Shown here: piece by piece, positions 1 to 57,034 of the stretch
Numbering within the stretch: position 1 is the first letter of the stretch
Layout: each line of letters starts with the position of its first letter
From: Prevotella sp.
Lineage (GTDB): Bacteria; Bacteroidota; Bacteroidia; Bacteroidales; Bacteroidaceae
Assembly: GCA_017475265.1 (NCBI GenBank)
Contig: JAFVFY010000074.1
Coordinates: forward strand, 1 to 57,034
Length of the DNA: 57,034 nucleotides
Direction: 5' to 3'
Program-made: the position numbers and the translations under genes
Notes under the pieces: model-generated
What the model was told of the DNA's origin: nothing
The model's database searches: none
Seen by the model: only the letters and a program-made list of their open reading frames with translations

Positions 1-1
1 A

Positions 2-160
2 GGAGGATGTTTCTCTAAGCAAGACTATCTGCAATATTGGAATTATAAGATTTCCGATCCGACTGCCAAAAACGACCTGCAACAGATGGTAAATGCGCGC
101 CTCTGTCGGAAAGATGGTTCTGGTCCTGCTACAAGGTATGTAGTATTGGCTAACAATTAG
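2..160 (+). CDS. C-terminal fragment of an unidentified protein (cut by window edge)
   Basis: An open frame enters from the left edge and gives 52 residues before TAG at 158-160. It contains an aromatic stretch (DYLQYWNYKISD), then LQQMVNARLCRKDGSG, and ends TRYVVLANN. A short helix, a helix and a glycine-rich turn running into a final strand is what the last winged-helix lobe of Fic or AlbA_2/AAA_4-type ATP-binding regulators looks like, so that is a guess from shape only. Start and function cannot be told from the window. Confidence 0.5.
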   Translation, partial: GGCFSKQDYLQYWNYKISDPTAKNDLQQMVNARLCRKDGSGPATRYVVLANN

Positions 161-253
161 CCGATATTTAGCCGATAAAATATGTATTGCTTTGATTATT
201 AATGATTTGTTACAAACCTGCAGTTATAAATACTCATCCGATTATCGGCTAAT
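155..253. repeat. Inverted TTAGCCGATA / TATCGGCTAA copies
   Basis: TTAGCCGATA begins at the stop of the first gene and recurs at 168-177. Its reverse complement TATCGGCTAA lies at 244-253. They could pair across an AT-rich loop or act as an operator. No gene lies between 161 and 287. Confidence 0.4.
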
Positions 254-287
254 TTCTGCATCCGATAGCAACGGAATTATGGGGTAA

Positions 288-347
288 TATCCATGTCCCT
301 GTGGTAGTGGCTTGAAATACAAGAAGTGCCACGGAAAGAGCCTATAG
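288..347 (+). pseudogene. Orphan SEC-C metal-binding tail
   Basis: Codons 288-347 read YPCPCGSGLKYKKCHGKSL then TAG. This is a textbook SEC-C zinc motif (CPCGSG-x-KYKKC-H), normally the extreme C-terminus of SecA or of small metal-binding proteins. It follows an in-frame TAA at 285-287 and has no start codon, so it is a tail without a body. It is also out of frame with the next gene at 370. Most likely it is the relic of a decayed gene; a sequencing indel upstream is the alternative. Confidence 0.55.
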
Positions 348-369
348 AACCACTCTTAAAAGAAAAATA

Positions 370-1749
370 ATGAAGAAGAACATTGACATCAAAAAGGCAA
401 TACAGCAGATTCCCGTCAAAGAACTACGGGAGTTTGTGGAGATGCAGACAGGAAAGAACCAAAAGTTCCAAGCTGCTTTCTTAAAACATTTTGAGGACTT
501 TTTCGTAGAGAAGGAATCGGGCGATGCATACGTGGAACAGGTGCAGGATGCTTTCTGGGATGCGACCCTCGAGGGCGATTGGGTAAACTTCAGTGCCCAA
601 AGCCGCTTGAGCAGTGAAATATATGACGTGGTGGAAACGGCACGCAAGTTCATAGCAAGAGGCAATCCTGAGCCAGCCATCGAAATAGGCTTTACCATTA
701 TAGAAAACGGCATCGACCTCATCAACCATAACGATGACAGTTGTGGTTATTTAGGAACCATCATGAGGCTTGGCTTGGAATTGCTGCACGATGTGTCAAA
801 ACTTGAACTTGATGACGATTGCCGTGAACTATTCCAAGACTATTGCGAGGATTGTCTCAAAAAGAAAATTCTTAGCGGTTGGGATTGGGATTTCGACATA
901 TACGAATGTCTGATAGCCCTTTTACAGACACCAAAGGAAGCCAGAAAACTCATCAAACGCATTGAAAGCGACGAATATCTGGCAAAGGATTACAATACTG
1001 ACCGTCGGATGAAACTCATTCTTCGGCTGACAGAGAAAGCTGACGGCAAAGAGGCTGCCCAACGACTGATGATGAACAACCTTCACATAGAGGACTTCCG
1101 CCGCCAAGCCATCACAGAGGCCGTCGAGGCTAAGGATTTTGCCAGAGCATACCATTTGGGGGAAGAAGGTATTGCTTTGGATTTAGATCATCGACCATCA
1201 CGAGTGAGTACTTGGAACCACTGTCTACTGAAAGTGGCACAAGCTGAACACAATCGCGAGAAAACTATTGACTATGCCCGTCATCTGTACATTGAGCCAT
1301 ATTACGAAGAGGGAGACTTCTACGCCATACTCAAGGATAACGTACCCAAAGAGCAATGGGAACCTTTTGTCCGTAAGTTGGCCGACGACGTGTTGAAGAG
1401 CAGCACACCAGAGCGCTATGCCGAAATATGTTCTTGCGAGGGCTGGCGTCAGGAACTGATGGATTTCGTGCGTAGGCAATCCCGCATCGGATTGTTGCAA
1501 GAGTATGAAAAGCAATTGCTCCCATACCATCGCAACGAAATCATAGAATGTTACGTACACTACATCTATCGGCTGATGGAGTATTCGCGAGGACGCGAAA
1601 CCTATCGGGAAATATGCAACCACTTGCGTCATATCAGCAGCTACGGAGCAAAGAATCTGGCAACTGAGGCAGCAACAGACCTCCGCACAAAATACCGTCG
1701 TTGTCGTGCTCTGGTAGATGAGTTGGACCATATATCATTCGATTCGTAA
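370..1749 (+). CDS. Helical-repeat protein resembling the C-terminal part of SWIM-domain proteins
   Basis: This 459-residue protein is acidic, almost entirely helical, and rich in tandem helix-turn-helix units (for example ARKFIARGNPEPAIEIGF and ARAYHLGEEGIAL), so it probably forms an alpha-solenoid. The opening (KKAIQQIPVKELREFVEMQ ... NQKFQAAFLKHF) and the later units look like the region that follows the zinc finger in SWIM-domain proteins of Bacteroidota. No CxC-Cx-H zinc finger is present here, so this is either a finger-less homologue or a gene that has lost its front. ATG 370 follows an A-rich stretch, and no better start lies upstream in frame. A UPF0158-type ORF follows after 24 bp. 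Biochemical role unknown. Confidence 0.65.
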   Translation: MKKNIDIKKAIQQIPVKELREFVEMQTGKNQKFQAAFLKHFEDFFVEKESGDAYVEQVQDAFWDATLEGDWVNFSAQSRLSSEIYDVVETARKFIARGNPEPAIEIGFTIIENGIDLINHNDDSCGYLGTIMRLGLELLHDVSKLELDDDCRELFQDYCEDCLKKKILSGWDWDFDIYECLIALLQTPKEARKLIKRIESDEYLAKDYNTDRRMKLILRLTEKADGKEAAQRLMMNNLHIEDFRRQAITEAVEAKDFARAYHLGEEGIALDLDHRPSRVSTWNHCLLKVAQAEHNREKTIDYARHLYIEPYYEEGDFYAILKDNVPKEQWEPFVRKLADDVLKSSTPERYAEICSCEGWRQELMDFVRRQSRIGLLQEYEKQLLPYHRNEIIECYVHYIYRLMEYSRGRETYREICNHLRHISSYGAKNLATEAATDLRTKYRRCRALVDELDHISFDS

Positions 1750-1773
1750 AATAATAAAAAAGACAAAGAACAG

Positions 1774-2127
1774 ATGGAAGAAATAAAAAGCAGATATAGT
1801 ACACGTGAATCATTCATCAGTGAATTAGCCTTTGCAATGAGCAATCATGACATCCAGGAAGAGCAGTATCTGAACCTGACACAGCAGAATCTGTCAGTCA
1901 TCCTGCGAGAAGACTATAGTTGGGGGAAGAAATGGCCTGCGGAGGGCGATGAAGTTATTTTTGTGGACAAGACTCCTTCATGGGAGGCATTTCATCTGAT
2001 GGAGGAGTTTGCTGACAGCATAGCCAACAGTCGAATCACGAAAGAACTCTATCATGCCTTGGAGAAACGTCATCCTTTTAGTGCATTTCGCTATGCGGCA
2101 GAAAGTACAGGTGTCATTCAACAATGA
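1774..2127 (+). CDS. UPF0158-family protein, C-terminally shortened
   Basis: The product has 117 residues. The segment WEAFHLMEEFADSIANSRITKELYHALEKRHPFSAFRYA matches the core pattern of UPF0158 proteins (FxxMExFxxxxxxxxxxxxLxxALxxRxPFxxFRxA). Family members usually continue for some 20-30 residues with a W/Y-rich tail. Here the frame closes after STGVIQQ, so the tail is missing. It sits 24 bp behind the helical-repeat gene and is probably co-transcribed. Another open frame runs across the stop without supplying the expected tail. Function of the family is unknown. Confidence 0.6.
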   Translation: MEEIKSRYSTRESFISELAFAMSNHDIQEEQYLNLTQQNLSVILREDYSWGKKWPAEGDEVIFVDKTPSWEAFHLMEEFADSIANSRITKELYHALEKRHPFSAFRYAAESTGVIQQ

Positions 2128-2380
2128 GAACATCAGCGGAAAGAATATCGTGCTTACTCGTCTGAATGAGTCTGCCAACCAGGCTAACCGTGCACTTCTG
2201 AATATGCCAGCGAAATACAACACCCGCATGTTGGCAGCAGATATCAAGAACTATTTCGAATCAAACGACAAGGCACTTGAAGTGCTGATATTCAGAAGAA
2301 AGCATGAGTTGTCCGTCTTCAGAAGATTTGCCTTGTCAGACCGTTTCTATACTGAATTCAAGAAACTGTATGAAAGATAA
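2111..2380 (+). pseudogene. Start-less coding fragment after the UPF0158 gene
   Basis: In the frame one base forward from the UPF0158 gene, about 90 residues read like real protein: SGKNIVLTRLNESANQANR, then AADIKNYF, and ending SDRFYTEFKKLYER. No start codon with a plausible ribosome site precedes it; the only in-frame ATG (2054) lies inside the UPF0158 gene. I do not recognise the family. It is probably the 3' end of another gene joined to a truncated neighbour, which would also explain the lost UPF0158 tail. Confidence 0.4.
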
Positions 2381-2400
2381 AAGCCACCCGCAGGTGACTT
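2378..2400 (-). terminator. Hairpin terminator of the candidate small RNA
   Basis: On the minus strand AAAGTCACC-TGCG-GGTGGCTTT forms a 9-bp stem with one mismatch, followed by TATCTTTC. Being nearly symmetrical, it may also stop plus-strand transcripts of the preceding ORFs. Confidence 0.5.
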
Positions 2401-2496
2401 TTAAATGGAGCAGGGTCGATGAAGGCTTACTCCTCTCGGCATTCTCAGCCCCTAAGGCCTCACATGTTTACCGGATAGCCAGAACATATATTCTGA
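2378..2496 (-). ncRNA. Candidate small RNA (~115 nt)
   Basis: A good Bacteroidales promoter on the minus strand (TTGG, 19 bp, TATCTTTG) is followed by about 115 nt without a credible ORF, then by a hairpin terminator. The transcript would contain a short hairpin (AGAA-loop-UUCU) and a middle part with GCC/GGC and GGAG/CUCC pairings. I could not match it to a known RNA: the CTGAGAATG string recalls TPP riboswitches but the rest of that aptamer is absent, and the conserved SRP RNA loop is absent too. Confidence 0.4.
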
Positions 2497-2501
2497 CGCT
2501 G

Positions 2502-2532
2502 CAAAGATAGACATTATTTCTGAAAGTTCCAA
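2502..2532 (-). promoter_or_regulatory. Promoter of the candidate small RNA
   Basis: Reverse strand: -33 box TTGG (2529-2532), 19-bp spacer, -7 box TATCTTTG (2502-2509). This matches the Bacteroidota consensus TTTG/TAnnTTTG. Confidence 0.5.
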
Positions 2533-2839
2533 GAAAAAAGCCAAGTTTTTATAAGTTTTTCTCTAAATCCGCTCCTTTTTGAGAGATTTTTCAAATAAAA
2601 AACAGTAAAAAACGACTCATTATCGATACGTCCGAAAGAAGATAATATAGATATATGACACTAATTAAACACTAATAAAGGTCGCCGATGCTCACGCACC
2701 AGAGACCTTCCTAAAAAACTTTACTTATTACACCCCGCCGCATTTTGCCCTCGGCAGGGGTGCGGTGTTACGACCACGGTACCCTCGACCATAGACTTCA
2801 GACTTTAGACTACAGACAGGGGAGCCGGTCGTTAAGGGG
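2533..2839. other. Non-coding stretch with short repeats
   Basis: About 300 bp without a convincing gene. It holds an AT-rich part, a GC-rich inverted piece (caccccgccgc ... gcggtg, about 2731-2766) and a word repeat at 2791-2820. Confidence 0.5.
2791..2820 (+). repeat. AGACTTC/AGACTTT word repeat, intergenic copy
   Basis: Seven-base words of the AGACTTC / AGACTTT / AGACTAC type follow one another here. The same words form the ~109-bp insertion inside the GH95 gene (30750-30858). Confidence 0.6.
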
Positions 2840-3016
2840 TTATTCCTCGTCGTCCCAAAGATTGTTGCTCTGGCGCGAGAGGATTTTGCTCTCGTCATCA
2901 ATGCCGTCTGCTGAATTTGAGTAAACATGCTGAGGACCGGGCGATGATGCGATCATGTTTTGTAACTTAATCTTACGCACCTCTGTAGCGGGTGCTATGT
3001 ATGCTTGTTTCTTCAT
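2840..3016 (-). CDS. 58-residue Prevotella-type small protein
   Basis: ATG at 3016-3014, TAA at 2842-2840. The peptide starts MKKQAYIAPATEVRKIKLQN, continues MIASSPGPQH and ends in an acidic tail (NNLWDDEE). Many Bacteroidales genomes carry such peptides: a short lysine-rich opening, a Pro-x-x-x-x-Val strand, a small-residue (L/I)A(A/S)SPG site and an acidic end. Their role is unknown. It starts 18 bp after the stop of the large secreted protein on the same strand, so it is probably the last gene of that transcript. The ASSPG site could be a cleavage point after a leader-like half, but that is inference. A ribosome site (GGAGAACAACG) lies just upstream of the ATG. Confidence 0.6.
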   Translation of the reverse strand: MKKQAYIAPATEVRKIKLQNMIASSPGPQHVYSNSADGIDDESKILSRQSNNLWDDEE

Positions 3017-3034
3017 AATCGTTGTTCTCCTTTT

Positions 3035-5284
3035 TTATTTGATGATTACTTTCTTTCCATTCACAATGTAGAGACCCTTCGTAGGCTGTGCCACGCGCTG
3101 GCCGCTGAGGCTGTAGACCTCACTCTTTACTTCTTTATTCTTCGTTAGCGGAGCGTCAATGCCGTTTGTCTCATCAGGCAGACTAATGAACGAGCGCGAC
3201 GGACTGGGAATCTGCATGTATATCTTTCCTGCTGTCAGAGCACTACTGCCAGTCCATAGATAGAATCCTACACCGTATTTCCCACTAGCCAACACATAGA
3301 TGCCATCCTTGGCCGTGCCGTCGCTCACATGCAAGTAGTTGCCGCTCACATTGGTTGAGGAACTGGCAATTACGTCCATCGTGTGGGTTACCTCGCTCCC
3401 CTTTGTGCCTTCAAGTAATACAGGAGTACCGGCAGGAACGCTCGTTACTGGAGTCAGCACAGTCTCTGTGTCGTCTGCCAATTCTATGATATATGCTTTT
3501 GTGCCAGAGCGGAATGATACTGCATATTCAGGAGCGTAGGTAGCCCAGCCGGCAGTGGTTACTGTGGCTGTCTCTGTGATGCTGGTGCAGTAGTTGTCGT
3601 ATGTTGATATGGTTGTCTTTTTGGCAAATACTAATTCACTGCCACTTGTACCAGCATAGGTTCTAAATGAATTGTTGCTATAACTTCTCAAATAGGCAGA
3701 ATTAGAATTATATACCCAGTTGGAGCCAGATCTTTTCCAATAACTGCTTTCGGTTGCATGCCATGCTAAGTTCTTCGATGAAGCAGCTTTCGCATACAAA
3801 TATCCATTCTCGGCATTATACCATTTGAAACCACCAGTAACTGATACAAATGTAATTTCACAAGTTCCAGTGGGGGCACTTGTTGCAAAATCATTTGTAA
3901 ATGAGAATGCTGTGGCTGTTACTTGTCCATGACCATTATCCATAGTACCATTGAATGCGTGACCATCTGTTGTGAGTAATGCGTAAACACCTGCTTCTGT
4001 AACACTACTGGCCGTCATTTTTTGCCAACCTTCCGTCTCACCACCATCAGCAAAAACAGCATAATAAATTAAATCGCTGTCGTCCATAGTTTCTGTGGCC
4101 TTATCAACAAGCGTTGCGCTATGTGCTGTACCATCAATTGGTGCTGTAGTCCATCCTACGAAATTCTTGCCTCCAAGCGCACTAGGATTTGTTGGGAAAA
4201 CTATTGCTTCGCCTTCTTCTACAGACGCAGGTTCAGACTCTTTGCCGTTGACTGAGAAAATGACGCTGTGGGGATTGTTCACAGTCACTTCAGCAGTAGC
4301 CGTCGCTGTTCCAACTTTGTAATTGGAGTCATCTGCGGGAATACTCACTGTTGCCCGAATGGTGGCCGTTCCTTTTGCAACGGCTGTCACTACACCTGCG
4401 GCAGTACATGTCGCAATACTTGTATTAAGAGACTCGTAAGTAATAGTTGCAGAACTAGGCTTTTCAACGTTTAAAGTTGCAGATGCTGCGGCTGTACCGT
4501 CAACAATTATCGTACTAGGGGTTACAGTCACACCTGTGACATTTACCACGGTTCGTGTATCTGGTACATTAACAGTAAACGTCTGACTAACTGAATTATA
4601 ATTGTCAACATCGGTCGATGTGGGTGTTGCCGTTATTGTAAACTCCTGCTCACCAAAGCCAACAGCAAAGATATTGCCGTTTTTATAATAGGCAATATCG
4701 CTCTCGCTTTCGCCTGGGGTTACTGTAAGTGTTACATCTGACGATGCGTTTGTGTCTTTAGTGAAATATGTTGAAGCATCAAAGGCCTCAAATGAATTTT
4801 TGGCAATACTCTTATCACTAATAGAAGAAAATGTTCCAATTGCCTTCTTATTATCGATGGTGACTACAATTGAGGTAGCACGCACTTGATTGTCAGAGGC
4901 CGTAAAACTCACCGATTTTGCCTTTCCTGTCCATGTTCCAGTAGGGCCAGATGAATCGTATGTGTAACCATTGGGGGCACCAGTCCCAAATGAACCTGGG
5001 CCATACTGGGCAGCTCCATTTTTTGTGCATGTAAAAACGATAGAAGTGATATCGTCGGATGACGATATTGTGATGGTATTATTCTTATAAATACGAATTT
5101 CATCACTCAAGCCTCCTGTATAATTTACAGTTACACCATTTTTCGTTGCAGAATAAATGGATTGGCCTGATCCAAAATCGGATTTGGTAAATTCAACTTC
5201 ATCTGCCCACGCACTTCCACTTCCTGCCATTAGGGCACCCAGCAGGAGCATTGTTTTCGTTAATAGAGATAGTTTTTGTCTCAT
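3035..5284 (-). CDS. Secreted cell-surface protein with Ig-like repeats and Por-type tail
   Basis: The product has 749 residues. Residues 1-27 are a signal peptide (LLLGALMAGSGSAWA). The middle has bacterial Ig-like segments: around 245-335 a BIG_2-like unit (VTGVTVTPSTIIVDGTAAAS ... AKGTATIRATV), then an InlB-type repeat (FVGWTTAPIDGTAHSATL ... LIYYAVFADGG). The last ~30 residues (VYSLSGQRVAQPTKGLYIVNGKKVIIK) are a compact version of the tail used for type IX secretion or surface sorting in Bacteroidota. It is therefore probably exported and held on the cell surface; no catalytic domain is visible. The start is fixed by the signal peptide. Transcription starts about 300 nt upstream. The 58-residue ORF follows. 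Confidence 0.8.
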   Translation of the reverse strand: MRQKLSLLTKTMLLLGALMAGSGSAWADEVEFTKSDFGSGQSIYSATKNGVTVNYTGGLSDEIRIYKNNTITISSSDDITSIVFTCTKNGAAQYGPGSFGTGAPNGYTYDSSGPTGTWTGKAKSVSFTASDNQVRATSIVVTIDNKKAIGTFSSISDKSIAKNSFEAFDASTYFTKDTNASSDVTLTVTPGESESDIAYYKNGNIFAVGFGEQEFTITATPTSTDVDNYNSVSQTFTVNVPDTRTVVNVTGVTVTPSTIIVDGTAAASATLNVEKPSSATITYESLNTSIATCTAAGVVTAVAKGTATIRATVSIPADDSNYKVGTATATAEVTVNNPHSVIFSVNGKESEPASVEEGEAIVFPTNPSALGGKNFVGWTTAPIDGTAHSATLVDKATETMDDSDLIYYAVFADGGETEGWQKMTASSVTEAGVYALLTTDGHAFNGTMDNGHGQVTATAFSFTNDFATSAPTGTCEITFVSVTGGFKWYNAENGYLYAKAASSKNLAWHATESSYWKRSGSNWVYNSNSAYLRSYSNNSFRTYAGTSGSELVFAKKTTISTYDNYCTSITETATVTTAGWATYAPEYAVSFRSGTKAYIIELADDTETVLTPVTSVPAGTPVLLEGTKGSEVTHTMDVIASSSTNVSGNYLHVSDGTAKDGIYVLASGKYGVGFYLWTGSSALTAGKIYMQIPSPSRSFISLPDETNGIDAPLTKNKEVKSEVYSLSGQRVAQPTKGLYIVNGKKVIIK

Positions 5285-5578
5285 AATAAATTAAGATTAA
5301 ATTATTAATGTGTGAATACAATAGTTTCCTCTTCCTCAGCATCCATCGAGAGTTACCCACACAAGGCGTGGAGTAACCTCTAATTCTCTTAAGCGAGGTC
5401 GTGGAAATTTACCTTTACAGAAAGAATATAGCGACACACTCCACGCCCGTACTTAGGCGTACAGTAATCACTATGCTCTCTTGTCTGTTGAAATTTTCCA
5501 CGTTTCGCTTAACAAGTTCAGCATATAGCCGCGCACTTTTCTCGGTGCGTGGGTCGATAGTTTTCACATACGACGGTG
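5285..5578 (-). promoter_or_regulatory. Long structured 5' leader of the surface-protein gene
   Basis: Between the promoter and the ATG lie ~290 nt with several hairpins. The strongest pairs GAGGTTACTCCAC with GTGGGTAACTCTC (minus strand, about 5348-5382). Two versions of the string TTTCCACG-(2-3)-TCGCTTAA occur (about 5385-5410 and 5493-5512, minus strand). The short open frames in it do not look like protein. Such a leader suggests post-transcriptional control or a cis-acting RNA element. Confidence 0.4.
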
Positions 5579-5610
5579 CAAAGGTACAGACTATTTTTGA
5601 ATCTGCCAAA
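5579..5610 (-). promoter_or_regulatory. Promoter of the surface-protein gene
   Basis: Minus strand: TTTG (5607-5610), 20-bp spacer, TACCTTTG (5579-5586), a full match to the Bacteroidales vegetative consensus. Confidence 0.65.
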
Positions 5611-5728
5611 TAAAAAGTCGAAAAAAATCGACTGGTGCGGGTCAGCCCCCCAAAGGGGTGGCAGAATAGTCTGTCCTACCTTTGGCGCTGATATTATCAT
5701 TATGGTCAAGAAGCAGGGGACATATCCT

Positions 5729-6207
5729 GTGCCAACCCTTACATTGGCGGTATGCATACACTTTTCTCGATAAAAGTTTTTAAAAACACCATACATTCCT
5801 ACATTTTTAATGTAATAGACTAAATATAAACGAATTAGCTTATGTATAGAGCATACATTTTTGTTGGGCACTATACATTCATTGAGAAGAGACGTAGGAT
5901 AGTGACCGCAATAACGTATTTAAGTATCGGAGAATCAGTTTGTTTCAATTTGTTTCTCCCGTGGAAACAAATTGTTTCCACGGGAGAAACAAATTGTTTC
6001 CACGGGAGAAACAAACAGTTTCCACGGAGGAAACTGAAGCATAGGCCGGTTATTGTTGCTACTTTCCTCCGTTATGTTTGTTGAAAAAGACTGATTACTG
6101 CCTATGTATAGAGGCACCATAAAATGTATGGTCCATACATAATCTAACATTCTGTATATATGTGAGTTACGAGAAAAATGTAGGAATGTATAGTGAAATC
6201 AAAAAAA
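5729..6207 (+). repeat. Large palindromic non-coding repeat, copy A
   Basis: About 480 bp, repeated in inverted orientation at 25735-26206 with roughly 80% identity by eye. The core (5790-6193) is bounded by inverted ends: CATACATTCCTACATTTTT at 5790-5808 and the reverse complement of CTATACATTCCTACATTTTT at 6174-6193. The arms are also inverted relative to each other (TTATGTATAG-A-CATACATTTT type words). At the centre lies a near-perfect hairpin, 5949-5993, built from GTTTCTCCCGTGGAAAC and its complement, followed by a third half-copy. No ORF of note. Confidence 0.75.
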
Positions 6208-6231
6208 ATCCGTGAGAAAAATCACACGGAT
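6200..6231 (-). terminator. Terminator of the gltB-gltD operon
   Basis: Minus strand: ATCCGTGTG-loop-CACGGAT followed by a run of eight T. It lies about 45 bp past the gltD stop and touches the edge of palindromic repeat A. Confidence 0.65.
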
Positions 6232-6274
6232 ATTAGGGGCATGGGGCAGGCATTTAATTGCGGCGAAGCCGTAG

Positions 6275-7699
6275 TTACGGATGTAGAAATGCAGCAACCT
6301 TTTGAGCGGTCTGCTTGCCGCTGGCCATAGCACGGACTACGAGGGAGGCACCATTCAGGGAGTCACCGCAAACGAAGACGTTCTCTGGATATGCAGGGTG
6401 TTCTGGTTTGAGGAATCCCATAGCGAGCAGACAGAGCTCGGCCTTGATGATTTCGGGCTTGCCTTTCTCGACCATGATGGGACGACCACCGGCGGGGTTG
6501 GGCTGCCAGTCGATTTCCTGGACGCGGACACCGGTGAGATGGCCGTCCTTGCCGAGGAACTCAAGGGTGTTGATGTTCCAACGACGGGTGCAGCCTTCCT
6601 CGTGCGAAGAAGTGGTCTTGAGGGTGCGGGGCCAGTTGGGCCAAGGGTTCTGCGGGTCTTCAGGGCCTTCGACGGGCTTGGGCATGATTTCAATCTGGGT
6701 GACGCTCTTGCAGCCCTGGCGATGAGCCGTTCCGATGCAGTCGGAGCCGGTGTCGCCGCCACCAATCACGAGGACATCCTTGCCCTTGGCGGTGATGCGT
6801 TCGTCCTTGGAGAACTCCATGCCGGCGAGGACGCGGTTCTGCTGAGAGAGCAGTTCGAGGGCGAAGTGAACACCTTTCAGCTCTCGACCAGGAGCTTTGA
6901 GGTCGCGTGCGGTGGGGGTGCCGGTGGCAATCACGACGGCAAACCCACCCCCATCCCCTCCCGAGGGGAGGGGCGTTTGGTCACCCAGAGCCTTGTTGAA
7001 TTCCTCGATAGAAAGGTAATCAAGCCCTCCGTCCCTCGGGGGGAGCTGGAGGGGGGTCTCGTAGCGGAACTCGATGCCCTCTTGCTCCATCAGCTTGATG
7101 CGGCGGTCGATGATGGCCTTGTTGAGCTTGAAGTTGGGGATGCCATAGCGGAGGAGTCCGCCGGCGGCTTCGTTCTTCTCGAAGACGGTGACGGTATAGC
7201 CCATCAGGTTCAGGTCGTTGGCGGCGGCGAGACCTGCGGGGCCAGCACCAATCACGGCCACCTTCTTGCCGTTACGTTGTATGTTGGTGCGCGGCTGGAT
7301 ATAACCCTCGCGGAAGGCAGCTTCGATGATAGCGGCTTCGTCCTCGCGGTTGGTTGTCGGCTCGTGGTTGAAACGGTTGAGCACACAGGCCTTTTCGCAC
7401 AAGGCAGGACAGATGCGGCCTGTGAACTCTGGGAAGGGGTTGGTCGAGGTAAGGAGCTTATAAGCCAGTTCCCAGTCGCCTTTATACAGGGCATCGTTCC
7501 ATTCGGGGGCCTTGTTGCCCAACGGACAGGCCCAGTGGCAGAAGGGTACGCCACAGTCCATGCAGCGAGAAGCCTGCAGCTTGCGTTCACGGGTGTTCAA
7601 CGTCTGTTCGACCTCACTGAAGTCGTGGATTCTATCTTGTATCGGACGATAACCAGCCTCCTGGCGGTGTATCTCTAAAAATGCTTTCGGATTTCCCAT
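6275..7699 (-). CDS. gltD: Glutamate synthase small subunit
   Basis: GltD passes electrons from NAD(P)H through FAD and iron-sulfur clusters to GltB, which makes two glutamates from glutamine and 2-oxoglutarate. Seen in the 474-residue protein: N-terminal cysteines C46, C49, C54, C58 and C97, C101, C105 for [4Fe-4S] clusters; FAD-binding GAGPAG at 151-156; NAD(P)H-binding GGGDTGSD at 313-320. Two GC-rich palindromic elements are translated in frame, around residues 214-225 (TPLQLPPRDGG) and 241-252 (TPLPSGGDGGGF), both in a loop before ATGTPTARDL. The gene follows gltB by 70 bp of AT-rich word repeats and closes the operon with a terminator. Confidence 0.93.
   Translation of the reverse strand: MGNPKAFLEIHRQEAGYRPIQDRIHDFSEVEQTLNTRERKLQASRCMDCGVPFCHWACPLGNKAPEWNDALYKGDWELAYKLLTSTNPFPEFTGRICPALCEKACVLNRFNHEPTTNREDEAAIIEAAFREGYIQPRTNIQRNGKKVAVIGAGPAGLAAANDLNLMGYTVTVFEKNEAAGGLLRYGIPNFKLNKAIIDRRIKLMEQEGIEFRYETPLQLPPRDGGLDYLSIEEFNKALGDQTPLPSGGDGGGFAVVIATGTPTARDLKAPGRELKGVHFALELLSQQNRVLAGMEFSKDERITAKGKDVLVIGGGDTGSDCIGTAHRQGCKSVTQIEIMPKPVEGPEDPQNPWPNWPRTLKTTSSHEEGCTRRWNINTLEFLGKDGHLTGVRVQEIDWQPNPAGGRPIMVEKGKPEIIKAELCLLAMGFLKPEHPAYPENVFVCGDSLNGASLVVRAMASGKQTAQKVAAFLHP
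6943..6978 (-). repeat. Palindromic element in gltD (second)
   Basis: CCCCTCCC-GAGGGGAGGGG core with GC-rich flanks. It is translated as TPLPSGGDGGG, i.e. in the orientation opposite to the clpX copy. Confidence 0.65.
7025..7060 (-). repeat. Palindromic element in gltD (first)
   Basis: CCCTCCGTCCC ... GGAGGGG imperfect palindrome, translated as TPLQLPPRDGG between two conserved parts of GltD. Confidence 0.5.
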
Positions 7700-7769
7700 T
7701 GCTATATTTGACTATTTTACTATTTCACTATTTACTATTTTCTTGCCAATTGTCTAATTGTCAAATAAA
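7700..7769. repeat. ACTATTT word repeat between gltB and gltD
   Basis: Tandem ACTATTT words (gACTATTTtACTATTTcACTATTT...) and two TTGTC(A/T)AAT words fill the spacer. Similar words (CAATTGTCAAAT.GTAAA) fill the recQ-nadK gap at 44719-44758. Confidence 0.5.
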
Positions 7770-10700
7770 TCAGTAGTCGCGCTGGATATCAGCAATCTTC
7801 TCGTGCAGTTTCTTCATCTGCTCTTCCTGGAGCACGCGCTTGTACTCGATGGGTACCACCTGGATGAACTCTGAGACATAGTGCTGCCAGTCATCGAGCA
7901 TACGTCCGGCCAAGGCCGAGCCTGTGTGCAGGTAGTGCTGACGGATAAGCTCGAGCAGCTCCTTACGGCTGACGCTGTCCTCGACGAGGTTGATTTCCAC
8001 CATATCCATATTGCAGAAGTAGTCGAAATTGTGCTTGCGATCCCAGACGTATGCTACACCACCACTCATACCAGCGGCGAAGTTACGGCCCGTCTCACCC
8101 AGCACGACGACACGCCCGCCAGTCATGTACTCGCAGCAATGGTCGCCAGCACCCTCGATGACTGCAATGGCACCTGAGTTGCGCACACCAAAGCGCTCGC
8201 CTACCTTTCCGTTGATATAGAGCTCGCCGGAGGTGGCTCCATAAAGGCCGGTGTTGCCGGCGATGATGTTATCCTCGGCATGGAAGTCCTCACCAGAGCG
8301 GGCAGGAGGAAGAATCGAGATACGACCGCCAGAGAGACCCTTGCCGAAGTAGTCGTTGCACTCGCCCTCGAGCTTCAGGTTGACACCCTTGACTGCAAAC
8401 GCGCCGAACGACTGGCCCGCCGAGCCTTTGAACTTGATGTTGATGGTGCCGTCGGGCAGTCCAGCCTCGCCGTATTTCTTCGCGATGATGCCTGAGAGCA
8501 TGGTGCAGACAGCGCGGTCGGTATTCTTGATGGCGTAGTCGAGTGTCACCTCCTCCTGGTTGTCGATGGCCTTTGCCGCAGCCTTGATAATCTCCTCGTC
8601 CTTGACGCCGGTGACCTTCGTAAACTGACCGCGGTCCCAGTAGTAGGCCACGCTTCCTTGCGTGGCAACGGGGTCGGTGCTCCCACGCTGGGAAGCGTGG
8701 GCTACTGCGGGCTGATGCAGCAGGCGGGCGAAGTCGATGGTGCGCCATTTGTCGGCGGCGGCGGTATTTCCAGAGGCTGATGCCTCTGGCACGGTGGTTT
8801 CTATGAGGTCTGTGCGCCCGATGATTTCCTTCAGCGAATGGACACCGATTTCGGCGAGGTACTCGCGCACCTGCTGGGCCAGGAAGGTGAAGAAGTTTAC
8901 CACGTACTCAGCACGACCTTCAAAGTGCTTGCGTAACTCCGGGTTCTGAGTGGCCACGCCCATCGGACAGGTATTGGTGTTACACTTACGCATCATCACG
9001 CAACCCAGCACAATCAGTGGAAGCGTGCCAAACGAGAACTCGTCGGCTCCCAGCATGGCCATGATAATCACGTCCTTGGCAGTCTTCAGCTGTCCGTCGG
9101 TCTGTAGGCGCACCTGATTGCGCAGACCGTTCATCACAAGTGTCTGCTGCGTCTCAGCGAGACCAATCTCGGGCGAAATACCCGCAAAGCGCATACTCGA
9201 CGCCGGGCTGGCACCCGTACCGCCCTCTGAGCCGCTAATGACGATAAGATCGGCCTTGGCTTTCGCCACACCAGCGGCGATGGTTCCTACGCCACTCTCG
9301 GCTACCAGCTTCACGCTCACGGCGGCGGTTGGGTTGATATTCTTCAGGTCGAAGATGAGCTGTGCCAGGTCCTCGATACTGTAAATGTCGTGATGAGGTG
9401 GAGGCGAGATGAGCGAGATGCCGGGGATGGCATTACGTGTCTTGGCGATGATTTCGTTGACCTTGAAGCCAGGCAGCTGTCCTCCCTCACCAGGCTTCGC
9501 ACCCTGTGCCACCTTTATCTGAATCTCCTCAGCATTCACCAGATACTCGGCTGTCACGCCGAAACGCCCACTGGCAATCTGCTTGGTTTTTGAGCTCAGG
9601 CTAACGCCGTCTACTTCTGTGTGATAGCGGGCGTTATCTTCACCACCCTCACCAGTATTAGATCGTGTGCCCAGCTTGTTCATGGCCAGAGCCAAAGCCT
9701 CGTGGGCCTCGATGCTCAGCGCACCAAAGCTCATGGCACCGGTAACAAAGTGCTTCACGATGCTCTCCACAGGCTCCACCTCGTCGATAGGTGTGGGCTT
9801 GGCAGCCTTCTTGAATTTGAAGAAGTCTCGGATGAATATAGGTAATTCCTTCTCGTCAACGATGGCTGCCCACTGCTTGAACTTCTCATAGTTTCCTTGT
9901 CTGGTGGCCAGCTGTAACTGAGCTATCGTCTCTGGGTTCCAGGCATGCTTGATGCCGTCCTTACGCCAGGCAAACAGTCCCTGGTTCTTCAGCATGGTCT
10001 GCTCCTTAGCCTGTTCTTGCAGTCGGATAGCATCGCGGGCAATCTCCTTCAGCCCGATGCCGCCGATGGTGCTCACCTCTGTACCGAAGTAACGGCTCAG
10101 CAGGTCTTCGCTCAGTCCGATGCTCTCGAAAATCTTAGCTCCACGATATGAGCGGATGGTCGAGATACCCATCTTCGACATAATCTTCTTGAGGCCTTTA
10201 TCCACCGCCTTGATATAGTGGCTTTCTGCCGTAGCATACTCCTCCTGAATCTTTCCTTTCTTCACCAAATCGTCGAGGATGGCGAAGGTCATATACGGAC
10301 AGAGTGCGCTGGCACCATAGCCCAGCAGCAAAGCCGCATGCATGTTCTCGCGAATCTCGCCGCTTTCTACAATCAAGGCGGTCTGTACGCGCTTGCCTAC
10401 GCTAATCAGATAGTGGTGGACGGCAGAGACTGCCAGGAGGGATGGGATGTAGAAACCTTCCCCCTGCCCCTCCAAAGGAGGGGTGATTTCTACCTTGTCG
10501 GTTAGGATGATGTAGTTTACACCCTCATCCACGCTAGCCTCCGCATCCTTACATAATTTGTCAAGAGCATTGCGCAGCCGCTCCCCTCCTTTGGAGGGGC
10601 CAGGGGAGGCGACCATCGCCAGCTTCTTCGTCTTGAATCCCTTATACCTTATGTTGCAAAGAATATCCAGCTGCGTGTTGGTCAATACTGGTTGTGGCAG

Positions 10701-12443
10701 ACGAACCATTTTGCAGTTCGAGGCATCGGGCGTCAGGATGTTGGTTCCTACGGCACCTATGTACTCCGTCAGACTCATCACCAGCTCCTCGCGAATGGGG
10801 TCGATGGCAGGATTGGTGACCTGTGCAAACTGCTGACGGAAATAGTTGAACAACACCTGTGGACGGTCTGAGATAACTGCCAGCGGCGTGTCGTTACCCA
10901 TAGCTGCTACAGGCTCCTGACCGGCTGTGGCCATTGGGATGATGGTCTTGTCAATATCCTCCTGACCAAAACCGAAGGTGACGAGCTTCTGCTCTAAGTC
11001 CTTTACGCCGTTCTCCACGTGTCGGCCACTCTTCAGCTTCTCCAGTTGAACACGGTTCTCGCTCAGCCACTCGCGGTAGGGATGAGCCTTGGCCAGCTTT
11101 TCCTTTATCTCGCCGTCGTAGTAAATCTTTCCCTCCTGCGTGTCAATCAGCAGAATCTTACCTGGCTGCAACCGACCTTTGCTCACCACGTCGCCTGGCT
11201 CGAAGTCCATCACGCCAACCTCCGAGGCTACCACCATCATACCCTGCTTCGTAATGGTATAACGGCTGGGGCGCAGACCGTTTCTGTCCAACATTCCTCC
11301 TGCATAGCGACCATCGGAGAATAACAGGGCGGCAGGGCCGTCCCAAGGCTCCATCAAAATGGAGTGATACTCGTAGAACGCCTTCAAGTCCTCACTAATC
11401 GGGTTCTTGTCGTTGAAGCTCTCAGGCACCAGAATGGCCATCGCCTGGGGCAACGAGAGTCCACTCAACATGAGGAATTCAAAGACATTATCCAACGAAG
11501 CACTATCGCTCATGCCCTCCTGTACAATCGGCCTCAAGTCTTTGATGTTACCCAGTGCCTCGCTGTTCAGCACGCTCTCACGGGCCTTCATCCATCCGCG
11601 ATTACCCCGAATGGTGTTTATCTCGCCGTTGTGAGCCAACAAGCGGAAAGGCTGGGCCAGTTTCCATTTGGGGAATGTGTTTGTGCTGAATCGGGAGTGA
11701 ACCAGCGCCAGTCCGCTTGTAAAGTATTCGTTAGACAGGTCAGGGAAGTAGCGACGTAGCTGTCCGCTGGTCAGCATACCCTTATAGATGATATTCTTGC
11801 TCGAAAGCGAGCAGATATAGAAATCCTCATTAAAGATGCGGTTTTCAATCCTCTTCCTTATTTTATATAATGTACGCTCGAAAGCCTTTTCCTCTTCGTC
11901 CGGATTGTAATCACTTCCTTCTCCCCTTGAAGAGGGGCCAGGGTTAAGGCTTCTCTTCACGAAAATCTGCTTGATGGCTGGCTCTACCTCACGAGCCCCA
12001 GCCCCCAGCACCTCTGGGTTCGTAGGCACGGCGCGCAGATGCATCAGCGTCAGTCCCTCGCGCTCAATCTCCTCTATCATCACGGAGAGAATTTCCTGCT
12101 GGGACTTCTCGTCCTTCGGCAGGAACACCAATCCAGTACCATACTTTCCCTTCTCAGGCACGGGAATGCCCTGCAACAAGATAAACTCGTGGGGAATCTG
12201 AACCATGATACCAGCACCGTCGCCAGTCTTGTCGCGTGTCTCGGCTCCGCGATGCTCCATGTTTTCCAGCACCTTCAAGGCGTTGTCCACTAGTTCGTGA
12301 CTCTTGCCGCCGTGGATGTTCACTACCATTCCCACGCCGCAGGCATCGTGCTCGTACTGGCTCTGATAAAGTCCTTTCTGCGAACCTTGTGCGCTCTGTT
12401 CGCCCTGTGTGCTCTGTGTTGTTTGAAGTTTACATTTTGTCAT
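7770..12443 (-). CDS. gltB: Glutamate synthase large subunit
   Basis: The protein has 1557 residues when started at MTKCKLQTTQ (12443); the longer frame to 12515 would run through the promoter and is unlikely. The order is standard: class II glutamine amidotransferase domain (nucleophile Cys35 in EHDACGVG, after a 34-residue propeptide to be removed), central domain, FMN/2-oxoglutarate synthase barrel (GEGGEDNARYH; GSEGGTGASP), Fe-S cysteines (CVMMRKCNTNTCPMGVATQ), and C-terminal GXGXG beta-helix (GGRISILPP ... NTGLYGATSG). It is longer than usual because of repeats translated in frame: a CACAG-word repeat in the propeptide, three GGAGGGG palindromes, one two-hairpin element and one small palindrome. 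It is the first gene of the gltBD operon and diverges from amtB1. Confidence 0.93.
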   Translation of the reverse strand: MTKCKLQTTQSTQGEQSAQGSQKGLYQSQYEHDACGVGMVVNIHGGKSHELVDNALKVLENMEHRGAETRDKTGDGAGIMVQIPHEFILLQGIPVPEKGKYGTGLVFLPKDEKSQQEILSVMIEEIEREGLTLMHLRAVPTNPEVLGAGAREVEPAIKQIFVKRSLNPGPSSRGEGSDYNPDEEEKAFERTLYKIRKRIENRIFNEDFYICSLSSKNIIYKGMLTSGQLRRYFPDLSNEYFTSGLALVHSRFSTNTFPKWKLAQPFRLLAHNGEINTIRGNRGWMKARESVLNSEALGNIKDLRPIVQEGMSDSASLDNVFEFLMLSGLSLPQAMAILVPESFNDKNPISEDLKAFYEYHSILMEPWDGPAALLFSDGRYAGGMLDRNGLRPSRYTITKQGMMVVASEVGVMDFEPGDVVSKGRLQPGKILLIDTQEGKIYYDGEIKEKLAKAHPYREWLSENRVQLEKLKSGRHVENGVKDLEQKLVTFGFGQEDIDKTIIPMATAGQEPVAAMGNDTPLAVISDRPQVLFNYFRQQFAQVTNPAIDPIREELVMSLTEYIGAVGTNILTPDASNCKMVRLPQPVLTNTQLDILCNIRYKGFKTKKLAMVASPGPSKGGERLRNALDKLCKDAEASVDEGVNYIILTDKVEITPPLEGQGEGFYIPSLLAVSAVHHYLISVGKRVQTALIVESGEIRENMHAALLLGYGASALCPYMTFAILDDLVKKGKIQEEYATAESHYIKAVDKGLKKIMSKMGISTIRSYRGAKIFESIGLSEDLLSRYFGTEVSTIGGIGLKEIARDAIRLQEQAKEQTMLKNQGLFAWRKDGIKHAWNPETIAQLQLATRQGNYEKFKQWAAIVDEKELPIFIRDFFKFKKAAKPTPIDEVEPVESIVKHFVTGAMSFGALSIEAHEALALAMNKLGTRSNTGEGGEDNARYHTEVDGVSLSSKTKQIASGRFGVTAEYLVNAEEIQIKVAQGAKPGEGGQLPGFKVNEIIAKTRNAIPGISLISPPPHHDIYSIEDLAQLIFDLKNINPTAAVSVKLVAESGVGTIAAGVAKAKADLIVISGSEGGTGASPASSMRFAGISPEIGLAETQQTLVMNGLRNQVRLQTDGQLKTAKDVIIMAMLGADEFSFGTLPLIVLGCVMMRKCNTNTCPMGVATQNPELRKHFEGRAEYVVNFFTFLAQQVREYLAEIGVHSLKEIIGRTDLIETTVPEASASGNTAAADKWRTIDFARLLHQPAVAHASQRGSTDPVATQGSVAYYWDRGQFTKVTGVKDEEIIKAAAKAIDNQEEVTLDYAIKNTDRAVCTMLSGIIAKKYGEAGLPDGTINIKFKGSAGQSFGAFAVKGVNLKLEGECNDYFGKGLSGGRISILPPARSGEDFHAEDNIIAGNTGLYGATSGELYINGKVGERFGVRNSGAIAVIEGAGDHCCEYMTGGRVVVLGETGRNFAAGMSGGVAYVWDRKHNFDYFCNMDMVEINLVEDSVSRKELLELIRQHYLHTGSALAGRMLDDWQHYVSEFIQVVPIEYKRVLQEEQMKKLHEKIADIQRDY
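8643..8706 (-). repeat. Two-hairpin coding element in gltB
   Basis: Two hairpins, CCCACGCTTCCCAGCGTGGG (8682-8701) and GCCACGCAAGGAAGCGTGGC (8647-8666), are translated as VAHASQRGS ... QGSVAYYW. The same arrangement, at DNA and protein level, sits in carA at 34580-34640. Confidence 0.65.
8770..8789 (-). repeat. Small palindrome in gltB
   Basis: CCAGAGGC-TGAT-GCCTCTGG, a perfect 8-bp stem, translated as part of VPEASASGNT. It lies 60 bp upstream, in coding direction, of the two-hairpin element, in a variable part of the protein. Confidence 0.45.
10456..10484 (-). repeat. Palindromic element in gltB (copy 3)
   Basis: CCCCTCCaaaGGAGGGG core plus a CCTTCCCCCTG arm, read as TPPLEGQGEGF; the orientation is opposite to the copy at 10581. 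Confidence 0.7.
10581..10610 (-). repeat. Palindromic element in gltB (copy 2)
   Basis: CCCCTCCtttGGAGGGG core with CAGGGGAGG arm, read in frame as ASPGPSKGGERL. Confidence 0.7.
11913..11949 (-). repeat. Palindromic element in gltB (copy 1)
   Basis: CTCCCCTTgaAGAGGGG core with an outer CTTCCTT ... AAGG arm, read as LNPGPSSRGEGSD in the amidotransferase domain. Confidence 0.65.
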
Positions 12444-12484
12444 ATTATCCTTACTTTTACTTTCTCTTTGTCTGATTTCGGCTG

Positions 12485-12516
12485 CAAAGGTAATGCAAAC
12501 TGCTTGTATACACAAA
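12485..12516 (-). promoter_or_regulatory. gltB promoter
   Basis: Minus strand: TTTG (12513-12516), 20-bp spacer, TACCTTTG (12485-12492). The ATG at 12443 lies about 36 nt downstream of the predicted start. The nitrogen motif found at the other promoters is not obvious here. An inverted ATCATTTTG/CAAAATGAT pair (12557-12596) lies in the divergent region shared with amtB1. Confidence 0.7.
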
Positions 12517-12594
12517 GAAATTCTGTCTTTTTTAATCCTTAATCAACCAGCAACTATCATTTTGTAACTATACGTGGTACTTTTAAGTCAAAAT

Positions 12595-12610
12595 GATAAC
12601 AAAATGCAAC
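12595..12610 (+). promoter_or_regulatory. GATAACA-type motif upstream of amtB1
   Basis: GATAACAAAATGCAAC. A similar string, GATAACAGTTTG(T/C)AAC, lies upstream of glnK (from 17807) and glnN (from 20622). Confidence 0.4.
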
Positions 12611-12650
12611 TTATGGACACAAAAACATTTACACTTTGATATTTGTACGC

Positions 12651-12673
12651 GTTTTTAACAATCAAAACGTAAG
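12651..12673 (+). promoter_or_regulatory. Nitrogen-regulon motif upstream of amtB1
   Basis: GTTTTTAACAA + T + CAAAACGTAAG. It ends 31 bp before the -7 box, the same distance as at glnK and glnN. A second shared block (TTTACACTTTGATATTTGT, from 12628) lies directly upstream, as at glnK. Confidence 0.65.
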
Positions 12674-12680
12674 TAATCCT

Positions 12681-12711
12681 TTTGAATAACCATCGAAAGA
12701 ATATACCTTTG
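12681..12711 (+). promoter_or_regulatory. amtB1 promoter
   Basis: TTTG (12681-12684), 19-bp spacer, TACCTTTG (12704-12711). Confidence 0.7.
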
Positions 12712-12757
12712 CAGCCGATTTGTAGCAATGTGTAAAATACTAAATAGGTTATAAGGT

Positions 12758-14143
12758 ATGAAGATTAAAAAGCGTTGGAAAATCCTGATGACGGCAATGA
12801 CGCTGATAGCCGTTGCAGGGCTATGCGTAGGGGAACCTACGTTTGAGTGTGACTGGTCGGTAATCAGCGCGGCCGATGTGGCGTGGCTGATTACCGCCAC
12901 CATTTTTGTGCTGATGATGACACCCGGTTTGTCGTTCTTCTATGGCGGCATGGTAGGTGCGAAGAATGTCATCAGCACGATGTTGCAGTCGTTTATCGCT
13001 ATGGGACTCATTTCGGTGCTGTGGGTGGTCGTCGGCTTCTCGCTGTGCTTTGGCGACGACATAGGCGGCATCATCGGCAACCCCTTGACATTCCCCATGT
13101 TTCATAACGTAGGCGGAGCCGTCTATACCACGCCTGCGGGTAACGTATTAGGCGGTGCAACAATCCCGCTGGCGTTGTTTGCCTTGTTCCAGATGAAGTT
13201 TGCCATCATCACCCCTTCGCTGATTACGGGTTCGTTTGCCGAGCGCGTGAGGTTTTCGGCCTACATGTTCTTCATGATGTTCTTCTTCTTCGTCATCTAC
13301 TGCCCACTGGCCCACATGACGTGGCATCCTGAGGGACTGTTTATGCAGTGGGGCGTCATCGACTTTGCGGGTGGTATCGTGGTGCATGCCTCCAGTGGCG
13401 TGGCCGCTCTCGCAGGAGCCATCTATCTTGGACGGCGTAAGGCGGAGACCCGTAAGAGCGAACCGGCCAACATCCCCTTTGTACTTCTGGGAGCTGCCAT
13501 GTTGTGGCTGGGCTGGTTTGGCTTCAATGCGGGTTCTTCGCTCCATGCCGACGGACAGGCCATCAAGGCGTTCCTCAACACAAATACGGCCTCGGCTACG
13601 GCCATGATGACATGGATATTCTTCGACTGTCTGCGCGGTCGCAAACCGTCGGCAATGGGTGCTGCCGTGGGTTGCGTGGTTGGTCTGGTGGCTATCACGC
13701 CCTCGGCAGGTTATGTCACCGTGGGGCAGAGCATTTTCATCGCCTTTGTCATCACGCTCATCTGTAACATTGCCGTCTACTGGCGCTCGCACTCCAACAT
13801 CGACGATGCCCTCGACGTGTTCCCGACGCACGGTACTGGTGGTATCTTCGGCACGGTGCTGACGGGCATTTTCATTCAAGAGGGGCTGATTGCAGGCACG
13901 TGGGAAGGCTTTGTCATCTTCCTCTACCATCTGCTGGCCATCGTCATCGTGTTCGTCTATACGTTCGCCATGAGCTGGGCGGGCTACAAACTCATCGACA
14001 TGCTCATCCCCATGCGCGTCTCAGCATTCAGCGAAAAGGTCGGTCTCGACTTCTCTCAGCACGACGAACACTACGGACTGGCGCACATCGGAGAACGAGA
14101 ACTCGCAGAATACGAAGAGCACATCCGAGAGAAAAACAAATAA
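12758..14143 (+). CDS. amtB: Ammonium transporter (Amt), first copy
   Basis: The product is a 461-residue inner-membrane ammonium channel of the Amt/Rh family. It has a cleavable-looking hydrophobic start, then eleven expected membrane helices. Family landmarks are visible: MTPGLSFFYGGMVGAKN near residue 50, ITGSFAERV, PLAHMTWH (first pore histidine), ASGVAALAGA, LWLGWFGFNAGS and FPTHGTGGIFG (second pore histidine), with a cytoplasmic tail rich in Glu and Lys. It has its own promoter, diverging from gltB, and is not directly paired with the P-II gene (5 kb away), although P-II probably controls it. ATG 12758 follows a GGTTATAAGGT ribosome site. Confidence 0.9.
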   Translation: MKIKKRWKILMTAMTLIAVAGLCVGEPTFECDWSVISAADVAWLITATIFVLMMTPGLSFFYGGMVGAKNVISTMLQSFIAMGLISVLWVVVGFSLCFGDDIGGIIGNPLTFPMFHNVGGAVYTTPAGNVLGGATIPLALFALFQMKFAIITPSLITGSFAERVRFSAYMFFMMFFFFVIYCPLAHMTWHPEGLFMQWGVIDFAGGIVVHASSGVAALAGAIYLGRRKAETRKSEPANIPFVLLGAAMLWLGWFGFNAGSSLHADGQAIKAFLNTNTASATAMMTWIFFDCLRGRKPSAMGAAVGCVVGLVAITPSAGYVTVGQSIFIAFVITLICNIAVYWRSHSNIDDALDVFPTHGTGGIFGTVLTGIFIQEGLIAGTWEGFVIFLYHLLAIVIVFVYTFAMSWAGYKLIDMLIPMRVSAFSEKVGLDFSQHDEHYGLAHIGERELAEYEEHIREKNK

Positions 14144-14164
14144 TAATCAACTAAAAGAAGTTAT

Positions 14165-14342
14165 CTACATTATTCATGGCAATTGATAAAACAACGGATT
14201 AAAACTGATTTCACGGATTTTCACGGATTATTTAAATCTCCTCATCGAATTTGGAAGAAATCTGTGAAATCCATTATAATCAGTAAAATCCGTGTAATCC
14301 GTAAAATCCGTTGTTGAAAAAAGAATGAATAATCCAAGTTAA
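14165..14342 (+). repeat. AACAACGGATT palindromic repeat, copy 1
   Basis: A ~178-bp non-coding repeat, over 90% identical by eye to 24522-24700. Its ends are AACAACGGATT (14190-14200) and its complement AATCCGTTGTT (14305-14315); inside are many ACGGATT words in both orientations, so the RNA can fold on itself. The whole 211-bp amtB1-pyrG gap consists of this element, which ends just before the pyrG ribosome site. Confidence 0.7.
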
Positions 14343-15980
<1,638 letters not shown>

Positions 15981-16008
15981 ATCGTAAATTTGGAAATAGT
16001 AAATCAAC

Positions 16009-17780
16009 ATGGTGGAACAGTTGAAGCATGAATGTGGCGTGGCGATGATCCGCCTGCTGAAGTCGCTGGACTATTACGAAACCCAGTACGGCACTCGGGC
16101 ATACGGGTTCAACAAGCTCTACCTGATGATGGAGAAGCAGCACAATCGTGGTCAGGAGGGTGCCGGTATTGGTTGTGTCAACCTTGATGCCCCTGCCGGT
16201 ACAGAATATATGTTCCGCGAGAAGGCCGAGGGCAAGGATGCTATCACCGAAATATTCAAGATGATAGGAAGTGGCCTCGCTTCTGATGATGACTCAGCTA
16301 ATAATTCTCAATTATCAATTCTCAATTATTATTGGGTCATCTGCGCTATTCGACTACAGGCAAGAGCGGACTACAATATGTTCATCCGTTCCTGCGCCGT
16401 AACAACTGGCGCGCCAAGAACCTCTGTCTGTGCGGCAACTTCAACATGACCAATATCGATGAGGTCTTTCAGTTCTTGACAGCACAGGGGCAGTCGCCGC
16501 GTATCTATGGCGACTCGTACATCACGCTTGAACTAATGGGCCACCGGCTTGACCGCGAGGTGGAGCGACTGTATGAGGAAGCCAAGGCAAAGGGACTTGA
16601 AGGGCTCGACATTACGCAATACATCGACGACCACGTGGAGATGGCCAATGTACTTCGGAAGACGATGGAGCACTACGACGGCGGCTACGTGATGTGCGGA
16701 CTGACGGGCAGCGGTGAGATGTTTGCCGTTCGTGACCCCTGGGGCATCCGTCCTGCGTTCTACTATCGCGATGACGAGATGGTGGCCTTGGCCAGCGAGC
16801 GACCAGTATTGCAGACGACGTTCAATCTGCAATGTGAAGATATACACGAGCTAAAGCCCGGCGAGGCACTTATCGTTCGTAGAAATGGTGAGAGCCGATT
16901 GGTGCAGATTATGCCAGCCAAACAACTGAGTGCGTGTTCTTTCGAGCGCATTTATTTCAGCCGAGGCTCTGATCGTGACATCTATCAGGAGCGCAAACGG
17001 TTAGGCGAGCAACTGACACCCGCGATACTCAAGGCCATCGACGGCGATGTGGAGAACACGGTATTCTCCTATATCCCCAACACCGCTGAGGTAGCCTATT
17101 ACGGTATGACGGACGGTTTCCGTCAGCAGGGTTATAACGTGCGGACGGAAAAGGTTGTGTGGAAGGACATCAAACTGCGTACCTTCATCGCCGACAACAG
17201 CGAGCGCAACGACCTGGCCGCCCACGTCTACGACATCAGCTACGGTTCGCTACGTCCCTACGAGGACAACCTCGTGATTATCGACGACTCGATAGTTCGA
17301 GGCACGACTTTAAGAGAGAGTATTTTTAAAATCCTCGACCGTCTGCACCCCAAGAAGATTGTCATGGTGTCGAGTTCGCCACAGATTCGCTATCCCGATT
17401 ATTACGGTATCGACATGGCCCACTTAGAGGAGTTTTGTGCCTTCCGCGCCACGATGGCATTGATTGAAAAGAAAAGCCTCACCTCCAGAGTCCAAGAGGT
17501 ATATCATGCTTGCAAGGAGCATCCTTTGGAGGCCAACCATGTAAGGCGTATTTACGAACCGTTTACCGTTGAAGAAATCAACGAGAAGATTGTGGAGATG
17601 CTGCGCCCGAAGGACATGCAGGCACCTATCGAACTGGTGTTCCAAAGCATCGAGGGGCTGCATCATGCTTGCCCCAACCATCCCGGTGACTGGTATTTCA
17701 CAGGGCACTACCCCACGCCTGGCGGCACCCGGCTCTGCAATCAGGCCTTCGTCAATTGGTATGAAAACGCTTGCAATTAG
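16009..17780 (+). pseudogene. purF: Amidophosphoribosyltransferase (purF), frameshifted
   Basis: PurF makes phosphoribosylamine from PRPP and glutamine, the first step of purine synthesis. Two frames make up one gene. 16009-16331 gives the amidotransferase start (MVEQLKHECGVAMIR, nucleophile Cys9; MEKQHNRGQEGAG). After a -1 shift, from about 16329, GHLRYSTTGKSG continues to the PRPP site (VIIDDSIVRGTTLRES) and the stop at 17780. The break lies in an AT-rich word repeat (16301-16331, TCAATTATCAATTCTCAATT) that replaces some 25 residues present in relatives. Everything beyond it is intact with no other defect. Either the repeat inactivated the gene recently, a read error exists there, or ribosomes slip at AATTATTATTGGG; the first two are likelier. 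Confidence 0.8.
16301..16331 (+). repeat. CAATT(A/C)T word repeat at the purF break
   Basis: aaTTCTCAATTaTCAATTCTCAATTATTA; similar words (TTCAATTTTCAATCTTCAATCTTG) occur at 46886-46914. Confidence 0.6.
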
Positions 17781-17800
17781 TGTTTACTCCTACTCGTTCT

Positions 17801-17829
17801 GTGTCCGATAACAGTTTGTAACGAAATGA
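17801..17829 (+). promoter_or_regulatory. Conserved upstream string of glnK
   Basis: GTGTCCGATAACAGTTTG, then TAACGAAATGA, a 29-base string with one difference from 20616-20644 upstream of glnN. In both places it ends 74-75 bp before the GTTTTTAACAA motif. Confidence 0.6.
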
Positions 17830-17880
17830 CACGCTTTTCGGACATGGTGTTAGCAGAAAGCATGTTTTTGTCTGAAAATA

Positions 17881-17926
17881 TTTACACTTTGATAATTGTG
17901 TGCGTTTTTAACAAACAAAGTGAAAG
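17881..17926 (+). promoter_or_regulatory. Nitrogen-regulon motif upstream of glnK
   Basis: Block 1, TTTACACTTTGATAATTGTG (17881-17900), is nearly the same as at amtB1. Block 2, GTTTTTAACAAACAAAGTG + AAAG (17904-17926), ends 31 bp before the -7 box. CACTTTG and CAAAGTG form an inverted pair here. Confidence 0.65.
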
Positions 17927-17933
17927 AATTTTA

Positions 17934-17964
17934 TTAGATAATCAGGCAAAGTGTCGTACCTTTG
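17934..17964 (+). promoter_or_regulatory. glnK promoter
   Basis: Weak -33 box TTAG (17934-17937), 19-bp spacer, perfect TACCTTTG (17957-17964). A poor -33 box is what an activator-dependent promoter would show. Confidence 0.6.
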
Positions 17965-18033
17965 CACCGTCAAACAAACAAAGTGTGTAACCCAGTAAGA
18001 GGGTTTAGTATTAATTTAATAAGGTAAAAAGGT

Positions 18034-18381
18034 ATGAAAAAGATTGAAGCAATTATCCGCAAGACGAAGTTCGATGAGGTGAAAGCTGCTTTGCTATCAT
18101 CCGACATCGACTGGTTTGAGTACCACGACGTGCATGGCATCGGGCAGAGCCGTCAGGAGCGTATTTATCGTGGAGTTCAGTATTCTACCGATGTCATTGA
18201 ACGAGTAGCCATTACCATCGTGTGCCGAGACATTTTCCTCGACCCAACGGTGAAGGTGATTCTGAAGGTAGCCCATACGGGTGAGGTTGGCGATGGCCGC
18301 ATCTTCGTGAGCGGCGTGATAGACACGTGGTCTATCCGCACGGGCGAGAACGGCGACACCGTACTGAGAGACAAGAAGTAA
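18034..18381 (+). CDS. glnK: Nitrogen regulatory protein P-II
   Basis: This 115-residue P-II protein senses 2-oxoglutarate and ATP/ADP and plugs Amt channels. Seen: MKKIEAIIRKTKFDEVKAAL (first beta-alpha), T-loop region GIGQSRQERIYRGVQYSTDV, whose tyrosine in GVQY matches the residue uridylylated in E. coli, and the nucleotide-binding signature AHTGEVGDGRIFVSGV ... IRTGENGD. Whether it is modified here is unknown, since no uridylyltransferase is in view. The gene leads glnK-amtB2-porin, the typical P-II/Amt pairing, and its start follows an AAGGTAAAAAGGT ribosome site. Confidence 0.92.
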   Translation: MKKIEAIIRKTKFDEVKAALLSSDIDWFEYHDVHGIGQSRQERIYRGVQYSTDVIERVAITIVCRDIFLDPTVKVILKVAHTGEVGDGRIFVSGVIDTWSIRTGENGDTVLRDKK

Positions 18382-18520
18382 CGACCTCCCCCGACCCCTC
18401 CAAAGGAGGGGAGAACAACACCACCCCTTACAAAAGAGGGGAGAAAAACAACACAACACAAACACAAATTCACAACCCCGTACCTCCGTTCGGGTTCCCC
18501 CTCCTTAGGAGGGGGTAAGG
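18382..18520 (+). repeat. Inverted palindromic elements between glnK and amtB2
   Basis: The 154-bp spacer holds a forward copy (ACCTCCCCC-GA-CCCCTCC-AAA-GGAGGGG, 18383-18412), a half copy (CCCCTT..AAGAGGGG, about 18422-18441) and a reverse copy (about 18494-18528, ending GTAAGGGGGAGGT). Copies one and three can pair into a long stem enclosing ~80 nt, which may reduce amtB2 expression relative to glnK or stabilise the message. The string CAACACAAACACAAATTC (18454-18471) recurs exactly in dapF at 32202-32219. Confidence 0.65.
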
Positions 18521-18535
18521 GGGAGGTCATATATT

Positions 18536-19783
18536 ATGGATAACTTATCACTTGATACCGTTTGGATGCTATTGGCAGCCATGTTGGTTTTCTGGATGCA
18601 GCCGGGCTTTGCGCTGTGTGAAGCAGGTTTTACGCGTAGTAAGAACACGGTTAACATCCTGATGAAGAACTTTGTCGACTTCATGTTCGGCTCGTTGCTG
18701 TTCTTCTTCCTCGGCTTCGGCTTTATGTTCGGAAGCGAGGGTTCAGGTTTCATCGGCGCACCCAACTGGGGCGACCTGAGTTTCTACAAGGGCGACCTGC
18801 CCGTAGAAGGTTTCCTGATTTTCGAGACCGTCTTCTGTGCCACCTCTGCCACCATCGTCAGCGGTGCGATGGCTGAACGCACGAAGTTCTCGATGTACCT
18901 CATTTATAGTGCGGTGATTTCGCTGCTTATCTACCCCATCGAGGGCCACTGGACGTGGGGTGGCGGCTGGCTCTGCGACGAAACTGCCGACGGCTTTATG
19001 ATGAGCACCTTCGGCGACGTGTTCCACGATTTCGCAGGCTCTGCCATCGTGCATAGTGTAGGTGGTGTACTGGCCCTGGTTGGTGCTATCGCTCTCGGCC
19101 CTCGTCTGGGTAAGTACGGTACGGACGGCAAGAGCCGCGCCATTCCTGGTCACAACCTCATGATAGCTTCTCTGGGTGTGTTCATCCTTTGGTTAGGATG
19201 GTTTGGCTTCAACCCCGGCTCACAGCTGGCTGCCAGTGGTGAGGTGAACCGCGTCGCTATCTCGCATGTGTTCCTGACCACGAACCTTGCCGCTGCCGCT
19301 GGTGGAGTGGCCACGATGTTCCTCACCTATCTGAAATATGGCAAACCGTCGCTCTCTCTGACGCTCAACGGTGTGTTGGCAGGTCTGGTGGGTATCACTG
19401 CTGGTTGTGACCTTGTATCGCCTTTCGGTGCTGTTATCATCGGTTTTGTCTGCGGTATCGTGCTGGTCTATGCCATCGAGTTCATTGACCATAAGCTGCA
19501 TATCGACGACCCCGTGGGTGCTTCTTCAGTACACGGCGTATGTGGTATTCTGGGAACCCTGATGACGGGTCTGCTCTCCACCTCGAACGGTGCTTTCTAC
19601 GGAGGCGGCTGGGGATTCTTCGGTGCTGAGTGCTTCGGCGTCCTCGTCATAGACCTCTGGGCAGCCGCCTGTGGTTTTATTCTGTTCTTCGGAATAAAAT
19701 ATATTCACGGTTTGCGCGTTGATAAACGTATAGAGGAGGAAGGTCTCGACGTTTACGAACATGGAGAACTCTGCTACAACTAA
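18536..19783 (+). CDS. amtB: Ammonium transporter (Amt), second copy, P-II linked
   Basis: A 415-residue Amt channel of a different subtype from amtB1: it begins directly at the first membrane helix (MDNLSLDTVWMLLAAMLVFWMQPGFALCEAG) and has no signal-like extension. Landmarks: AMAERTKFSMYL, YPIEGHWTWGGGW (first pore histidine in GHWTWG), HDFAGSAIVHSVGG, LWLGWFGFNPGS and SSVHGVCGILGTL (second pore histidine). It sits behind glnK, so P-II is its likely direct partner. The 154-bp gap to glnK is filled with palindromic elements. A porin-like gene follows after 76 bp. Confidence 0.9.
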   Translation: MDNLSLDTVWMLLAAMLVFWMQPGFALCEAGFTRSKNTVNILMKNFVDFMFGSLLFFFLGFGFMFGSEGSGFIGAPNWGDLSFYKGDLPVEGFLIFETVFCATSATIVSGAMAERTKFSMYLIYSAVISLLIYPIEGHWTWGGGWLCDETADGFMMSTFGDVFHDFAGSAIVHSVGGVLALVGAIALGPRLGKYGTDGKSRAIPGHNLMIASLGVFILWLGWFGFNPGSQLAASGEVNRVAISHVFLTTNLAAAAGGVATMFLTYLKYGKPSLSLTLNGVLAGLVGITAGCDLVSPFGAVIIGFVCGIVLVYAIEFIDHKLHIDDPVGASSVHGVCGILGTLMTGLLSTSNGAFYGGGWGFFGAECFGVLVIDLWAAACGFILFFGIKYIHGLRVDKRIEEEGLDVYEHGELCYN

Positions 19784-19859
19784 ACTATTGTAAGAAAAAC
19801 GACCACAGATTTATCAGATTACACGGATTCTTTTATAGTTATTTTAAAAATGAAAAGGT

Positions 19860-20558
19860 ATGAAAAAGATTATTGTTTTCGCAATGATGCTGGTTGCCAG
19901 CGCAACAGCCATTGCACAGGATGAGATTGAGACAACCATTAGTGGTGACATCGTAAGTAATTATATCTGGCGTGGCCAGGACTTAGGTAATGTGTCGCTT
20001 CAGCCTACGCTCGGCATAGGGTACAAGGGCCTCTCGCTGACAGCATGGGGCAGCGTAGGACTTTCCGATCCCTCTGACACGAAGGAGTTTGACCTGACAC
20101 TCGCCTATACCATTGGTGGACTGAACATCGGCGTCTGTGACTATTGGTTCGACAACGGGCCGGAACCCCGCTACTTCAAGTACGATGCTCACAGCACCAG
20201 CCATCTGTTCGAGGCCAACATCGGCTATGACTTTGGTTTTGCATCCCTACAGTGGTTTACCAACTTCGCGGGTAATGACGGCATCAACAAGGACGGAAAG
20301 CGGGCATATAGCAGTTACGTAGAGGTAGCTGTCCCATTCAAACTTGCTACAGTCGACTGGGCTGCCACGGCTGGTGTCGTACCCTGGGCCACCACCTCCT
20401 ACGAAACAACGGGTTTCGCCGTAACTAACCTGTCGCTGAAAGCCACGAAAGCCATCAAGGTGACCGACTCGTTCTCGATACCTGTATTCGGAGAGATTGT
20501 CGGCAACCCATGCTCACAGAAAGCCTACCTGGTCTTTGGCTTGACGCTACAGCCCTAA
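19860..20558 (+). CDS. Outer-membrane beta-barrel protein, TorF-type putative porin
   Basis: The product has 232 residues: signal peptide 1-19 (MKKIIVFAMMLVASATAIA|QDE), then alternating strands ending in an aromatic/proline C-terminus (VFGLTLQP). The opening after the signal, ISGDIVSNYIWRGQDLGNVSLQPTLGIGYKGLSLTAWGSVG, is the signature of the TIGR02001/Gcw_chp family (TorF). Lying third after glnK and amtB2 and before a strong terminator, it may let ammonium or another small nitrogen compound through the outer membrane; this is inferred from context only. The start is fixed by the signal peptide and an AAAAGGT site. Confidence 0.75.
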   Translation: MKKIIVFAMMLVASATAIAQDEIETTISGDIVSNYIWRGQDLGNVSLQPTLGIGYKGLSLTAWGSVGLSDPSDTKEFDLTLAYTIGGLNIGVCDYWFDNGPEPRYFKYDAHSTSHLFEANIGYDFGFASLQWFTNFAGNDGINKDGKRAYSSYVEVAVPFKLATVDWAATAGVVPWATTSYETTGFAVTNLSLKATKAIKVTDSFSIPVFGEIVGNPCSQKAYLVFGLTLQP

Positions 20559-20570
20559 TCTTTCCAAGTA

Positions 20571-20612
20571 AAATGCCTCCCTCTGTCTCGATAGCAGAGG
20601 GAGGATTTTGTT
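20571..20612 (+). terminator. Terminator of glnK-amtB2-porin
   Basis: A GC-rich stem (CCTC..CTCTG paired with CAGAGGGAGG, loop TCTCGATAG) followed by ATTTTGTTTTT, 15-20 bp after the porin stop. Confidence 0.75.
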
Positions 20613-20615
20613 TTT

Positions 20616-20644
20616 GTGTCCGATAACAGTTTGCAACGAAATGA
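20616..20644 (+). promoter_or_regulatory. Conserved upstream string of glnN
   Basis: Same 29 bases as 17801-17829 apart from one base (TTGC instead of TTGT). Confidence 0.6.
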
Positions 20645-20719
20645 GAGGTTTTACATACAAAGTGATAGCAAATTGAAAAAGAAAATACCTAGATAGCTTA
20701 CAAAATGTCAGTTAATGAA

Positions 20720-20742
20720 GTTTTTAACAAACAAAAAGTAAG
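20720..20742 (+). promoter_or_regulatory. Nitrogen-regulon motif upstream of glnN
   Basis: GTTTTTAACAAACAAAAAG + TAAG, ending 31 bp before the -7 box as at amtB1 and glnK. Confidence 0.65.
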
Positions 20743-20753
20743 AATAATACTAG

Positions 20754-20780
20754 TTTTTCTGACAAATAGTTGTACCTTTG
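20754..20780 (+). promoter_or_regulatory. glnN promoter
   Basis: Perfect TACCTTTG (20773-20780) with only a T-rich stretch (TTTTTCTGAC) at the -33 position, again hinting at activation from the upstream motif. Confidence 0.6.
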
Positions 20781-20826
20781 CAACCGAATTAAGCAAATAG
20801 TCATTATTAATTAAATATGTAACATT

Positions 20827-23040
20827 ATGGAAGCATTAAGATTTCAGGTTGTCGGCGAGGCATTCAAGAAGAAGCCGCTCGACGTAAAAGCACCAAGTGA
20901 GAGACCTTACGAGTATTTTGGTAAGAAGGTCTTCAATCGTGAGAAGATGTACAAGTATCTTCCGAAGCAGGTTTATGAGAAGATGATTGACGTCATCGAC
21001 AATGGCGCCCGTCTGGATCGTGAAATTGCCGACGCTGTGGCTGCCGGCATGAAGCAGTGGGCCGTTGAGAATGGTGTCACGCACTATACACACTGGTTCC
21101 AGCCGCTGACGGAGGGAACCGCCGAGAAGCACGACTCGTTCATCGAGCACGACGGCAAGGGCGGTATGGTAGAGGAGTTCACGGGCAAGCTGCTCGTCCA
21201 GCAGGAACCTGACGCAAGTTCCTTCCCCTCTGGCGGTATCCGCTCAACCTTCGAGGCTCGTGGCTATTCGGCATGGGACCCCACGTCGCCCGTGTTCATC
21301 ATCGACGATACACTCTGCATCCCCACCGTATTTATATCATATAGCGGTGAGGCGCTCGACTACAAGGCTCCGCTGCTGCGTGCCCTTCATGCCGTCAACG
21401 TGGCTGCTACGGAAGTATGCCACTACTTCGACCCCGCCGTCAAAAAGGTGACATCAAACCTCGGTTGGGAGCAGGAATACTTCCTCGTAGACGAGGGATT
21501 GTATGCCGCCCGTCCTGACCTGCTGCTGACTGGCCGCACGCTGATGGGTCACGACTCTGCCAAAAACCAGCAGATGGACGACCACTACTTCGGCTCCATC
21601 CCCGAGCGTGTCGCCGCCTTCATGCGCGACCTGGAGATTCAGGCCTTAGAGCTGGGCGTTCCTTGTAAGACGCGCCACAACGAGGTGGCTCCCAACCAGT
21701 TTGAGTTGGCTCCTATCTTCGAGGAGACGAACCTCGCCGTTGACCACAACATGATGCTGATGTCGCTGATGAAGAAGGTGGCCCGCAAGCACGGTTTCCG
21801 TGTGCTGCTCCACGAAAAGCCCTTTGCCGGCATCAACGGTAGCGGTAAGCATAACAACTGGTCGCTCTCCACAGACAACGGCATCCTGCTGCACGCTCCT
21901 GGCAAGACGCCTGAGCAGAACCTGCGCTTCGCCACCTTCATCGTAGAGACGTTGATGGGTGTCTACAAGCACAACGGTCTGCTGAAGGCCTCGATTATGA
22001 GTGCCACCAACGCCCACCGTCTGGGTGCCAACGAGGCTCCTCCTGCCATCGTCAGCTCATTCCTCGGCAAGCAGGTAAGCGAACTGCTCGACCACATCGA
22101 GATGGCCGACAAGGACTTCCTGGCCATGACTGGCAAGCAGGGGCTGAAGATGGACATTCCCGAGATTCCAGAACTGCTCATCGACAATACCGACCGTAAC
22201 CGCACCTCGCCCTTCGCCTTCACCGGCAACCGCTTTGAGTTCCGTGCCGTAGGTTCTGAGGCCAACTGCGCATCGGCCATGATTGCCCTGAACAGCGCCG
22301 TAGCCGAGGCCCTTGTTGACTTCAAGAAGCGTGTGGATGCCAGGATTCCTGAGTTCGAGAAGAAGCTGGCTGGTACCGAGCACAGCGCCAAGTTCCACGC
22401 CATCATCGATGTGCTGCGTGAGGACATCAAGACCTGTAAGCCCATCCGCTTCGACGGCAACGGCTACTCTGACGAGTGGGTCGCAGAGGCTGCAAAGCGC
22501 GGACTCGACGTTGAGAAGAGCTGCCCGAAGATTTTTGAGCGTTACCTCGACCCAGAGAGCATCCAGATGTTCGAGAGCCTGGGTGTGATGACGAAGAAAG
22601 AACTGAAGGCCCGCAACGAGGTGAAGTGGGAGACCTACACGAAGAAGATTCAGATTGAGGCCCGCGTACTGGGTGACCTCTCGATGAACCACATCATCCC
22701 CGTCGCCACCCGCTACCAGACGGCTCTGCTGAAGAATGTGGACAGCGTCTCAACGGTGTTCCCCGTCGACAAGGCCGAGAAGCTCAATGCCCGTAACCTC
22801 AAGATTATCGAGGAGATAGCTGAGCGTACCTCTGCCATCGAGAAAGGTGTAGAGGAATTGGTCAACGCCCGCAAGCTTGCCAACAAGATTACCGACGAGC
22901 ACGAGAAGGCCATCGCCTACCACGACAAGGTGGAGCCGAAACTCGATGCCATCCGTTACCAGATAGACAAGCTGGAGCTCATCGTCGATGATGCCCTCTG
23001 GCCTCTGCCAAAATACCGTGAGCTGCTATTCATAAGATAG
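20827..23040 (+). CDS. glnN: Glutamine synthetase type III
   Basis: GSIII joins ammonia to glutamate with ATP. The 737-residue length and the start MEALRFQVVGEAFKKKPLDVKAPSERPYEYFGKKVFN are typical of the Bacteroidota/cyanobacterial GSIII class, which is nearly twice the size of GSI. Visible: FPSGGIRSTFEARGYSAWDP, the metal and glutamate sites in WEQEYFLVD and CKTRHNEVAPNQFELAPIFEE, ATP/substrate loop GSGKHNNWS, and NRTSPFAFTGNRFEFRAVGS with the catalytic arginines. A helical C-terminal domain (about 560-700) is characteristic. Single-gene transcript with its own promoter and terminator and the shared nitrogen motif. Confidence 0.95.
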   Translation: MEALRFQVVGEAFKKKPLDVKAPSERPYEYFGKKVFNREKMYKYLPKQVYEKMIDVIDNGARLDREIADAVAAGMKQWAVENGVTHYTHWFQPLTEGTAEKHDSFIEHDGKGGMVEEFTGKLLVQQEPDASSFPSGGIRSTFEARGYSAWDPTSPVFIIDDTLCIPTVFISYSGEALDYKAPLLRALHAVNVAATEVCHYFDPAVKKVTSNLGWEQEYFLVDEGLYAARPDLLLTGRTLMGHDSAKNQQMDDHYFGSIPERVAAFMRDLEIQALELGVPCKTRHNEVAPNQFELAPIFEETNLAVDHNMMLMSLMKKVARKHGFRVLLHEKPFAGINGSGKHNNWSLSTDNGILLHAPGKTPEQNLRFATFIVETLMGVYKHNGLLKASIMSATNAHRLGANEAPPAIVSSFLGKQVSELLDHIEMADKDFLAMTGKQGLKMDIPEIPELLIDNTDRNRTSPFAFTGNRFEFRAVGSEANCASAMIALNSAVAEALVDFKKRVDARIPEFEKKLAGTEHSAKFHAIIDVLREDIKTCKPIRFDGNGYSDEWVAEAAKRGLDVEKSCPKIFERYLDPESIQMFESLGVMTKKELKARNEVKWETYTKKIQIEARVLGDLSMNHIIPVATRYQTALLKNVDSVSTVFPVDKAEKLNARNLKIIEEIAERTSAIEKGVEELVNARKLANKITDEHEKAIAYHDKVEPKLDAIRYQIDKLELIVDDALWPLPKYRELLFIR

Positions 23041-23062
23041 TAGAAAGTATCTAGGTTTTGAA

Positions 23063-23104
23063 GGGGGAACCCGACGCTGTGACAGCATCGGGCCCCTATT
23101 TCTT
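23063..23104 (+). terminator. glnN terminator
   Basis: GGGG..CCCGACGCTG-tga-CAGCATCGGGCCCC stem (one mismatch) followed by TATTTCTTTG, 23 bp after the glnN stop. Confidence 0.75.
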
Positions 23105-23149
23105 TGTCATAAAGACCGCTAATTACTGTTAAATATTTGCTGTTTTCCA

Positions 23150-23179
23150 TTGCCGTTTCAAAAATTGACTATATCTTTG
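23150..23179 (+). promoter_or_regulatory. Promoter of the SPFH operon
   Basis: TATCTTTG at 23172-23179 with a partial -33 box TTGC at 23150-23153. Confidence 0.5.
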
Positions 23180-23232
23180 CAATATCATTTTGATATCAAC
23201 TTAAAACATTAACAATTAAAAAACGTAGAACG

Positions 23233-24198
23233 ATGGAGAATCAAGAGTTCAATTTCAGGGGTTCAGTATTCAATGGCTTCATGATGCTGTTTGTAAATTT
23301 CTTAGTACTGGTTTCGTCAATAGTGGGAATCGTGTATGGCATCATCCTGCTCGATTCTGGCGTCGGCGCTTTGGGCGGCTGGCTGCTGGGTGGTAGCTTC
23401 CTGCTGCTCATCATCAATATAATCATGTGGTGCGGACTGATGCAGCTGGAGCCCAACGAGGCACGTGTAACCACTTGGTTTGGTAAGTACAGCGGAACTT
23501 TCACCAAGACGGGTTTCTACTGGATTAACCCTTTCTATAGCACTAAAAAGGTGTCGTTGCGTGCGCGCAACCTCGATGCCGAGCCTATCAAGGTGAACGA
23601 CAAGACGGGCAACCCCGTGATGATTGGCCTGGTGCTGGTTTGGAAACTGAAGGACACCTACAAGGCCCTGTTCGAGGTTGACACCCAGACGATGGCCTCT
23701 GCCCCCAACGCCGTCGGCTCTGACACCAAGGGGCTGATGAAGGCTTTGGAGAGTTTCGTCCGTGTGCAGAGCGATGCGGCCCTTCGTCAGGTAGCCGGAC
23801 AATATGCCTACGACGACGAAGACAATAAGAACGACGAGCTCACCCTGCGCTCGAGTGCCGATGAGATTAACCAGCAGCTCGAGGAGAAGCTCGACGAGCG
23901 CCTGGCCCTTGCAGGTATTGAGGTGGTAGAGGCTCGTATCAACTATCTGGCCTACGCACCCGAGATTGCTGCTGTGATGCTGCGCCGCCAGCAGGCTTCC
24001 GCCATCATCACGGCTCGTGAGAAGATTGTGGAAGGTGCCGTGTCGATGGTGAAGATGGCACTCGACAAGCTTTCGAGTGAGCAAATCGTAGAACTCGACG
24101 ACGACAAAAAGGCCGCTATGGTGAGCAACCTGCTCGTCGTGCTCTGCGGCGATGACAGCGCTCAGCCAGTTGTAAACACAGGAACTCTGAATCATTAA
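23233..24198 (+). CDS. SPFH (band 7) domain membrane protein
   Basis: The product has 321 residues. Two hydrophobic segments (about 13-36 and 39-58) anchor the N-terminus, and [60 protein letters not shown] is the classic opening of an SPFH domain. A helical stretch follows ([56 protein letters not shown]) as in stomatins, which build ring-like membrane scaffolds. It is not dedicated to nitrogen metabolism as far as is known. It leads an operon with a DUF4177-like peptide (13 bp later) and a ribbon-helix-helix protein, an arrangement I recall from other Bacteroidales. Confidence 0.85.
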
Positions 24199-24211
24199 AA
24201 CATTGATAGTT

Positions 24212-24349
24212 ATGAAAAGGTACGAATATAAAACCATGTCGGCGTTATTCCATAGGGAGCGGAAGCTCAACCAATGGGGCTATGAAGGCTGGGAGCTTGT
24301 TTCCGTGGATAGTGGAACCATGTATTTGAAACGTGAAATCAACGATTGA
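24212..24349 (+). CDS. Small DUF4177-like protein
   Basis: A 45-residue protein: MKRYEYKTMSALFHRERKLN, then QWGYEGWELVSVDSGTMYLKREIND. The YEYKT opening, the LNxxGxEGWELVSV core and the final strand YLKRE are the DUF4177 pattern, a tiny beta-sheet protein of unknown function. It starts after a GAAAAGG-like site 13 bp behind the SPFH gene, and its TGA overlaps the ATG of the next gene (ATGA at 24346-24352 region). Translational coupling of all three is likely. Confidence 0.75.
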   Translation: MKRYEYKTMSALFHRERKLNQWGYEGWELVSVDSGTMYLKREIND

Positions 24350-24519
24350 TGGCAAAGAAGGAGACAAAGAACTTCATCCTTCGCGTTGACGCTGAGACCA
24401 TGAACGCGATAGAGGCCTGGGCTGCGGACGAGTTCCGCAGCACCAACGGCCAGCTTCAGTGGATTATCACCGAGGCACTCCGCAAAGCCAAGCGTCTGCC
24501 AAAGCACAACTCTATTTAA
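24349..24519 (+). CDS. Arc-type ribbon-helix-helix DNA-binding protein
   Basis: This 56-residue protein begins MAKKETKNFILRVDAETMNA and continues IEAWAADEFRSTNGQLQWIITEALRKAKRLP. The pattern is beta strand (FILRVD), helix, NGQLQW turn, helix (ITEALRKA): an Arc/MetJ-type fold that binds DNA as a dimer. The start codon overlaps the stop of the DUF4177-like gene. It may regulate its own operon; its target is not visible. Commonly annotated 'Arc family DNA-binding protein' in Bacteroides next to SPFH genes. Confidence 0.75.
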   Translation: MAKKETKNFILRVDAETMNAIEAWAADEFRSTNGQLQWIITEALRKAKRLPKHNSI

Positions 24520-24521
24520 CC

Positions 24522-24700
24522 TACATTATTCACAGCAATATGGATAAACAACGGATTAAAACTGATTTCACGGATTTTCACGGATTACTTATTATCTCCC
24601 CATCGAATCTGGAAGAAATCTGTGAAATCAATTATAATCAGTATAATCCGTGTAATCCGTAAAATCCGTTGTTGAAAAAAGTATGAATAATCCAAGTTAG
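24522..24700 (+). repeat. AACAACGGATT palindromic repeat, copy 2
   Basis: Second copy of the element at 14165-14342, in the same orientation, with ends AACAACGGATT (24547-24557) and AATCCGTTGTT (24663-24673). It fills the gap before the D,D-carboxypeptidase start codon, as copy 1 fills the gap before pyrG. Confidence 0.7.
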
Positions 24701-24705
24701 CAATA

Positions 24706-25632
24706 ATGAAACACTCTTCCCGATTCATTGCCCTATTGCTGATGACCCTTGTCGCGTCCTGTAGCTTTTGCATGGGGCCAGAGGGCGAAGTGCGCAGCGA
24801 GGAGGAGATAAGGCTTGAGCGGGCTTGTCACATTGACAGCACGACGCTTTTGCCCGATTCCGTCTGGTATAGGGACAGCCTGGGCAAGCTGTCGGCTGAA
24901 GCCTGGATTCTCGTTGAGGACAGCACCGGCTTTCTCCTCAGCGCGAAGAATGACAATAAGCGCATGTTCATGGCCAGCCTCACGAAGATGATGACCTGTC
25001 TGCTGGCTCTGGAGAATGGCAACATGGGCGATACCGTCGTGATAACCCAAGACGTTTTCCTTACGAAAGACTCCCGGGTGCGACCTGGTGACAGCTATCT
25101 CTTGGACAACCTGATTCGTGAGATGATGCTTCAGAGCGACAATAATGCCGCCACCGCCTTGGCAAAGCACATCGCTGGAAGCACGGAGTCGTTCTGCGAA
25201 ATGATGAACGCCAAGGCTGCCTATCTGGGTATGGACAGCACGCACTTCGCCAACGCCAACGGCATGCCCATCGACAGCAACTACAGTTCGGCTCGCGACC
25301 TCGTCGTGCTCTCCAGGTATTGCATGGCCGACTCCGTGTTTGCCAGTATTGCGGGCACACCCTTCATGGACATCCCGCTGGCCGACGGTCGCCATCTGCC
25401 TTGCGAGAACACCAACCTGCTGCTGCAGCAATACGAGGGTTGCATTGGTGTGAAGACAGGCTACACCCGTCAGGCCGGTTCCTGTCTGGCTTCAGCAGCA
25501 GAACGCAATGGCACACGCCTCTTCCTGATACTCCTGAACAGCAGGAGCCGCTCCTCGCGCTTCACGGAGTCGGCAGCCCTCCTCGACTACGGCTTTCGTG
25601 TATTACAAGAAGAACACTTGCCAGAACGCTAA
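24706..25632 (+). CDS. D-alanyl-D-alanine carboxypeptidase (S11 family) lipoprotein
   Basis: A 308-residue serine hydrolase that trims the terminal D-Ala of peptidoglycan stem peptides. All three penicillin-binding motifs are present: S91-L-T-K94 (SxxK), S144-D-N146 (SxN) and K250-T-G (KTG). The N-terminus is lipoprotein-like (LLMTLVASC, Cys19), so it is probably held in the membrane facing the periplasm. It lacks the C-terminal beta-rich domain of E. coli DacA. It is the last gene before inverted repeat B. Confidence 0.88.
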   Translation: MKHSSRFIALLLMTLVASCSFCMGPEGEVRSEEEIRLERACHIDSTTLLPDSVWYRDSLGKLSAEAWILVEDSTGFLLSAKNDNKRMFMASLTKMMTCLLALENGNMGDTVVITQDVFLTKDSRVRPGDSYLLDNLIREMMLQSDNNAATALAKHIAGSTESFCEMMNAKAAYLGMDSTHFANANGMPIDSNYSSARDLVVLSRYCMADSVFASIAGTPFMDIPLADGRHLPCENTNLLLQQYEGCIGVKTGYTRQAGSCLASAAERNGTRLFLILLNSRSRSSRFTESAALLDYGFRVLQEEHLPER

Positions 25633-25734
25633 ACTACACATTTCAGTTTTACCATTCCAGAGAAAGCCGATTAGATTCTTAAGTTGCGAATTGCCACAAA
25701 TTAAACACAAATTATTCAAAAACTCGTTTGTGCA

Positions 25735-26206
25735 ATTTTTCCCACGGACTTTTTTTGATTTCTCTATACATTCCTACATTTTTCTCATAACTCACATGGA
25801 TACAGATTGTTAGTTTATGTATAGACCATACATTTTATGGTACCACTATACATAGACAGTAAACGGACTTTTCCAACGAACATAACGTAGGAATGTAGTA
25901 ACAATAACCGACCTTTGTTTCAGTTTCCACCGTGGAAACTGTTTGTTTCTCCCGTGGAAACAATTTGTTTCCACGGGAGAAACAAACGGAAACAAGCTGA
26001 TTATCCGATACTTAAATACGTTATTGTGGTCAATATCCTACGTCCTTTCTTAATGAATGTATAGAGCTCATCAAAAATGTAGGCTCTATACATGGTCTAA
26101 ATGATTTATACTTAGATAATTATATTAAAAATGTAGGAATGTATAGTGTTTTCAAAAACTATTCTCCATAAAAAAATGTATACCGCCAATGTAAGGGTTG
26201 GCACTT
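25735..26206 (-). repeat. Large palindromic non-coding repeat, copy B
   Basis: Inverted copy of 5729-6207. The core is 25764-26146 with perfect 20-bp inverted ends CTATACATTCCTACATTTTT. The central hairpin is built from GTTTCTCCCGTGGAAAC and complement, and one half unit shorter than in copy A. It follows a T-rich string (GGACTTTTTTTGATTT) like the one after the gltD terminator at copy A, so the element may carry or prefer a terminator. The flanks diverge beyond the CCAACCCTTAC end. Confidence 0.75.
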
Positions 26207-26320
26207 CGTTCCCACCAAATTATCCTTGACTTTTCTTTGCAATTTCCCGAATATTTCGTAATCTTGCACCCGCAGACCATCCCACGGTGTAGGGGCAGGC
26301 CCCGTGCCAGCCCGTAACAG

Positions 26321-26452
26321 CTAAGACTCATAAATCATCTGTTTGTCTCTTTCCACATTATAATAATACATAGTGTGTGGTCCTTTGTACCAGTCTGCCT
26401 TGGAATAGGTGTGTATACTAAAATACTGCCAGAGGTCGAAGCCTCGCTCCAT
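26321..26452 (-). CDS. Possible 43-residue protein
   Basis: ATG at 26452-26450, TAG at 26323-26321. The product, MERGFDLWQYFSIHTYSKAD then WYKGPHTMYYYNVERDKQMIYES, is rich in aromatic residues and reads like protein. A promoter-like TAACTTTG lies ~65 bp upstream. I do not recognise it. It may be the 3' end of a decayed gene, since sense continues poorly upstream. Confidence 0.35.
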   Translation of the reverse strand: MERGFDLWQYFSIHTYSKADWYKGPHTMYYYNVERDKQMIYES

Positions 26453-26517
26453 GATGGGGTATGCTTATATTGTCGATTACCTGAGACTTTTCCATATTCG
26501 TATGTCCTAATTCGTTG

Positions 26518-26525
26518 CAAAGTTA
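26518..26525 (-). promoter_or_regulatory. Promoter -7 box facing left
   Basis: Minus strand TAACTTTGCAACG. The -33 position has only CTTG at about 17 bp. It would drive the 43-residue ORF or its remains. Confidence 0.4.
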
Positions 26526-26642
26526 CAAATAATTTCGTAGAGCAAGCACTTTCTCTCGTTTTTTATAGTTTATTGAAGAAATAGGATAAACAACTAATCA
26601 CTGGGGACGATTCCCCTCGATTTTTCCTCCCAATCACTTTCA

Positions 26643-26681
26643 TCCCTGGCTCCACTCGTTTGGAGCCAGGGACGTTTTTTT
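26643..26681 (+). terminator. Strong hairpin with T run
   Basis: TCCCTGGCTCCA-loop-TGGAGCCAGGGA (12-bp perfect stem) then CG and seven T. No plus-strand gene lies close upstream, so it may insulate the ATPase gene from readthrough. Confidence 0.65.
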
Positions 26682-26699
26682 ACTTTCGAAAGTAAAAAA
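26676..26699. promoter_or_regulatory. Palindrome ahead of the ATPase promoter
   Basis: Perfect palindrome around TTTACTTTCGAAAGTAAA, just 12 bp before the -33 box. It looks like an operator for a dimeric regulator; the poly-T part overlaps the hairpin terminator. Confidence 0.45.
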
Positions 26700-26710
26700 T
26701 CATCCTAAAA

Positions 26711-26742
26711 TTTGTTTCTCTAAAGTAAAATTGGTAACTTTG
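26711..26742 (+). promoter_or_regulatory. Promoter of the ATPase gene
   Basis: TTTG (26711-26714), 20-bp spacer, TAACTTTG (26735-26742). The ATG is 26 bp further on. Confidence 0.65.
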
Positions 26743-26767
26743 CAGCGCGTTTTACATTGATACTGAA

Positions 26768-27961
26768 ATGGAAAGGATATTCAAGGCTTACGGACGGCTA
26801 CTGGCCGACACAGACCTCCGCTTCACAAGGTACTTGTATGAGAAGATAAACTGGGACAACCGCCTGATAGTAATAAAAGGGGGGAAAGGCGTGGGCAAGA
26901 CCACCATGCTGCTACAGCACATCAAGCGCTCTTTCCCTGATGTGCGCAAGGCTCTTTATGCTTCGCTCGACCATATATGGTTTGCCACCCATAGTATCCT
27001 GGACTTGGCAGAGTATCACTATACGCATGGCGGCACACATCTCTTCTTTGACGAGGTGCACAAGTATCGTGGATGGGAGCGTGAAGTGAAGAATATCTAC
27101 GACTCCTACCCGCAGCTGCACGTTGTGGTCACCGGTTCGTCAATGCTGAAATTGGAGGAGTCGATGGTGGCCGACCTCTCCCGTCGCCACCGCCCTTATA
27201 CCATGGAGGGACTTTCTTTCCGCGAGTACCTGAAGCTGGAGCAAGTGGCCGACCTGCCAGTCATCCCACTGGAGGCATTGCTGCAGAACCATTTCATGGA
27301 AGCGTCGCAGATTACCGCGAGCGTGAAGGTGCTGCAGCACTTCGAGCAATATCTCAAGACAGGCTATTACCCCTTCTATCTGGAGGAGGGCGACGGCTTT
27401 GCCGACCGCCTGCAACAGGTGATTGACACCATCATCAGCAGCGAGATCCCGTCGGTAAGCAATATTGAGTATGACTCTGTCTATAAGGCAAAGCAACTCT
27501 TAGGCGTGCTTGCCGAGCAGTCGCCCTACACATTGAACATCGCCTCGCTGTGCAATACGCTACAGGTGTCGCGCAATAATGTGCTGAAACTCATCGACCT
27601 CATGGACAAGGCAGCACTGGTACGCCGCCTCTACTCTGCCGATGGTGGCATGAAGATGCTTACCAAGCCTGAGAAAATCCTCTTCAGCAACACCAACCTG
27701 ATGTATTGCCTGACCCCTAATGCTGATGCCGGTACCATGCGCGAGACATTCCTGGCCTCGCAGATAGCCGCCGCCCATTCGCTATACATGCCTGTACAGG
27801 GTGACCTCGTGGCCGATGGCCGTTGGCTGTTTGAGGTGGGAGGAAAAGGCAAGGGCTTCACCCAGATAAAGGACATTGAGGACAGCTTTGTAGTGAGCGA
27901 CAATTTGGAAATAGGCTACGGTAACAAAATACCGCTTTGGCTCTTTGGAATGATGTACTGA
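26768..27961 (+). CDS. AAA-type ATPase of the DUF4143 family
   Basis: The product has 397 residues. Walker A is GGKGVGKTT (38-46), Walker B HLFFDEVHK (91-98), followed by a sensor region VVTGSSMLKLEES. Then comes the winged-helix part (LNIASLCNTLQVSRNNVLKLIDLMDKAALVRRL) and a C-terminal DUF4143-like fold ending FEVGGKGKGFTQIKDIEDSFVVSDNLEIGYGNKIPLWLFGMMY, which resembles a degenerate PD-(D/E)xK nuclease core. Such single-gene ATPases are very common in Bacteroidales, often in many copies. Their role is unproven; a part in defence or mobile DNA is often suggested. It has its own promoter and a palindrome upstream. Confidence 0.82.
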   Translation: MERIFKAYGRLLADTDLRFTRYLYEKINWDNRLIVIKGGKGVGKTTMLLQHIKRSFPDVRKALYASLDHIWFATHSILDLAEYHYTHGGTHLFFDEVHKYRGWEREVKNIYDSYPQLHVVVTGSSMLKLEESMVADLSRRHRPYTMEGLSFREYLKLEQVADLPVIPLEALLQNHFMEASQITASVKVLQHFEQYLKTGYYPFYLEEGDGFADRLQQVIDTIISSEIPSVSNIEYDSVYKAKQLLGVLAEQSPYTLNIASLCNTLQVSRNNVLKLIDLMDKAALVRRLYSADGGMKMLTKPEKILFSNTNLMYCLTPNADAGTMRETFLASQIAAAHSLYMPVQGDLVADGRWLFEVGGKGKGFTQIKDIEDSFVVSDNLEIGYGNKIPLWLFGMMY

Positions 27962-27993
27962 ATCTGTGATTATCCTATATTTGTGAAAAGGAA

Positions 27994-28076
27994 GTCCCAC
28001 CGGGTGGGACACTAAGAGAAAACGGCTTTCTCTATAAGACAAAGCCGTTTTCTCTCATAGACAAAGCCGTTTTGTC
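27994..28076 (+). repeat. Cluster of hairpins after the ATPase gene
   Basis: GTCCCACCGGGTGGGAC (27994-28010); GAGAAAACGGCTTT-loop-AAAGCCGTTTTCTC, a perfect 14-bp stem (28016-28054); and a third GACAAAGCCGTTTTGTC (28060-28076). One of these may end transcription of the ATPase gene. Confidence 0.6.
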
Positions 28077-28520
28077 TACCAGAGATATTCGTTCAATTCG
28101 TTCTCGTAGAACCACCACCCTTCAGGCACTCCTCCGTCTTGGAGTACAGCCCCGTCTGGTTCGAGTAGGTGATGAACTGATCTTTGTCTGCTTCGCCTAT
28201 TCCACCAGTTTCTTCATTTCAGCCTCGTCGTGCTGACGGAAATCGCGACAAATTGCTTTCAGTAAATCGGTCAATTAACCCTTGTTACACCCCAAATCGG
28301 CTACTTGGATGGGCCATTTTGTCGTACATTTCCTTCAAAATGAGGTCGGGATGCTGAAATTCTGCGTCGCTGAAATGTGCGCCAAGAGCAGGAAAAACAT
28401 CGAAAACAGGGGCTCAAACACGTCTTTTGATGCCTTTTAGAGCAGTAATCTGATACATTCTGTACCCTTTCCGAGGGTCGGCATCTCAGGAGCCTTGTCG
28501 GTTGTAATGTCGTATTTCAT
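28076..28520 (-). pseudogene. Decayed mobile-element gene (DUF3987-type N-terminus)
   Basis: Minus strand, from ATG 28520: MKYDITTDKAPEMPTLGKG, then TECIRLLL and a stop, then after shifts KASKDVFEPLFSMFFPALGAHFSD, ILKEMYDKMAHPSSRFGV, LTDLLKAICRDFRQHDEAEMKKLV, and finally YSNQTGLYSKTEECLKG and WWFYENELNEYLW before TAG at 28078. At least two stops and two frame changes are needed, so it is dead. The opening matches, from memory, the N-terminus of DUF3987 proteins found in Bacteroides mobilisable elements. Much of the gene is missing between the two halves. Confidence 0.6.
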
Positions 28521-28570
28521 TGATTATAAGCCTTTTAGATGAAAAGTAATTGTTAGTTTGTTTTTAGCTC

Positions 28571-28736
28571 GTTCAGTTGTTCAGTTGTTCAGTTTGTTTT
28601 TGAGGGGTGTCATTTCCTCCATATTATATATATAACTAATTATATATCAAAAAGTTATAATATAATTATAAGAGATGGAACGGATATGCATACCCCTTTT
28701 TTTTAATTGAACAACTGAACAACTGAACAACTGAAC
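28571..28736. repeat. Inverted GTTCAGTT arrays flanking an AT-rich core
   Basis: Three GTTCAGTT words (28571-28594) face three AACTGAAC words (about 28709-28736). Between them is an AT-only palindromic stretch framed by AGGGGTGT and ATACCCCT. It lies directly upstream of the decayed DUF3987-type gene and probably served as its control or element-end region. Confidence 0.55.
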
Positions 28737-28739
28737 TAA

Positions 28740-29130
28740 GCTCGGTCATTCAATCTTCAATCTTGACCTTCGGTCGAGTCTGCTTCCGCTCGGGAAAGCT
28801 CAAGCAATTTGAGTTCTTCGAACTCCGTCGCGACTCGGCATAGCCATCAAGCGAGCTTGTGTCTCTGCTCTTGCTGCTCCGTCGCTTGGTTTTCCTCTCG
28901 CTTACTCGCAGACTTCAATCTACGAGGCCCTCCAGCGCACAGTTTACTCTTCCTCCGTTTCTTCCTGCATCCTTGCCTTTCCTGCCATCGTGCTAATGAA
29001 GGGACAGGCACTTACTTAGCGCCGGGGATGATTCGTAAATGGCTGTCGTTTTTGCGTTTCCATAAAAGTTTTAGCATAAAAGTTTGGAGGTATGGATTAT
29101 TATTATTACTCCGTCTCGGCAAAAAAAGAA
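28740..29130. other. Non-coding stretch with hairpin repeats
   Basis: No convincing gene. It contains GACCTTCGGTC, GTCTGCTTCCGCTC and GAGTTCTTCGAACTC hairpin words typical of intergenic repeats. An open frame at 28809-29165 has biased, low-complexity composition and is probably not coding. Confidence 0.5.
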
Positions 29131-29139
29131 ACGAGTTTC

Positions 29140-29170
29140 TTTGTTTTGCTCTCGACTTTTCGTAACTTTG
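29140..29170 (+). promoter_or_regulatory. Promoter of the GH95 gene
   Basis: TTTG (29140-29143), 19-bp spacer, TAACTTTG (29163-29170). It rules out the in-frame ATG at 29092 as the start. Confidence 0.7.
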
Positions 29171-29196
29171 CACCGTCGAATCAAAATCAAGAAGCA

Positions 29197-31704
29197 ATGG
29201 TGAATTATAAACATGGTATCTTTAGCTGGATAGTGCTGTTCCTGTTCACAATGTCGAAAGCGACGGCACAGACGCTGCACTACGACCGGCCGGCAAACTA
29301 CTTTGAAGAGGCGCTCGTCATTGGCAACGGCACGATGGGCGGCATCGTCTATGGCGGGACTCAATGTGACCGCATCTCCCTCAATGACATCACGCTGTGG
29401 ACGGGCGAGCCCTGCAACATGAACGTCTATTCACCCAACGCCCACAAGACCATCCCCGCCATTCGCGAGGCCTTGCGTCGTGGGGATTATCGCGAGGCCG
29501 ACAGCCTGCAGCGCGACGTGCAAGGACATTTCTCGCAGAACTATCAGCCGCTGGGCCAGCTCTCAATAGAGTATCTTGACACCACTGAGGCCGTGAGCGA
29601 CTATCGGCGCTGGCTAGACCTCGCCGACGCTACTGCTCATACCGACTACCAGCGTGGCGGCTTTCGCTATACAACAGACTACTTTGCCACGCATCCCGAC
29701 TCGGGCCTTGTCATCCGCATCACGACCAATAACCCTCGCGGCATCCACGCCCGCATCTCTCTGAGTTGTCAGTTGCGACACAATAATTATATAGAAGGAG
29801 AAAACACGCTCGTCACGGACGGCTATGCAGGGTATGCCTCGTTGCCAAGCTACTATGACGCGAAGGAGAAGTTTGCCTACGACCCCGCCCGCGGCATTCA
29901 CTTCCGTACCAAGGTGCTGATAAATGCCACGACAACGCAAGTCGAGGACAATGCCATCATCGTCGATGGTGGCCGTGAGGTGACACTTTACATCGTGGAC
30001 GCCACCTCGTTCAATGGCTACAACCGCGACCCCGTCAAGCAGGGAAAGCCCTACAAGCAGTTGGCCGACGTGCGTCTGAAGCACATCACGGCCATCAGTT
30101 ATGACAAGCTCCACGAGCGTCATGTGGCCGACTATCAGCCATTGTTTTCTCGCGTCAAGTTATCGCTCGGCAGCAGCACCATCGACCATCGTCCCACCGA
30201 CGTTCAGCTACGTGAGTATGTCGATGAAGACCGCTTCAACCCCGACCTCGAGGCGCTATATTTCCAGTACGGACGCTACCTGCTCATCAGCTGTTCGCGC
30301 ACTCCCAACGTGCCAGCCAACCTACAGGGCCTCTGGAACGAGAGCATCCTGCCGCCCTGGTCGTGTAACTACACCAGCAACATCAATGTCGAGGAAAACT
30401 ACTGGCCGGCCGAGACCGCAGCCCTGCCCGAGATGCACCAGTCGCTCTTCACTTTTATGCGCGAACTGCAAGGCTCAGGCGAACTCACCGCCAAGGCATA
30501 CTACGGCGTGGACCGTGGCTGGTGCCTTGCCCATAACACCGATATCTGGGCGATGACCTGTCCCGTCGGCCTGCATACGGGCGACCCAATGTGGGCCAAC
30601 TGGAACATGGGTGGCGCCTGGCTCTCCACGCATATCTGGGAGCACTACACTTTCTCACTCGACCGAGACTTCCTGCGTGAGTACTATCCCGTGCTGAAAG
30701 GTGCTGCCGAGTTCTGTCTGGGCTGGCTGGTGCCGACTACAGCTTTTGGACTTCAGACATCAGACTTTAGACCTCAGACTTTAGACCTTAGACTTCAGAC
30801 TTCAGACCTTAGACCTCAGACTTCAGACCTTAAATATCAGACTTCAGACTATAGACTTGTTACTGCTCCATCGACTTCACCTGAGAACGTATTCATTACC
30901 GATGAGGGCTATCACGGTCGCACATGCTTTGGTGGCTTTGCCGACATCGCCATGATTCGCGAGTGCCTCACCGATGCCCGCGACGCAGCCAAGGTGCTGG
31001 GTGTTGACCGTCCTTTCGTGGCTGAGGCCGATGCTGCCCTCGCCCGCTTGCAACCCTACAAGATTGGCCGGAAGGGCAACCTGCAGGAGTGGTTCTACGA
31101 CTGGGAGGACGAAGACCCGCACCACCGCCACCAGAGCCACCTCTTCGGCGTCTATCCCGGTCACCACCTCGACGATGGCCAGAACACGAAGGAGGCCATC
31201 CACCGTGCCGCCTCACGAACGCTGGAACTGAAAGGCGACAAGACGACGGGCTGGAGCACCGGCTGGCGCGTCAACCTCTACGCACGATTGCACGATGCCA
31301 AGAATGCCTACCATATCTACCGGAAACTGCTCAGCTACGTCAGCCCCGATGGCTATCGCGGTCCTGACGCCCGTCGTGGTGGCGGCACCTATCCCAATCT
31401 GCTCGATGCCCACTCCCCCTTCCAGATTGACGGTAACTTCGGCGGTTGTGCCGGCGTCATGGAAATGCTCGTGCAGAGCGAGTACGATGCAGACACACAA
31501 CAGTCCTCCATCGAACTGCTGCCCGCCCTGCCCGACAACTGGAAGGACGGCTCGGTGAGCGGTCTGCGTGCACGTGGCGGTATCACCGTAGACATGACGT
31601 GGCGCGACGGGAAGGTTACAGCCTACACGTTCAACGCCCAGCGCTCCTGCAAGGTCATGCTGACCATCAACGGAGAACGGAAGCTGGTGAAGTTGAAGAA
31701 ATGA
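29197..31704 (+). CDS. GH95 family glycoside hydrolase (alpha-L-fucosidase type)
   Basis: An exported enzyme of 835 residues that probably cuts alpha-fucose (or alpha-galactose) from host or plant glycans. [25 protein letters not shown] is the signal peptide, which with the promoter fixes the start at 29197. Family landmarks: [20 protein letters not shown] ... [42 protein letters not shown], carrying the two catalytic-site asparagines; [22 protein letters not shown] region; [14 protein letters not shown]; and [17 protein letters not shown] near the end. At residues ~518-554 a 109-bp AGACTTC/AGACCTT word repeat is translated as low-complexity [19 protein letters not shown]-type sequence before [13 protein letters not shown]. 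Confidence 0.88.
30750..30858 (+). repeat. AGACTTC/AGACCTT word repeat inside GH95
   Basis: About fifteen 7-base words (AGACTTC, AGACTTT, AGACCTC, AGACCTT) in tandem, in frame (109 bp with edges), giving LQTSDxRPQTxDL repeats. A shorter array of the same words is at 2791-2820. Confidence 0.75.
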
Positions 31705-31835
31705 GGATGATGTAACAAAGTGTAAGGAAAGAGGGGGTATGACGCAGCGAGAGATTACATTTTGGCGAAAAAAGGGATGAAACGGAATCAAAGTGTTATT
31801 CGGTAAGATTTTTTAAGATAAAAGTAAGCAAAAAC

Positions 31836-31866
31836 TTGCACGACTAAACAAAACGACGTAATTTTG
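31836..31866 (+). promoter_or_regulatory. dapF promoter
   Basis: TTGC (31836-31839), 19-bp spacer, TAATTTTG (31859-31866). Confidence 0.6.
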
Positions 31867-31915
31867 CAGCCGAAATCGAGCAAAAGGAAAGCAGAAAGGG
31901 TGATAATATAACAAA

Positions 31916-32803
31916 ATGCAAGATATGGGCAAGATAAAGTTCACCAAGATGCACGGCTGCGGCAACGACTACATTTACGTCAACACCATGCAGTATCCCA
32001 TTGCCGACCCCGCGAAGGCTGCTATCCTTTGGAGCGACCGCCACAAAGGCATCGGTTCCGACGGGCTGGTACTGATTGGTGCATCGCCTATACCCGAGGC
32101 TGACTACAGTATGCGCATCTTCAATACCGACGGTTCAGAAGCGATGATGTGCGGCAACGCTTCACGGTGTATCGGAAAATATCTCTACGAGAGGGCTATC
32201 ACAACACAAACACAAATTCGATTGCTCACAAATTCGGGCATCAAGACGCTCACCCTCCACGTCAGTAGCCTACCCCTCGCCCCCTCTACAGAAGGTGAGG
32301 GGTGTGGTTGCACTCAAGTGGTGGAGAGCGTTACCGTTGACATGGGCGAGCCTCAATTCGAGAACATAGATCAGTTTCTCCCGTCACGTGGACTCAACAA
32401 AGGCTTCTTCGTCTCGATGGGCAACCCCCACTATGTCATCTTCACCGACAATGTGGACCAGGTGGGCGACACGGGCAGCAAGCTGGAGTTTCATCCGGCC
32501 TTCCCACAACGCTGCAACATCGAGTTTGCCCAAGTTACCGACCCCACCCCTACATGGGAGGGGAGCGGCCACACCGTCATCCGCACACGAGTCTGGGAAC
32601 GTGGTAGCGGCATCACCCAGGCCTGTGGCACAGGTGCTTGTGCAACGGCCGTCGCCGCCGCCCTCACCAACCGCGCCTCCCGTCGTTCCCTCATCGTCAT
32701 GGACGGCGGTACTCTCGACATAGAGTGGCGCGAGAGCGACAACCACGTCTATATGACTGGCCCCGCCGAATTTGTATTCGACGGTGAGGTCGAAATATCG
32801 TAA
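31916..32803 (+). CDS. dapF: Diaminopimelate epimerase
   Basis: DapF turns LL- into meso-diaminopimelate for lysine and peptidoglycan. Seen in 295 residues: [51 protein letters not shown] (first catalytic Cys), [30 protein letters not shown] (second catalytic Cys in ACGTGA). Two palindromic elements are translated between conserved blocks ([13 protein letters not shown] and [12 protein letters not shown]), plus an ACACAAACACAAATTC word shared with the glnK-amtB2 spacer. ATG 31916 or 31925 (MGKIKFTKM) could be the start. dapL follows, so the pair makes meso-DAP by the aminotransferase route. Confidence 0.92.
32270..32307 (+). repeat. Palindromic element in dapF (first)
   Basis: TACCCCTCGCCCCCTCTACA-GAAGGTGAGGGGTGT, translated [13 protein letters not shown]. 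Confidence 0.65.
32540..32568 (+). repeat. Palindromic element in dapF (second)
   Basis: CCCCACCCCTacatGGGAGGGG, translated [10 protein letters not shown] just before the conserved [10 protein letters not shown] block. Confidence 0.6.
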
Positions 32804-32871
32804 TAACGAAATATCGTAATAACGAAACACCGAAATATCGTAATACCGAAACACCGAAAATACCGAAATAT
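32803..32871 (+). repeat. CGAAATATCGTAATAA word repeat between dapF and dapL
   Basis: Tandem words CGAAATATCGTAATAA / CGAAACACCGAAA fill the whole spacer. A shorter version (GGAATAACGAAAAACGAAATAGCG) fills the carB'-asnB gap at 37008-37034. Confidence 0.65.
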
Positions 32872-34104
32872 ATGGCATTAGTAAACATCCATTTCCTGAA
32901 CCTCCAGAACAACTACCTATTCGCCGACATCGCCAAGAAAGTCAACGCTTTCAAGGTGATGCACCCAGGTGCCGACGTCATCAGTCTCGGCATCGGCGAT
33001 GTCACCCAGCCACTGTGTCCTGCCGTCACAGAGTCCATGCACAAGGCCGTCGACGAGATGTCCACAGCCGAGGGGTTCCGGGGCTACGGTCCTGAGCAGG
33101 GTTACGACTTCCTGCGCGAGGCCATTCTGAAGAACGACTTCCTGCCGCGTGGCATCCACCTCGACATCGACGAGGTATTCATTAACGACGGTGCGAAGTC
33201 AGACACGGGCAACTTCCAGGAGTTGCTCCACTGGGACAACTTTATTGGTGTTACTGACCCTATATATCCCGTCTATATCGACTCCAACGTGATGATAGGC
33301 CGCTGCGGCAGCTTTCGCGACGGACGCTGGAGCAACGTGCGCTATATGCCTACCGAGGCCGAGAACGGTTTCATACCAGAATTGCCCAAGGGCCGTCCTG
33401 TCGATGTCATCTACCTCTGCTACCCCAACAACCCCACGGGTACGGTCATCTCCAAGCAGGAACTGCGCAAGTGGGTGAACTATGCGTTGAAGAACGATGC
33501 CCTCATCCTCTATGATGCCGCCTATCAGGCCTACATCCAAGACCCGAAGATACCCCACTCCATCTTCGAGATTCGCGGAGCCCGCAAGTGTGCCGTCGAG
33601 TTCCGCTCTTATTCCAAGACGGCGGGTTTCACGGGTGTCCGTTGCGGCTATACCATCGTGCCGAAAGAGGTCACCGTCAGCACCTTCGAGGGTGAGCGCA
33701 TATCGCTCAACCAGTTGTGGCTGCGCCGCCAGTGTACGAAGTTCAATGGCTGTAGCTACATCTCCCAGCGTGCCGCCGAGGCCATCTACTCGCCCGAGGG
33801 CAAGGCTCAGGTGAAGGCCACCATCGACTACTATATGCAGAACGCCAAGAAGATGCTGGAGACCCTACGCTCTCTCGGCTACGAGTGCTACGGCGGCGAG
33901 AATGCCCCCTACGTGTGGATGCGCTGTCCTGACGGCATGGACTCGTGGCAATTCTTCGAGGCCCTGCTCTATGGTGCCAACGTCGTCTGTACGCCCGGTG
34001 TCGGCTTCGGCCCAAGCGGCGAGGGATATGTCCGTTTCACCGCCTTCGGCAGTCACGAGAAAACAGAAGAGGCTCTGAACCGCATAAAAGCTTGGAGCAA
34101 GTAA
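32872..34104 (+). CDS. dapL: LL-diaminopimelate aminotransferase
   Basis: DapL moves an amino group from glutamate to tetrahydrodipicolinate, giving LL-DAP in one step. It is a 410-residue fold-type I PLP enzyme: NYLFADIAKKVNAF and GIGDVTQPL at the start, GYGPEQGYDFLREAI, NDGAKSDTGNFQEL, YPNNPTGT (PLP site), DAAYQAYI, and the PLP-binding Lys249 in SYSKTAGFTGVRCGY. It follows dapF through a spacer of tandem repeat words and is followed 20 bp later by carA. Its glutamate demand ties it to the GltBD/GS cycle. Confidence 0.93.
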   Translation: MALVNIHFLNLQNNYLFADIAKKVNAFKVMHPGADVISLGIGDVTQPLCPAVTESMHKAVDEMSTAEGFRGYGPEQGYDFLREAILKNDFLPRGIHLDIDEVFINDGAKSDTGNFQELLHWDNFIGVTDPIYPVYIDSNVMIGRCGSFRDGRWSNVRYMPTEAENGFIPELPKGRPVDVIYLCYPNNPTGTVISKQELRKWVNYALKNDALILYDAAYQAYIQDPKIPHSIFEIRGARKCAVEFRSYSKTAGFTGVRCGYTIVPKEVTVSTFEGERISLNQLWLRRQCTKFNGCSYISQRAAEAIYSPEGKAQVKATIDYYMQNAKKMLETLRSLGYECYGGENAPYVWMRCPDGMDSWQFFEALLYGANVVCTPGVGFGPSGEGYVRFTAFGSHEKTEEALNRIKAWSK

Positions 34105-34124
34105 AGTTCGAACTGCGCCCAATT

Positions 34125-37007
34125 ATGGAAAGAAAGCAAGCAAAACTGATACTTAGCGACGGCACGGAGTTCCAAGGCTGGTCGTTTGGATACGACGGAG
34201 AGGCTGTGGGCGAGGTGGTCTTCAACACGGCAATGACAGGCTATCCTGAGAGTCTGACAGACCCCAGCTATGCAGGACAGATATTGGTGACAACCTTTCC
34301 ACTGATAGGAAATTATGGAGTGCCAGACCTCTCCCCCAGCCCCTCTCCCAAAGGAGGGGCTGTGAGTAAGGTTTTACCCGTTCTGGAAAGCGAGCACATT
34401 CACCCTAAAGCACTAGTCGTAGCTGACTATAGCGAGCAGTATTCCCACTGGAACGCCAAGGAATCGTTGGCAGCATGGCTGAAACGCGAAAAGGTTCCTG
34501 GAATAACAGGGATTGACACACGGCGTTTGACGAAGGTGCTCAGAGAGCACGGTGTGATGATGGGCAAGGTGGAGATAGTGGGTCACGCTTCCAAGCGTGA
34601 CAACTCCGCCGCTACAACGCTCGGAAGCGTTGCCCACTACAACTACGGAAGCGTGAACTGGGTGGAGCAGGTGAGCTGCAAGGAAGTGATTACCTACAAC
34701 GAAGGTACTGGCAAGCGTGTCGTTTTGGTAGACTGCGGGGTGAAGGCAAACATCATCCGTTGTCTCATCCGACGTGGTGTTGAGGTTATCCGTGTGCCTT
34801 GGGACTATGATTTCAATCAGTTAGACTTCGACGGTCTCTTTCTTGCCAATGGTCCTGGCGACCCAGAACAATGCGACAAGACTGTGGAGCATATCCGTAC
34901 ATTTCTTAATAATGAGACAGTACGTCCCTGTATGGGCATCTGCTTGGGCAACCAATTGCTGGCACGTGCAGCTGGAGCCAAGACATACAAGCTGAAATAC
35001 GGCCACCGTTCGCACAACCAACCCGTTCGCCAGGTGGGTACGAACCGCTGCTTCATCACAAGCCAGAACCACGGCTACGCAGTGGATGACTCGACGCTGC
35101 CAGAGGACTGGGAACCGCTCTTTGTCAATATGAACGATAGTTCTAACGAGGGCATCCGCCACAAGACGAATCCCTGGATGTCGGCACAGTTTCACCCAGA
35201 GGCCTGTTCGGGGCCAACCGATACGGAATGGATGTTTGACGAGTTTGTGAAAAGCCTCAGAGGCCTCACCCCCGCCCCCTCTCCACTTGGAGAGGAGAGT
35301 ATACACATCCAAGGCGGAGGTGAGGTTTCTAAGGTTCTCATTCTTGGTAGCGGTGCCCTGAAGATTGGCCAGGCCGGTGAGTTTGACTATAGTGGAGCAC
35401 AGGCATTGAAAGCCCTAAAGGAAGAGGGCATCCACTCGGTGCTCATCAATCCGAATATCGCCACGGTACAAACCTCAAAGGATGTGGCCGACACAGTATA
35501 TTTCCAACCCGTGACGGCAGAGTTCGTGGAGCGCGTCATAGAGAAGGAACGTCCTGACGGTATTCTGTTGTCGTTTGGTGGACAGACGGCCTTGAACTGT
35601 GGCGTGGAGCTCTACGAAAAAGGTGTTTTGGAAAAATATGGCGTCAAAGTGTTAGGCACTCCCGTGCAGGCTATCATCGACACGGAAGACCGCGACCTGT
35701 TTGTGAAACGTCTCGACGAGATTGGCGTAAAGACCATCAAGAGCGAGGCATGCTCTACCGTCGAAGAAGTTCAGAAAGCAGCTCACGAATTAGGATTCCC
35801 TGTGATATTACGAGCCGCTTATGCCCTCGGCGGTCTTGGTTCAGGCTTCTGCGACAACGACGAAGAACTATTGACACAGGCCGAAGAAGCCTTCTCGTTC
35901 TCGCCGCAGGTACTCGTGGAAAAGAGCCTGAAGGGATGGAAGGAAATAGAGTACGAGGTGGTGCGCGACCGCTTTGACAACTGTATCACCGTCTGCAACA
36001 TGGAAAACTTCGACCCGCTTGGCATTCATACCGGTGAGAGCATCGTCGTAGCACCAAGCCAGACGCTGACCAACGCCGAATACCATAAGCTGCGTGCGCT
36101 GGCCATCAAGATTATACGTCATATCGGCATCGTCGGCGAGTGTAACGTCCAGTATGCCCTCGACCCCAACAGCGAGGACTACCGCGTCATCGAGGTCAAT
36201 GCCCGACTGTCGCGCTCCAGCGCATTGGCCAGCAAGGCCACAGGCTATCCTTTGGCCTTCGTCGCTGCCAAGCTCGGTCTCGGCTACGGACTCTTCGACC
36301 TGAAGAACAGCGTCACCAAGACAACCTCTGCCTTCTTTGAGCCAGCCCTTGACTACGCGGTAGTGAAAATACCCCGCTGGGACCTTTCGAAGTTCCACGG
36401 TGTGAACCACGAACTGGGCTCCAGCATGAAGAGCGTAGGCGAGGTGATGGCCGTGGGGCGCACCTTCGAGGAGGCGTTACAGAAAGGGTTGCGCATGATT
36501 GGACAGGGCATGCACGGTTTTGTGGACAACAAAGCTCAGCATGTAACCGATATTCCTGCTGCCCTGCAGCATGCTACGGACACCCGCATCTTTGTTGTGT
36601 CCAAGGCCCTACAGATGGGCTATAGTGTAGAACAAATACATGGGTTCACCAAAATAGACCGTTGGTTCTTACAGAAGCTGAAACACATCATCACCATAAA
36701 CGACCAGTTGAAGGAGTACCAGCATCTTTCTGAGTTCTCGGAGTACATGGAGACCAGCGAATTTATGGAGTACTTGCGGTCTCCCGAAGTGTTCCAATTG
36801 CTTCACGCCGCCAAGGTATACGGCTTCTCCGACTTCCAGATAGCCCGCGCCATAGGGTTGGAGAATCGCATGAAGATGGAGCAGGCCGGACTTACCGTCC
36901 GCAAATGGCGTAAGGAACTCGGCCTCGTCCCCACCGTCAACCAGATTGACACCCTCGCCGCAGAATATCCTGCCCAAACCAATTACCTCTACCTCTCTTA
37001 TTTATAA
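34125..37007 (+). CDS. carA: CarA fused to the N-terminal half of CarB
   Basis: Carbamoyl phosphate synthase feeds pyrimidine and arginine synthesis. ATG 34125 gives 960 residues. 1-~385 is CarA: LILSDGTEFQGWSFG, GIDTRRLTKVLREHG, nucleophile Cys273 in MGICLGNQLLA, and SAQFHPEA. 386-402 is a linker made by a palindromic repeat (LTPAPSPLGEES..). 403-960 is CarB: VLILGSGALKIGQAGEFDYSG, the ATP-grasp domain (GGQTALNCGVEL ... RAAYALGGLGSG ... EVNARLSRSSALASKATGYPLA), and the oligomerisation part ending IDTLAAEYPAQTNYLYLSY. Then one Leu and TAA. The second ATP-grasp (carbamate-phosphorylating) half and the regulatory domain, ~500 residues, are absent, and word repeats follow the stop. carA also holds two coding elements. 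A genuine deletion, a half-size enzyme working as dimers, or a mis-assembly are possible. Confidence 0.85.
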   Translation: MERKQAKLILSDGTEFQGWSFGYDGEAVGEVVFNTAMTGYPESLTDPSYAGQILVTTFPLIGNYGVPDLSPSPSPKGGAVSKVLPVLESEHIHPKALVVADYSEQYSHWNAKESLAAWLKREKVPGITGIDTRRLTKVLREHGVMMGKVEIVGHASKRDNSAATTLGSVAHYNYGSVNWVEQVSCKEVITYNEGTGKRVVLVDCGVKANIIRCLIRRGVEVIRVPWDYDFNQLDFDGLFLANGPGDPEQCDKTVEHIRTFLNNETVRPCMGICLGNQLLARAAGAKTYKLKYGHRSHNQPVRQVGTNRCFITSQNHGYAVDDSTLPEDWEPLFVNMNDSSNEGIRHKTNPWMSAQFHPEACSGPTDTEWMFDEFVKSLRGLTPAPSPLGEESIHIQGGGEVSKVLILGSGALKIGQAGEFDYSGAQALKALKEEGIHSVLINPNIATVQTSKDVADTVYFQPVTAEFVERVIEKERPDGILLSFGGQTALNCGVELYEKGVLEKYGVKVLGTPVQAIIDTEDRDLFVKRLDEIGVKTIKSEACSTVEEVQKAAHELGFPVILRAAYALGGLGSGFCDNDEELLTQAEEAFSFSPQVLVEKSLKGWKEIEYEVVRDRFDNCITVCNMENFDPLGIHTGESIVVAPSQTLTNAEYHKLRALAIKIIRHIGIVGECNVQYALDPNSEDYRVIEVNARLSRSSALASKATGYPLAFVAAKLGLGYGLFDLKNSVTKTTSAFFEPALDYAVVKIPRWDLSKFHGVNHELGSSMKSVGEVMAVGRTFEEALQKGLRMIGQGMHGFVDNKAQHVTDIPAALQHATDTRIFVVSKALQMGYSVEQIHGFTKIDRWFLQKLKHIITINDQLKEYQHLSEFSEYMETSEFMEYLRSPEVFQLLHAAKVYGFSDFQIARAIGLENRMKMEQAGLTVRKWRKELGLVPTVNQIDTLAAEYPAQTNYLYLSYL
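34327..34366 (+). repeat. Palindromic element in carA
   Basis: CCTCTCCCCCAGCCCCTCTC + CCAAAGGAGGGGCTG, translated DLSPSPSPKGGAVS. Confidence 0.7.
34580..34640 (+). repeat. Two-hairpin coding element in carA
   Basis: GTCACGCTTCCAAGCGTGAC (34582-34601) and CAACGCTcggAAGCGTTG (34615-34632), translated VGHASKRDNS ... LGSVAHYNY; it matches the gltB element at 8643-8706 in order, spacing and encoded peptide. Confidence 0.65.
35264..35325 (+). repeat. Palindromic element forming the CarA-CarB linker
   Basis: Outer arms CCTCACCCCCGCC and GGCGGAGGTGAGG enclose an inner CTCTCC-acttGGAGAG hairpin. It sits exactly at the domain border and carries no stop in the carA frame. Confidence 0.65.
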
Positions 37008-37040
37008 TCGGAATAACGAAAAACGAAATAGCGAATAATT
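37008..37040 (+). repeat. Word repeat after the truncated carB
   Basis: CGGAATAACGAAAAACGAAA + TAGCGAATAATT, related to 32803-32871. It starts right after the premature carB stop and may be the trace of the deletion. Confidence 0.5.
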
Positions 37041-38780
37041 ATGTGTGGAATCGTAGCAATATTAAACGTCAAGGAGCAGACGCATGAGCTCCGCGAGAAA
37101 GCATTGAGAATGAGTCAGAAAATCCGTCATCGCGGACCTGACTGGAGTGGAATATATTGTGGTGGGAGCGCTATCCTGGCCCACGAGCGACTGAGCATCG
37201 TCGATCCAGAATCGGGTGGCCAGCCGTTGTACTCACCCGACCGCAAACAAGTGCTTGCCGTGAACGGCGAAATATATAACCATCAGGAGATTCGTCGCCG
37301 TTATGCCGGTCAGTACGAGTTCCAGACGGGCAGCGACTGCGAGGTTATCCTTGCACTCTATAGGAGCCTCACCTCCAGCTCATCTTCAAATGGAGAGGGC
37401 TTCACTCATGAGCAGATATGCCACATGCTAGAGCAACTTAGCGGCATCTTTGCCTTTACTCTCTATGACGAGGAGCGCAACGAATATCTGATAGCCCGCG
37501 ACCCCATCGGAGTGATACCCCTATATATCGGCTACGACAGCGACGGCACCGTATATGTCGCCTCCGAGCTGAAGGCGCTCGAAGGACAATGTGAACGCTA
37601 CGAGCCATTCCTGCCTGGACACTATGTCACGAGTAAGGACAACACGGTACACCGCTATTACAAGCGTGACTGGTTCGACTATGATGCCGTGAAGGACAAT
37701 CCTGCTTCGGTCGAAGCTATCCGTGATGGACTTACCGCTGCCGTCAAACGCCAGCTCATGTCTGACGTACCCTACGGCGTGCTGCTCTCTGGAGGTCTCG
37801 ACTCCAGCGTCATCTCAGCCCTTGCCGAGAAATTCAGCGAACACCGCATCGAAGATGACTCGAAGACCCGCGCCTACTGGCCACGTCTGCACTCCTTTGC
37901 CGTCGGCCTGAAAGGTGCTCCTGACCTCGCCAAGGCAAAGATGGTGGCCGACCATATCGGCACCGTACATCACGAAATCAACTACACCATACAGGAGGGT
38001 CTTGATGCCATCCGCGATGTCATCTACTTCATCGAGACCTACGACGTCACCACCGTCCGCGCCTCTACGCCGATGTACCTGTTGGCACGTGTCATCAAGT
38101 CGATGGGTATCAAGATGGTACTCAGCGGTGAGGGTGCCGATGAAATCTTTGGTGGTTATCTCTATTTCCACAAGGCTCCCAACGCCCAGGCCTTCCACGA
38201 GGAGACCGTCCGCAAGCTCGGCAAACTCTATCTCTACGACTGTCTCCGCGCCAACAAGAGTCTTTCGGCTTGGGGAGTGGAGGGTCGCGTACCTTTCCTC
38301 GACAAGGAGTTCCTCGACATCGCCATGCGTACCAATCCTGAAGCCAAGATGTGCGGCCCGAAGAAATCTGGAATATCCGAACAATCTGGTTTCGAAATCG
38401 AAAAGAAGATTGTCCGCGAAGCCTTCGCCAACATGTTGCCCGCCGAAGTCGCTTGGCGACAGAAAGAGCAGTTCAGCGATGGCGTCGGCTACTCCTGGAT
38501 TGACACCCTCAAGCAACTAACCTCCGAGGCCGTCACCGACGAGCAAATGGCTCATGCCGCAGAGCGATTCCCCATCAACCCACCGAAAAACAAAGAGGAG
38601 TACTACTACCGCAGCATCTTCGCCGAGCATTTCCCCAGCGACTCAGCTGCCCGCTCAGTCCCATCGGAAGCCTCCGTCGCCTGTTCCACCGCCATAGCCC
38701 TTGAATGGGATGCTGCCTTCAAGGGCATGAACGATCCCAGCGGCCGCGCCGTCAAAGGCGTGCATGAACAGGCATATTAG
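37041..38780 (+). CDS. asnB: Asparagine synthase (glutamine-hydrolysing)
   Basis: AsnB makes asparagine from aspartate, ATP and glutamine. The product has 579 residues. Class II amidotransferase domain: Cys2 (MCGIVAIL), KIRHRGPDWSG, NGEIYNHQEIR, GSDCEVILALY. Synthetase domain: pyrophosphate loop VLLSGGLDSSVIS, then LSGEGADEIFGGY, EGRVPFLDKEFLD, WRQKEQFSDGVGYSWID. A palindrome-derived insertion, SLTSSSSSNGEGFTHEQ, lies in the amidotransferase domain around residue 115. It follows the half-carB after 33 bp and ends 4 bp from the convergent esterase stop. Ammonia-related neighbours fit the amide theme. Confidence 0.93.
   Translation: MCGIVAILNVKEQTHELREKALRMSQKIRHRGPDWSGIYCGGSAILAHERLSIVDPESGGQPLYSPDRKQVLAVNGEIYNHQEIRRRYAGQYEFQTGSDCEVILALYRSLTSSSSSNGEGFTHEQICHMLEQLSGIFAFTLYDEERNEYLIARDPIGVIPLYIGYDSDGTVYVASELKALEGQCERYEPFLPGHYVTSKDNTVHRYYKRDWFDYDAVKDNPASVEAIRDGLTAAVKRQLMSDVPYGVLLSGGLDSSVISALAEKFSEHRIEDDSKTRAYWPRLHSFAVGLKGAPDLAKAKMVADHIGTVHHEINYTIQEGLDAIRDVIYFIETYDVTTVRASTPMYLLARVIKSMGIKMVLSGEGADEIFGGYLYFHKAPNAQAFHEETVRKLGKLYLYDCLRANKSLSAWGVEGRVPFLDKEFLDIAMRTNPEAKMCGPKKSGISEQSGFEIEKKIVREAFANMLPAEVAWRQKEQFSDGVGYSWIDTLKQLTSEAVTDEQMAHAAERFPINPPKNKEEYYYRSIFAEHFPSDSAARSVPSEASVACSTAIALEWDAAFKGMNDPSGRAVKGVHEQAY
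37366..37406 (+). repeat. Degenerate palindromic element in asnB
   Basis: CCTCACCTCCAGCTCATCTT..AAATGGAGAGGGCTTC, translated SLTSSSSSNGEGF. It is worn but keeps the CCTCAcC ... GGAGAGGG layout. Confidence 0.5.
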
Positions 38781-38784
38781 GGTA

Positions 38785-40365
38785 TCATTTCCGCTGCTTC
38801 TCCGTCTCTTCGCGTTTGGCCTTGTAGAAACGGTCCACGAAGTCTAATTTTTCTCGATTGGGCACCATGATGAGCGAGGCACCATTGCTGAACTGCATGG
38901 TGGTGGGCTTCTTTTCATCGAATGTTGGCCAGTAGGGCAGACCTTTGCCATTAGGGTTGCCAGTCTTGGCAAAGTTCACCCAGTACTGCTGGAGTATCTC
39001 AGCCACAGCTGACTCATGGGGATATTTGTCGGGCTGAGAGAGAAACTCACCATTCATATAAAGGATGTCGTCGGCATGTGCCACGCCCTTACGGCGCGGG
39101 TCTTGGGAGAAGCTACGTGTAGAGGGCTGGGCTAGATAGGCGGCGTATGCTCCGCTCTTACCCGTCTTGCTCTGCAGACTCACCCACGCGAAGGAAGGCC
39201 ATGCAAAACCCACATCACGGAACGCATCACCATTGCCGTGCCAGGCCTCGTCATCAGTATTGCCAGGATAGACCTTCAGGGCCTCGTCGGCAAAGTCGCC
39301 GAATACCTGGCGTGCCTGTTTCTGATAGTCCTCTGCCTTGATGTTAGGGGGCGAGAAGAGAGCCCCCTCGTCGCTATTGGTCATCACAATAACGGGTACA
39401 TCATTATATTCGCCGCGCTCATAGAGACGATACTGGTCATCACAGATGACATAGCCGTCGACGCAAGGCCAGAAACCGGCAAAGCCCACGTTACCGTCGC
39501 AAAGCTCCATCGCCGGCATCTTGCGCATCTGCTTGATGTTCTTCTTCTTCAGATGCTTCTGGAAGGCGAGTCCCTGTTGCTCGGCACCCTTCTGCGAAGC
39601 ATCTAGCCCGAGGCTGCGCGGCTGGTCGCTCCAAGGGGCAAACGAACCGCCGCTATGGCTGATGGCAGCACAAAAGAGGCCCTTCGCCAAGGGCGAGCCA
39701 CAGAGCATGCTACAGCTGATGGCACCTGCCGACTCGCCGAAGATGGTCACCTTCGAGGGGTCACCGCCAAAGTTCGCAATGTTGCGCTGTATCCATTTCA
39801 GAGCGTATATCTGGTCGAGCAGACCGTAATTGCCCGAATGTCCGTCGGGCGACTCTTTCGTGAGTTCGGGGTGAGCCATAAAGCCTAAGGCTCCCGTGCG
39901 ATACTCGATGCTGACGATGACCACTCCACGACGAGCGAGACTCGTCCAAAGGTCGCCACCATACCACTCTGTCTGGAAACCGCCGCCATGAATCCACGCC
40001 ATCACAGGGAGCCTGTCGGAAGCTGACTTGGCAGGTGTGGCAATAGCCAGATACAGACAGTCCTCACTCATCATGTCGGATGTTCGGCCAGGCCGTGTGG
40101 GCTGTGGCGGTAAAGGGCCGAAAGTGTCGCATACCCTGACACCCTCCCAGGCCTTGGCAGACTGAGGTGCCTTCCAGCGCAAATCGTCAACAGGTGGCGC
40201 TGCGTATGGGATGGCTTTATAGACGGCAAGGTCTGAACCGTCAAGGATTCCTTCTACTTCGCCCGTTTCAACGTGCGTCTTCAACAATGGCTGTGCTTGT
40301 GCGTCAACAGCCAAAACCAGTAGTCCTAAGACCAGCAAATAAAAACACTTTCTCATATATTTCAC
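38785..40365 (-). CDS. Secreted type B carboxylesterase
   Basis: The product has 526 residues: signal peptide (MKYMRKCFYLLVLGLLVLAVDAQA), then an alpha/beta-hydrolase of the carboxylesterase/COesterase family. Seen: GxxxGAxP-like YKAIPYAAPPVDDLRWK, SEDCLYLAIATP, oxyanion AWIHGGGF, nucleophile elbow FGESAGA, and a late HADDILYMNGEF with the histidine. Members of this group in gut and rumen Bacteroidota split acyl esters, including acetyl or feruloyl groups on plant xylan; the true substrate cannot be read from sequence. Own promoter; convergent with asnB. ATG 40365 or 40356 could be the start. Confidence 0.85.
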   Translation of the reverse strand: MKYMRKCFYLLVLGLLVLAVDAQAQPLLKTHVETGEVEGILDGSDLAVYKAIPYAAPPVDDLRWKAPQSAKAWEGVRVCDTFGPLPPQPTRPGRTSDMMSEDCLYLAIATPAKSASDRLPVMAWIHGGGFQTEWYGGDLWTSLARRGVVIVSIEYRTGALGFMAHPELTKESPDGHSGNYGLLDQIYALKWIQRNIANFGGDPSKVTIFGESAGAISCSMLCGSPLAKGLFCAAISHSGGSFAPWSDQPRSLGLDASQKGAEQQGLAFQKHLKKKNIKQMRKMPAMELCDGNVGFAGFWPCVDGYVICDDQYRLYERGEYNDVPVIVMTNSDEGALFSPPNIKAEDYQKQARQVFGDFADEALKVYPGNTDDEAWHGNGDAFRDVGFAWPSFAWVSLQSKTGKSGAYAAYLAQPSTRSFSQDPRRKGVAHADDILYMNGEFLSQPDKYPHESAVAEILQQYWVNFAKTGNPNGKGLPYWPTFDEKKPTTMQFSNGASLIMVPNREKLDFVDRFYKAKREETEKQRK

Positions 40366-40376
40366 TAATTCTGCCG

Positions 40377-40407
40377 CAAAATTAACAAAAAGTGCCGATT
40401 TGGCAAA
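40377..40407 (-). promoter_or_regulatory. Carboxylesterase promoter
   Basis: Minus strand TTTG (40404-40407), 19-bp spacer, TAATTTTG (40377-40384), very close to the start codon, so the leader is short. Confidence 0.65.
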
Positions 40408-40501
40408 ATAATCGGCTACTATTTTGCCATATCAATGAATTTTATATTACCATTTAATGTTTTTTAGGGAAAAATTTTTCAGCAATCTCGTTTATTTTGC
40501 T

Positions 40502-40509
40502 TAATTTTG
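40502..40509 (+). promoter_or_regulatory. clpP promoter -7 box
   Basis: TAATTTTG with no clear TTTG at the -33 position. The leader to ATG 40582 would be about 65 nt. Confidence 0.45.
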
Positions 40510-40581
40510 TATCTGCTTTTATAAGACAGAGATAACAAAACCAACCTTTGTTTGCCTATATTGACACGCAAAACATTGATT

Positions 40582-41244
40582 ATGAACGACTTTAGAAAAT
40601 ATGCAACACAGCACTTGGGCATGAATGGCCTGGTGCTCGACGATGTGATGAAGGCGCAAGCCCAGTACCTTAACCCCTACATCCTTGAGGAACGTCAATT
40701 GAACGTGACGCAGATGGATGTTTTTTCACGCCTGATGATGGACCGCATCATCTTCCTCGGCACTCAGATTGACGACTACACCGCCAACACGCTACAGGCG
40801 CAGTTGCTCTATCTGGATAGCGCCGACCCTGGAAAGGACATCAGTATCTACATCAACTCGCCTGGCGGTAGCGTACATGCCGGACTTGGCATTTACGACA
40901 CCATGCAGTTCATTTCCTCTGACGTGGCCACCATCTGCACGGGTATGGCAGCATCAATGGCCGCCGTGCTCCTCGTGGCAGGACAGGAGGGCAAGCGCTC
41001 TGCACTACCCCACAGCCGCGTGATGATTCACCAGCCACTTGGTGGTGTGCAGGGTCAGGCATCAGACATGGAGATTGAGGTGAAGCAGATACAAATACTG
41101 AAGAAGGAACTCTACACCATCATTGCCGAACACTCGCACACCGACTTCGACAAGGTGTGGGCCGACTCCGACCGCAACTACTGGATGACGGCCGAGGAGG
41201 CAAAGGAGTATGGAATGATAGACCAGGTGCTGAAGAAGAAGTGA
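40582..41244 (+). CDS. clpP: ATP-dependent Clp protease proteolytic subunit
   Basis: ClpP is the chambered serine protease partner of ClpX. The product has 220 residues from MNDFRKYATQHLGMNG (40582); the frame extends upstream but that part is not conserved. Catalytic Ser125 is in GMAASMAAVL and His150 in RVMIHQPLGG, with YINSPGGSVHAGLGIYD forming the oxyanion strand and the ERxLxxT-type hydrophobic pocket region near FLGTQIDDY. clpX starts 15 bp later, so both are made from one message. The trigger factor gene that often precedes clpP is not present. Confidence 0.94.
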   Translation: MNDFRKYATQHLGMNGLVLDDVMKAQAQYLNPYILEERQLNVTQMDVFSRLMMDRIIFLGTQIDDYTANTLQAQLLYLDSADPGKDISIYINSPGGSVHAGLGIYDTMQFISSDVATICTGMAASMAAVLLVAGQEGKRSALPHSRVMIHQPLGGVQGQASDMEIEVKQIQILKKELYTIIAEHSHTDFDKVWADSDRNYWMTAEEAKEYGMIDQVLKKK

Positions 41245-41259
41245 GTTAGGGGGCTCAGA

Positions 41260-42498
41260 ATGAAAAAGACATGTAATTTCTGCGGTCGGTCAGACCGCGA
41301 GGCAAAGCTGCTCATAACGGGTATCAACGGCTTTATATGTGAGGAATGTGCACAGCAGGCCTATCAGATAGTGGTGCAGCAAGGACTCATAGAAGGAACC
41401 TCCCCCAACCCCTCCAAAGGAGGAGGCAAGGGCAATGGGAAGTTCAATCCCCGCAACGTGCCCAAGCCGATGGAAATCAAGGCTTATCTGGACCAGTACA
41501 TCATCGGTCAGGACGAGGCGAAACGATATATGTCCGTAGCCGTCTACAACCACTATAAGCGATTGGGACAGCCTGTGGACAAGGACGGTGTGGAGATTGA
41601 GAAAAGTAATATAATAATGGTGGGAAGTACTGGCACGGGAAAGACGCTCATGGCGCGCACCATCGCCAAGCTACTCGACGTACCCTTTACCATCGTCGAT
41701 GCCACGGTGTTCACCGAGGCGGGATATGTGGGCGAGGACGTGGAAAGCATTCTTACCCGTCTGCTCCAAGTGGCCGACTTCGACGTGGAAGCTACACAGC
41801 GCGGCATCGTGTTCATCGACGAGATTGACAAGATTGCACGTAAGCAGGACAACCCGTCCATCACCCGCGACGTTTCTGGTGAAGGCGTGCAGCAGGGATT
41901 GCTGAAACTGTTGGAGGGAACCAACGTGAACGTGCCGCCAAAGGGCGGACGTAAGCATCCCGACCAGGAGTATATCTCCGTGGACACACGCAACATTCTC
42001 TTCATCTGCGGAGGAGCCTTCGACGGTATCGAACGGAAGATAGCACAGCGACTGAATACCCACACCGTGGGCTACAACTCGGTGCAGAACGTACGCAAGA
42101 TAGACAAGAACGACCTGATGAAGTATGTGTCGCCACAAGACCTGAAGAGTTTCGGACTCATACCAGAAATCATCGGCCGTCTGCCAGTGCTGACATACTT
42201 GAATCCTTTGGACCGCGAAGCTTTGGAGCGCATCCTCGTGGAGCCGAAGAATAGCATCGTCCGACAATATCAGAAACTGTTCCAGATGGACGGCATAGAG
42301 TTGACGTTCACGCCCGAGGCGAAGAAGGTGATCGTAGACAAGGCCGTGGAGTACAAGCTCGGGGCCCGCGGACTGCGCTCCATCGTGGAGAGCGTGATGA
42401 TGGATGCCATGTTTGAGGTGCCGTCGAAAAAGACCAACAAGTTTGAAGTGACAGCGAAGTATGTCGAGGAACAGCTGGCAAAGTCACACTTAGAGTAG
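41260..42498 (+). CDS. clpX: ATP-dependent Clp protease ATP-binding subunit
   Basis: ClpX unfolds tagged proteins and feeds them to ClpP. The product has 412 residues. The zinc-binding dimerisation domain uses C5, C8, C27 and C30. Next is a palindrome-encoded linker insertion ([16 protein letters not shown], 46-61), then the AAA+ domain: Walker A GSTGTGKT (122-129), pore loop GYVG, Walker [10 protein letters not shown], arginine-rich [15 protein letters not shown], and sensor 2 [13 protein letters not shown]. The insertion lies in the flexible linker between zinc domain and motor, where extra length should be harmless. It is followed 36 bp later by recQ. Confidence 0.94.
41397..41430 (+). repeat. 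Palindromic element in clpX
   Basis: ACCTCCCCCAACCCCTCCAA + AGGAGGAGGCAAGG, translated [12 protein letters not shown]. It is the copy closest to the intergenic version at 18383. Confidence 0.75.
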
Positions 42499-42534
42499 AT
42501 TGAAGATTGAACAAAGAAAAGTGAAAGGAGTATA

Positions 42535-44718
42535 ATGACAAAGACAAAAACATTAACTGAAGCCCTGAAGAAATATTTTGGCTTCGACACCTTCAAGGGA
42601 GACCAGGAAGCCATTATACAGAGCGTGCTCGACGGTCAGAACACCTTCGTGCTCATGCCCACAGGTGGTGGAAAGAGTCTCTGCTATCAGTTGCCGTCGC
42701 TGCTCATGGATGGCGTGGCCATCGTCATATCGCCACTCATCGCTCTGATGAAGAACCAGGTGGACTTCATCAGCCACCTCAGTGAGCAGGAGGGAACAGC
42801 ACACTTCCTCAACTCGTCGCTGAACAAGACGGCCATTGACCAAGTGAAGAAAGACATCGTGGAGGGACGCACGAAATTGCTATACGTGGCTCCGGAGTCG
42901 CTGACGAAGGACGAGAACGTGGAGTTCCTGCGCTCGGTGAAGATTTCGTTCTATGCCATCGACGAGGCCCATTGTATATCGGAGTGGGGACATGACTTCC
43001 GACCAGAGTACCGCCGCATCAGACCCATCATCAACGAGATTGGCGAGGCACCCATCATCGCACTGACGGCGACGGCTACTGACAAGGTGCGTACGGACAT
43101 CAAGAAGAACCTGGGAATTCTCGATGCGAAGGAATTCAAGTCATCATTCAACCGTCCGAACCTCTACTACGAGGTGCGACCCAAGACACGTGAGATAGAC
43201 AAGGACATCGTACGTTTCATCAAGCAGCACGAGGGTAAGAGTGGCATCATCTACTGTCTCTCGCGCAAGAAGGTGGAGGATTTGGCCGAGGTGCTACGTG
43301 CCAACAACATCAAGGCCGCAGCCTACCACGCCGGTCTGGAGACGAACAAACGCTCGGAGACACAGGACGACTTCATCATGGAGCGCATCGATGTCATCGT
43401 GGCAACCATCGCTTTCGGCATGGGTATCGACAAACCCGACGTGCGCTTTGTCATCCACTACGACATACCAAAGAGCCTCGAAGGCTATTATCAGGAGACG
43501 GGACGTGCCGGACGCGACGGCGGAGAAGGTATCTGCCTGGCCTTCTACAGTAATAAGGACTTGCAAAAACTTGACAAGTTCATGGAGGGCAAACCCGTGG
43601 CCGAGCAGGACATAGGTCGCCAGCTGCTACAGGAAACAGCGGCATACGCCGAGACTTCACTGTGTCGGCGCAAGATGCTACTCCACTACTTCGGCGAAGA
43701 ATACCCCAAGGACAACTGCGAGAACTGCGACAACTGTCTGCACCCCAGTGCCCGCGTGGAAGCAAGCAAGCAGCTCGTCACTGCATTGAAAGCCATACTC
43801 GCCATCAAGGAGAACTTCCGTACGGACTATGTCATCGATTTCATCATGGGCCGCGAGACCGACGAGATTCTGGCTCACAAACATCATGACTTCGAGGAGT
43901 TCGGCTCAGGCGAGGATGACAATCCGAAAATCTGGAACCCCGTCATCCGACAGGCACTCATTGCCGGATACCTGAAGAAAGAGGTGGAGAACTACGGGCT
44001 ACTGAAGGTCACTGCCGCAGGAAAGAAATTCATCAAGCATCCAACGACGTTCATGGTGGCAGAAGACCACGAGTTCAACGACGATGCCGACCTGACAGCT
44101 GCCGAGGGAGGTACTAGCGCCCTTGACCCCACATTGTCGTCGATGCTCATGGACCTGCGCCGCAAGTGGTCGCGCAAGCTCGACCGTCCACCTTACGTCA
44201 TCTTCCAAGATGTCTCCATAGAACAGATGGCCACCTACTATCCCATCTCGCTTGAAGAACTGAAGAACATCCAGGGAGTGGGGGACGGAAAGACGCGACA
44301 GCCATACGCCAAGGAGTTTGTAGAGCTTATCAAGAAATACTGTGAGGAGAACGAGATAGAGCGCCAGGCCGATATGCGCATACGCACCAAGGCCAAGGAC
44401 TCTATGCGCAAGCTGAAAATCCTGCAGAACATTGACCGGCGCATCGCCCTTGATGACATCGCCAACGCACTAGGCATCGACTTCGACGAACTGCTCGACG
44501 AGTTGGAGGGCATCGTGCTCTACAGTGGTAACAAAATCAACATCGACTACTTCCTTGACGAGATTATGGACCCCGATGACGTGAGCGACATCTACGAGTT
44601 CTTCCGCGAACAGGAGACCGATGACCTGGAGGCCGCCTACGAGGAGTTCTCCTCCGACATTCCAGAGGCCGAGATACGCCTTGTGCGCATCAAGTTCATC
44701 TCCGACATGGCTAACTAA
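42535..44718 (+). CDS. recQ: ATP-dependent DNA helicase RecQ
   Basis: RecQ is a 3'-5' helicase for recombination and fork repair. The product has 727 residues. Seen: FGFDTFKGDQEAIIQSVL (Q-type motif 0), Walker A MPTGGGKSLCYQLP, motif II AIDEAHCISEWGHDFRPEY with the aromatic-rich loop, motif VI YYQETGRAGRDG, zinc cysteines CRRKMLLHYFGE ... CENCDNC, and an RQC winged helix. An HRDC domain follows (YPISLEELKNIQGVGDGKTRQPYAKEFVELI, about 565-605), and a C-terminal helical extension with DD/E-rich ends. Spacing from clpX is 36 bp, so co-transcription is plausible. Confidence 0.93.
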   Translation: MTKTKTLTEALKKYFGFDTFKGDQEAIIQSVLDGQNTFVLMPTGGGKSLCYQLPSLLMDGVAIVISPLIALMKNQVDFISHLSEQEGTAHFLNSSLNKTAIDQVKKDIVEGRTKLLYVAPESLTKDENVEFLRSVKISFYAIDEAHCISEWGHDFRPEYRRIRPIINEIGEAPIIALTATATDKVRTDIKKNLGILDAKEFKSSFNRPNLYYEVRPKTREIDKDIVRFIKQHEGKSGIIYCLSRKKVEDLAEVLRANNIKAAAYHAGLETNKRSETQDDFIMERIDVIVATIAFGMGIDKPDVRFVIHYDIPKSLEGYYQETGRAGRDGGEGICLAFYSNKDLQKLDKFMEGKPVAEQDIGRQLLQETAAYAETSLCRRKMLLHYFGEEYPKDNCENCDNCLHPSARVEASKQLVTALKAILAIKENFRTDYVIDFIMGRETDEILAHKHHDFEEFGSGEDDNPKIWNPVIRQALIAGYLKKEVENYGLLKVTAAGKKFIKHPTTFMVAEDHEFNDDADLTAAEGGTSALDPTLSSMLMDLRRKWSRKLDRPPYVIFQDVSIEQMATYYPISLEELKNIQGVGDGKTRQPYAKEFVELIKKYCEENEIERQADMRIRTKAKDSMRKLKILQNIDRRIALDDIANALGIDFDELLDELEGIVLYSGNKINIDYFLDEIMDPDDVSDIYEFFREQETDDLEAAYEEFSSDIPEAEIRLVRIKFISDMAN

Positions 44719-44758
44719 TTGTCAAATTGTAAACACGCAGCCAATTGTCAAATAGTAA

Positions 44759-45640
44759 ATGACCATGCGTTTTGCCCTCTTCGGTAACGTTCACCATCCA
44801 GAGAAGTCGGCCGTCATACGTCGGTTGCTCACCGCACTGAAGCGTCATGGGGCACAGATAGCCATCGACCAGCACTTCTACGACTTCCTCTCAACCCTGC
44901 CTGACAATCCTCTCCACGAGACCCACTACTCCGTTTTCACCGAGATGCCTTCCTGTGATTTTGCCCTCTCACTGGGTGGCGACGGTACTCTGCTGAAGAC
45001 TGCCAGCCGTGTACGCTCGCGCCAGGTGCCTATCGTGGGAGTGAACATGGGCCGCATGGGGTTCCTTGCCGATGTAGGAGCAGATGACGTAGAGGCCTGT
45101 GTAGACGCACTCTACGAAGGTAACTACAGCGTTGACGACCGTGCACTCATCCAGGTGAGCACCAACGGCGAGCACATCGAGGGCTACGACTGCGCCCTCA
45201 ACGACGTGGCCATCCTGAAACGCGACACGGCATCGATGATTTCCATCCGTGCCAGCATCGATGGTGAACACCTCGCCACCTATCAGGCCGACGGTCTCAT
45301 TGTCTCCACGCCCACGGGAAGTACGGCCTACTCGCTGTCCAATGGTGGGCCTATCATCACCCCACGTACTGGCGTGTTCCTGATGACTGCCGTGGCTCCC
45401 CATTCGCTGAACATCCGTCCCATCGTCATCCCCGACTCAGCCACCATAGAACTGACCGTCAGTAGCCGTAGTCACACCTTCCTCGTGGCCATAGACGGCC
45501 GCTCGCAGAGTCTGACAGAAGGAGCCACGCTCCAGCTGCGCCGTGCACTCTACACGGCAAAATTAGTAAGGCGAAGTGGCTCGAACTATTTCTCCTCACT
45601 TCGCCAAAAACTGATGTGGGCCGCTGACAGCCGGCTATAA
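44759..45640 (+). CDS. nadK: NAD kinase
   Basis: NadK phosphorylates NAD to NADP. The product has 293 residues with the hallmark LGGDGTLLKTA motif, then GVNMGRMGFLADV, a CALNDVAILKRD segment in place of the usual NE-binding motif, GLIVSTPTGSTAYSLSNGGPIITP, and a C-terminal FLVAIDGRSQSL strand. A second ATG at 44765 (MRFALFGN) is an equally good start. The 40-bp gap to recQ is made of CAATTGTCAAAT words. It converges on the glycan locus. Confidence 0.93.
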   Translation: MTMRFALFGNVHHPEKSAVIRRLLTALKRHGAQIAIDQHFYDFLSTLPDNPLHETHYSVFTEMPSCDFALSLGGDGTLLKTASRVRSRQVPIVGVNMGRMGFLADVGADDVEACVDALYEGNYSVDDRALIQVSTNGEHIEGYDCALNDVAILKRDTASMISIRASIDGEHLATYQADGLIVSTPTGSTAYSLSNGGPIITPRTGVFLMTAVAPHSLNIRPIVIPDSATIELTVSSRSHTFLVAIDGRSQSLTEGATLQLRRALYTAKLVRRSGSNYFSSLRQKLMWAADSRL

Positions 45641-45653
45641 AGTCAAATCGATG

Positions 45654-46892
45654 CTAGTGAAATAAACCACTCAATGGTTTTGGCAAATAATCCACGAATT
45701 TTTGCAGGGCTTGCCAAACAACTCCTTCCTCCATGTGGCTCAAATTTCCGATACGACAGAAAGTGTGCCACAATGGCGTACCTTGCGGAAGGCCGTTATC
45801 ACCAATAGGGCCGCTGTGCTGCTGCCAACGCATCAGTTTGTAGAAACCGACTGTCACCGTAAGTCCCATCAGGATCACAGTACACGTCTGGGTGTTGATG
45901 GAAGCGCCACAAAGCCAGAGCATCAGCCATACAAGAATAACGATAAGGTTCATCGAAAGGATGGAAAGGGACGCGCCAAGATGCGAGAACCCCATGTCGA
46001 TGAACAGGTGGTGCAGGTGCGACTTGTCAGGCTTGAACGGCGACCGTCCTCTCAACATTCGTGCAGTCATCACCCGCAGGGTGTCAAAAATCGGTATGCA
46101 TAGCACGGCCAAAGGCACGGCTATCACGCCGACGCCATGAGCCTCTAAATCCTGACAGCGACGCATCGACAACGCTCCTATAGCGAAAATACTCATCAGG
46201 AGACCTAACATCATCGTCCCACCGTCACCAATAAACATTTTCGACTTCACTCCAAACACGTTGTGGAAAAAAAACGGTATCAGTGCCGCTGTCACAATGA
46301 CAGCTAGGGATGACCAAACAGGCGGACCGGTGAATATGAAAAGCACAGCGAAACAGGTGCAGGCCATGATGCCATAGCCTGATGAATATCCGTCGATGCC
46401 GTCAATCATGTTGATAGCATTGATGATTCCCACACCACCCACTAACGACAACGGAATGCCCACCCACAAGCTTATCTCGTGAATGCCGAAGAGACCATAG
46501 AAATTGTGTATGTGATAGCCAGTGAGCGCCATATAGCCCCCCACAATGCCGAACTGCACGATGAGACGCAGGACGGCCGGCAGATTCTTCATGTCGTCCC
46601 ACACACCCAGCACCAACATGGTGGTTATGGCCATAAGGCTCCAGCTTATACTCGCCCTTTCTATCAGAAACCACATGGCAAGACATCCTGCAAGAATGCC
46701 TGCATAGACCGCCACGCCTCCCATCACTGGTATAGGCTGCCTGTGTATCTTACGTGCATCAGGATTATCCACAATATTGTGATTCAGTGCATAGCGCAGT
46801 ACAAAGGGATAGACAACTGTCGTCACTATTAACGACAGAAAAAATAAGATGATTAGTATTTGTGTCTTGCTCATTGTCTCTTCAATATTCAA
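45654..46892 (-). CDS. Undecaprenyl-phosphate sugar-1-phosphate transferase (WecA/TagO-like)
   Basis: The product has 412 residues and about eleven membrane helices, PF00953 family. Such enzymes put a HexNAc-1-phosphate on undecaprenyl phosphate and so start a surface glycan. Motifs: PVMGGVAVYAG, VWDDMKNLP (Asp pair), NAINMIDGIDGYSSG, FIGDGGTMMLG, and the cytoplasmic KPDKSHLHHLFIDMGFS His loop typical of WecA/TagO rather than MraY. The start may be the Met at 46874 (MSKTQILIIL); the six residues before it come from an ATTGAA-word repeat that also ends the upstream glycosyltransferase, whose stop overlaps the ATG (ATGA). Confidence 0.88.
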   Translation of the reverse strand: MNIEETMSKTQILIILFFLSLIVTTVVYPFVLRYALNHNIVDNPDARKIHRQPIPVMGGVAVYAGILAGCLAMWFLIERASISWSLMAITTMLVLGVWDDMKNLPAVLRLIVQFGIVGGYMALTGYHIHNFYGLFGIHEISLWVGIPLSLVGGVGIINAINMIDGIDGYSSGYGIMACTCFAVLFIFTGPPVWSSLAVIVTAALIPFFFHNVFGVKSKMFIGDGGTMMLGLLMSIFAIGALSMRRCQDLEAHGVGVIAVPLAVLCIPIFDTLRVMTARMLRGRSPFKPDKSHLHHLFIDMGFSHLGASLSILSMNLIVILVWLMLWLCGASINTQTCTVILMGLTVTVGFYKLMRWQQHSGPIGDNGLPQGTPLWHTFCRIGNLSHMEEGVVWQALQKFVDYLPKPLSGLFH

Positions 46893-46914
46893 TTTTCAAT
46901 CTTCAATCTTGAAT
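46885..46914 (-). repeat. ATTGAA word repeat across a gene junction
   Basis: CAAGATTGAAGATTGAAAAT + TGAATATTGAAGAG. It encodes the last residues of the GT4 protein (LKIEN) and the first of the WecA-like protein (MNIEE). Confidence 0.55.
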
Positions 46915-48016
46915 AAATCTCCAGATGTTTCTCTATCACTTTTTCTAAGGAGAATTCCCGCTCGGCTTTTTCTCTTGCCGCTTTGCCCATTCTGACACGT
47001 AATGCTTTGTCCTCTATCAAGATGCGCAATTTCTGCGCCAAGGCCTCGCTGTCTTTAACAGGAACCAAGAATCCGTTTACGCCATCATCCACCACGTCCT
47101 TACATCCAATGGAGTTGGTTGTGACAATGGGTCTGCCCACGGCACAGGCATCAATCAGCGACTTAGGAACACCCTCACGGTAATAACTCGGGAAGGCCAT
47201 GATGTGGCACTGCTCCAATATAGACTTGATGTCCTTCTGGAAATCCAGCCACTTGATATATCGTCCGTCACATCGCGCTTCCAGTTCCTCCTTCGATACC
47301 GCGTCGAAATTCACGGCTAAGCGACCGCATAGCCAAAACTCCAACTTTCCTTCATAGTCTTTCCGCAGTTTCTCAGCAGCCTCAATCAGTTCTATGACAC
47401 CCTTTTCCTTGACCATCCGGGCCGTGAAAACCACTTTCAGCGTTTCGCTTTCTGACTCAGGCACATACTTGAAATCATTTAGGGCAACACCAGAACCCTT
47501 GATGAACTCAGCCTGCCCCTCTTCAATGACGCCACGCTGTAGGAACATGTCTTTGTCCTCTTGGTTTTGGAATATCACCTTCACTCTCTTCCGCTTGTTC
47601 GAGAAGCGCAAGACAGCCAGTATTCCCCTTGCCATCATTCCCAACTTTTCGCCAGAGAAGATGGTGCCAAGTCCGCTAACAGCATTCACCACGCCATGAA
47701 CACGGGCAAATTTGGCCGCAAGCCCACCCCACAACATATTCTTCAGTCCTACGTGATGAACCACGGCCTCCCTGTTCTTTTTATATAAGGTATATAGGAA
47801 CCACCAAGTTCTCAGTTCCTGAAAAGGATTCACCCCCGTAGGATTGATAGGCAGTTCCAACACCTTTAGCCCCATTTCCTCCACCTCGTGTCGACGTCCC
47901 GTATCCTTACACACCACAGTAACATCCCAGCCTGCTTTCTGGGCAGCCAGGGCTATCTCCTTGCGATGCGAAAGGAAGAACCGGTCCTCGTTGACTATCA
48001 TCAATAGTTTCTTCAT
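46889..48016 (-). CDS. Glycosyltransferase family 4
   Basis: The product has 375 residues with the GT-B double Rossmann fold. N-terminal acceptor half: MIVNEDRFFLSHRKEIALAAQKAGWDVTVV. C-terminal donor half: VVFTARMVKEKGVIELIEAAEKL, then EGVPKSLIDACAVGRPIVTT, the E-x7-E type signature in a GT4 variant, and GFLVPVKDSEALA. It adds a sugar to the lipid-linked glycan begun by the WecA-like enzyme, with which it overlaps by 4 bp; donor and acceptor cannot be told. It follows the nucleotidyltransferase-like gene by 9 bp. Confidence 0.88.
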   Translation of the reverse strand: MKKLLMIVNEDRFFLSHRKEIALAAQKAGWDVTVVCKDTGRRHEVEEMGLKVLELPINPTGVNPFQELRTWWFLYTLYKKNREAVVHHVGLKNMLWGGLAAKFARVHGVVNAVSGLGTIFSGEKLGMMARGILAVLRFSNKRKRVKVIFQNQEDKDMFLQRGVIEEGQAEFIKGSGVALNDFKYVPESESETLKVVFTARMVKEKGVIELIEAAEKLRKDYEGKLEFWLCGRLAVNFDAVSKEELEARCDGRYIKWLDFQKDIKSILEQCHIMAFPSYYREGVPKSLIDACAVGRPIVTTNSIGCKDVVDDGVNGFLVPVKDSEALAQKLRILIEDKALRVRMGKAAREKAEREFSLEKVIEKHLEIYSRLKIEN

Positions 48017-48025
48017 AATCTTCAG

Positions 48026-49177
48026 TTATTCATGACGTAATCCGTTTAAAAAAATGCTCGGAGAGAATCGGAAAGTATCTAACGGGAAAATCATCAGATG
48101 ATTTGCCAAATCACAACAACGCCGTCTGGTCGCTTTCATCTTTTTCAATAGAAGCGAATCGTTTTTTTTCTTCCCCTCCCTGTTATGTCCCATGTTCCCA
48201 GTCTTCATGATGAACAGATGTATCCGTCTCGCCTTCCGCTTCCATTTTTCATCATCAGCATAGAATGGCATAGCCTCCTCGGGCATACCTAAGTATTCTA
48301 CGGCATACATCCCAAAGGCTTTCCACTCGCTCATCATCCCCATGCTTTTCAGCCGGGATTCAAGTTTCCCCAAATCAAGAGAATCCCTAAACGACCATAG
48401 TAGCCTGCACCAGTCACAAATCTGCCTGATGCCCACGCCCTCCTTATAAAAATGATTCAGGAAATGAACAAACACATAAACCACATCGTTCTCACAACCA
48501 AGCAAGGGTATCTGCACATCACCGTCCGTCCAATATCTCACGTCGCCGCCATAGAATGTCTCATTACACACCTTGTCGAGTTCCTTGTCAATGCGGAATG
48601 AGAAACCGCAGCGAAGACTGCCGTGCAACTCTACCTGCCAACCGCCAACAATAAGGCCAAGATGCTGTTTATGCGTTATTTCCGACCTCGAAGACGATGC
48701 TAATGGGAGCAAATAGTCCTTTGCCTTCTCATAGTCTTTTTCACTCAAAAGCAAGTCCACATCACCACATGTTCTCCAAAGTGGTTTTGTATAGTTCTGA
48801 GCCACGCCCTGACCCTTTATCAGGAAAGCATGGATGTCCATCTTATGTAACCTTCCCATCAGTTGTGCAACGAACTTGTTCATGGCCAAATTGCGTTTCT
48901 CCAGCCGCAGCGAATAAGCGATAAACCGCATAGAACATTGACGCGGCATAAGCGCAGAACCATGAGTCTTGAGCCATTCATCTTGAAGTCTCTCCATACC
49001 CTCTGCCGCAAGCCCAATCACACTCTGCTCCTTCGCCAGTTGATAGACCTCCATCCAGTCCACATCATCCGATAGCAGGCTGTCTGCATGCTCTGTGCGA
49101 CCAAACAGCCCCGCCCTTGTCAAGAAAAAAAAGACCTCTATAGTATTATTCTGTCTCATTCTTTGATTCATCGACAC
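48026..49177 (-). CDS. Nucleotidyltransferase-like protein (NTP_transf_5 type)
   Basis: The product has 383 residues. The signature stretch IHAFLIKGQGVAQNYTKPLWRTCGDVDLLLSEKDYEKAKDYL carries the GD-x-DLL metal-binding pattern of the PF14907 group, followed by WQVELHGSLRCG and ENDVVYVFVHFLNHFYKEGVGIRQICDW. Such proteins are frequent in capsule and exopolysaccharide loci, but their reaction has not been established. The tail is basic (KATRRRCCDLANHL). Of two nearby ATGs (49177 and 49171) either may be used. Confidence 0.72.
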   Translation of the reverse strand: MSMNQRMRQNNTIEVFFFLTRAGLFGRTEHADSLLSDDVDWMEVYQLAKEQSVIGLAAEGMERLQDEWLKTHGSALMPRQCSMRFIAYSLRLEKRNLAMNKFVAQLMGRLHKMDIHAFLIKGQGVAQNYTKPLWRTCGDVDLLLSEKDYEKAKDYLLPLASSSRSEITHKQHLGLIVGGWQVELHGSLRCGFSFRIDKELDKVCNETFYGGDVRYWTDGDVQIPLLGCENDVVYVFVHFLNHFYKEGVGIRQICDWCRLLWSFRDSLDLGKLESRLKSMGMMSEWKAFGMYAVEYLGMPEEAMPFYADDEKWKRKARRIHLFIMKTGNMGHNREGKKKNDSLLLKKMKATRRRCCDLANHLMIFPLDTFRFSPSIFLNGLRHE

Positions 49178-49338
49178 AATTTTTATATGCCTCCTTCTGT
49201 CACCGTTCTATCTGCCTACTGCTTGGTATTCTTGTCGTATTTGGGTTAGTATCAACACCATGTTGAAAAAGGGATGGTGACGAGTGTCGATAGAGGAAGG
49301 CTTGCTTGCGCTGATAGAGAAAGCCGTTCTAAGTTTCT
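49178..49338. other. 160-bp gap without gene
   Basis: No ORF, clear hairpin or promoter was recognised. Confidence 0.4.
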
Positions 49339-50271
49339 TCATCGAAACAGTTTGTCCTTTAAGTAGCCTATTAAATCCTTTGTAAACTCGTCAGCACCTC
49401 GCGCATTCATATGATTTCCATTTTTAAAATATTCATCATGATGAACATATTTCGGATTATTTGAGAAATCAATAAACGGAATACCACGATCTTTACACAC
49501 TTCCATGATAGGTTTAAACTGTATGCTATCCATACCATACCATCTTGGCGAAACAACAAAATACAGTTTAGATCCTTCCAACTCGTCAATCAGCTTATTA
49601 ATATATTCAAACTTTACCGAATCCACCTTTGGCATCTTCTTCACTTTGTCGATAGCCCTAATCTTCGTCTTATCGATTTCACCCTTTAAAGGACTAAAGC
49701 CATTGCTTCGTGCGTTAGATAGTGGATGCAGATAATCTGTCAATAGCTCAATGATTCTAGAGTTATATCTATAAATTTGGCTACACATCTTATACTTTTC
49801 TGTTTTATCTACACTTTCAAAGATTTCATCAATACCTTCCCTGTGGTAATGCTGCTTTAACCACGTCAGGTAACGGTGATTGTCATCACCTACAAACAGG
49901 TCAACATCAGGATAAATGTCATAAATCACGACTTGGGGTTTCTTCCTCTCATCGATCATTTTAAGTCTTCCATAGTTCAGTATGATACCATTACCCATCT
50001 GCCCTGAATTATAACAGGACATACCCAAAGAGTCTGTTAAAATCTGAGGGTTGTAGTGTCTCACACATCGGGAGGATCCCATTAATAGGAAATCCGTTTC
50101 CAGTTTATCGCAAATGTATGTGTCTCTCTGAGTAAATCCACCCTTGGCATTTTTAGCGAAATAACCCAAAATAAAGCCACAAAGAACATCCGCCACTATC
50201 AGCAATGCAAAAAACAGAGTAATCTTTAAAATGAATCGTTTCATGGCGTTAGAAATTTTGTTTATCCGCAT
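49339..50271 (-). CDS. SGNH/GDSL-like membrane-anchored protein, MBOAT partner
   Basis: The product has 310 residues; the likely start is the Met at 50244 (MKRFILKITLFFALLIVADVLCGFILG, one N-terminal membrane anchor). The exported part carries a block I-like LLMGSSRCVRHY (serine where GDSL enzymes have their nucleophile) and a final NHMNARGADEFTKDLI that corresponds to the block V region (His near the C-terminus). Such DltD/AlgX-like proteins work with a membrane-bound acyltransferase, and an MBOAT gene lies 160 bp upstream on the same strand. It probably helps to acylate a surface glycan outside the membrane. Confidence 0.68.
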   Translation of the reverse strand: MRINKISNAMKRFILKITLFFALLIVADVLCGFILGYFAKNAKGGFTQRDTYICDKLETDFLLMGSSRCVRHYNPQILTDSLGMSCYNSGQMGNGIILNYGRLKMIDERKKPQVVIYDIYPDVDLFVGDDNHRYLTWLKQHYHREGIDEIFESVDKTEKYKMCSQIYRYNSRIIELLTDYLHPLSNARSNGFSPLKGEIDKTKIRAIDKVKKMPKVDSVKFEYINKLIDELEGSKLYFVVSPRWYGMDSIQFKPIMEVCKDRGIPFIDFSNNPKYVHHDEYFKNGNHMNARGADEFTKDLIGYLKDKLFR

Positions 50272-50300
50272 ATATCCGAAAGTTATGAAATTCGTGTGTA

Positions 50301-50340
50301 AAGTGCCTCCTAACTATGAGTCAAGTGCCTCCTAACTATG
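50301..50340 (+). repeat. Direct repeat AAGTGCCTCCTAACTATG x2
   Basis: Two perfect 18-bp copies with a 22-bp period in the gap between the SGNH and MBOAT genes. The spacing of two helical turns suits tandem protein binding. Confidence 0.6.
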
Positions 50341-50430
50341 GATTGGAGTGTTCCCGCCCGTGTAGGGTCATTGGACTGGAACGAGGTTTGCTCCTACATT
50401 TGTGGTTTACGGATGATTGCGGATGATCAT

Positions 50431-51846
50431 TTAGAAATTAGCATAGATAAACTGGCCGGCATCAAACACGCCTGTCATCAGAATTAGGATGATAACTGAT
50501 AGATAAGAACCCCATCTTACTATTCTGTTCTTGTTCTCGAAGAGTTTCAACTTATTGGGAACAAACTCATCAGTCCAGTCTTTTATGAACAGTAGTATCG
50601 TACCCATCATCATCAGAACAAAGATGTGCTTTGAGGTAATTTCAAGCGCCATCGACTGATGCGTGTCAAAGATATGTGCTATAACACCACATGCATCTCC
50701 CAAAGTTGGCATACGGAAGAAGATCCAGGCAAAGTTCACTAACAGAAAAGTAATGATTATCTTTACCGATTTACCCAGCCATCCATATTCACACTTTTGC
50801 TGACCCATCGCTTTTTCAATAATCTGAGCAATGCCATGCCAAATGCCCCATACAATAAAAGTCCAGTTGGCTCCATGCCAGATACCACTCACAAGGAATG
50901 TCACAAATATATTCCAGTAATTGTGCATCTTTGAACATTTACTACCCCCCATCGGGATATAAACATAATCTTTCAACCATGTAGAAAGAGATATATGCCA
51001 CCTTCTCCAGAAATCCGTTACACTCACTGCAAAGTATGGCCTACGGAAATTCTCGGTCAATTCAAAGCCTAAAACCTTGCCTACTCCGATGGCCATGAGG
51101 GAATAACCCGCAAAATCAGCATATATCTGGATTGTATAGAAGATGCTGGCGATAAAGCAGGTCACACCTGTGTAGTTCATATAGTTAGGTAAGACTGTAT
51201 CCACATACAATGCCACCCTGTCAGCTACAACTACTTTCAAGAACATACCCCAAAGCAACATCTTCAATCCCCCAATTGCTTTTCCATAATCAAAATATGG
51301 TCTCATATTCTTCAGCTGAGGTATAACCAAAGAAGCCTTATTGATAGGTCCAGACAATATCGATGGGAAGAAAGATATAAACAGTGCGTATGTCAGTAAA
51401 TCATTTTCTGCCTCGATTTTCTTATAGTACACGTCAAAGAAATAACCTAATGCTTGAAATGTAAAGAAAGAGATACCAATAGGTACAGCCCAATTCAAGC
51501 CCTGAAGGTCATAGCGTAGTCCAAAAGCTGACAGAACAACATACACCTGTTCATTAATAAAGTTGAAGTACTTGAAAAACAGTAGCGGTAGTAAAGAAAA
51601 TACCGCCCCCAGAGCCATTATTTGCTTCTTCTTCTCATTCTTCTCGATAAGCCTTGCACCATAGTAAGTCACAAGCGTAACACCGAGTAAAATTAGTGCA
51701 TATACAGGCTTCCAGTTCAAATATAGCAGATAGCTAACCGCCAATAGAAACACATTCCTTCCTCTCTGACAACGTGCTGGTATTATATAATACAGTAAGA
51801 AAATCAGGGGGAAGAAAACCAAGAAATTAAATGAATTATATATCAT
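50431..51846 (-). CDS. MBOAT O-acyltransferase (AlgI/DltB-like)
   Basis: The product has 471 residues and about ten membrane helices. Landmarks of the MBOAT family: FFPSILSGPINKA, RPYFAVSVTDFWRRWHISLSTWLKDYVYIPMGGSK, and the conserved active-site histidine in LVSGIWHGANWTFIVWGIWHG. These proteins move acyl groups across the membrane to an acceptor polymer. The start, MIYNSFNFLVFFPLIF, is the canonical opening of this family. It overlaps the beta-helix gene upstream by 4 bp and is followed by its SGNH-like partner. Confidence 0.9.
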   Translation of the reverse strand: MIYNSFNFLVFFPLIFLLYYIIPARCQRGRNVFLLAVSYLLYLNWKPVYALILLGVTLVTYYGARLIEKNEKKKQIMALGAVFSLLPLLFFKYFNFINEQVYVVLSAFGLRYDLQGLNWAVPIGISFFTFQALGYFFDVYYKKIEAENDLLTYALFISFFPSILSGPINKASLVIPQLKNMRPYFDYGKAIGGLKMLLWGMFLKVVVADRVALYVDTVLPNYMNYTGVTCFIASIFYTIQIYADFAGYSLMAIGVGKVLGFELTENFRRPYFAVSVTDFWRRWHISLSTWLKDYVYIPMGGSKCSKMHNYWNIFVTFLVSGIWHGANWTFIVWGIWHGIAQIIEKAMGQQKCEYGWLGKSVKIIITFLLVNFAWIFFRMPTLGDACGVIAHIFDTHQSMALEITSKHIFVLMMMGTILLFIKDWTDEFVPNKLKLFENKNRIVRWGSYLSVIILILMTGVFDAGQFIYANF

Positions 51847-53099
51847 CTCTCAACAATTTTATTGTCCCTAATCTCCTGTTTCTCGGCTTGGATTACATTA
51901 ATAGGGACAAAACCCTTCTTTCCAATAACCTCCTTCACAGTATTCTTGACAGATAAAAGTATTTCCTTTTTAACATTAATTATATTATTCCTGGCAACTA
52001 CGGAACGGGTATTCTTGGTATAGATTGCTGAATTTTCATTCTTGGCATTAATGATACAATCCTCAACTGACAGAGATTCGCAACTTGTCATTCTGATAGG
52101 ATACTTACTCAAAGCAGATACATTACAATTTTTTATCTGTACTTTTCCTATATTCTTTTTTTCAACATTCTTCTTTCCAATTGTTGCTAAAAATCCCCCT
52201 TCACAATTCACCACTTCAACATTTTCGATTTCAATATTATCTACAGCATCATTGGCATTGGGTTCTAAATCAATTGCATATTCCGGATTTGTACCGCTCA
52301 CATTTGATATCCTACAGTTTCGGATAGTCACACCATCGGCCTTGGTCACAGAAACACCTTGTCGCCGTCCATGGTCCAGTTTGCACTTTTCTATCAAGAT
52401 ATTATTAGAGTTACCACCTACATAAATACAGTCACCCCAGCAGTCTTTTATTGTGAGATCTCGTACCGAAGAATTTGTTGCACCATGAAAGCGAATGCCC
52501 ATACCCCATTCGCCATCAGTTCCTAAATGCGTATGCTTATCGCCAACAATACACCCACTTCCACTAATCATAATATTATTACCTTTAGCACAGATAATAT
52601 CACACCTTTGATAATTGTTAGGCTTTAACCTTATTGTACCATTTATAATCAGAGACGTATTGCCCGGAATAACAAGGCAGGCATCTGCATTCCTCCGTGC
52701 TGCGACTTGGTAGTCACCTTTTTCTATAATAATCGTATTCTGCACTGTTGGGTGAGCCAAAGCCAAGACATCTTTTAAGGCATTATCATAAGACAAATCA
52801 ACAAACATGAATGTACGTATCTCTGGGACATTCCAAGTTCCATTCAGATGAACATGATCAAACGCTTTACCAGAACATAAGACTTTCGTCTGATTTCCCA
52901 CAAGAGTCCCATTCTTTATTATTCCGCCACTTATTTCAAGAGTAAAACCCTTGGGGAGATTAATGATAGATCCATGCAAATCGACATCTGTTGATACAAC
53001 AAGACTCTTATTTACTATTTTACCTATTTGTTGAGCGAAACAAAACGAATCATTCAACAATAAGCATAACAATAGGAAATACCATTTATTTCTTATCAT
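51843..53099 (-). CDS. Secreted right-handed beta-helix protein
   Basis: The product has 418 residues. Signal peptide about 1-22 (YFLLLCLLLNDSFCFAQ). The rest is made of short beta-rungs with Asn/Ile ladders (SVRDLTIKDCWGDCIYVGGNSNNILIEKCKLDHGRRQGVSVTKADGVTIRNCRISN), the pattern of PbH1 parallel beta-helix proteins such as pectate-lyase-like or polysaccharide-modifying enzymes. It may bind, cut or epimerise the glycan made by this locus; catalytic residues cannot be assigned. Gene order (overlap with MBOAT, 16 bp behind the CDP-alcohol enzyme) places it in the same operon. Confidence 0.75.
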   Translation of the reverse strand: MIRNKWYFLLLCLLLNDSFCFAQQIGKIVNKSLVVSTDVDLHGSIINLPKGFTLEISGGIIKNGTLVGNQTKVLCSGKAFDHVHLNGTWNVPEIRTFMFVDLSYDNALKDVLALAHPTVQNTIIIEKGDYQVAARRNADACLVIPGNTSLIINGTIRLKPNNYQRCDIICAKGNNIMISGSGCIVGDKHTHLGTDGEWGMGIRFHGATNSSVRDLTIKDCWGDCIYVGGNSNNILIEKCKLDHGRRQGVSVTKADGVTIRNCRISNVSGTNPEYAIDLEPNANDAVDNIEIENVEVVNCEGGFLATIGKKNVEKKNIGKVQIKNCNVSALSKYPIRMTSCESLSVEDCIINAKNENSAIYTKNTRSVVARNNIINVKKEILLSVKNTVKEVIGKKGFVPINVIQAEKQEIRDNKIVER

Positions 53100-53115
53100 A
53101 AGTAACCAAACAATC

Positions 53116-53826
53116 TTATTTCAACAGATTGTAAAGAGTATATACCGTAATGACAATATTGATGAAAAAATAGCAAAGGATAAATATGTTCAAGAAATGG
53201 AAGATAATCGCCAAAAAGAGTATGACTTGTGTAATGCCTATAGCCGACTCCACATTCAGTGCAATTATTTTAGTAATACTATAATTGGCCTTATCTGCAA
53301 CGCCCTTCACAGTATCAGTTCCCCCATCAGCCTTTTTCTTCTGCATCACTAACCTGGGGAAAATAGACATTATCGCAGTCAATCCACCTAACACGATGTA
53401 GAGATATTTATCTAGAAATTCAAGCGCATTAGTGTCATTAAAAGCACCGATTCCAACAGAAAAATACATCAACGTCAATGCCATGTATCCTCCTGTTGCA
53501 TCCCAAAGAGCACCTCTGGTTGATGCCAAACCTTTACAACGGGCTATATTCCCGTCTATACAATCTAGAAGCCCCCAGACAATAAATGCGAAGAACCCCC
53601 ATAATCTTGTCTGCGTTTCTTGACCAAATCCTATCAGCACAAATCCTATCAATGTGGCTACCATAGAAGCAAAAGTCACATTGACTGGTGTGATATTTGT
53701 TTTCAGCAAAGGCTTGGTCAACAGTATTGAGATTGGTCTCATCACATAATAAACCCATGGAATCATTTTATCTGTCTTTCTCTTACTTTCAGAAACACAG
53801 ACATTATAAATTTCTGTTAATTTCAT
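53116..53826 (-). CDS. CDP-alcohol phosphatidyltransferase family protein, variant active site
   Basis: The product has 236 residues and six or so membrane helices. The family motif D-x2-D-G-x2-A-R-x8-G-x3-D-x3-D is recognisable at D88-C-I-D91-G-N-I-A-R-x8-G105-x3-D109-x3-G113: the last aspartate, thought to be the catalytic base, is glycine here. Either another residue serves, or the protein has a changed reaction. Relatives join a CDP-activated polyol to an alcohol. Lying next to TagD- and TagF-like genes, it may use CDP-glycerol or a similar donor. It starts 2 bp after the TagF-like stop. Confidence 0.75.
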   Translation of the reverse strand: MKLTEIYNVCVSESKRKTDKMIPWVYYVMRPISILLTKPLLKTNITPVNVTFASMVATLIGFVLIGFGQETQTRLWGFFAFIVWGLLDCIDGNIARCKGLASTRGALWDATGGYMALTLMYFSVGIGAFNDTNALEFLDKYLYIVLGGLTAIMSIFPRLVMQKKKADGGTDTVKGVADKANYSITKIIALNVESAIGITQVILFLAIIFHFLNIFILCYFFINIVITVYTLYNLLK

Positions 53827-53828
53827 AA

Positions 53829-54971
53829 TTAAAGAATGTTTGAATATATTTTATCTATACACATTTTTGTGGAATGGCCAAATTCCGAGACATAATCTTT
53901 CCGGAATTTATCCCATTGACTTTTAAAGTCCTGATATGTCTCGGATTTAATAGCCGACAGCAGTTCATCCTCAGTCATCATACCTCCAGGAAGTGCTTGC
54001 CGGATGTCAAAATACAATTCTCTTGTCTTTATATACTCATTATAATCATACGCATAACAGAACATTGGTTTTTTCTGGACAGCGTATTCAAAGAAGATAC
54101 CGGAATAATCAGATATCAAGATATCAGAGGCGATCATCAAATCCACGTTGTCTGGATATGAACTGACATCGAAAAGAAATCCCGTTGAAGAATCTATTGT
54201 GGTCGCATTCGCAACAACGGGATGAGCACGGAACAAAACTATGAAATTACTACCGAGTGCTGATTCCCATTTTTTAAAATCAACAGGACAATTCATAGGC
54301 CCGAAATAAGCATCCCGGAAAGTTGGAGCATAAAGAATCACCTTTTTGTTTTGAGGCAGCCCAAGTCCCTTTCTTATTTTAAGCCTTCTATCTTCAGAAT
54401 AATTACATAATATGTCATTCTTTGGATAGCCTGAAACCAAGATCTGTTCTTCCCGCAATCTATATGCTGACATGTGAATTCTTTTTTCCTTCTCACTCTG
54501 GGCACAACTACAGTCAAACTTAAACTGGAAATTGGAAAGAGGACCTGATTGATTATCAAAACCAGTCTTCTTGGGTAGAGATGTATGAGTAGTAAAGAAA
54601 TAGAAAGTTCTTTTCCCCTTGAAATTCAATCCACGCTCTATTGACACATTTGTTATCCAACATCGTGCTTTCAATGCTGTAATAATATAGGATAATGAAT
54701 TGATTTTTATTTTGGGAGTACTAATATCAAAAGAATTCGGATTAATAAATGCCCAGACCAATTTATATCCCTTAAATCTTTCGTCCTCAAGCATTGCTTC
54801 ATAAATACTTTTGGGGCTATCATTAAAATATCTGCCTCCGTATGAAACAAATAAAATCAGATGATTATCCGTCTTCACAAAATGGCTTATACAATTAACC
54901 GCAAATGAAACGGAATAATAATAAGCATGATATATCCACTTGTTTCGCTTAACTATAGTGACTAAACTCAT
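53829..54971 (-). CDS. CDP-glycerol glycerophosphotransferase-like protein (TagF family)
   Basis: The product has 380 residues, PF04464 type: SLSYIITALKARCWITNVS, FYFFTTHTSLPKKTGFDN, VLVSGYPKNDIL-like EQILVSGYPKNDILCN, KKVILYAPTFRDA, LFRAHPVV, DILISDYSGIFFEYAVQKKPMFCYAYDYNEYI. These enzymes transfer glycerol- or ribitol-phosphate from CDP to a growing teichoic-acid-like chain. It lacks the second half of large TagF polymerases, so it may be a primase-like or modifying form. It stands 10 bp behind the cytidylyltransferase fusion that could supply the CDP-polyol. Confidence 0.82.
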   Translation of the reverse strand: MSLVTIVKRNKWIYHAYYYSVSFAVNCISHFVKTDNHLILFVSYGGRYFNDSPKSIYEAMLEDERFKGYKLVWAFINPNSFDISTPKIKINSLSYIITALKARCWITNVSIERGLNFKGKRTFYFFTTHTSLPKKTGFDNQSGPLSNFQFKFDCSCAQSEKEKRIHMSAYRLREEQILVSGYPKNDILCNYSEDRRLKIRKGLGLPQNKKVILYAPTFRDAYFGPMNCPVDFKKWESALGSNFIVLFRAHPVVANATTIDSSTGFLFDVSSYPDNVDLMIASDILISDYSGIFFEYAVQKKPMFCYAYDYNEYIKTRELYFDIRQALPGGMMTEDELLSAIKSETYQDFKSQWDKFRKDYVSEFGHSTKMCIDKIYSNIL

Positions 54972-54981
54972 AACTATGTTT

Positions 54982-56316
54982 TTATATAATAATTAAATCT
55001 TTTTTGATATAGTAATCTTGAATTAGAGAAATGATGCCACAAGTGATTCTCTCGTCAATATAGGTAAGATTCTGCCCTCCCATGATAGAATTAAGGAATG
55101 TGACAAGTTCGTATCTGATACCTTCCCCTTCTAATTGGTAGAAATAGCGTTTGTTATCGGCTGGATTCTCAAAACGTACTTCAAAATAGTCCGTTTTCCA
55201 CCATGGAGCTGGCACATAAATATAGCCTTTTGTTCCTGAAATGATTAATTCGCCCTCAGACTTTACACCTTGACCAACCTTCATCGATGCCATTGAGTCC
55301 TTAAAAACAAAGGAGACTTTAGTAAACAAATCATAATTATCCTCAGACTCCATCTTATGTGTGATGATGTCCTTTTTCACATAATTTGTTCCCAGTAGTT
55401 GGAATATAGGCAGTAATGCTGTTGGCCCCCAGGCACAGATGCTATTCCATCCGCTAATCCGACCTTCTAAGGCATAGTCACGCATACTGGTACAGATGGT
55501 ATCAACAGAGATAATCTTACCTATAATCCCAGTCTTAGCAAGCAATAACATTCTGTAGTAGGCCATGGAATAAGCTGTTTTAATCGACTCCATTAGAATA
55601 CACTTTTGCTTCGCTGCTAATTGAGTTAGCTCATTCCACTGAGAGGAATTTATTGTTATAGGAGACTCGCATAGCACATGAACACCTCGCTCCAAAGCCT
55701 CTTTGACCTGATTATAATGACATAGAGGCGATGAAACGATATACACAGAATCACTGACTGCAAGAAGTTCATCCAATTTTGAAGTAACCAAGGGCAGCCC
55801 CTTCACATCTTCGTTCAAAAGTGACGTGTCTTGTGTGCATACTCCACTAATGGAAAGCCCATTCACATAGTGGCTCTCCTGTTCGAATTTGTTGACGATA
55901 TTCGATTCTCCAACTAAGCCCAGTCTAACTTTCTTTTCCTCTGAGCGGAGATCTGAGCTGGAAATGCCTTGCGTACGTTCCAGATAGACAACATCACAAT
56001 AATCCTTCAGGTAGTCAAAATGTCCTTTCCAATCAGAGCCCACTGTGAAAATATCCACACCATAGCGCTGGATGTCATCTATCTTCTGTCCTTCATATTC
56101 CTCAACTATTATCTCGTCTGCTATGCCAGTTGCTTTAACGGCTTCGATCCGCTCCATCAAGGACTGTTGGACATTGATTTTGCCACGAGCCCTGTCAAAT
56201 CCGTCTGCTGTAACCCCAACGATCAGATAGTCACCTAAAGCCTTTGCACGCTCTAAAAGGCGGATATGTCCACGATGAAGTAAATCGTATGTTCCATATG
56301 TAATAACTTTTTTCAT
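54982..56316 (-). CDS. Cytidylyltransferase (TagD-like) fused to a Gfo/Idh/MocA-type oxidoreductase
   Basis: The product has 444 residues. 1-125 is a nucleotidyltransferase of the glycerol-3-phosphate cytidylyltransferase type: TYGTYDLLHRGHIRLL with HxGH at 14-17 and a late RTQGISSSDLR. From ~130 on a Rossmann oxidoreductase follows (VRLGLVGESNIVNKF ... GVHVLCESPIT). Its lysine of the usual EKP motif is replaced (ESP), so its dehydrogenase activity is uncertain. Joined, the two could make a CDP-polyol by reducing a sugar phosphate and loading CTP, as BcsI-like fused enzymes do for ribitol; that is an inference. It is followed 10 bp later by the TagF-like gene. Confidence 0.8.
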   Translation of the reverse strand: MKKVITYGTYDLLHRGHIRLLERAKALGDYLIVGVTADGFDRARGKINVQQSLMERIEAVKATGIADEIIVEEYEGQKIDDIQRYGVDIFTVGSDWKGHFDYLKDYCDVVYLERTQGISSSDLRSEEKKVRLGLVGESNIVNKFEQESHYVNGLSISGVCTQDTSLLNEDVKGLPLVTSKLDELLAVSDSVYIVSSPLCHYNQVKEALERGVHVLCESPITINSSQWNELTQLAAKQKCILMESIKTAYSMAYYRMLLLAKTGIIGKIISVDTICTSMRDYALEGRISGWNSICAWGPTALLPIFQLLGTNYVKKDIITHKMESEDNYDLFTKVSFVFKDSMASMKVGQGVKSEGELIISGTKGYIYVPAPWWKTDYFEVRFENPADNKRYFYQLEGEGIRYELVTFLNSIMGGQNLTYIDERITCGIISLIQDYYIKKDLIII

Positions 56317-56320
56317 TTAA

Positions 56321-57034
56321 CTATACAAACTTTGTTCTCAAATAATTATAAAGCCGAGCGTATAGAATTGACAATGCTATTGTGAGAATCACATATGAAA
56401 GCACGAGCAATAGCATATTATCAGTATATCGGAATCCAATCTTGCTAACTACCGATTTTATAAGTGGATGGCAGACAAAAATACAAGCAGAATACCTCCC
56501 TATAAACGAAATTGCTTTTGATATGTATTTAAATCGTAATACAAGCCTTCCCATGAAAATGATTAAAAACAAGGCAACAAAAGGAACAAACAACCAACTC
56601 TCTAAATATAGATTCATTGCTATCACTAAAGCCAGTAATGAGATCATCAACAGTATTTCCTGCCACCAAGTTGTTACAATACGGCTAAACCAATTATTTT
56701 TATATTTCGCCATATACACGCCAAAAGCAAACATGAAGAACCATCCGGTGAAACAATGTTTGTAAATAGACAAGAATGATGGTATATTTGCTCTGCACAA
56801 AAGCCAAAGTCCAACAATAAAAAACAGACTAAGCCACAAGAGATTTTTCTTATTGAGGCGTTCTCCCCAAATGGCCCATATCAGATAGAACTGGAAAGTC
56901 AGGCTAAAATACCAATAAGTTCCAGGTACAGCCCTAAGATAAGGATAGGCAAAATTAACCAATAGGGTGGGATAAAACAATCTCTTTACAAAAGTCGCGT
57001 AATCATGTTGAATAATATCCTGCATTCCGAATAC
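56321..57034 (-). CDS. Acyltransferase 3 family membrane protein (5' end cut off)
   Basis: The frame is open to the right edge of the window (reading VFG before MQDIIQHDY), so the start is missing. The visible ~237 residues have seven or so membrane helices and family features: GTYWYFSLTFQFYLIWAIW, FAFGVYMAKY and GRYSACIFVCHPLIKSV. Acyltransferase 3 enzymes O-acetylate or O-succinylate surface sugars. The catalytic Arg/His in the first helices are beyond the edge. It ends 4 bp before the TagD fusion gene and is probably the upstream part of this operon. Confidence 0.82.
   Translation of the reverse strand, partial: VFGMQDIIQHDYATFVKRLFYPTLLVNFAYPYLRAVPGTYWYFSLTFQFYLIWAIWGERLNKKNLLWLSLFFIVGLWLLCRANIPSFLSIYKHCFTGWFFMFAFGVYMAKYKNNWFSRIVTTWWQEILLMISLLALVIAMNLYLESWLFVPFVALFLIIFMGRLVLRFKYISKAISFIGRYSACIFVCHPLIKSVVSKIGFRYTDNMLLLVLSYVILTIALSILYARLYNYLRTKFV

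Follow-up and report, generated by a model that had tools for sequence, protein, structure and literature searches.

Mirror-tagged repeats with the architecture of intrastrand triplexes occur in frame in housekeeping genes of a Prevotella genome and recur across Bacteroidota

What are the short GC-rich repeats that are read in frame inside housekeeping genes of a Prevotella sp. contig? The window, the whole stretch of 57,034 nucleotides analysed here, was originally predicted to carry a family of palindromic elements translated within gltD, gltB, dapF, carA, asnB and clpX and present at the carA-carB linker and between glnK and amtB. When up to three mismatches are allowed, the core CCCCTCCNNNGGAGGGG has 11 matches at 10 places in the window (two overlap at 6955), against 1.87 matches expected, and none of 100 shuffles reaches 11. 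Pfam assignments confirmed the identities of GltB, GltD, DapF, CarA/CarB, AsnB, AmtB, P-II and ClpX. The candidate copies are listed below.

6941..6975, + strand: B-type element in gltD, with tag CCCACCCC and stem CCCCTCCC; antisense to the gene and read as TPLPSGGDGGGF
about 7024..7060, - strand: degenerate second gltD element, read as TPLQLPPRDGGLD; weak, from direct reading
10453..10485, + strand: A-type element in gltB, antisense to the gene and read as ITPPLEGQGEGF
10581..10613, - strand: A-type element in gltB, sense, read as VASPGPSKGGE
about 11923..11937, no strand assigned: degenerate third gltB copy of the original prediction; weak
18381..18413, + strand: A-type element, intergenic, in the gap between glnK (P-II) and amtB
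18424..18441, no strand assigned: degenerate hairpin CCCCTTACAAAAGAGGGG in the glnK-amtB gap
18496..18530, - strand: element in the glnK-amtB gap, with tag CCTCCCCC and stem CCCCCTCC
32270..32305, no strand assigned: degenerate element in dapF, with a match at 32281 carrying three mismatches to the core; weak
32540..32566, no strand assigned: element-like core in dapF (32547, one mismatch, no tag at the usual distance); weak
34326..34361, + strand: element in carA, read as DLSPSPSPKGGA; model E 0.12
about 35263..35325, + strand: element at the CarA-CarB junction within one ORF (LTPAPSPLGEESIHIQGGGE), with tag CCTCACCCC; second half decayed
41395..41427, + strand: A-type element in clpX, between the zinc domain and the AAA+ domain

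The predicted copies in gltD (6941-6975), gltB (10453-10485 and 10581-10613), carA and clpX, at the junction within the fused carA-carB ORF, and in the glnK-amtB gap (18381-18413 and 18496-18530) were found again as clear copies. Those in dapF, the second in gltD and the third in gltB are weak, and the one in asnB was not confirmed: asnB (37041-38780) holds no GC-rich hairpin with a stem of at least 6, and no element-type peptide was seen in its translation. The genome list of the element model is without the dapF copies, the third gltB and second gltD copies and the CarA-CarB junction element; the third gltB and second gltD copies are also absent among core matches with up to three mismatches. 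A Prevotella MAG (L104) carries an A element at the same gltB site as 10581..10613.

The repeats are a real, genome-wide family. The window's own genome contains 35 exact cores, against none for a reversed control pattern, and a genome search with the element model, in which 150 of 2926 candidates were scored, returned 134 matches with E≤1, 43 of them below 1e-3. The family is not confined to the window, and the apparent enrichment in glutamine-using genes looks like the window effect that was suspected, 20 hosts chosen across the genome being of many kinds. Nor is it special to Prevotella-like bacteria, as 117 of 118 named loci with relatives of the element come from across Bacteroidota. Carriers available in culture include Segatella maculosa DSM 19339 and a Flavobacterium.

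The repeats prove not to be primarily palindromes. Each single copy is asymmetric, carrying its one tag 5′ of the C-rich strand where symmetric outer arms had been proposed, and combine tag and hairpin in the mirror symmetry of an intrastrand triplex motif. The unit reads 5′-[AG]-tag-CNN-stem-loop-stem′; the tag lies 3 nt before the hairpin and mirrors the pyrimidine (C-rich) arm of the stem, which in the main family is the 7-nt CCCCTCC. Where the stem T shifts, a T or A in the tag makes the mirrored shift, and this holds too in searches that leave the tag open. With the 3-nt spacer, the tag has T or A opposite a stem T in 73% of cases and opposite a stem C in 7.5%; under the mirror rule, shuffled stems give 19.5% (maximum 23%), and other spacers and direct-order alignments 10-25%. 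Tag-open searches of 296 Bacteroidota genomes found mirror tags in 10/11 and 41/51 C-rich-sided rows. The largest stem class makes up 216 of 456 sites and was partly retrieved with a pattern already containing the mirror tag; when it is excluded, the tag is in mirror order at 145 of 223 sites and in direct order at 20. Several stem types are off the rule as parsed, namely CTCCCC (4/16), CCCCTC (5/13), TCCCCTCC (0/5), CCCTCC (0/4) and CTCCCCT, and stems that lack a mirror tag occur in two genomes, G109 and G117.

With these exceptions among stem types, the elements have the architecture of an intrastrand purine-motif (class II) triplex: a C-rich arm, a short loop, a G-rich arm, a 3-nt loop and a third G-rich strand in mirror order. 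Purine-motif triplexes require A or T opposite A and a fixed 3-nt loop. At the level of sequence, the mirror covariation is the code by which the G-rich strand would form an antiparallel purine-motif triple helix, and the repeats would presumably fold as triplexes in the cell. The same symmetry might instead serve stacked G-tetrads, in a folded-back or dimeric G-strand of G-quadruplex (or i-motif) repeats. The G strand GGAGGGGNNGGGGGAGG does have four G runs, a triplex-capable fold of archaeal repeats is reported to convert to a quadruplex (PMC8044849), and a possible competing quadruplex has been named for the E. coli motif. However, NMR on that E. coli motif favours the triplex over the quadruplex (PMC4666352). 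Moreover, an A in the mirror position should bring a quadruplex no gain and GG runs should allow two tetrads only, while the fixed 3-nt loop and the acceptance of either A or T opposite A answer to the needs of a purine-motif triplex. A quadruplex origin is judged improbable.

Units stand alone, follow one another in tandem, or form inverted pairs whose tags face outward, as the elements at 18381 and 18496 do. Of 34 neighbour pairs, 30 have outward tags and none has inward ones. Such an arrangement recalls REP/REPIN elements, which a Y1 tyrosine transposase (RAYT) mobilises in trans; the tag would then act as GTAG and the inverted pair would be the mobile form. Beyond tag, hairpin and outward-tagged pairs, intragenic REPs, dimers included, have been published (PMC3733652), and the genome has three PF01797 matches. 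Against such an origin, PF01797 has no match at E≤0.001 in three congeners rich in exact cores (G003, G019 and G026, with 37, 38 and 46), and no element (E≤1) was found in 32 loci around the best Y1 matches, many of them from element-free genomes. The genome's own best Y1 gene (L016) has a different repeat alongside. GTAG or CGTC ends are inconsistent, any one motif at one end being present in at most 7 of 112 copies. RAYT/REPIN membership, the first assignment considered, was dropped on these three grounds (congeners, Y1 loci and ends) and is now regarded as unlikely.

Of 112 copies examined in the genome, 90 fall within ORFs, close to the coding fraction of 0.856 in the same regions, and among the strongest copies the count is 39 of 43 (both by a home-made ORF caller). 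Hosts include IleRS, TyrRS, RF3, DnaG, Mfd, UvrA, Lon and ClpX. Strong Pfam families were found in 19 of 20 host ORFs hand-chosen from across the genome, which bears out in-frame placement in housekeeping genes, and in all seven hosts searched the piece around the element is without a second close match in the genome. With intact ORFs and no second close copy, the host proteins are probably functional. The idea that the element always keeps the frame holds for copies in ORFs, although this is partly built into that definition. RNA-level elements (terminators, attenuators or processing hairpins) could be GC-rich hairpins of this kind that fall in genes by chance, and some copies are intergenic. 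Yet ORF copies show no orientation bias towards the host gene (46 sense, 44 antisense), and 80 of the 90 lie at least 90 bp from both ORF ends, which leaves an RNA-level role very unlikely.

Sense copies prefer one reading phase, at 32:5:9 in the own genome (p about 1e-6) and 21:2:2 in named Bacteroidota loci, while antisense copies in the own genome show no bias (10:17:17). Purifying selection was sought and not found on the inner peptides of six 117-bp pairs, with pN/pS at 0.95 in the reading frame and 0.66 and 1.08 in the other two frames. The peptide would add a few, apparently tolerated, residues to the host. Translation may not hold generally. Among 31 elements sampled in congener G026, one lies inside a called gene, with a caller that called only 22% of the regions coding; on this rough estimate the copies look mostly intergenic, and at least three (L274, L280 and L284) are in or overlap ORFs by eye.

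Alignments of host proteins with congeners place the element where the variable loop of the congeners is shorter or different, and its distribution among them is patchy. Compared with solved homologues, the TyrRS and ClpX regions have extra residues, and Lon has an insert between the two aligned blocks. The net gains, for example +7 aa in TyrRS and, compared with four of five relatives, +2 in RF3, fall short of the element's length, which makes it likely that host bases were lost on insertion or that the element replaced them. In relatives, perfect GC-rich hairpins occupy the matching host site at 3 of 40 loci, with 5 in 3,713 bp at the sites versus 5 in 27,155 bp elsewhere, and at some congener sites another hairpin family takes the element's place. 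By eye, the host sites of other relatives have the appearance of decayed elements. It might be argued that the sites, being variable loops whose inner peptides are free of purifying selection in the six 117-bp pairs, are natural variable linkers made GC-rich by drift. But unrelated genes, and genomes throughout the phylum, carry the same sequence, and congeners lack the element at the same site or carry the other hairpin family at some, so that drift is scarcely credible.

Comparison of G003 with G026 gave no clean empty site with exact ends among 15 region pairs by BLAST and four inspected alignments, in which target duplication was not readable. Two of the four suggest that G003 retains a short remnant of the tag in place of the 312 or 168 bp present in G026. 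These remnants could be deletion scars; partial deletions of inverted pairs have been reported for the E. coli motif (PMC4666352). Length modulo 3 was tabulated for 28 inverted pairs from model ends, which are not insertion ends.

The reading preferred here, at a probability of about 0.7, is that these are intrastrand-triplex repeats of Bacteroidota that spread at the DNA level and are translated in genes as tolerated filler. When DNA becomes single-stranded, at a replication fork or under supercoiling, the G-rich strand could fold, first into the Watson-Crick hairpin and then, after the 3-nt loop, with its 3′ G-rich tail antiparallel on the purine arm, G pairing on G-C and A or T on A-T. Spread and peptide tolerance are both inferred, and spread would be indifferent to gene orientation. 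Because landing in genes roughly matches the coding-fraction expectation in this genome, the visible copies would mostly be those with a frame-keeping net insertion in tolerant loops and linkers. Selection would then retain the least harmful reading phase, the added peptide being filler with no conserved function. No mobiliser was found, and Y1/RAYT transposases fit poorly. More tentatively, evolution may preserve the triplex fold itself, in selfish units that a trans-acting enzyme would recognise, copy or insert through their single-stranded triplex fold.

If so, element turnover at permissive loops would continually rewrite the linkers of essential Bacteroidota proteins. E. coli already has known intrastrand triplex repeats, with no clear sign there that the fold matters in the cell; mirror covariation over many Bacteroidota stem types is evolutionary evidence that the third strand has been kept matching the stem. 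The repeats also serve as a natural experiment, on the scale of the genome, on which sites in essential enzymes tolerate added peptides, and they explain odd stretches, such as PPLEGLGEA, met by annotators and structure predictors in Bacteroidota proteins.

Among known systems, Rickettsia palindromic elements do behave alike, as the original prediction held: they too are palindromic repeats sitting in frame in many genes that are likely functional, which for the present hosts is judged by intact ORFs without a second close copy. Rickettsia elements end in CGTC (PMC3733652), whereas the present repeats have no consistent CGTC ends. Like intragenic REPs, they are short tagged hairpins found as singles and inverted dimers; some intragenic REPs lie in uvrA, helicases and tRNA synthetases, and their dimers or groups encode 20-30 aa (PMC3733652). 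CGTC repeats are reported there from five phyla, Bacteroidetes among them, and REPINs are the subject of PMC3116915. The present repeats differ from both in lacking a consistent GTAG or CGTC and any association found with RAYT, and in a tag that mirrors the stem. Inverted-repeat ends around a short core, as in the six 117-bp copies, recall MITEs; a non-exhaustive search found no transposase partner or target duplication.

The closest relative in architecture is the E. coli triplex motif TM-ECO, or PIT, with the consensus CCCTCNCCCN3-6GGGNGAGGGN3GGGNGAGGG. This single 9-nt consensus is reported from proteobacteria, in 262 genomes, and in MG1655 all of its copies are intergenic; it folds as a triplex in vitro, and DMS revealed no triplex protection in vivo (PMC4666352). 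Papers by Hoyne and Maher on intrastrand triplex motifs are cited in PMC4666352 and PMC8044849. Both groups of repeats share the C-stem, a loop of 3-6, the G-stem, a second loop of exactly 3 and a G-rich third strand with one variable position, as well as inverted ("palindromic") pairs, copy numbers very unequal among close relatives and no transposase found adjoining. The main stem here, CCCCTCC, departs from the TM-ECO consensus; a related CCCCTCTCC type occurs in G026, and a similar one at window position 35263. In contrast to TM-ECO, the Bacteroidota elements come in many stem types whose third strands covary, and the examined Prevotella copies lie largely inside ORFs instead of always between genes.

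With up to three mismatches allowed, the window contains 11 matches to the core CCCCTCCNNNGGAGGGG, at 10 places (1.87 expected), and 35 exact cores are present in the whole genome of this Prevotella sp. (reversed control pattern, 0). The consensus of twenty exact copies has a direction, [AG]CCTCCCC-CNN-CCCCTCC-RAA-GGAGGGG, and in many cases AG comes after it. A covariance model built on 16 copies (15 of these and the clpX copy) returned at least 134 genomic matches at E ≤ 1, with E below 1e-3 for 43. The family is not confined to the window. The E-values are rough, and the count may be low because scoring covered 150 of the 2926 first-look candidates. The 60 extracted regions and the window together cover 112 of the 134 matches, the remaining 22 being among the weaker ones. 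The palindromes of the original prediction were recovered in carA, at the carA-carB junction, in clpX, in the glnK-amtB gap, once in gltD and twice in gltB; the second gltD copy, the third gltB copy and those in dapF are weak, and no element was found in asnB. By eye, the copies fall into four subtypes and rarer types.

Element subtypes, judged by eye
Subtype A: consensus type
Subtype B: tag CCCACCCC, stem CCCCTCCC
Subtype C: tag CCCTCCCC
Subtype D: tag CCCCACCCC

In most of the common stem types, the tag 3 nt upstream is the pyrimidine arm of the stem in reverse letter order, with A in place of T in some tags. For a perfect mirror tag, spacers of 2–4 nt were accepted.

Stems and their perfect mirror tags (sites with the tag/all sites)
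Stem CCCCTCC, tag CCTCCCC: 197/216
Stem CCCCTCCC, tag CCCACCCC: 49/61
Stem CCCCTCTCC, tag CCTCACCCC: 19/21
Stem CCTCCCC, tag CCCCTCC or CCCCACC: 14/20
Stem CCCCCTCC: 7/8
Stem CTCCCCC, tag CCCCCTC: 6/6
Stem CCCCTCCCT: 4/6

As parsed, the rule fails for CTCCCC (4/16), CCCCTC (5/13), TCCCCTCC (0/5), CCCTCC (0/4) and also CTCCCCT; of ten C-rich-sided CTCCCC sites listed, eight are subtype B elements for which the parse took a longer loop. Across 456 sites, the tag base opposite a stem T is T 268 times, A 129, C 124 and G 21 (73% T or A), and opposite a stem C, T and A make up 7.5%. When the letters of each stem are shuffled, the 73% drops to a mean of 19.5% (maximum 23%); mirror alignment at spacers 1, 2 and 4 gives 12–16%, and direct-order alignment at spacers 2, 3 and 4 gives 11%, 12% and 25%. 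The CCCCTCC class was partly collected with a tag-containing pattern; without it, 145 of 223 sites are mirror and 20 direct (letter-palindromic stems excluded). As an independent check, two stems were searched with the tag left open in 296 Bacteroidota genomes, with matches in 9 and 21 of them. The upstream side was C-rich in 11 of 19 rows for the first stem and, among the matches listed, in 51 of 96 for the second. These rows carried the mirror tag in 10 of 11 and 41 of 51 cases and the direct word in 0 and 12 (among the matches listed); a word was accepted at any position within the 12 bases upstream, and some rows fit both because of longer stems. Among the matches listed, 7 of 8 and 14 of 19 genomes show the mirror tag, genomes G109 and G117 being exceptions.

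Mirror repeats would neither arise from strand copying nor be required for ordinary base pairing. Read along the G-rich strand, the unit consists of a C-arm, a loop, a G-arm, a 3-nt loop and a G-rich tail, and the tail would lie antiparallel on the G-arm. The purine motif permits G on G-C and either A or T on A-T, and the degeneracy of the tag is that of these permitted triplets; the pyrimidine motif on the opposite strand would not tolerate A.

Open reading frames (ORFs) were called with a home-made caller trained on the window. Of the 112 copies examined, 90 lie inside ORFs, 80 of these at least 90 bp from either end; the strongest copies do so in 39 of 43 cases, and the coding fraction of the same regions is 0.856. 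Sense and antisense copies number 46 and 44. In this genome the element hardly avoids genes and its orientation is irrelevant, which argues for an element acting at the DNA level. Pfam families were matched at E ≤ 1e-10 by 19 of 20 hand-chosen host ORFs, including IleRS, TyrRS, RF3, DnaG, Mfd, UvrA, Lon, PIF1 helicase, HsdM, GH115 and ClpX. When element-flanking pieces of seven hosts (IleRS, TyrRS, ClpX, RF3, DnaG, Mfd and Lon) were searched, the sole close genomic match (93–100% identity) was the element-bearing copy, the others being distant or further element copies. The TyrRS insert adds 7 residues relative to 6n0w, the ClpX element follows the zinc domain in a stretch longer than that of 9ndj, and the Lon insert sits between the AAA+ and protease blocks. 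In congener G026, 1 of 31 sampled elements lies within a called gene, a rough figure, since the window-trained caller assigned coding status to only 22% of those regions; by eye, at least three copies are in or overlap ORFs.

In the window's own genome, one histidine kinase ORF (L179, 2201–2362, contig C119) contains four copies, all translated (PPSPDPSKGGEII repeats), of which three form a tandem array with 39-bp spacing. Two similar ORFs of this genome (L192 and L198, near 2201) carry the same element at apparently the same place (LLKNKSLPNPSKGGALEPVLPL). At 34125–37007 of the window, one 960-aa ORF comprises CarA and only the N-terminal half of CarB, its Pfam matches stopping at the oligomerisation domain CPSase_L_D3; three congeners have open frames of 975–1030 aa at their CarA match.

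In codon alignments covering 11 hosts and 40 congener loci, the site that holds the element in this genome corresponds in the congeners to a variable loop that is short or different. Another GC-rich hairpin occupies the site in 3 of the 40, namely TyrRS and both gltB copies of G034; the latter two (L247 and L248) carry different hairpin families. An A element occupies the same position in gltB as here in a Prevotella metagenome-assembled genome (L104), whose GltB is 89% identical. The net gain is 7 aa in TyrRS; in RF3 it is 2 aa when compared with four relatives and 6 aa when compared with a fifth. Since gains are frequently below element length, the insertions were probably not simple and clean, or the loops have since been rewritten.

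In this genome, sense copies strongly favour one phase (32:5:9, p about 1e-6), which for type A encodes hydrophilic peptides; antisense copies are unbiased (10:17:17). In named genomes, sense phases are 21:2:2 (n = 25, from the 118 loci listed) and antisense phases are biased (15:5:2); of the 136 exact copies listed, 47 fall within ORFs 150 aa or longer. Six inverted pairs, each exactly 117 bp, are in frame inside a single ORF. Their inner peptide lacks purifying selection (pN/pS 0.95; other frames 0.66 and 1.08), and the encoded peptide therefore looks like filler.

Besides this genome, 15 of 35 congeners searched contain exact cores (1 to 46 copies each), as do 2 of 24 genomes from other genera within the order. 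The tagged pattern was found in at least 118 stretches of named genomes, some contributing several; by record title, 117 of the 118 listed are from Bacteroidota (Prevotella, Segatella, Hoylesella, Flavobacterium, Maribacter, Chitinophagaceae, Prolixibacteraceae and others), and one (L118), which may reflect chance or transfer, is from Paenibacillus phyllosphaerae. Tandem arrays of the element with 44-bp spacing lie at 294893–295101 and 371735–371899 of G016:C1, a single-contig congener. In G026 (L271–L290), GCCTAACGG-like sequence often comes after the copies, which together with GCCTCACCCC-type elements form long mosaics between genes.

Inverted neighbours point their tags outward in 30 of 34 pairs and never inward, an arrangement that recalls REPINs. 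However, Y1 transposases (PF01797) were unmatched in G003, G019 and G026, congeners with 37–46 exact cores; the 32 loci around the best Y1 matches, many from element-free genomes, contained no element, and GTAG or CGTC ends are inconsistent among copies. The spread of copies would best fit mechanisms that are linked to replication and act on single strands in their folded form. Separately, another repeat brackets a Y1/IS200-type transposase ORF of this genome (L016, 1344–2078, contig C37; open frame 199 aa): an inverted repeat of 120 nt, 89% complementary, lies on either side and is composed of GCCCCGAAGGGGC and GGGGGTG..CCCCC hairpins in a REPtron-like layout.

Intragenic REPs, in-frame Rickettsia elements and CGTC repeats in Bacteroidetes have been described (PMC3733652), as have triplex-capable, intergenic archaeal repeats (PMC8044849) and intrastrand triplex repeats (PMC4666352). 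In the open-licence literature, judged by listings, no paper was recognised that links in-gene with triplex repeats or treats triplex repeats of Bacteroidota, and the main text of PMC4666352 contains no word beginning Bacteroid. According to that paper, the E. coli motif is CCCTCNCCC-N3-6-GGGNGAGGG-N3-GGGNGAGGG, adopts a triplex fold in vitro as judged by CD and NMR, is invariably intergenic in MG1655, varies widely in copy number among close strains, has no adjoining transposase and shows no DMS protection in vivo. The present element shares this architecture, and its triplex fold is predicted. What is new is a third strand covarying over many stem types, a phylum-wide set of such repeats, and a high in-ORF share in one genome, including essential genes.
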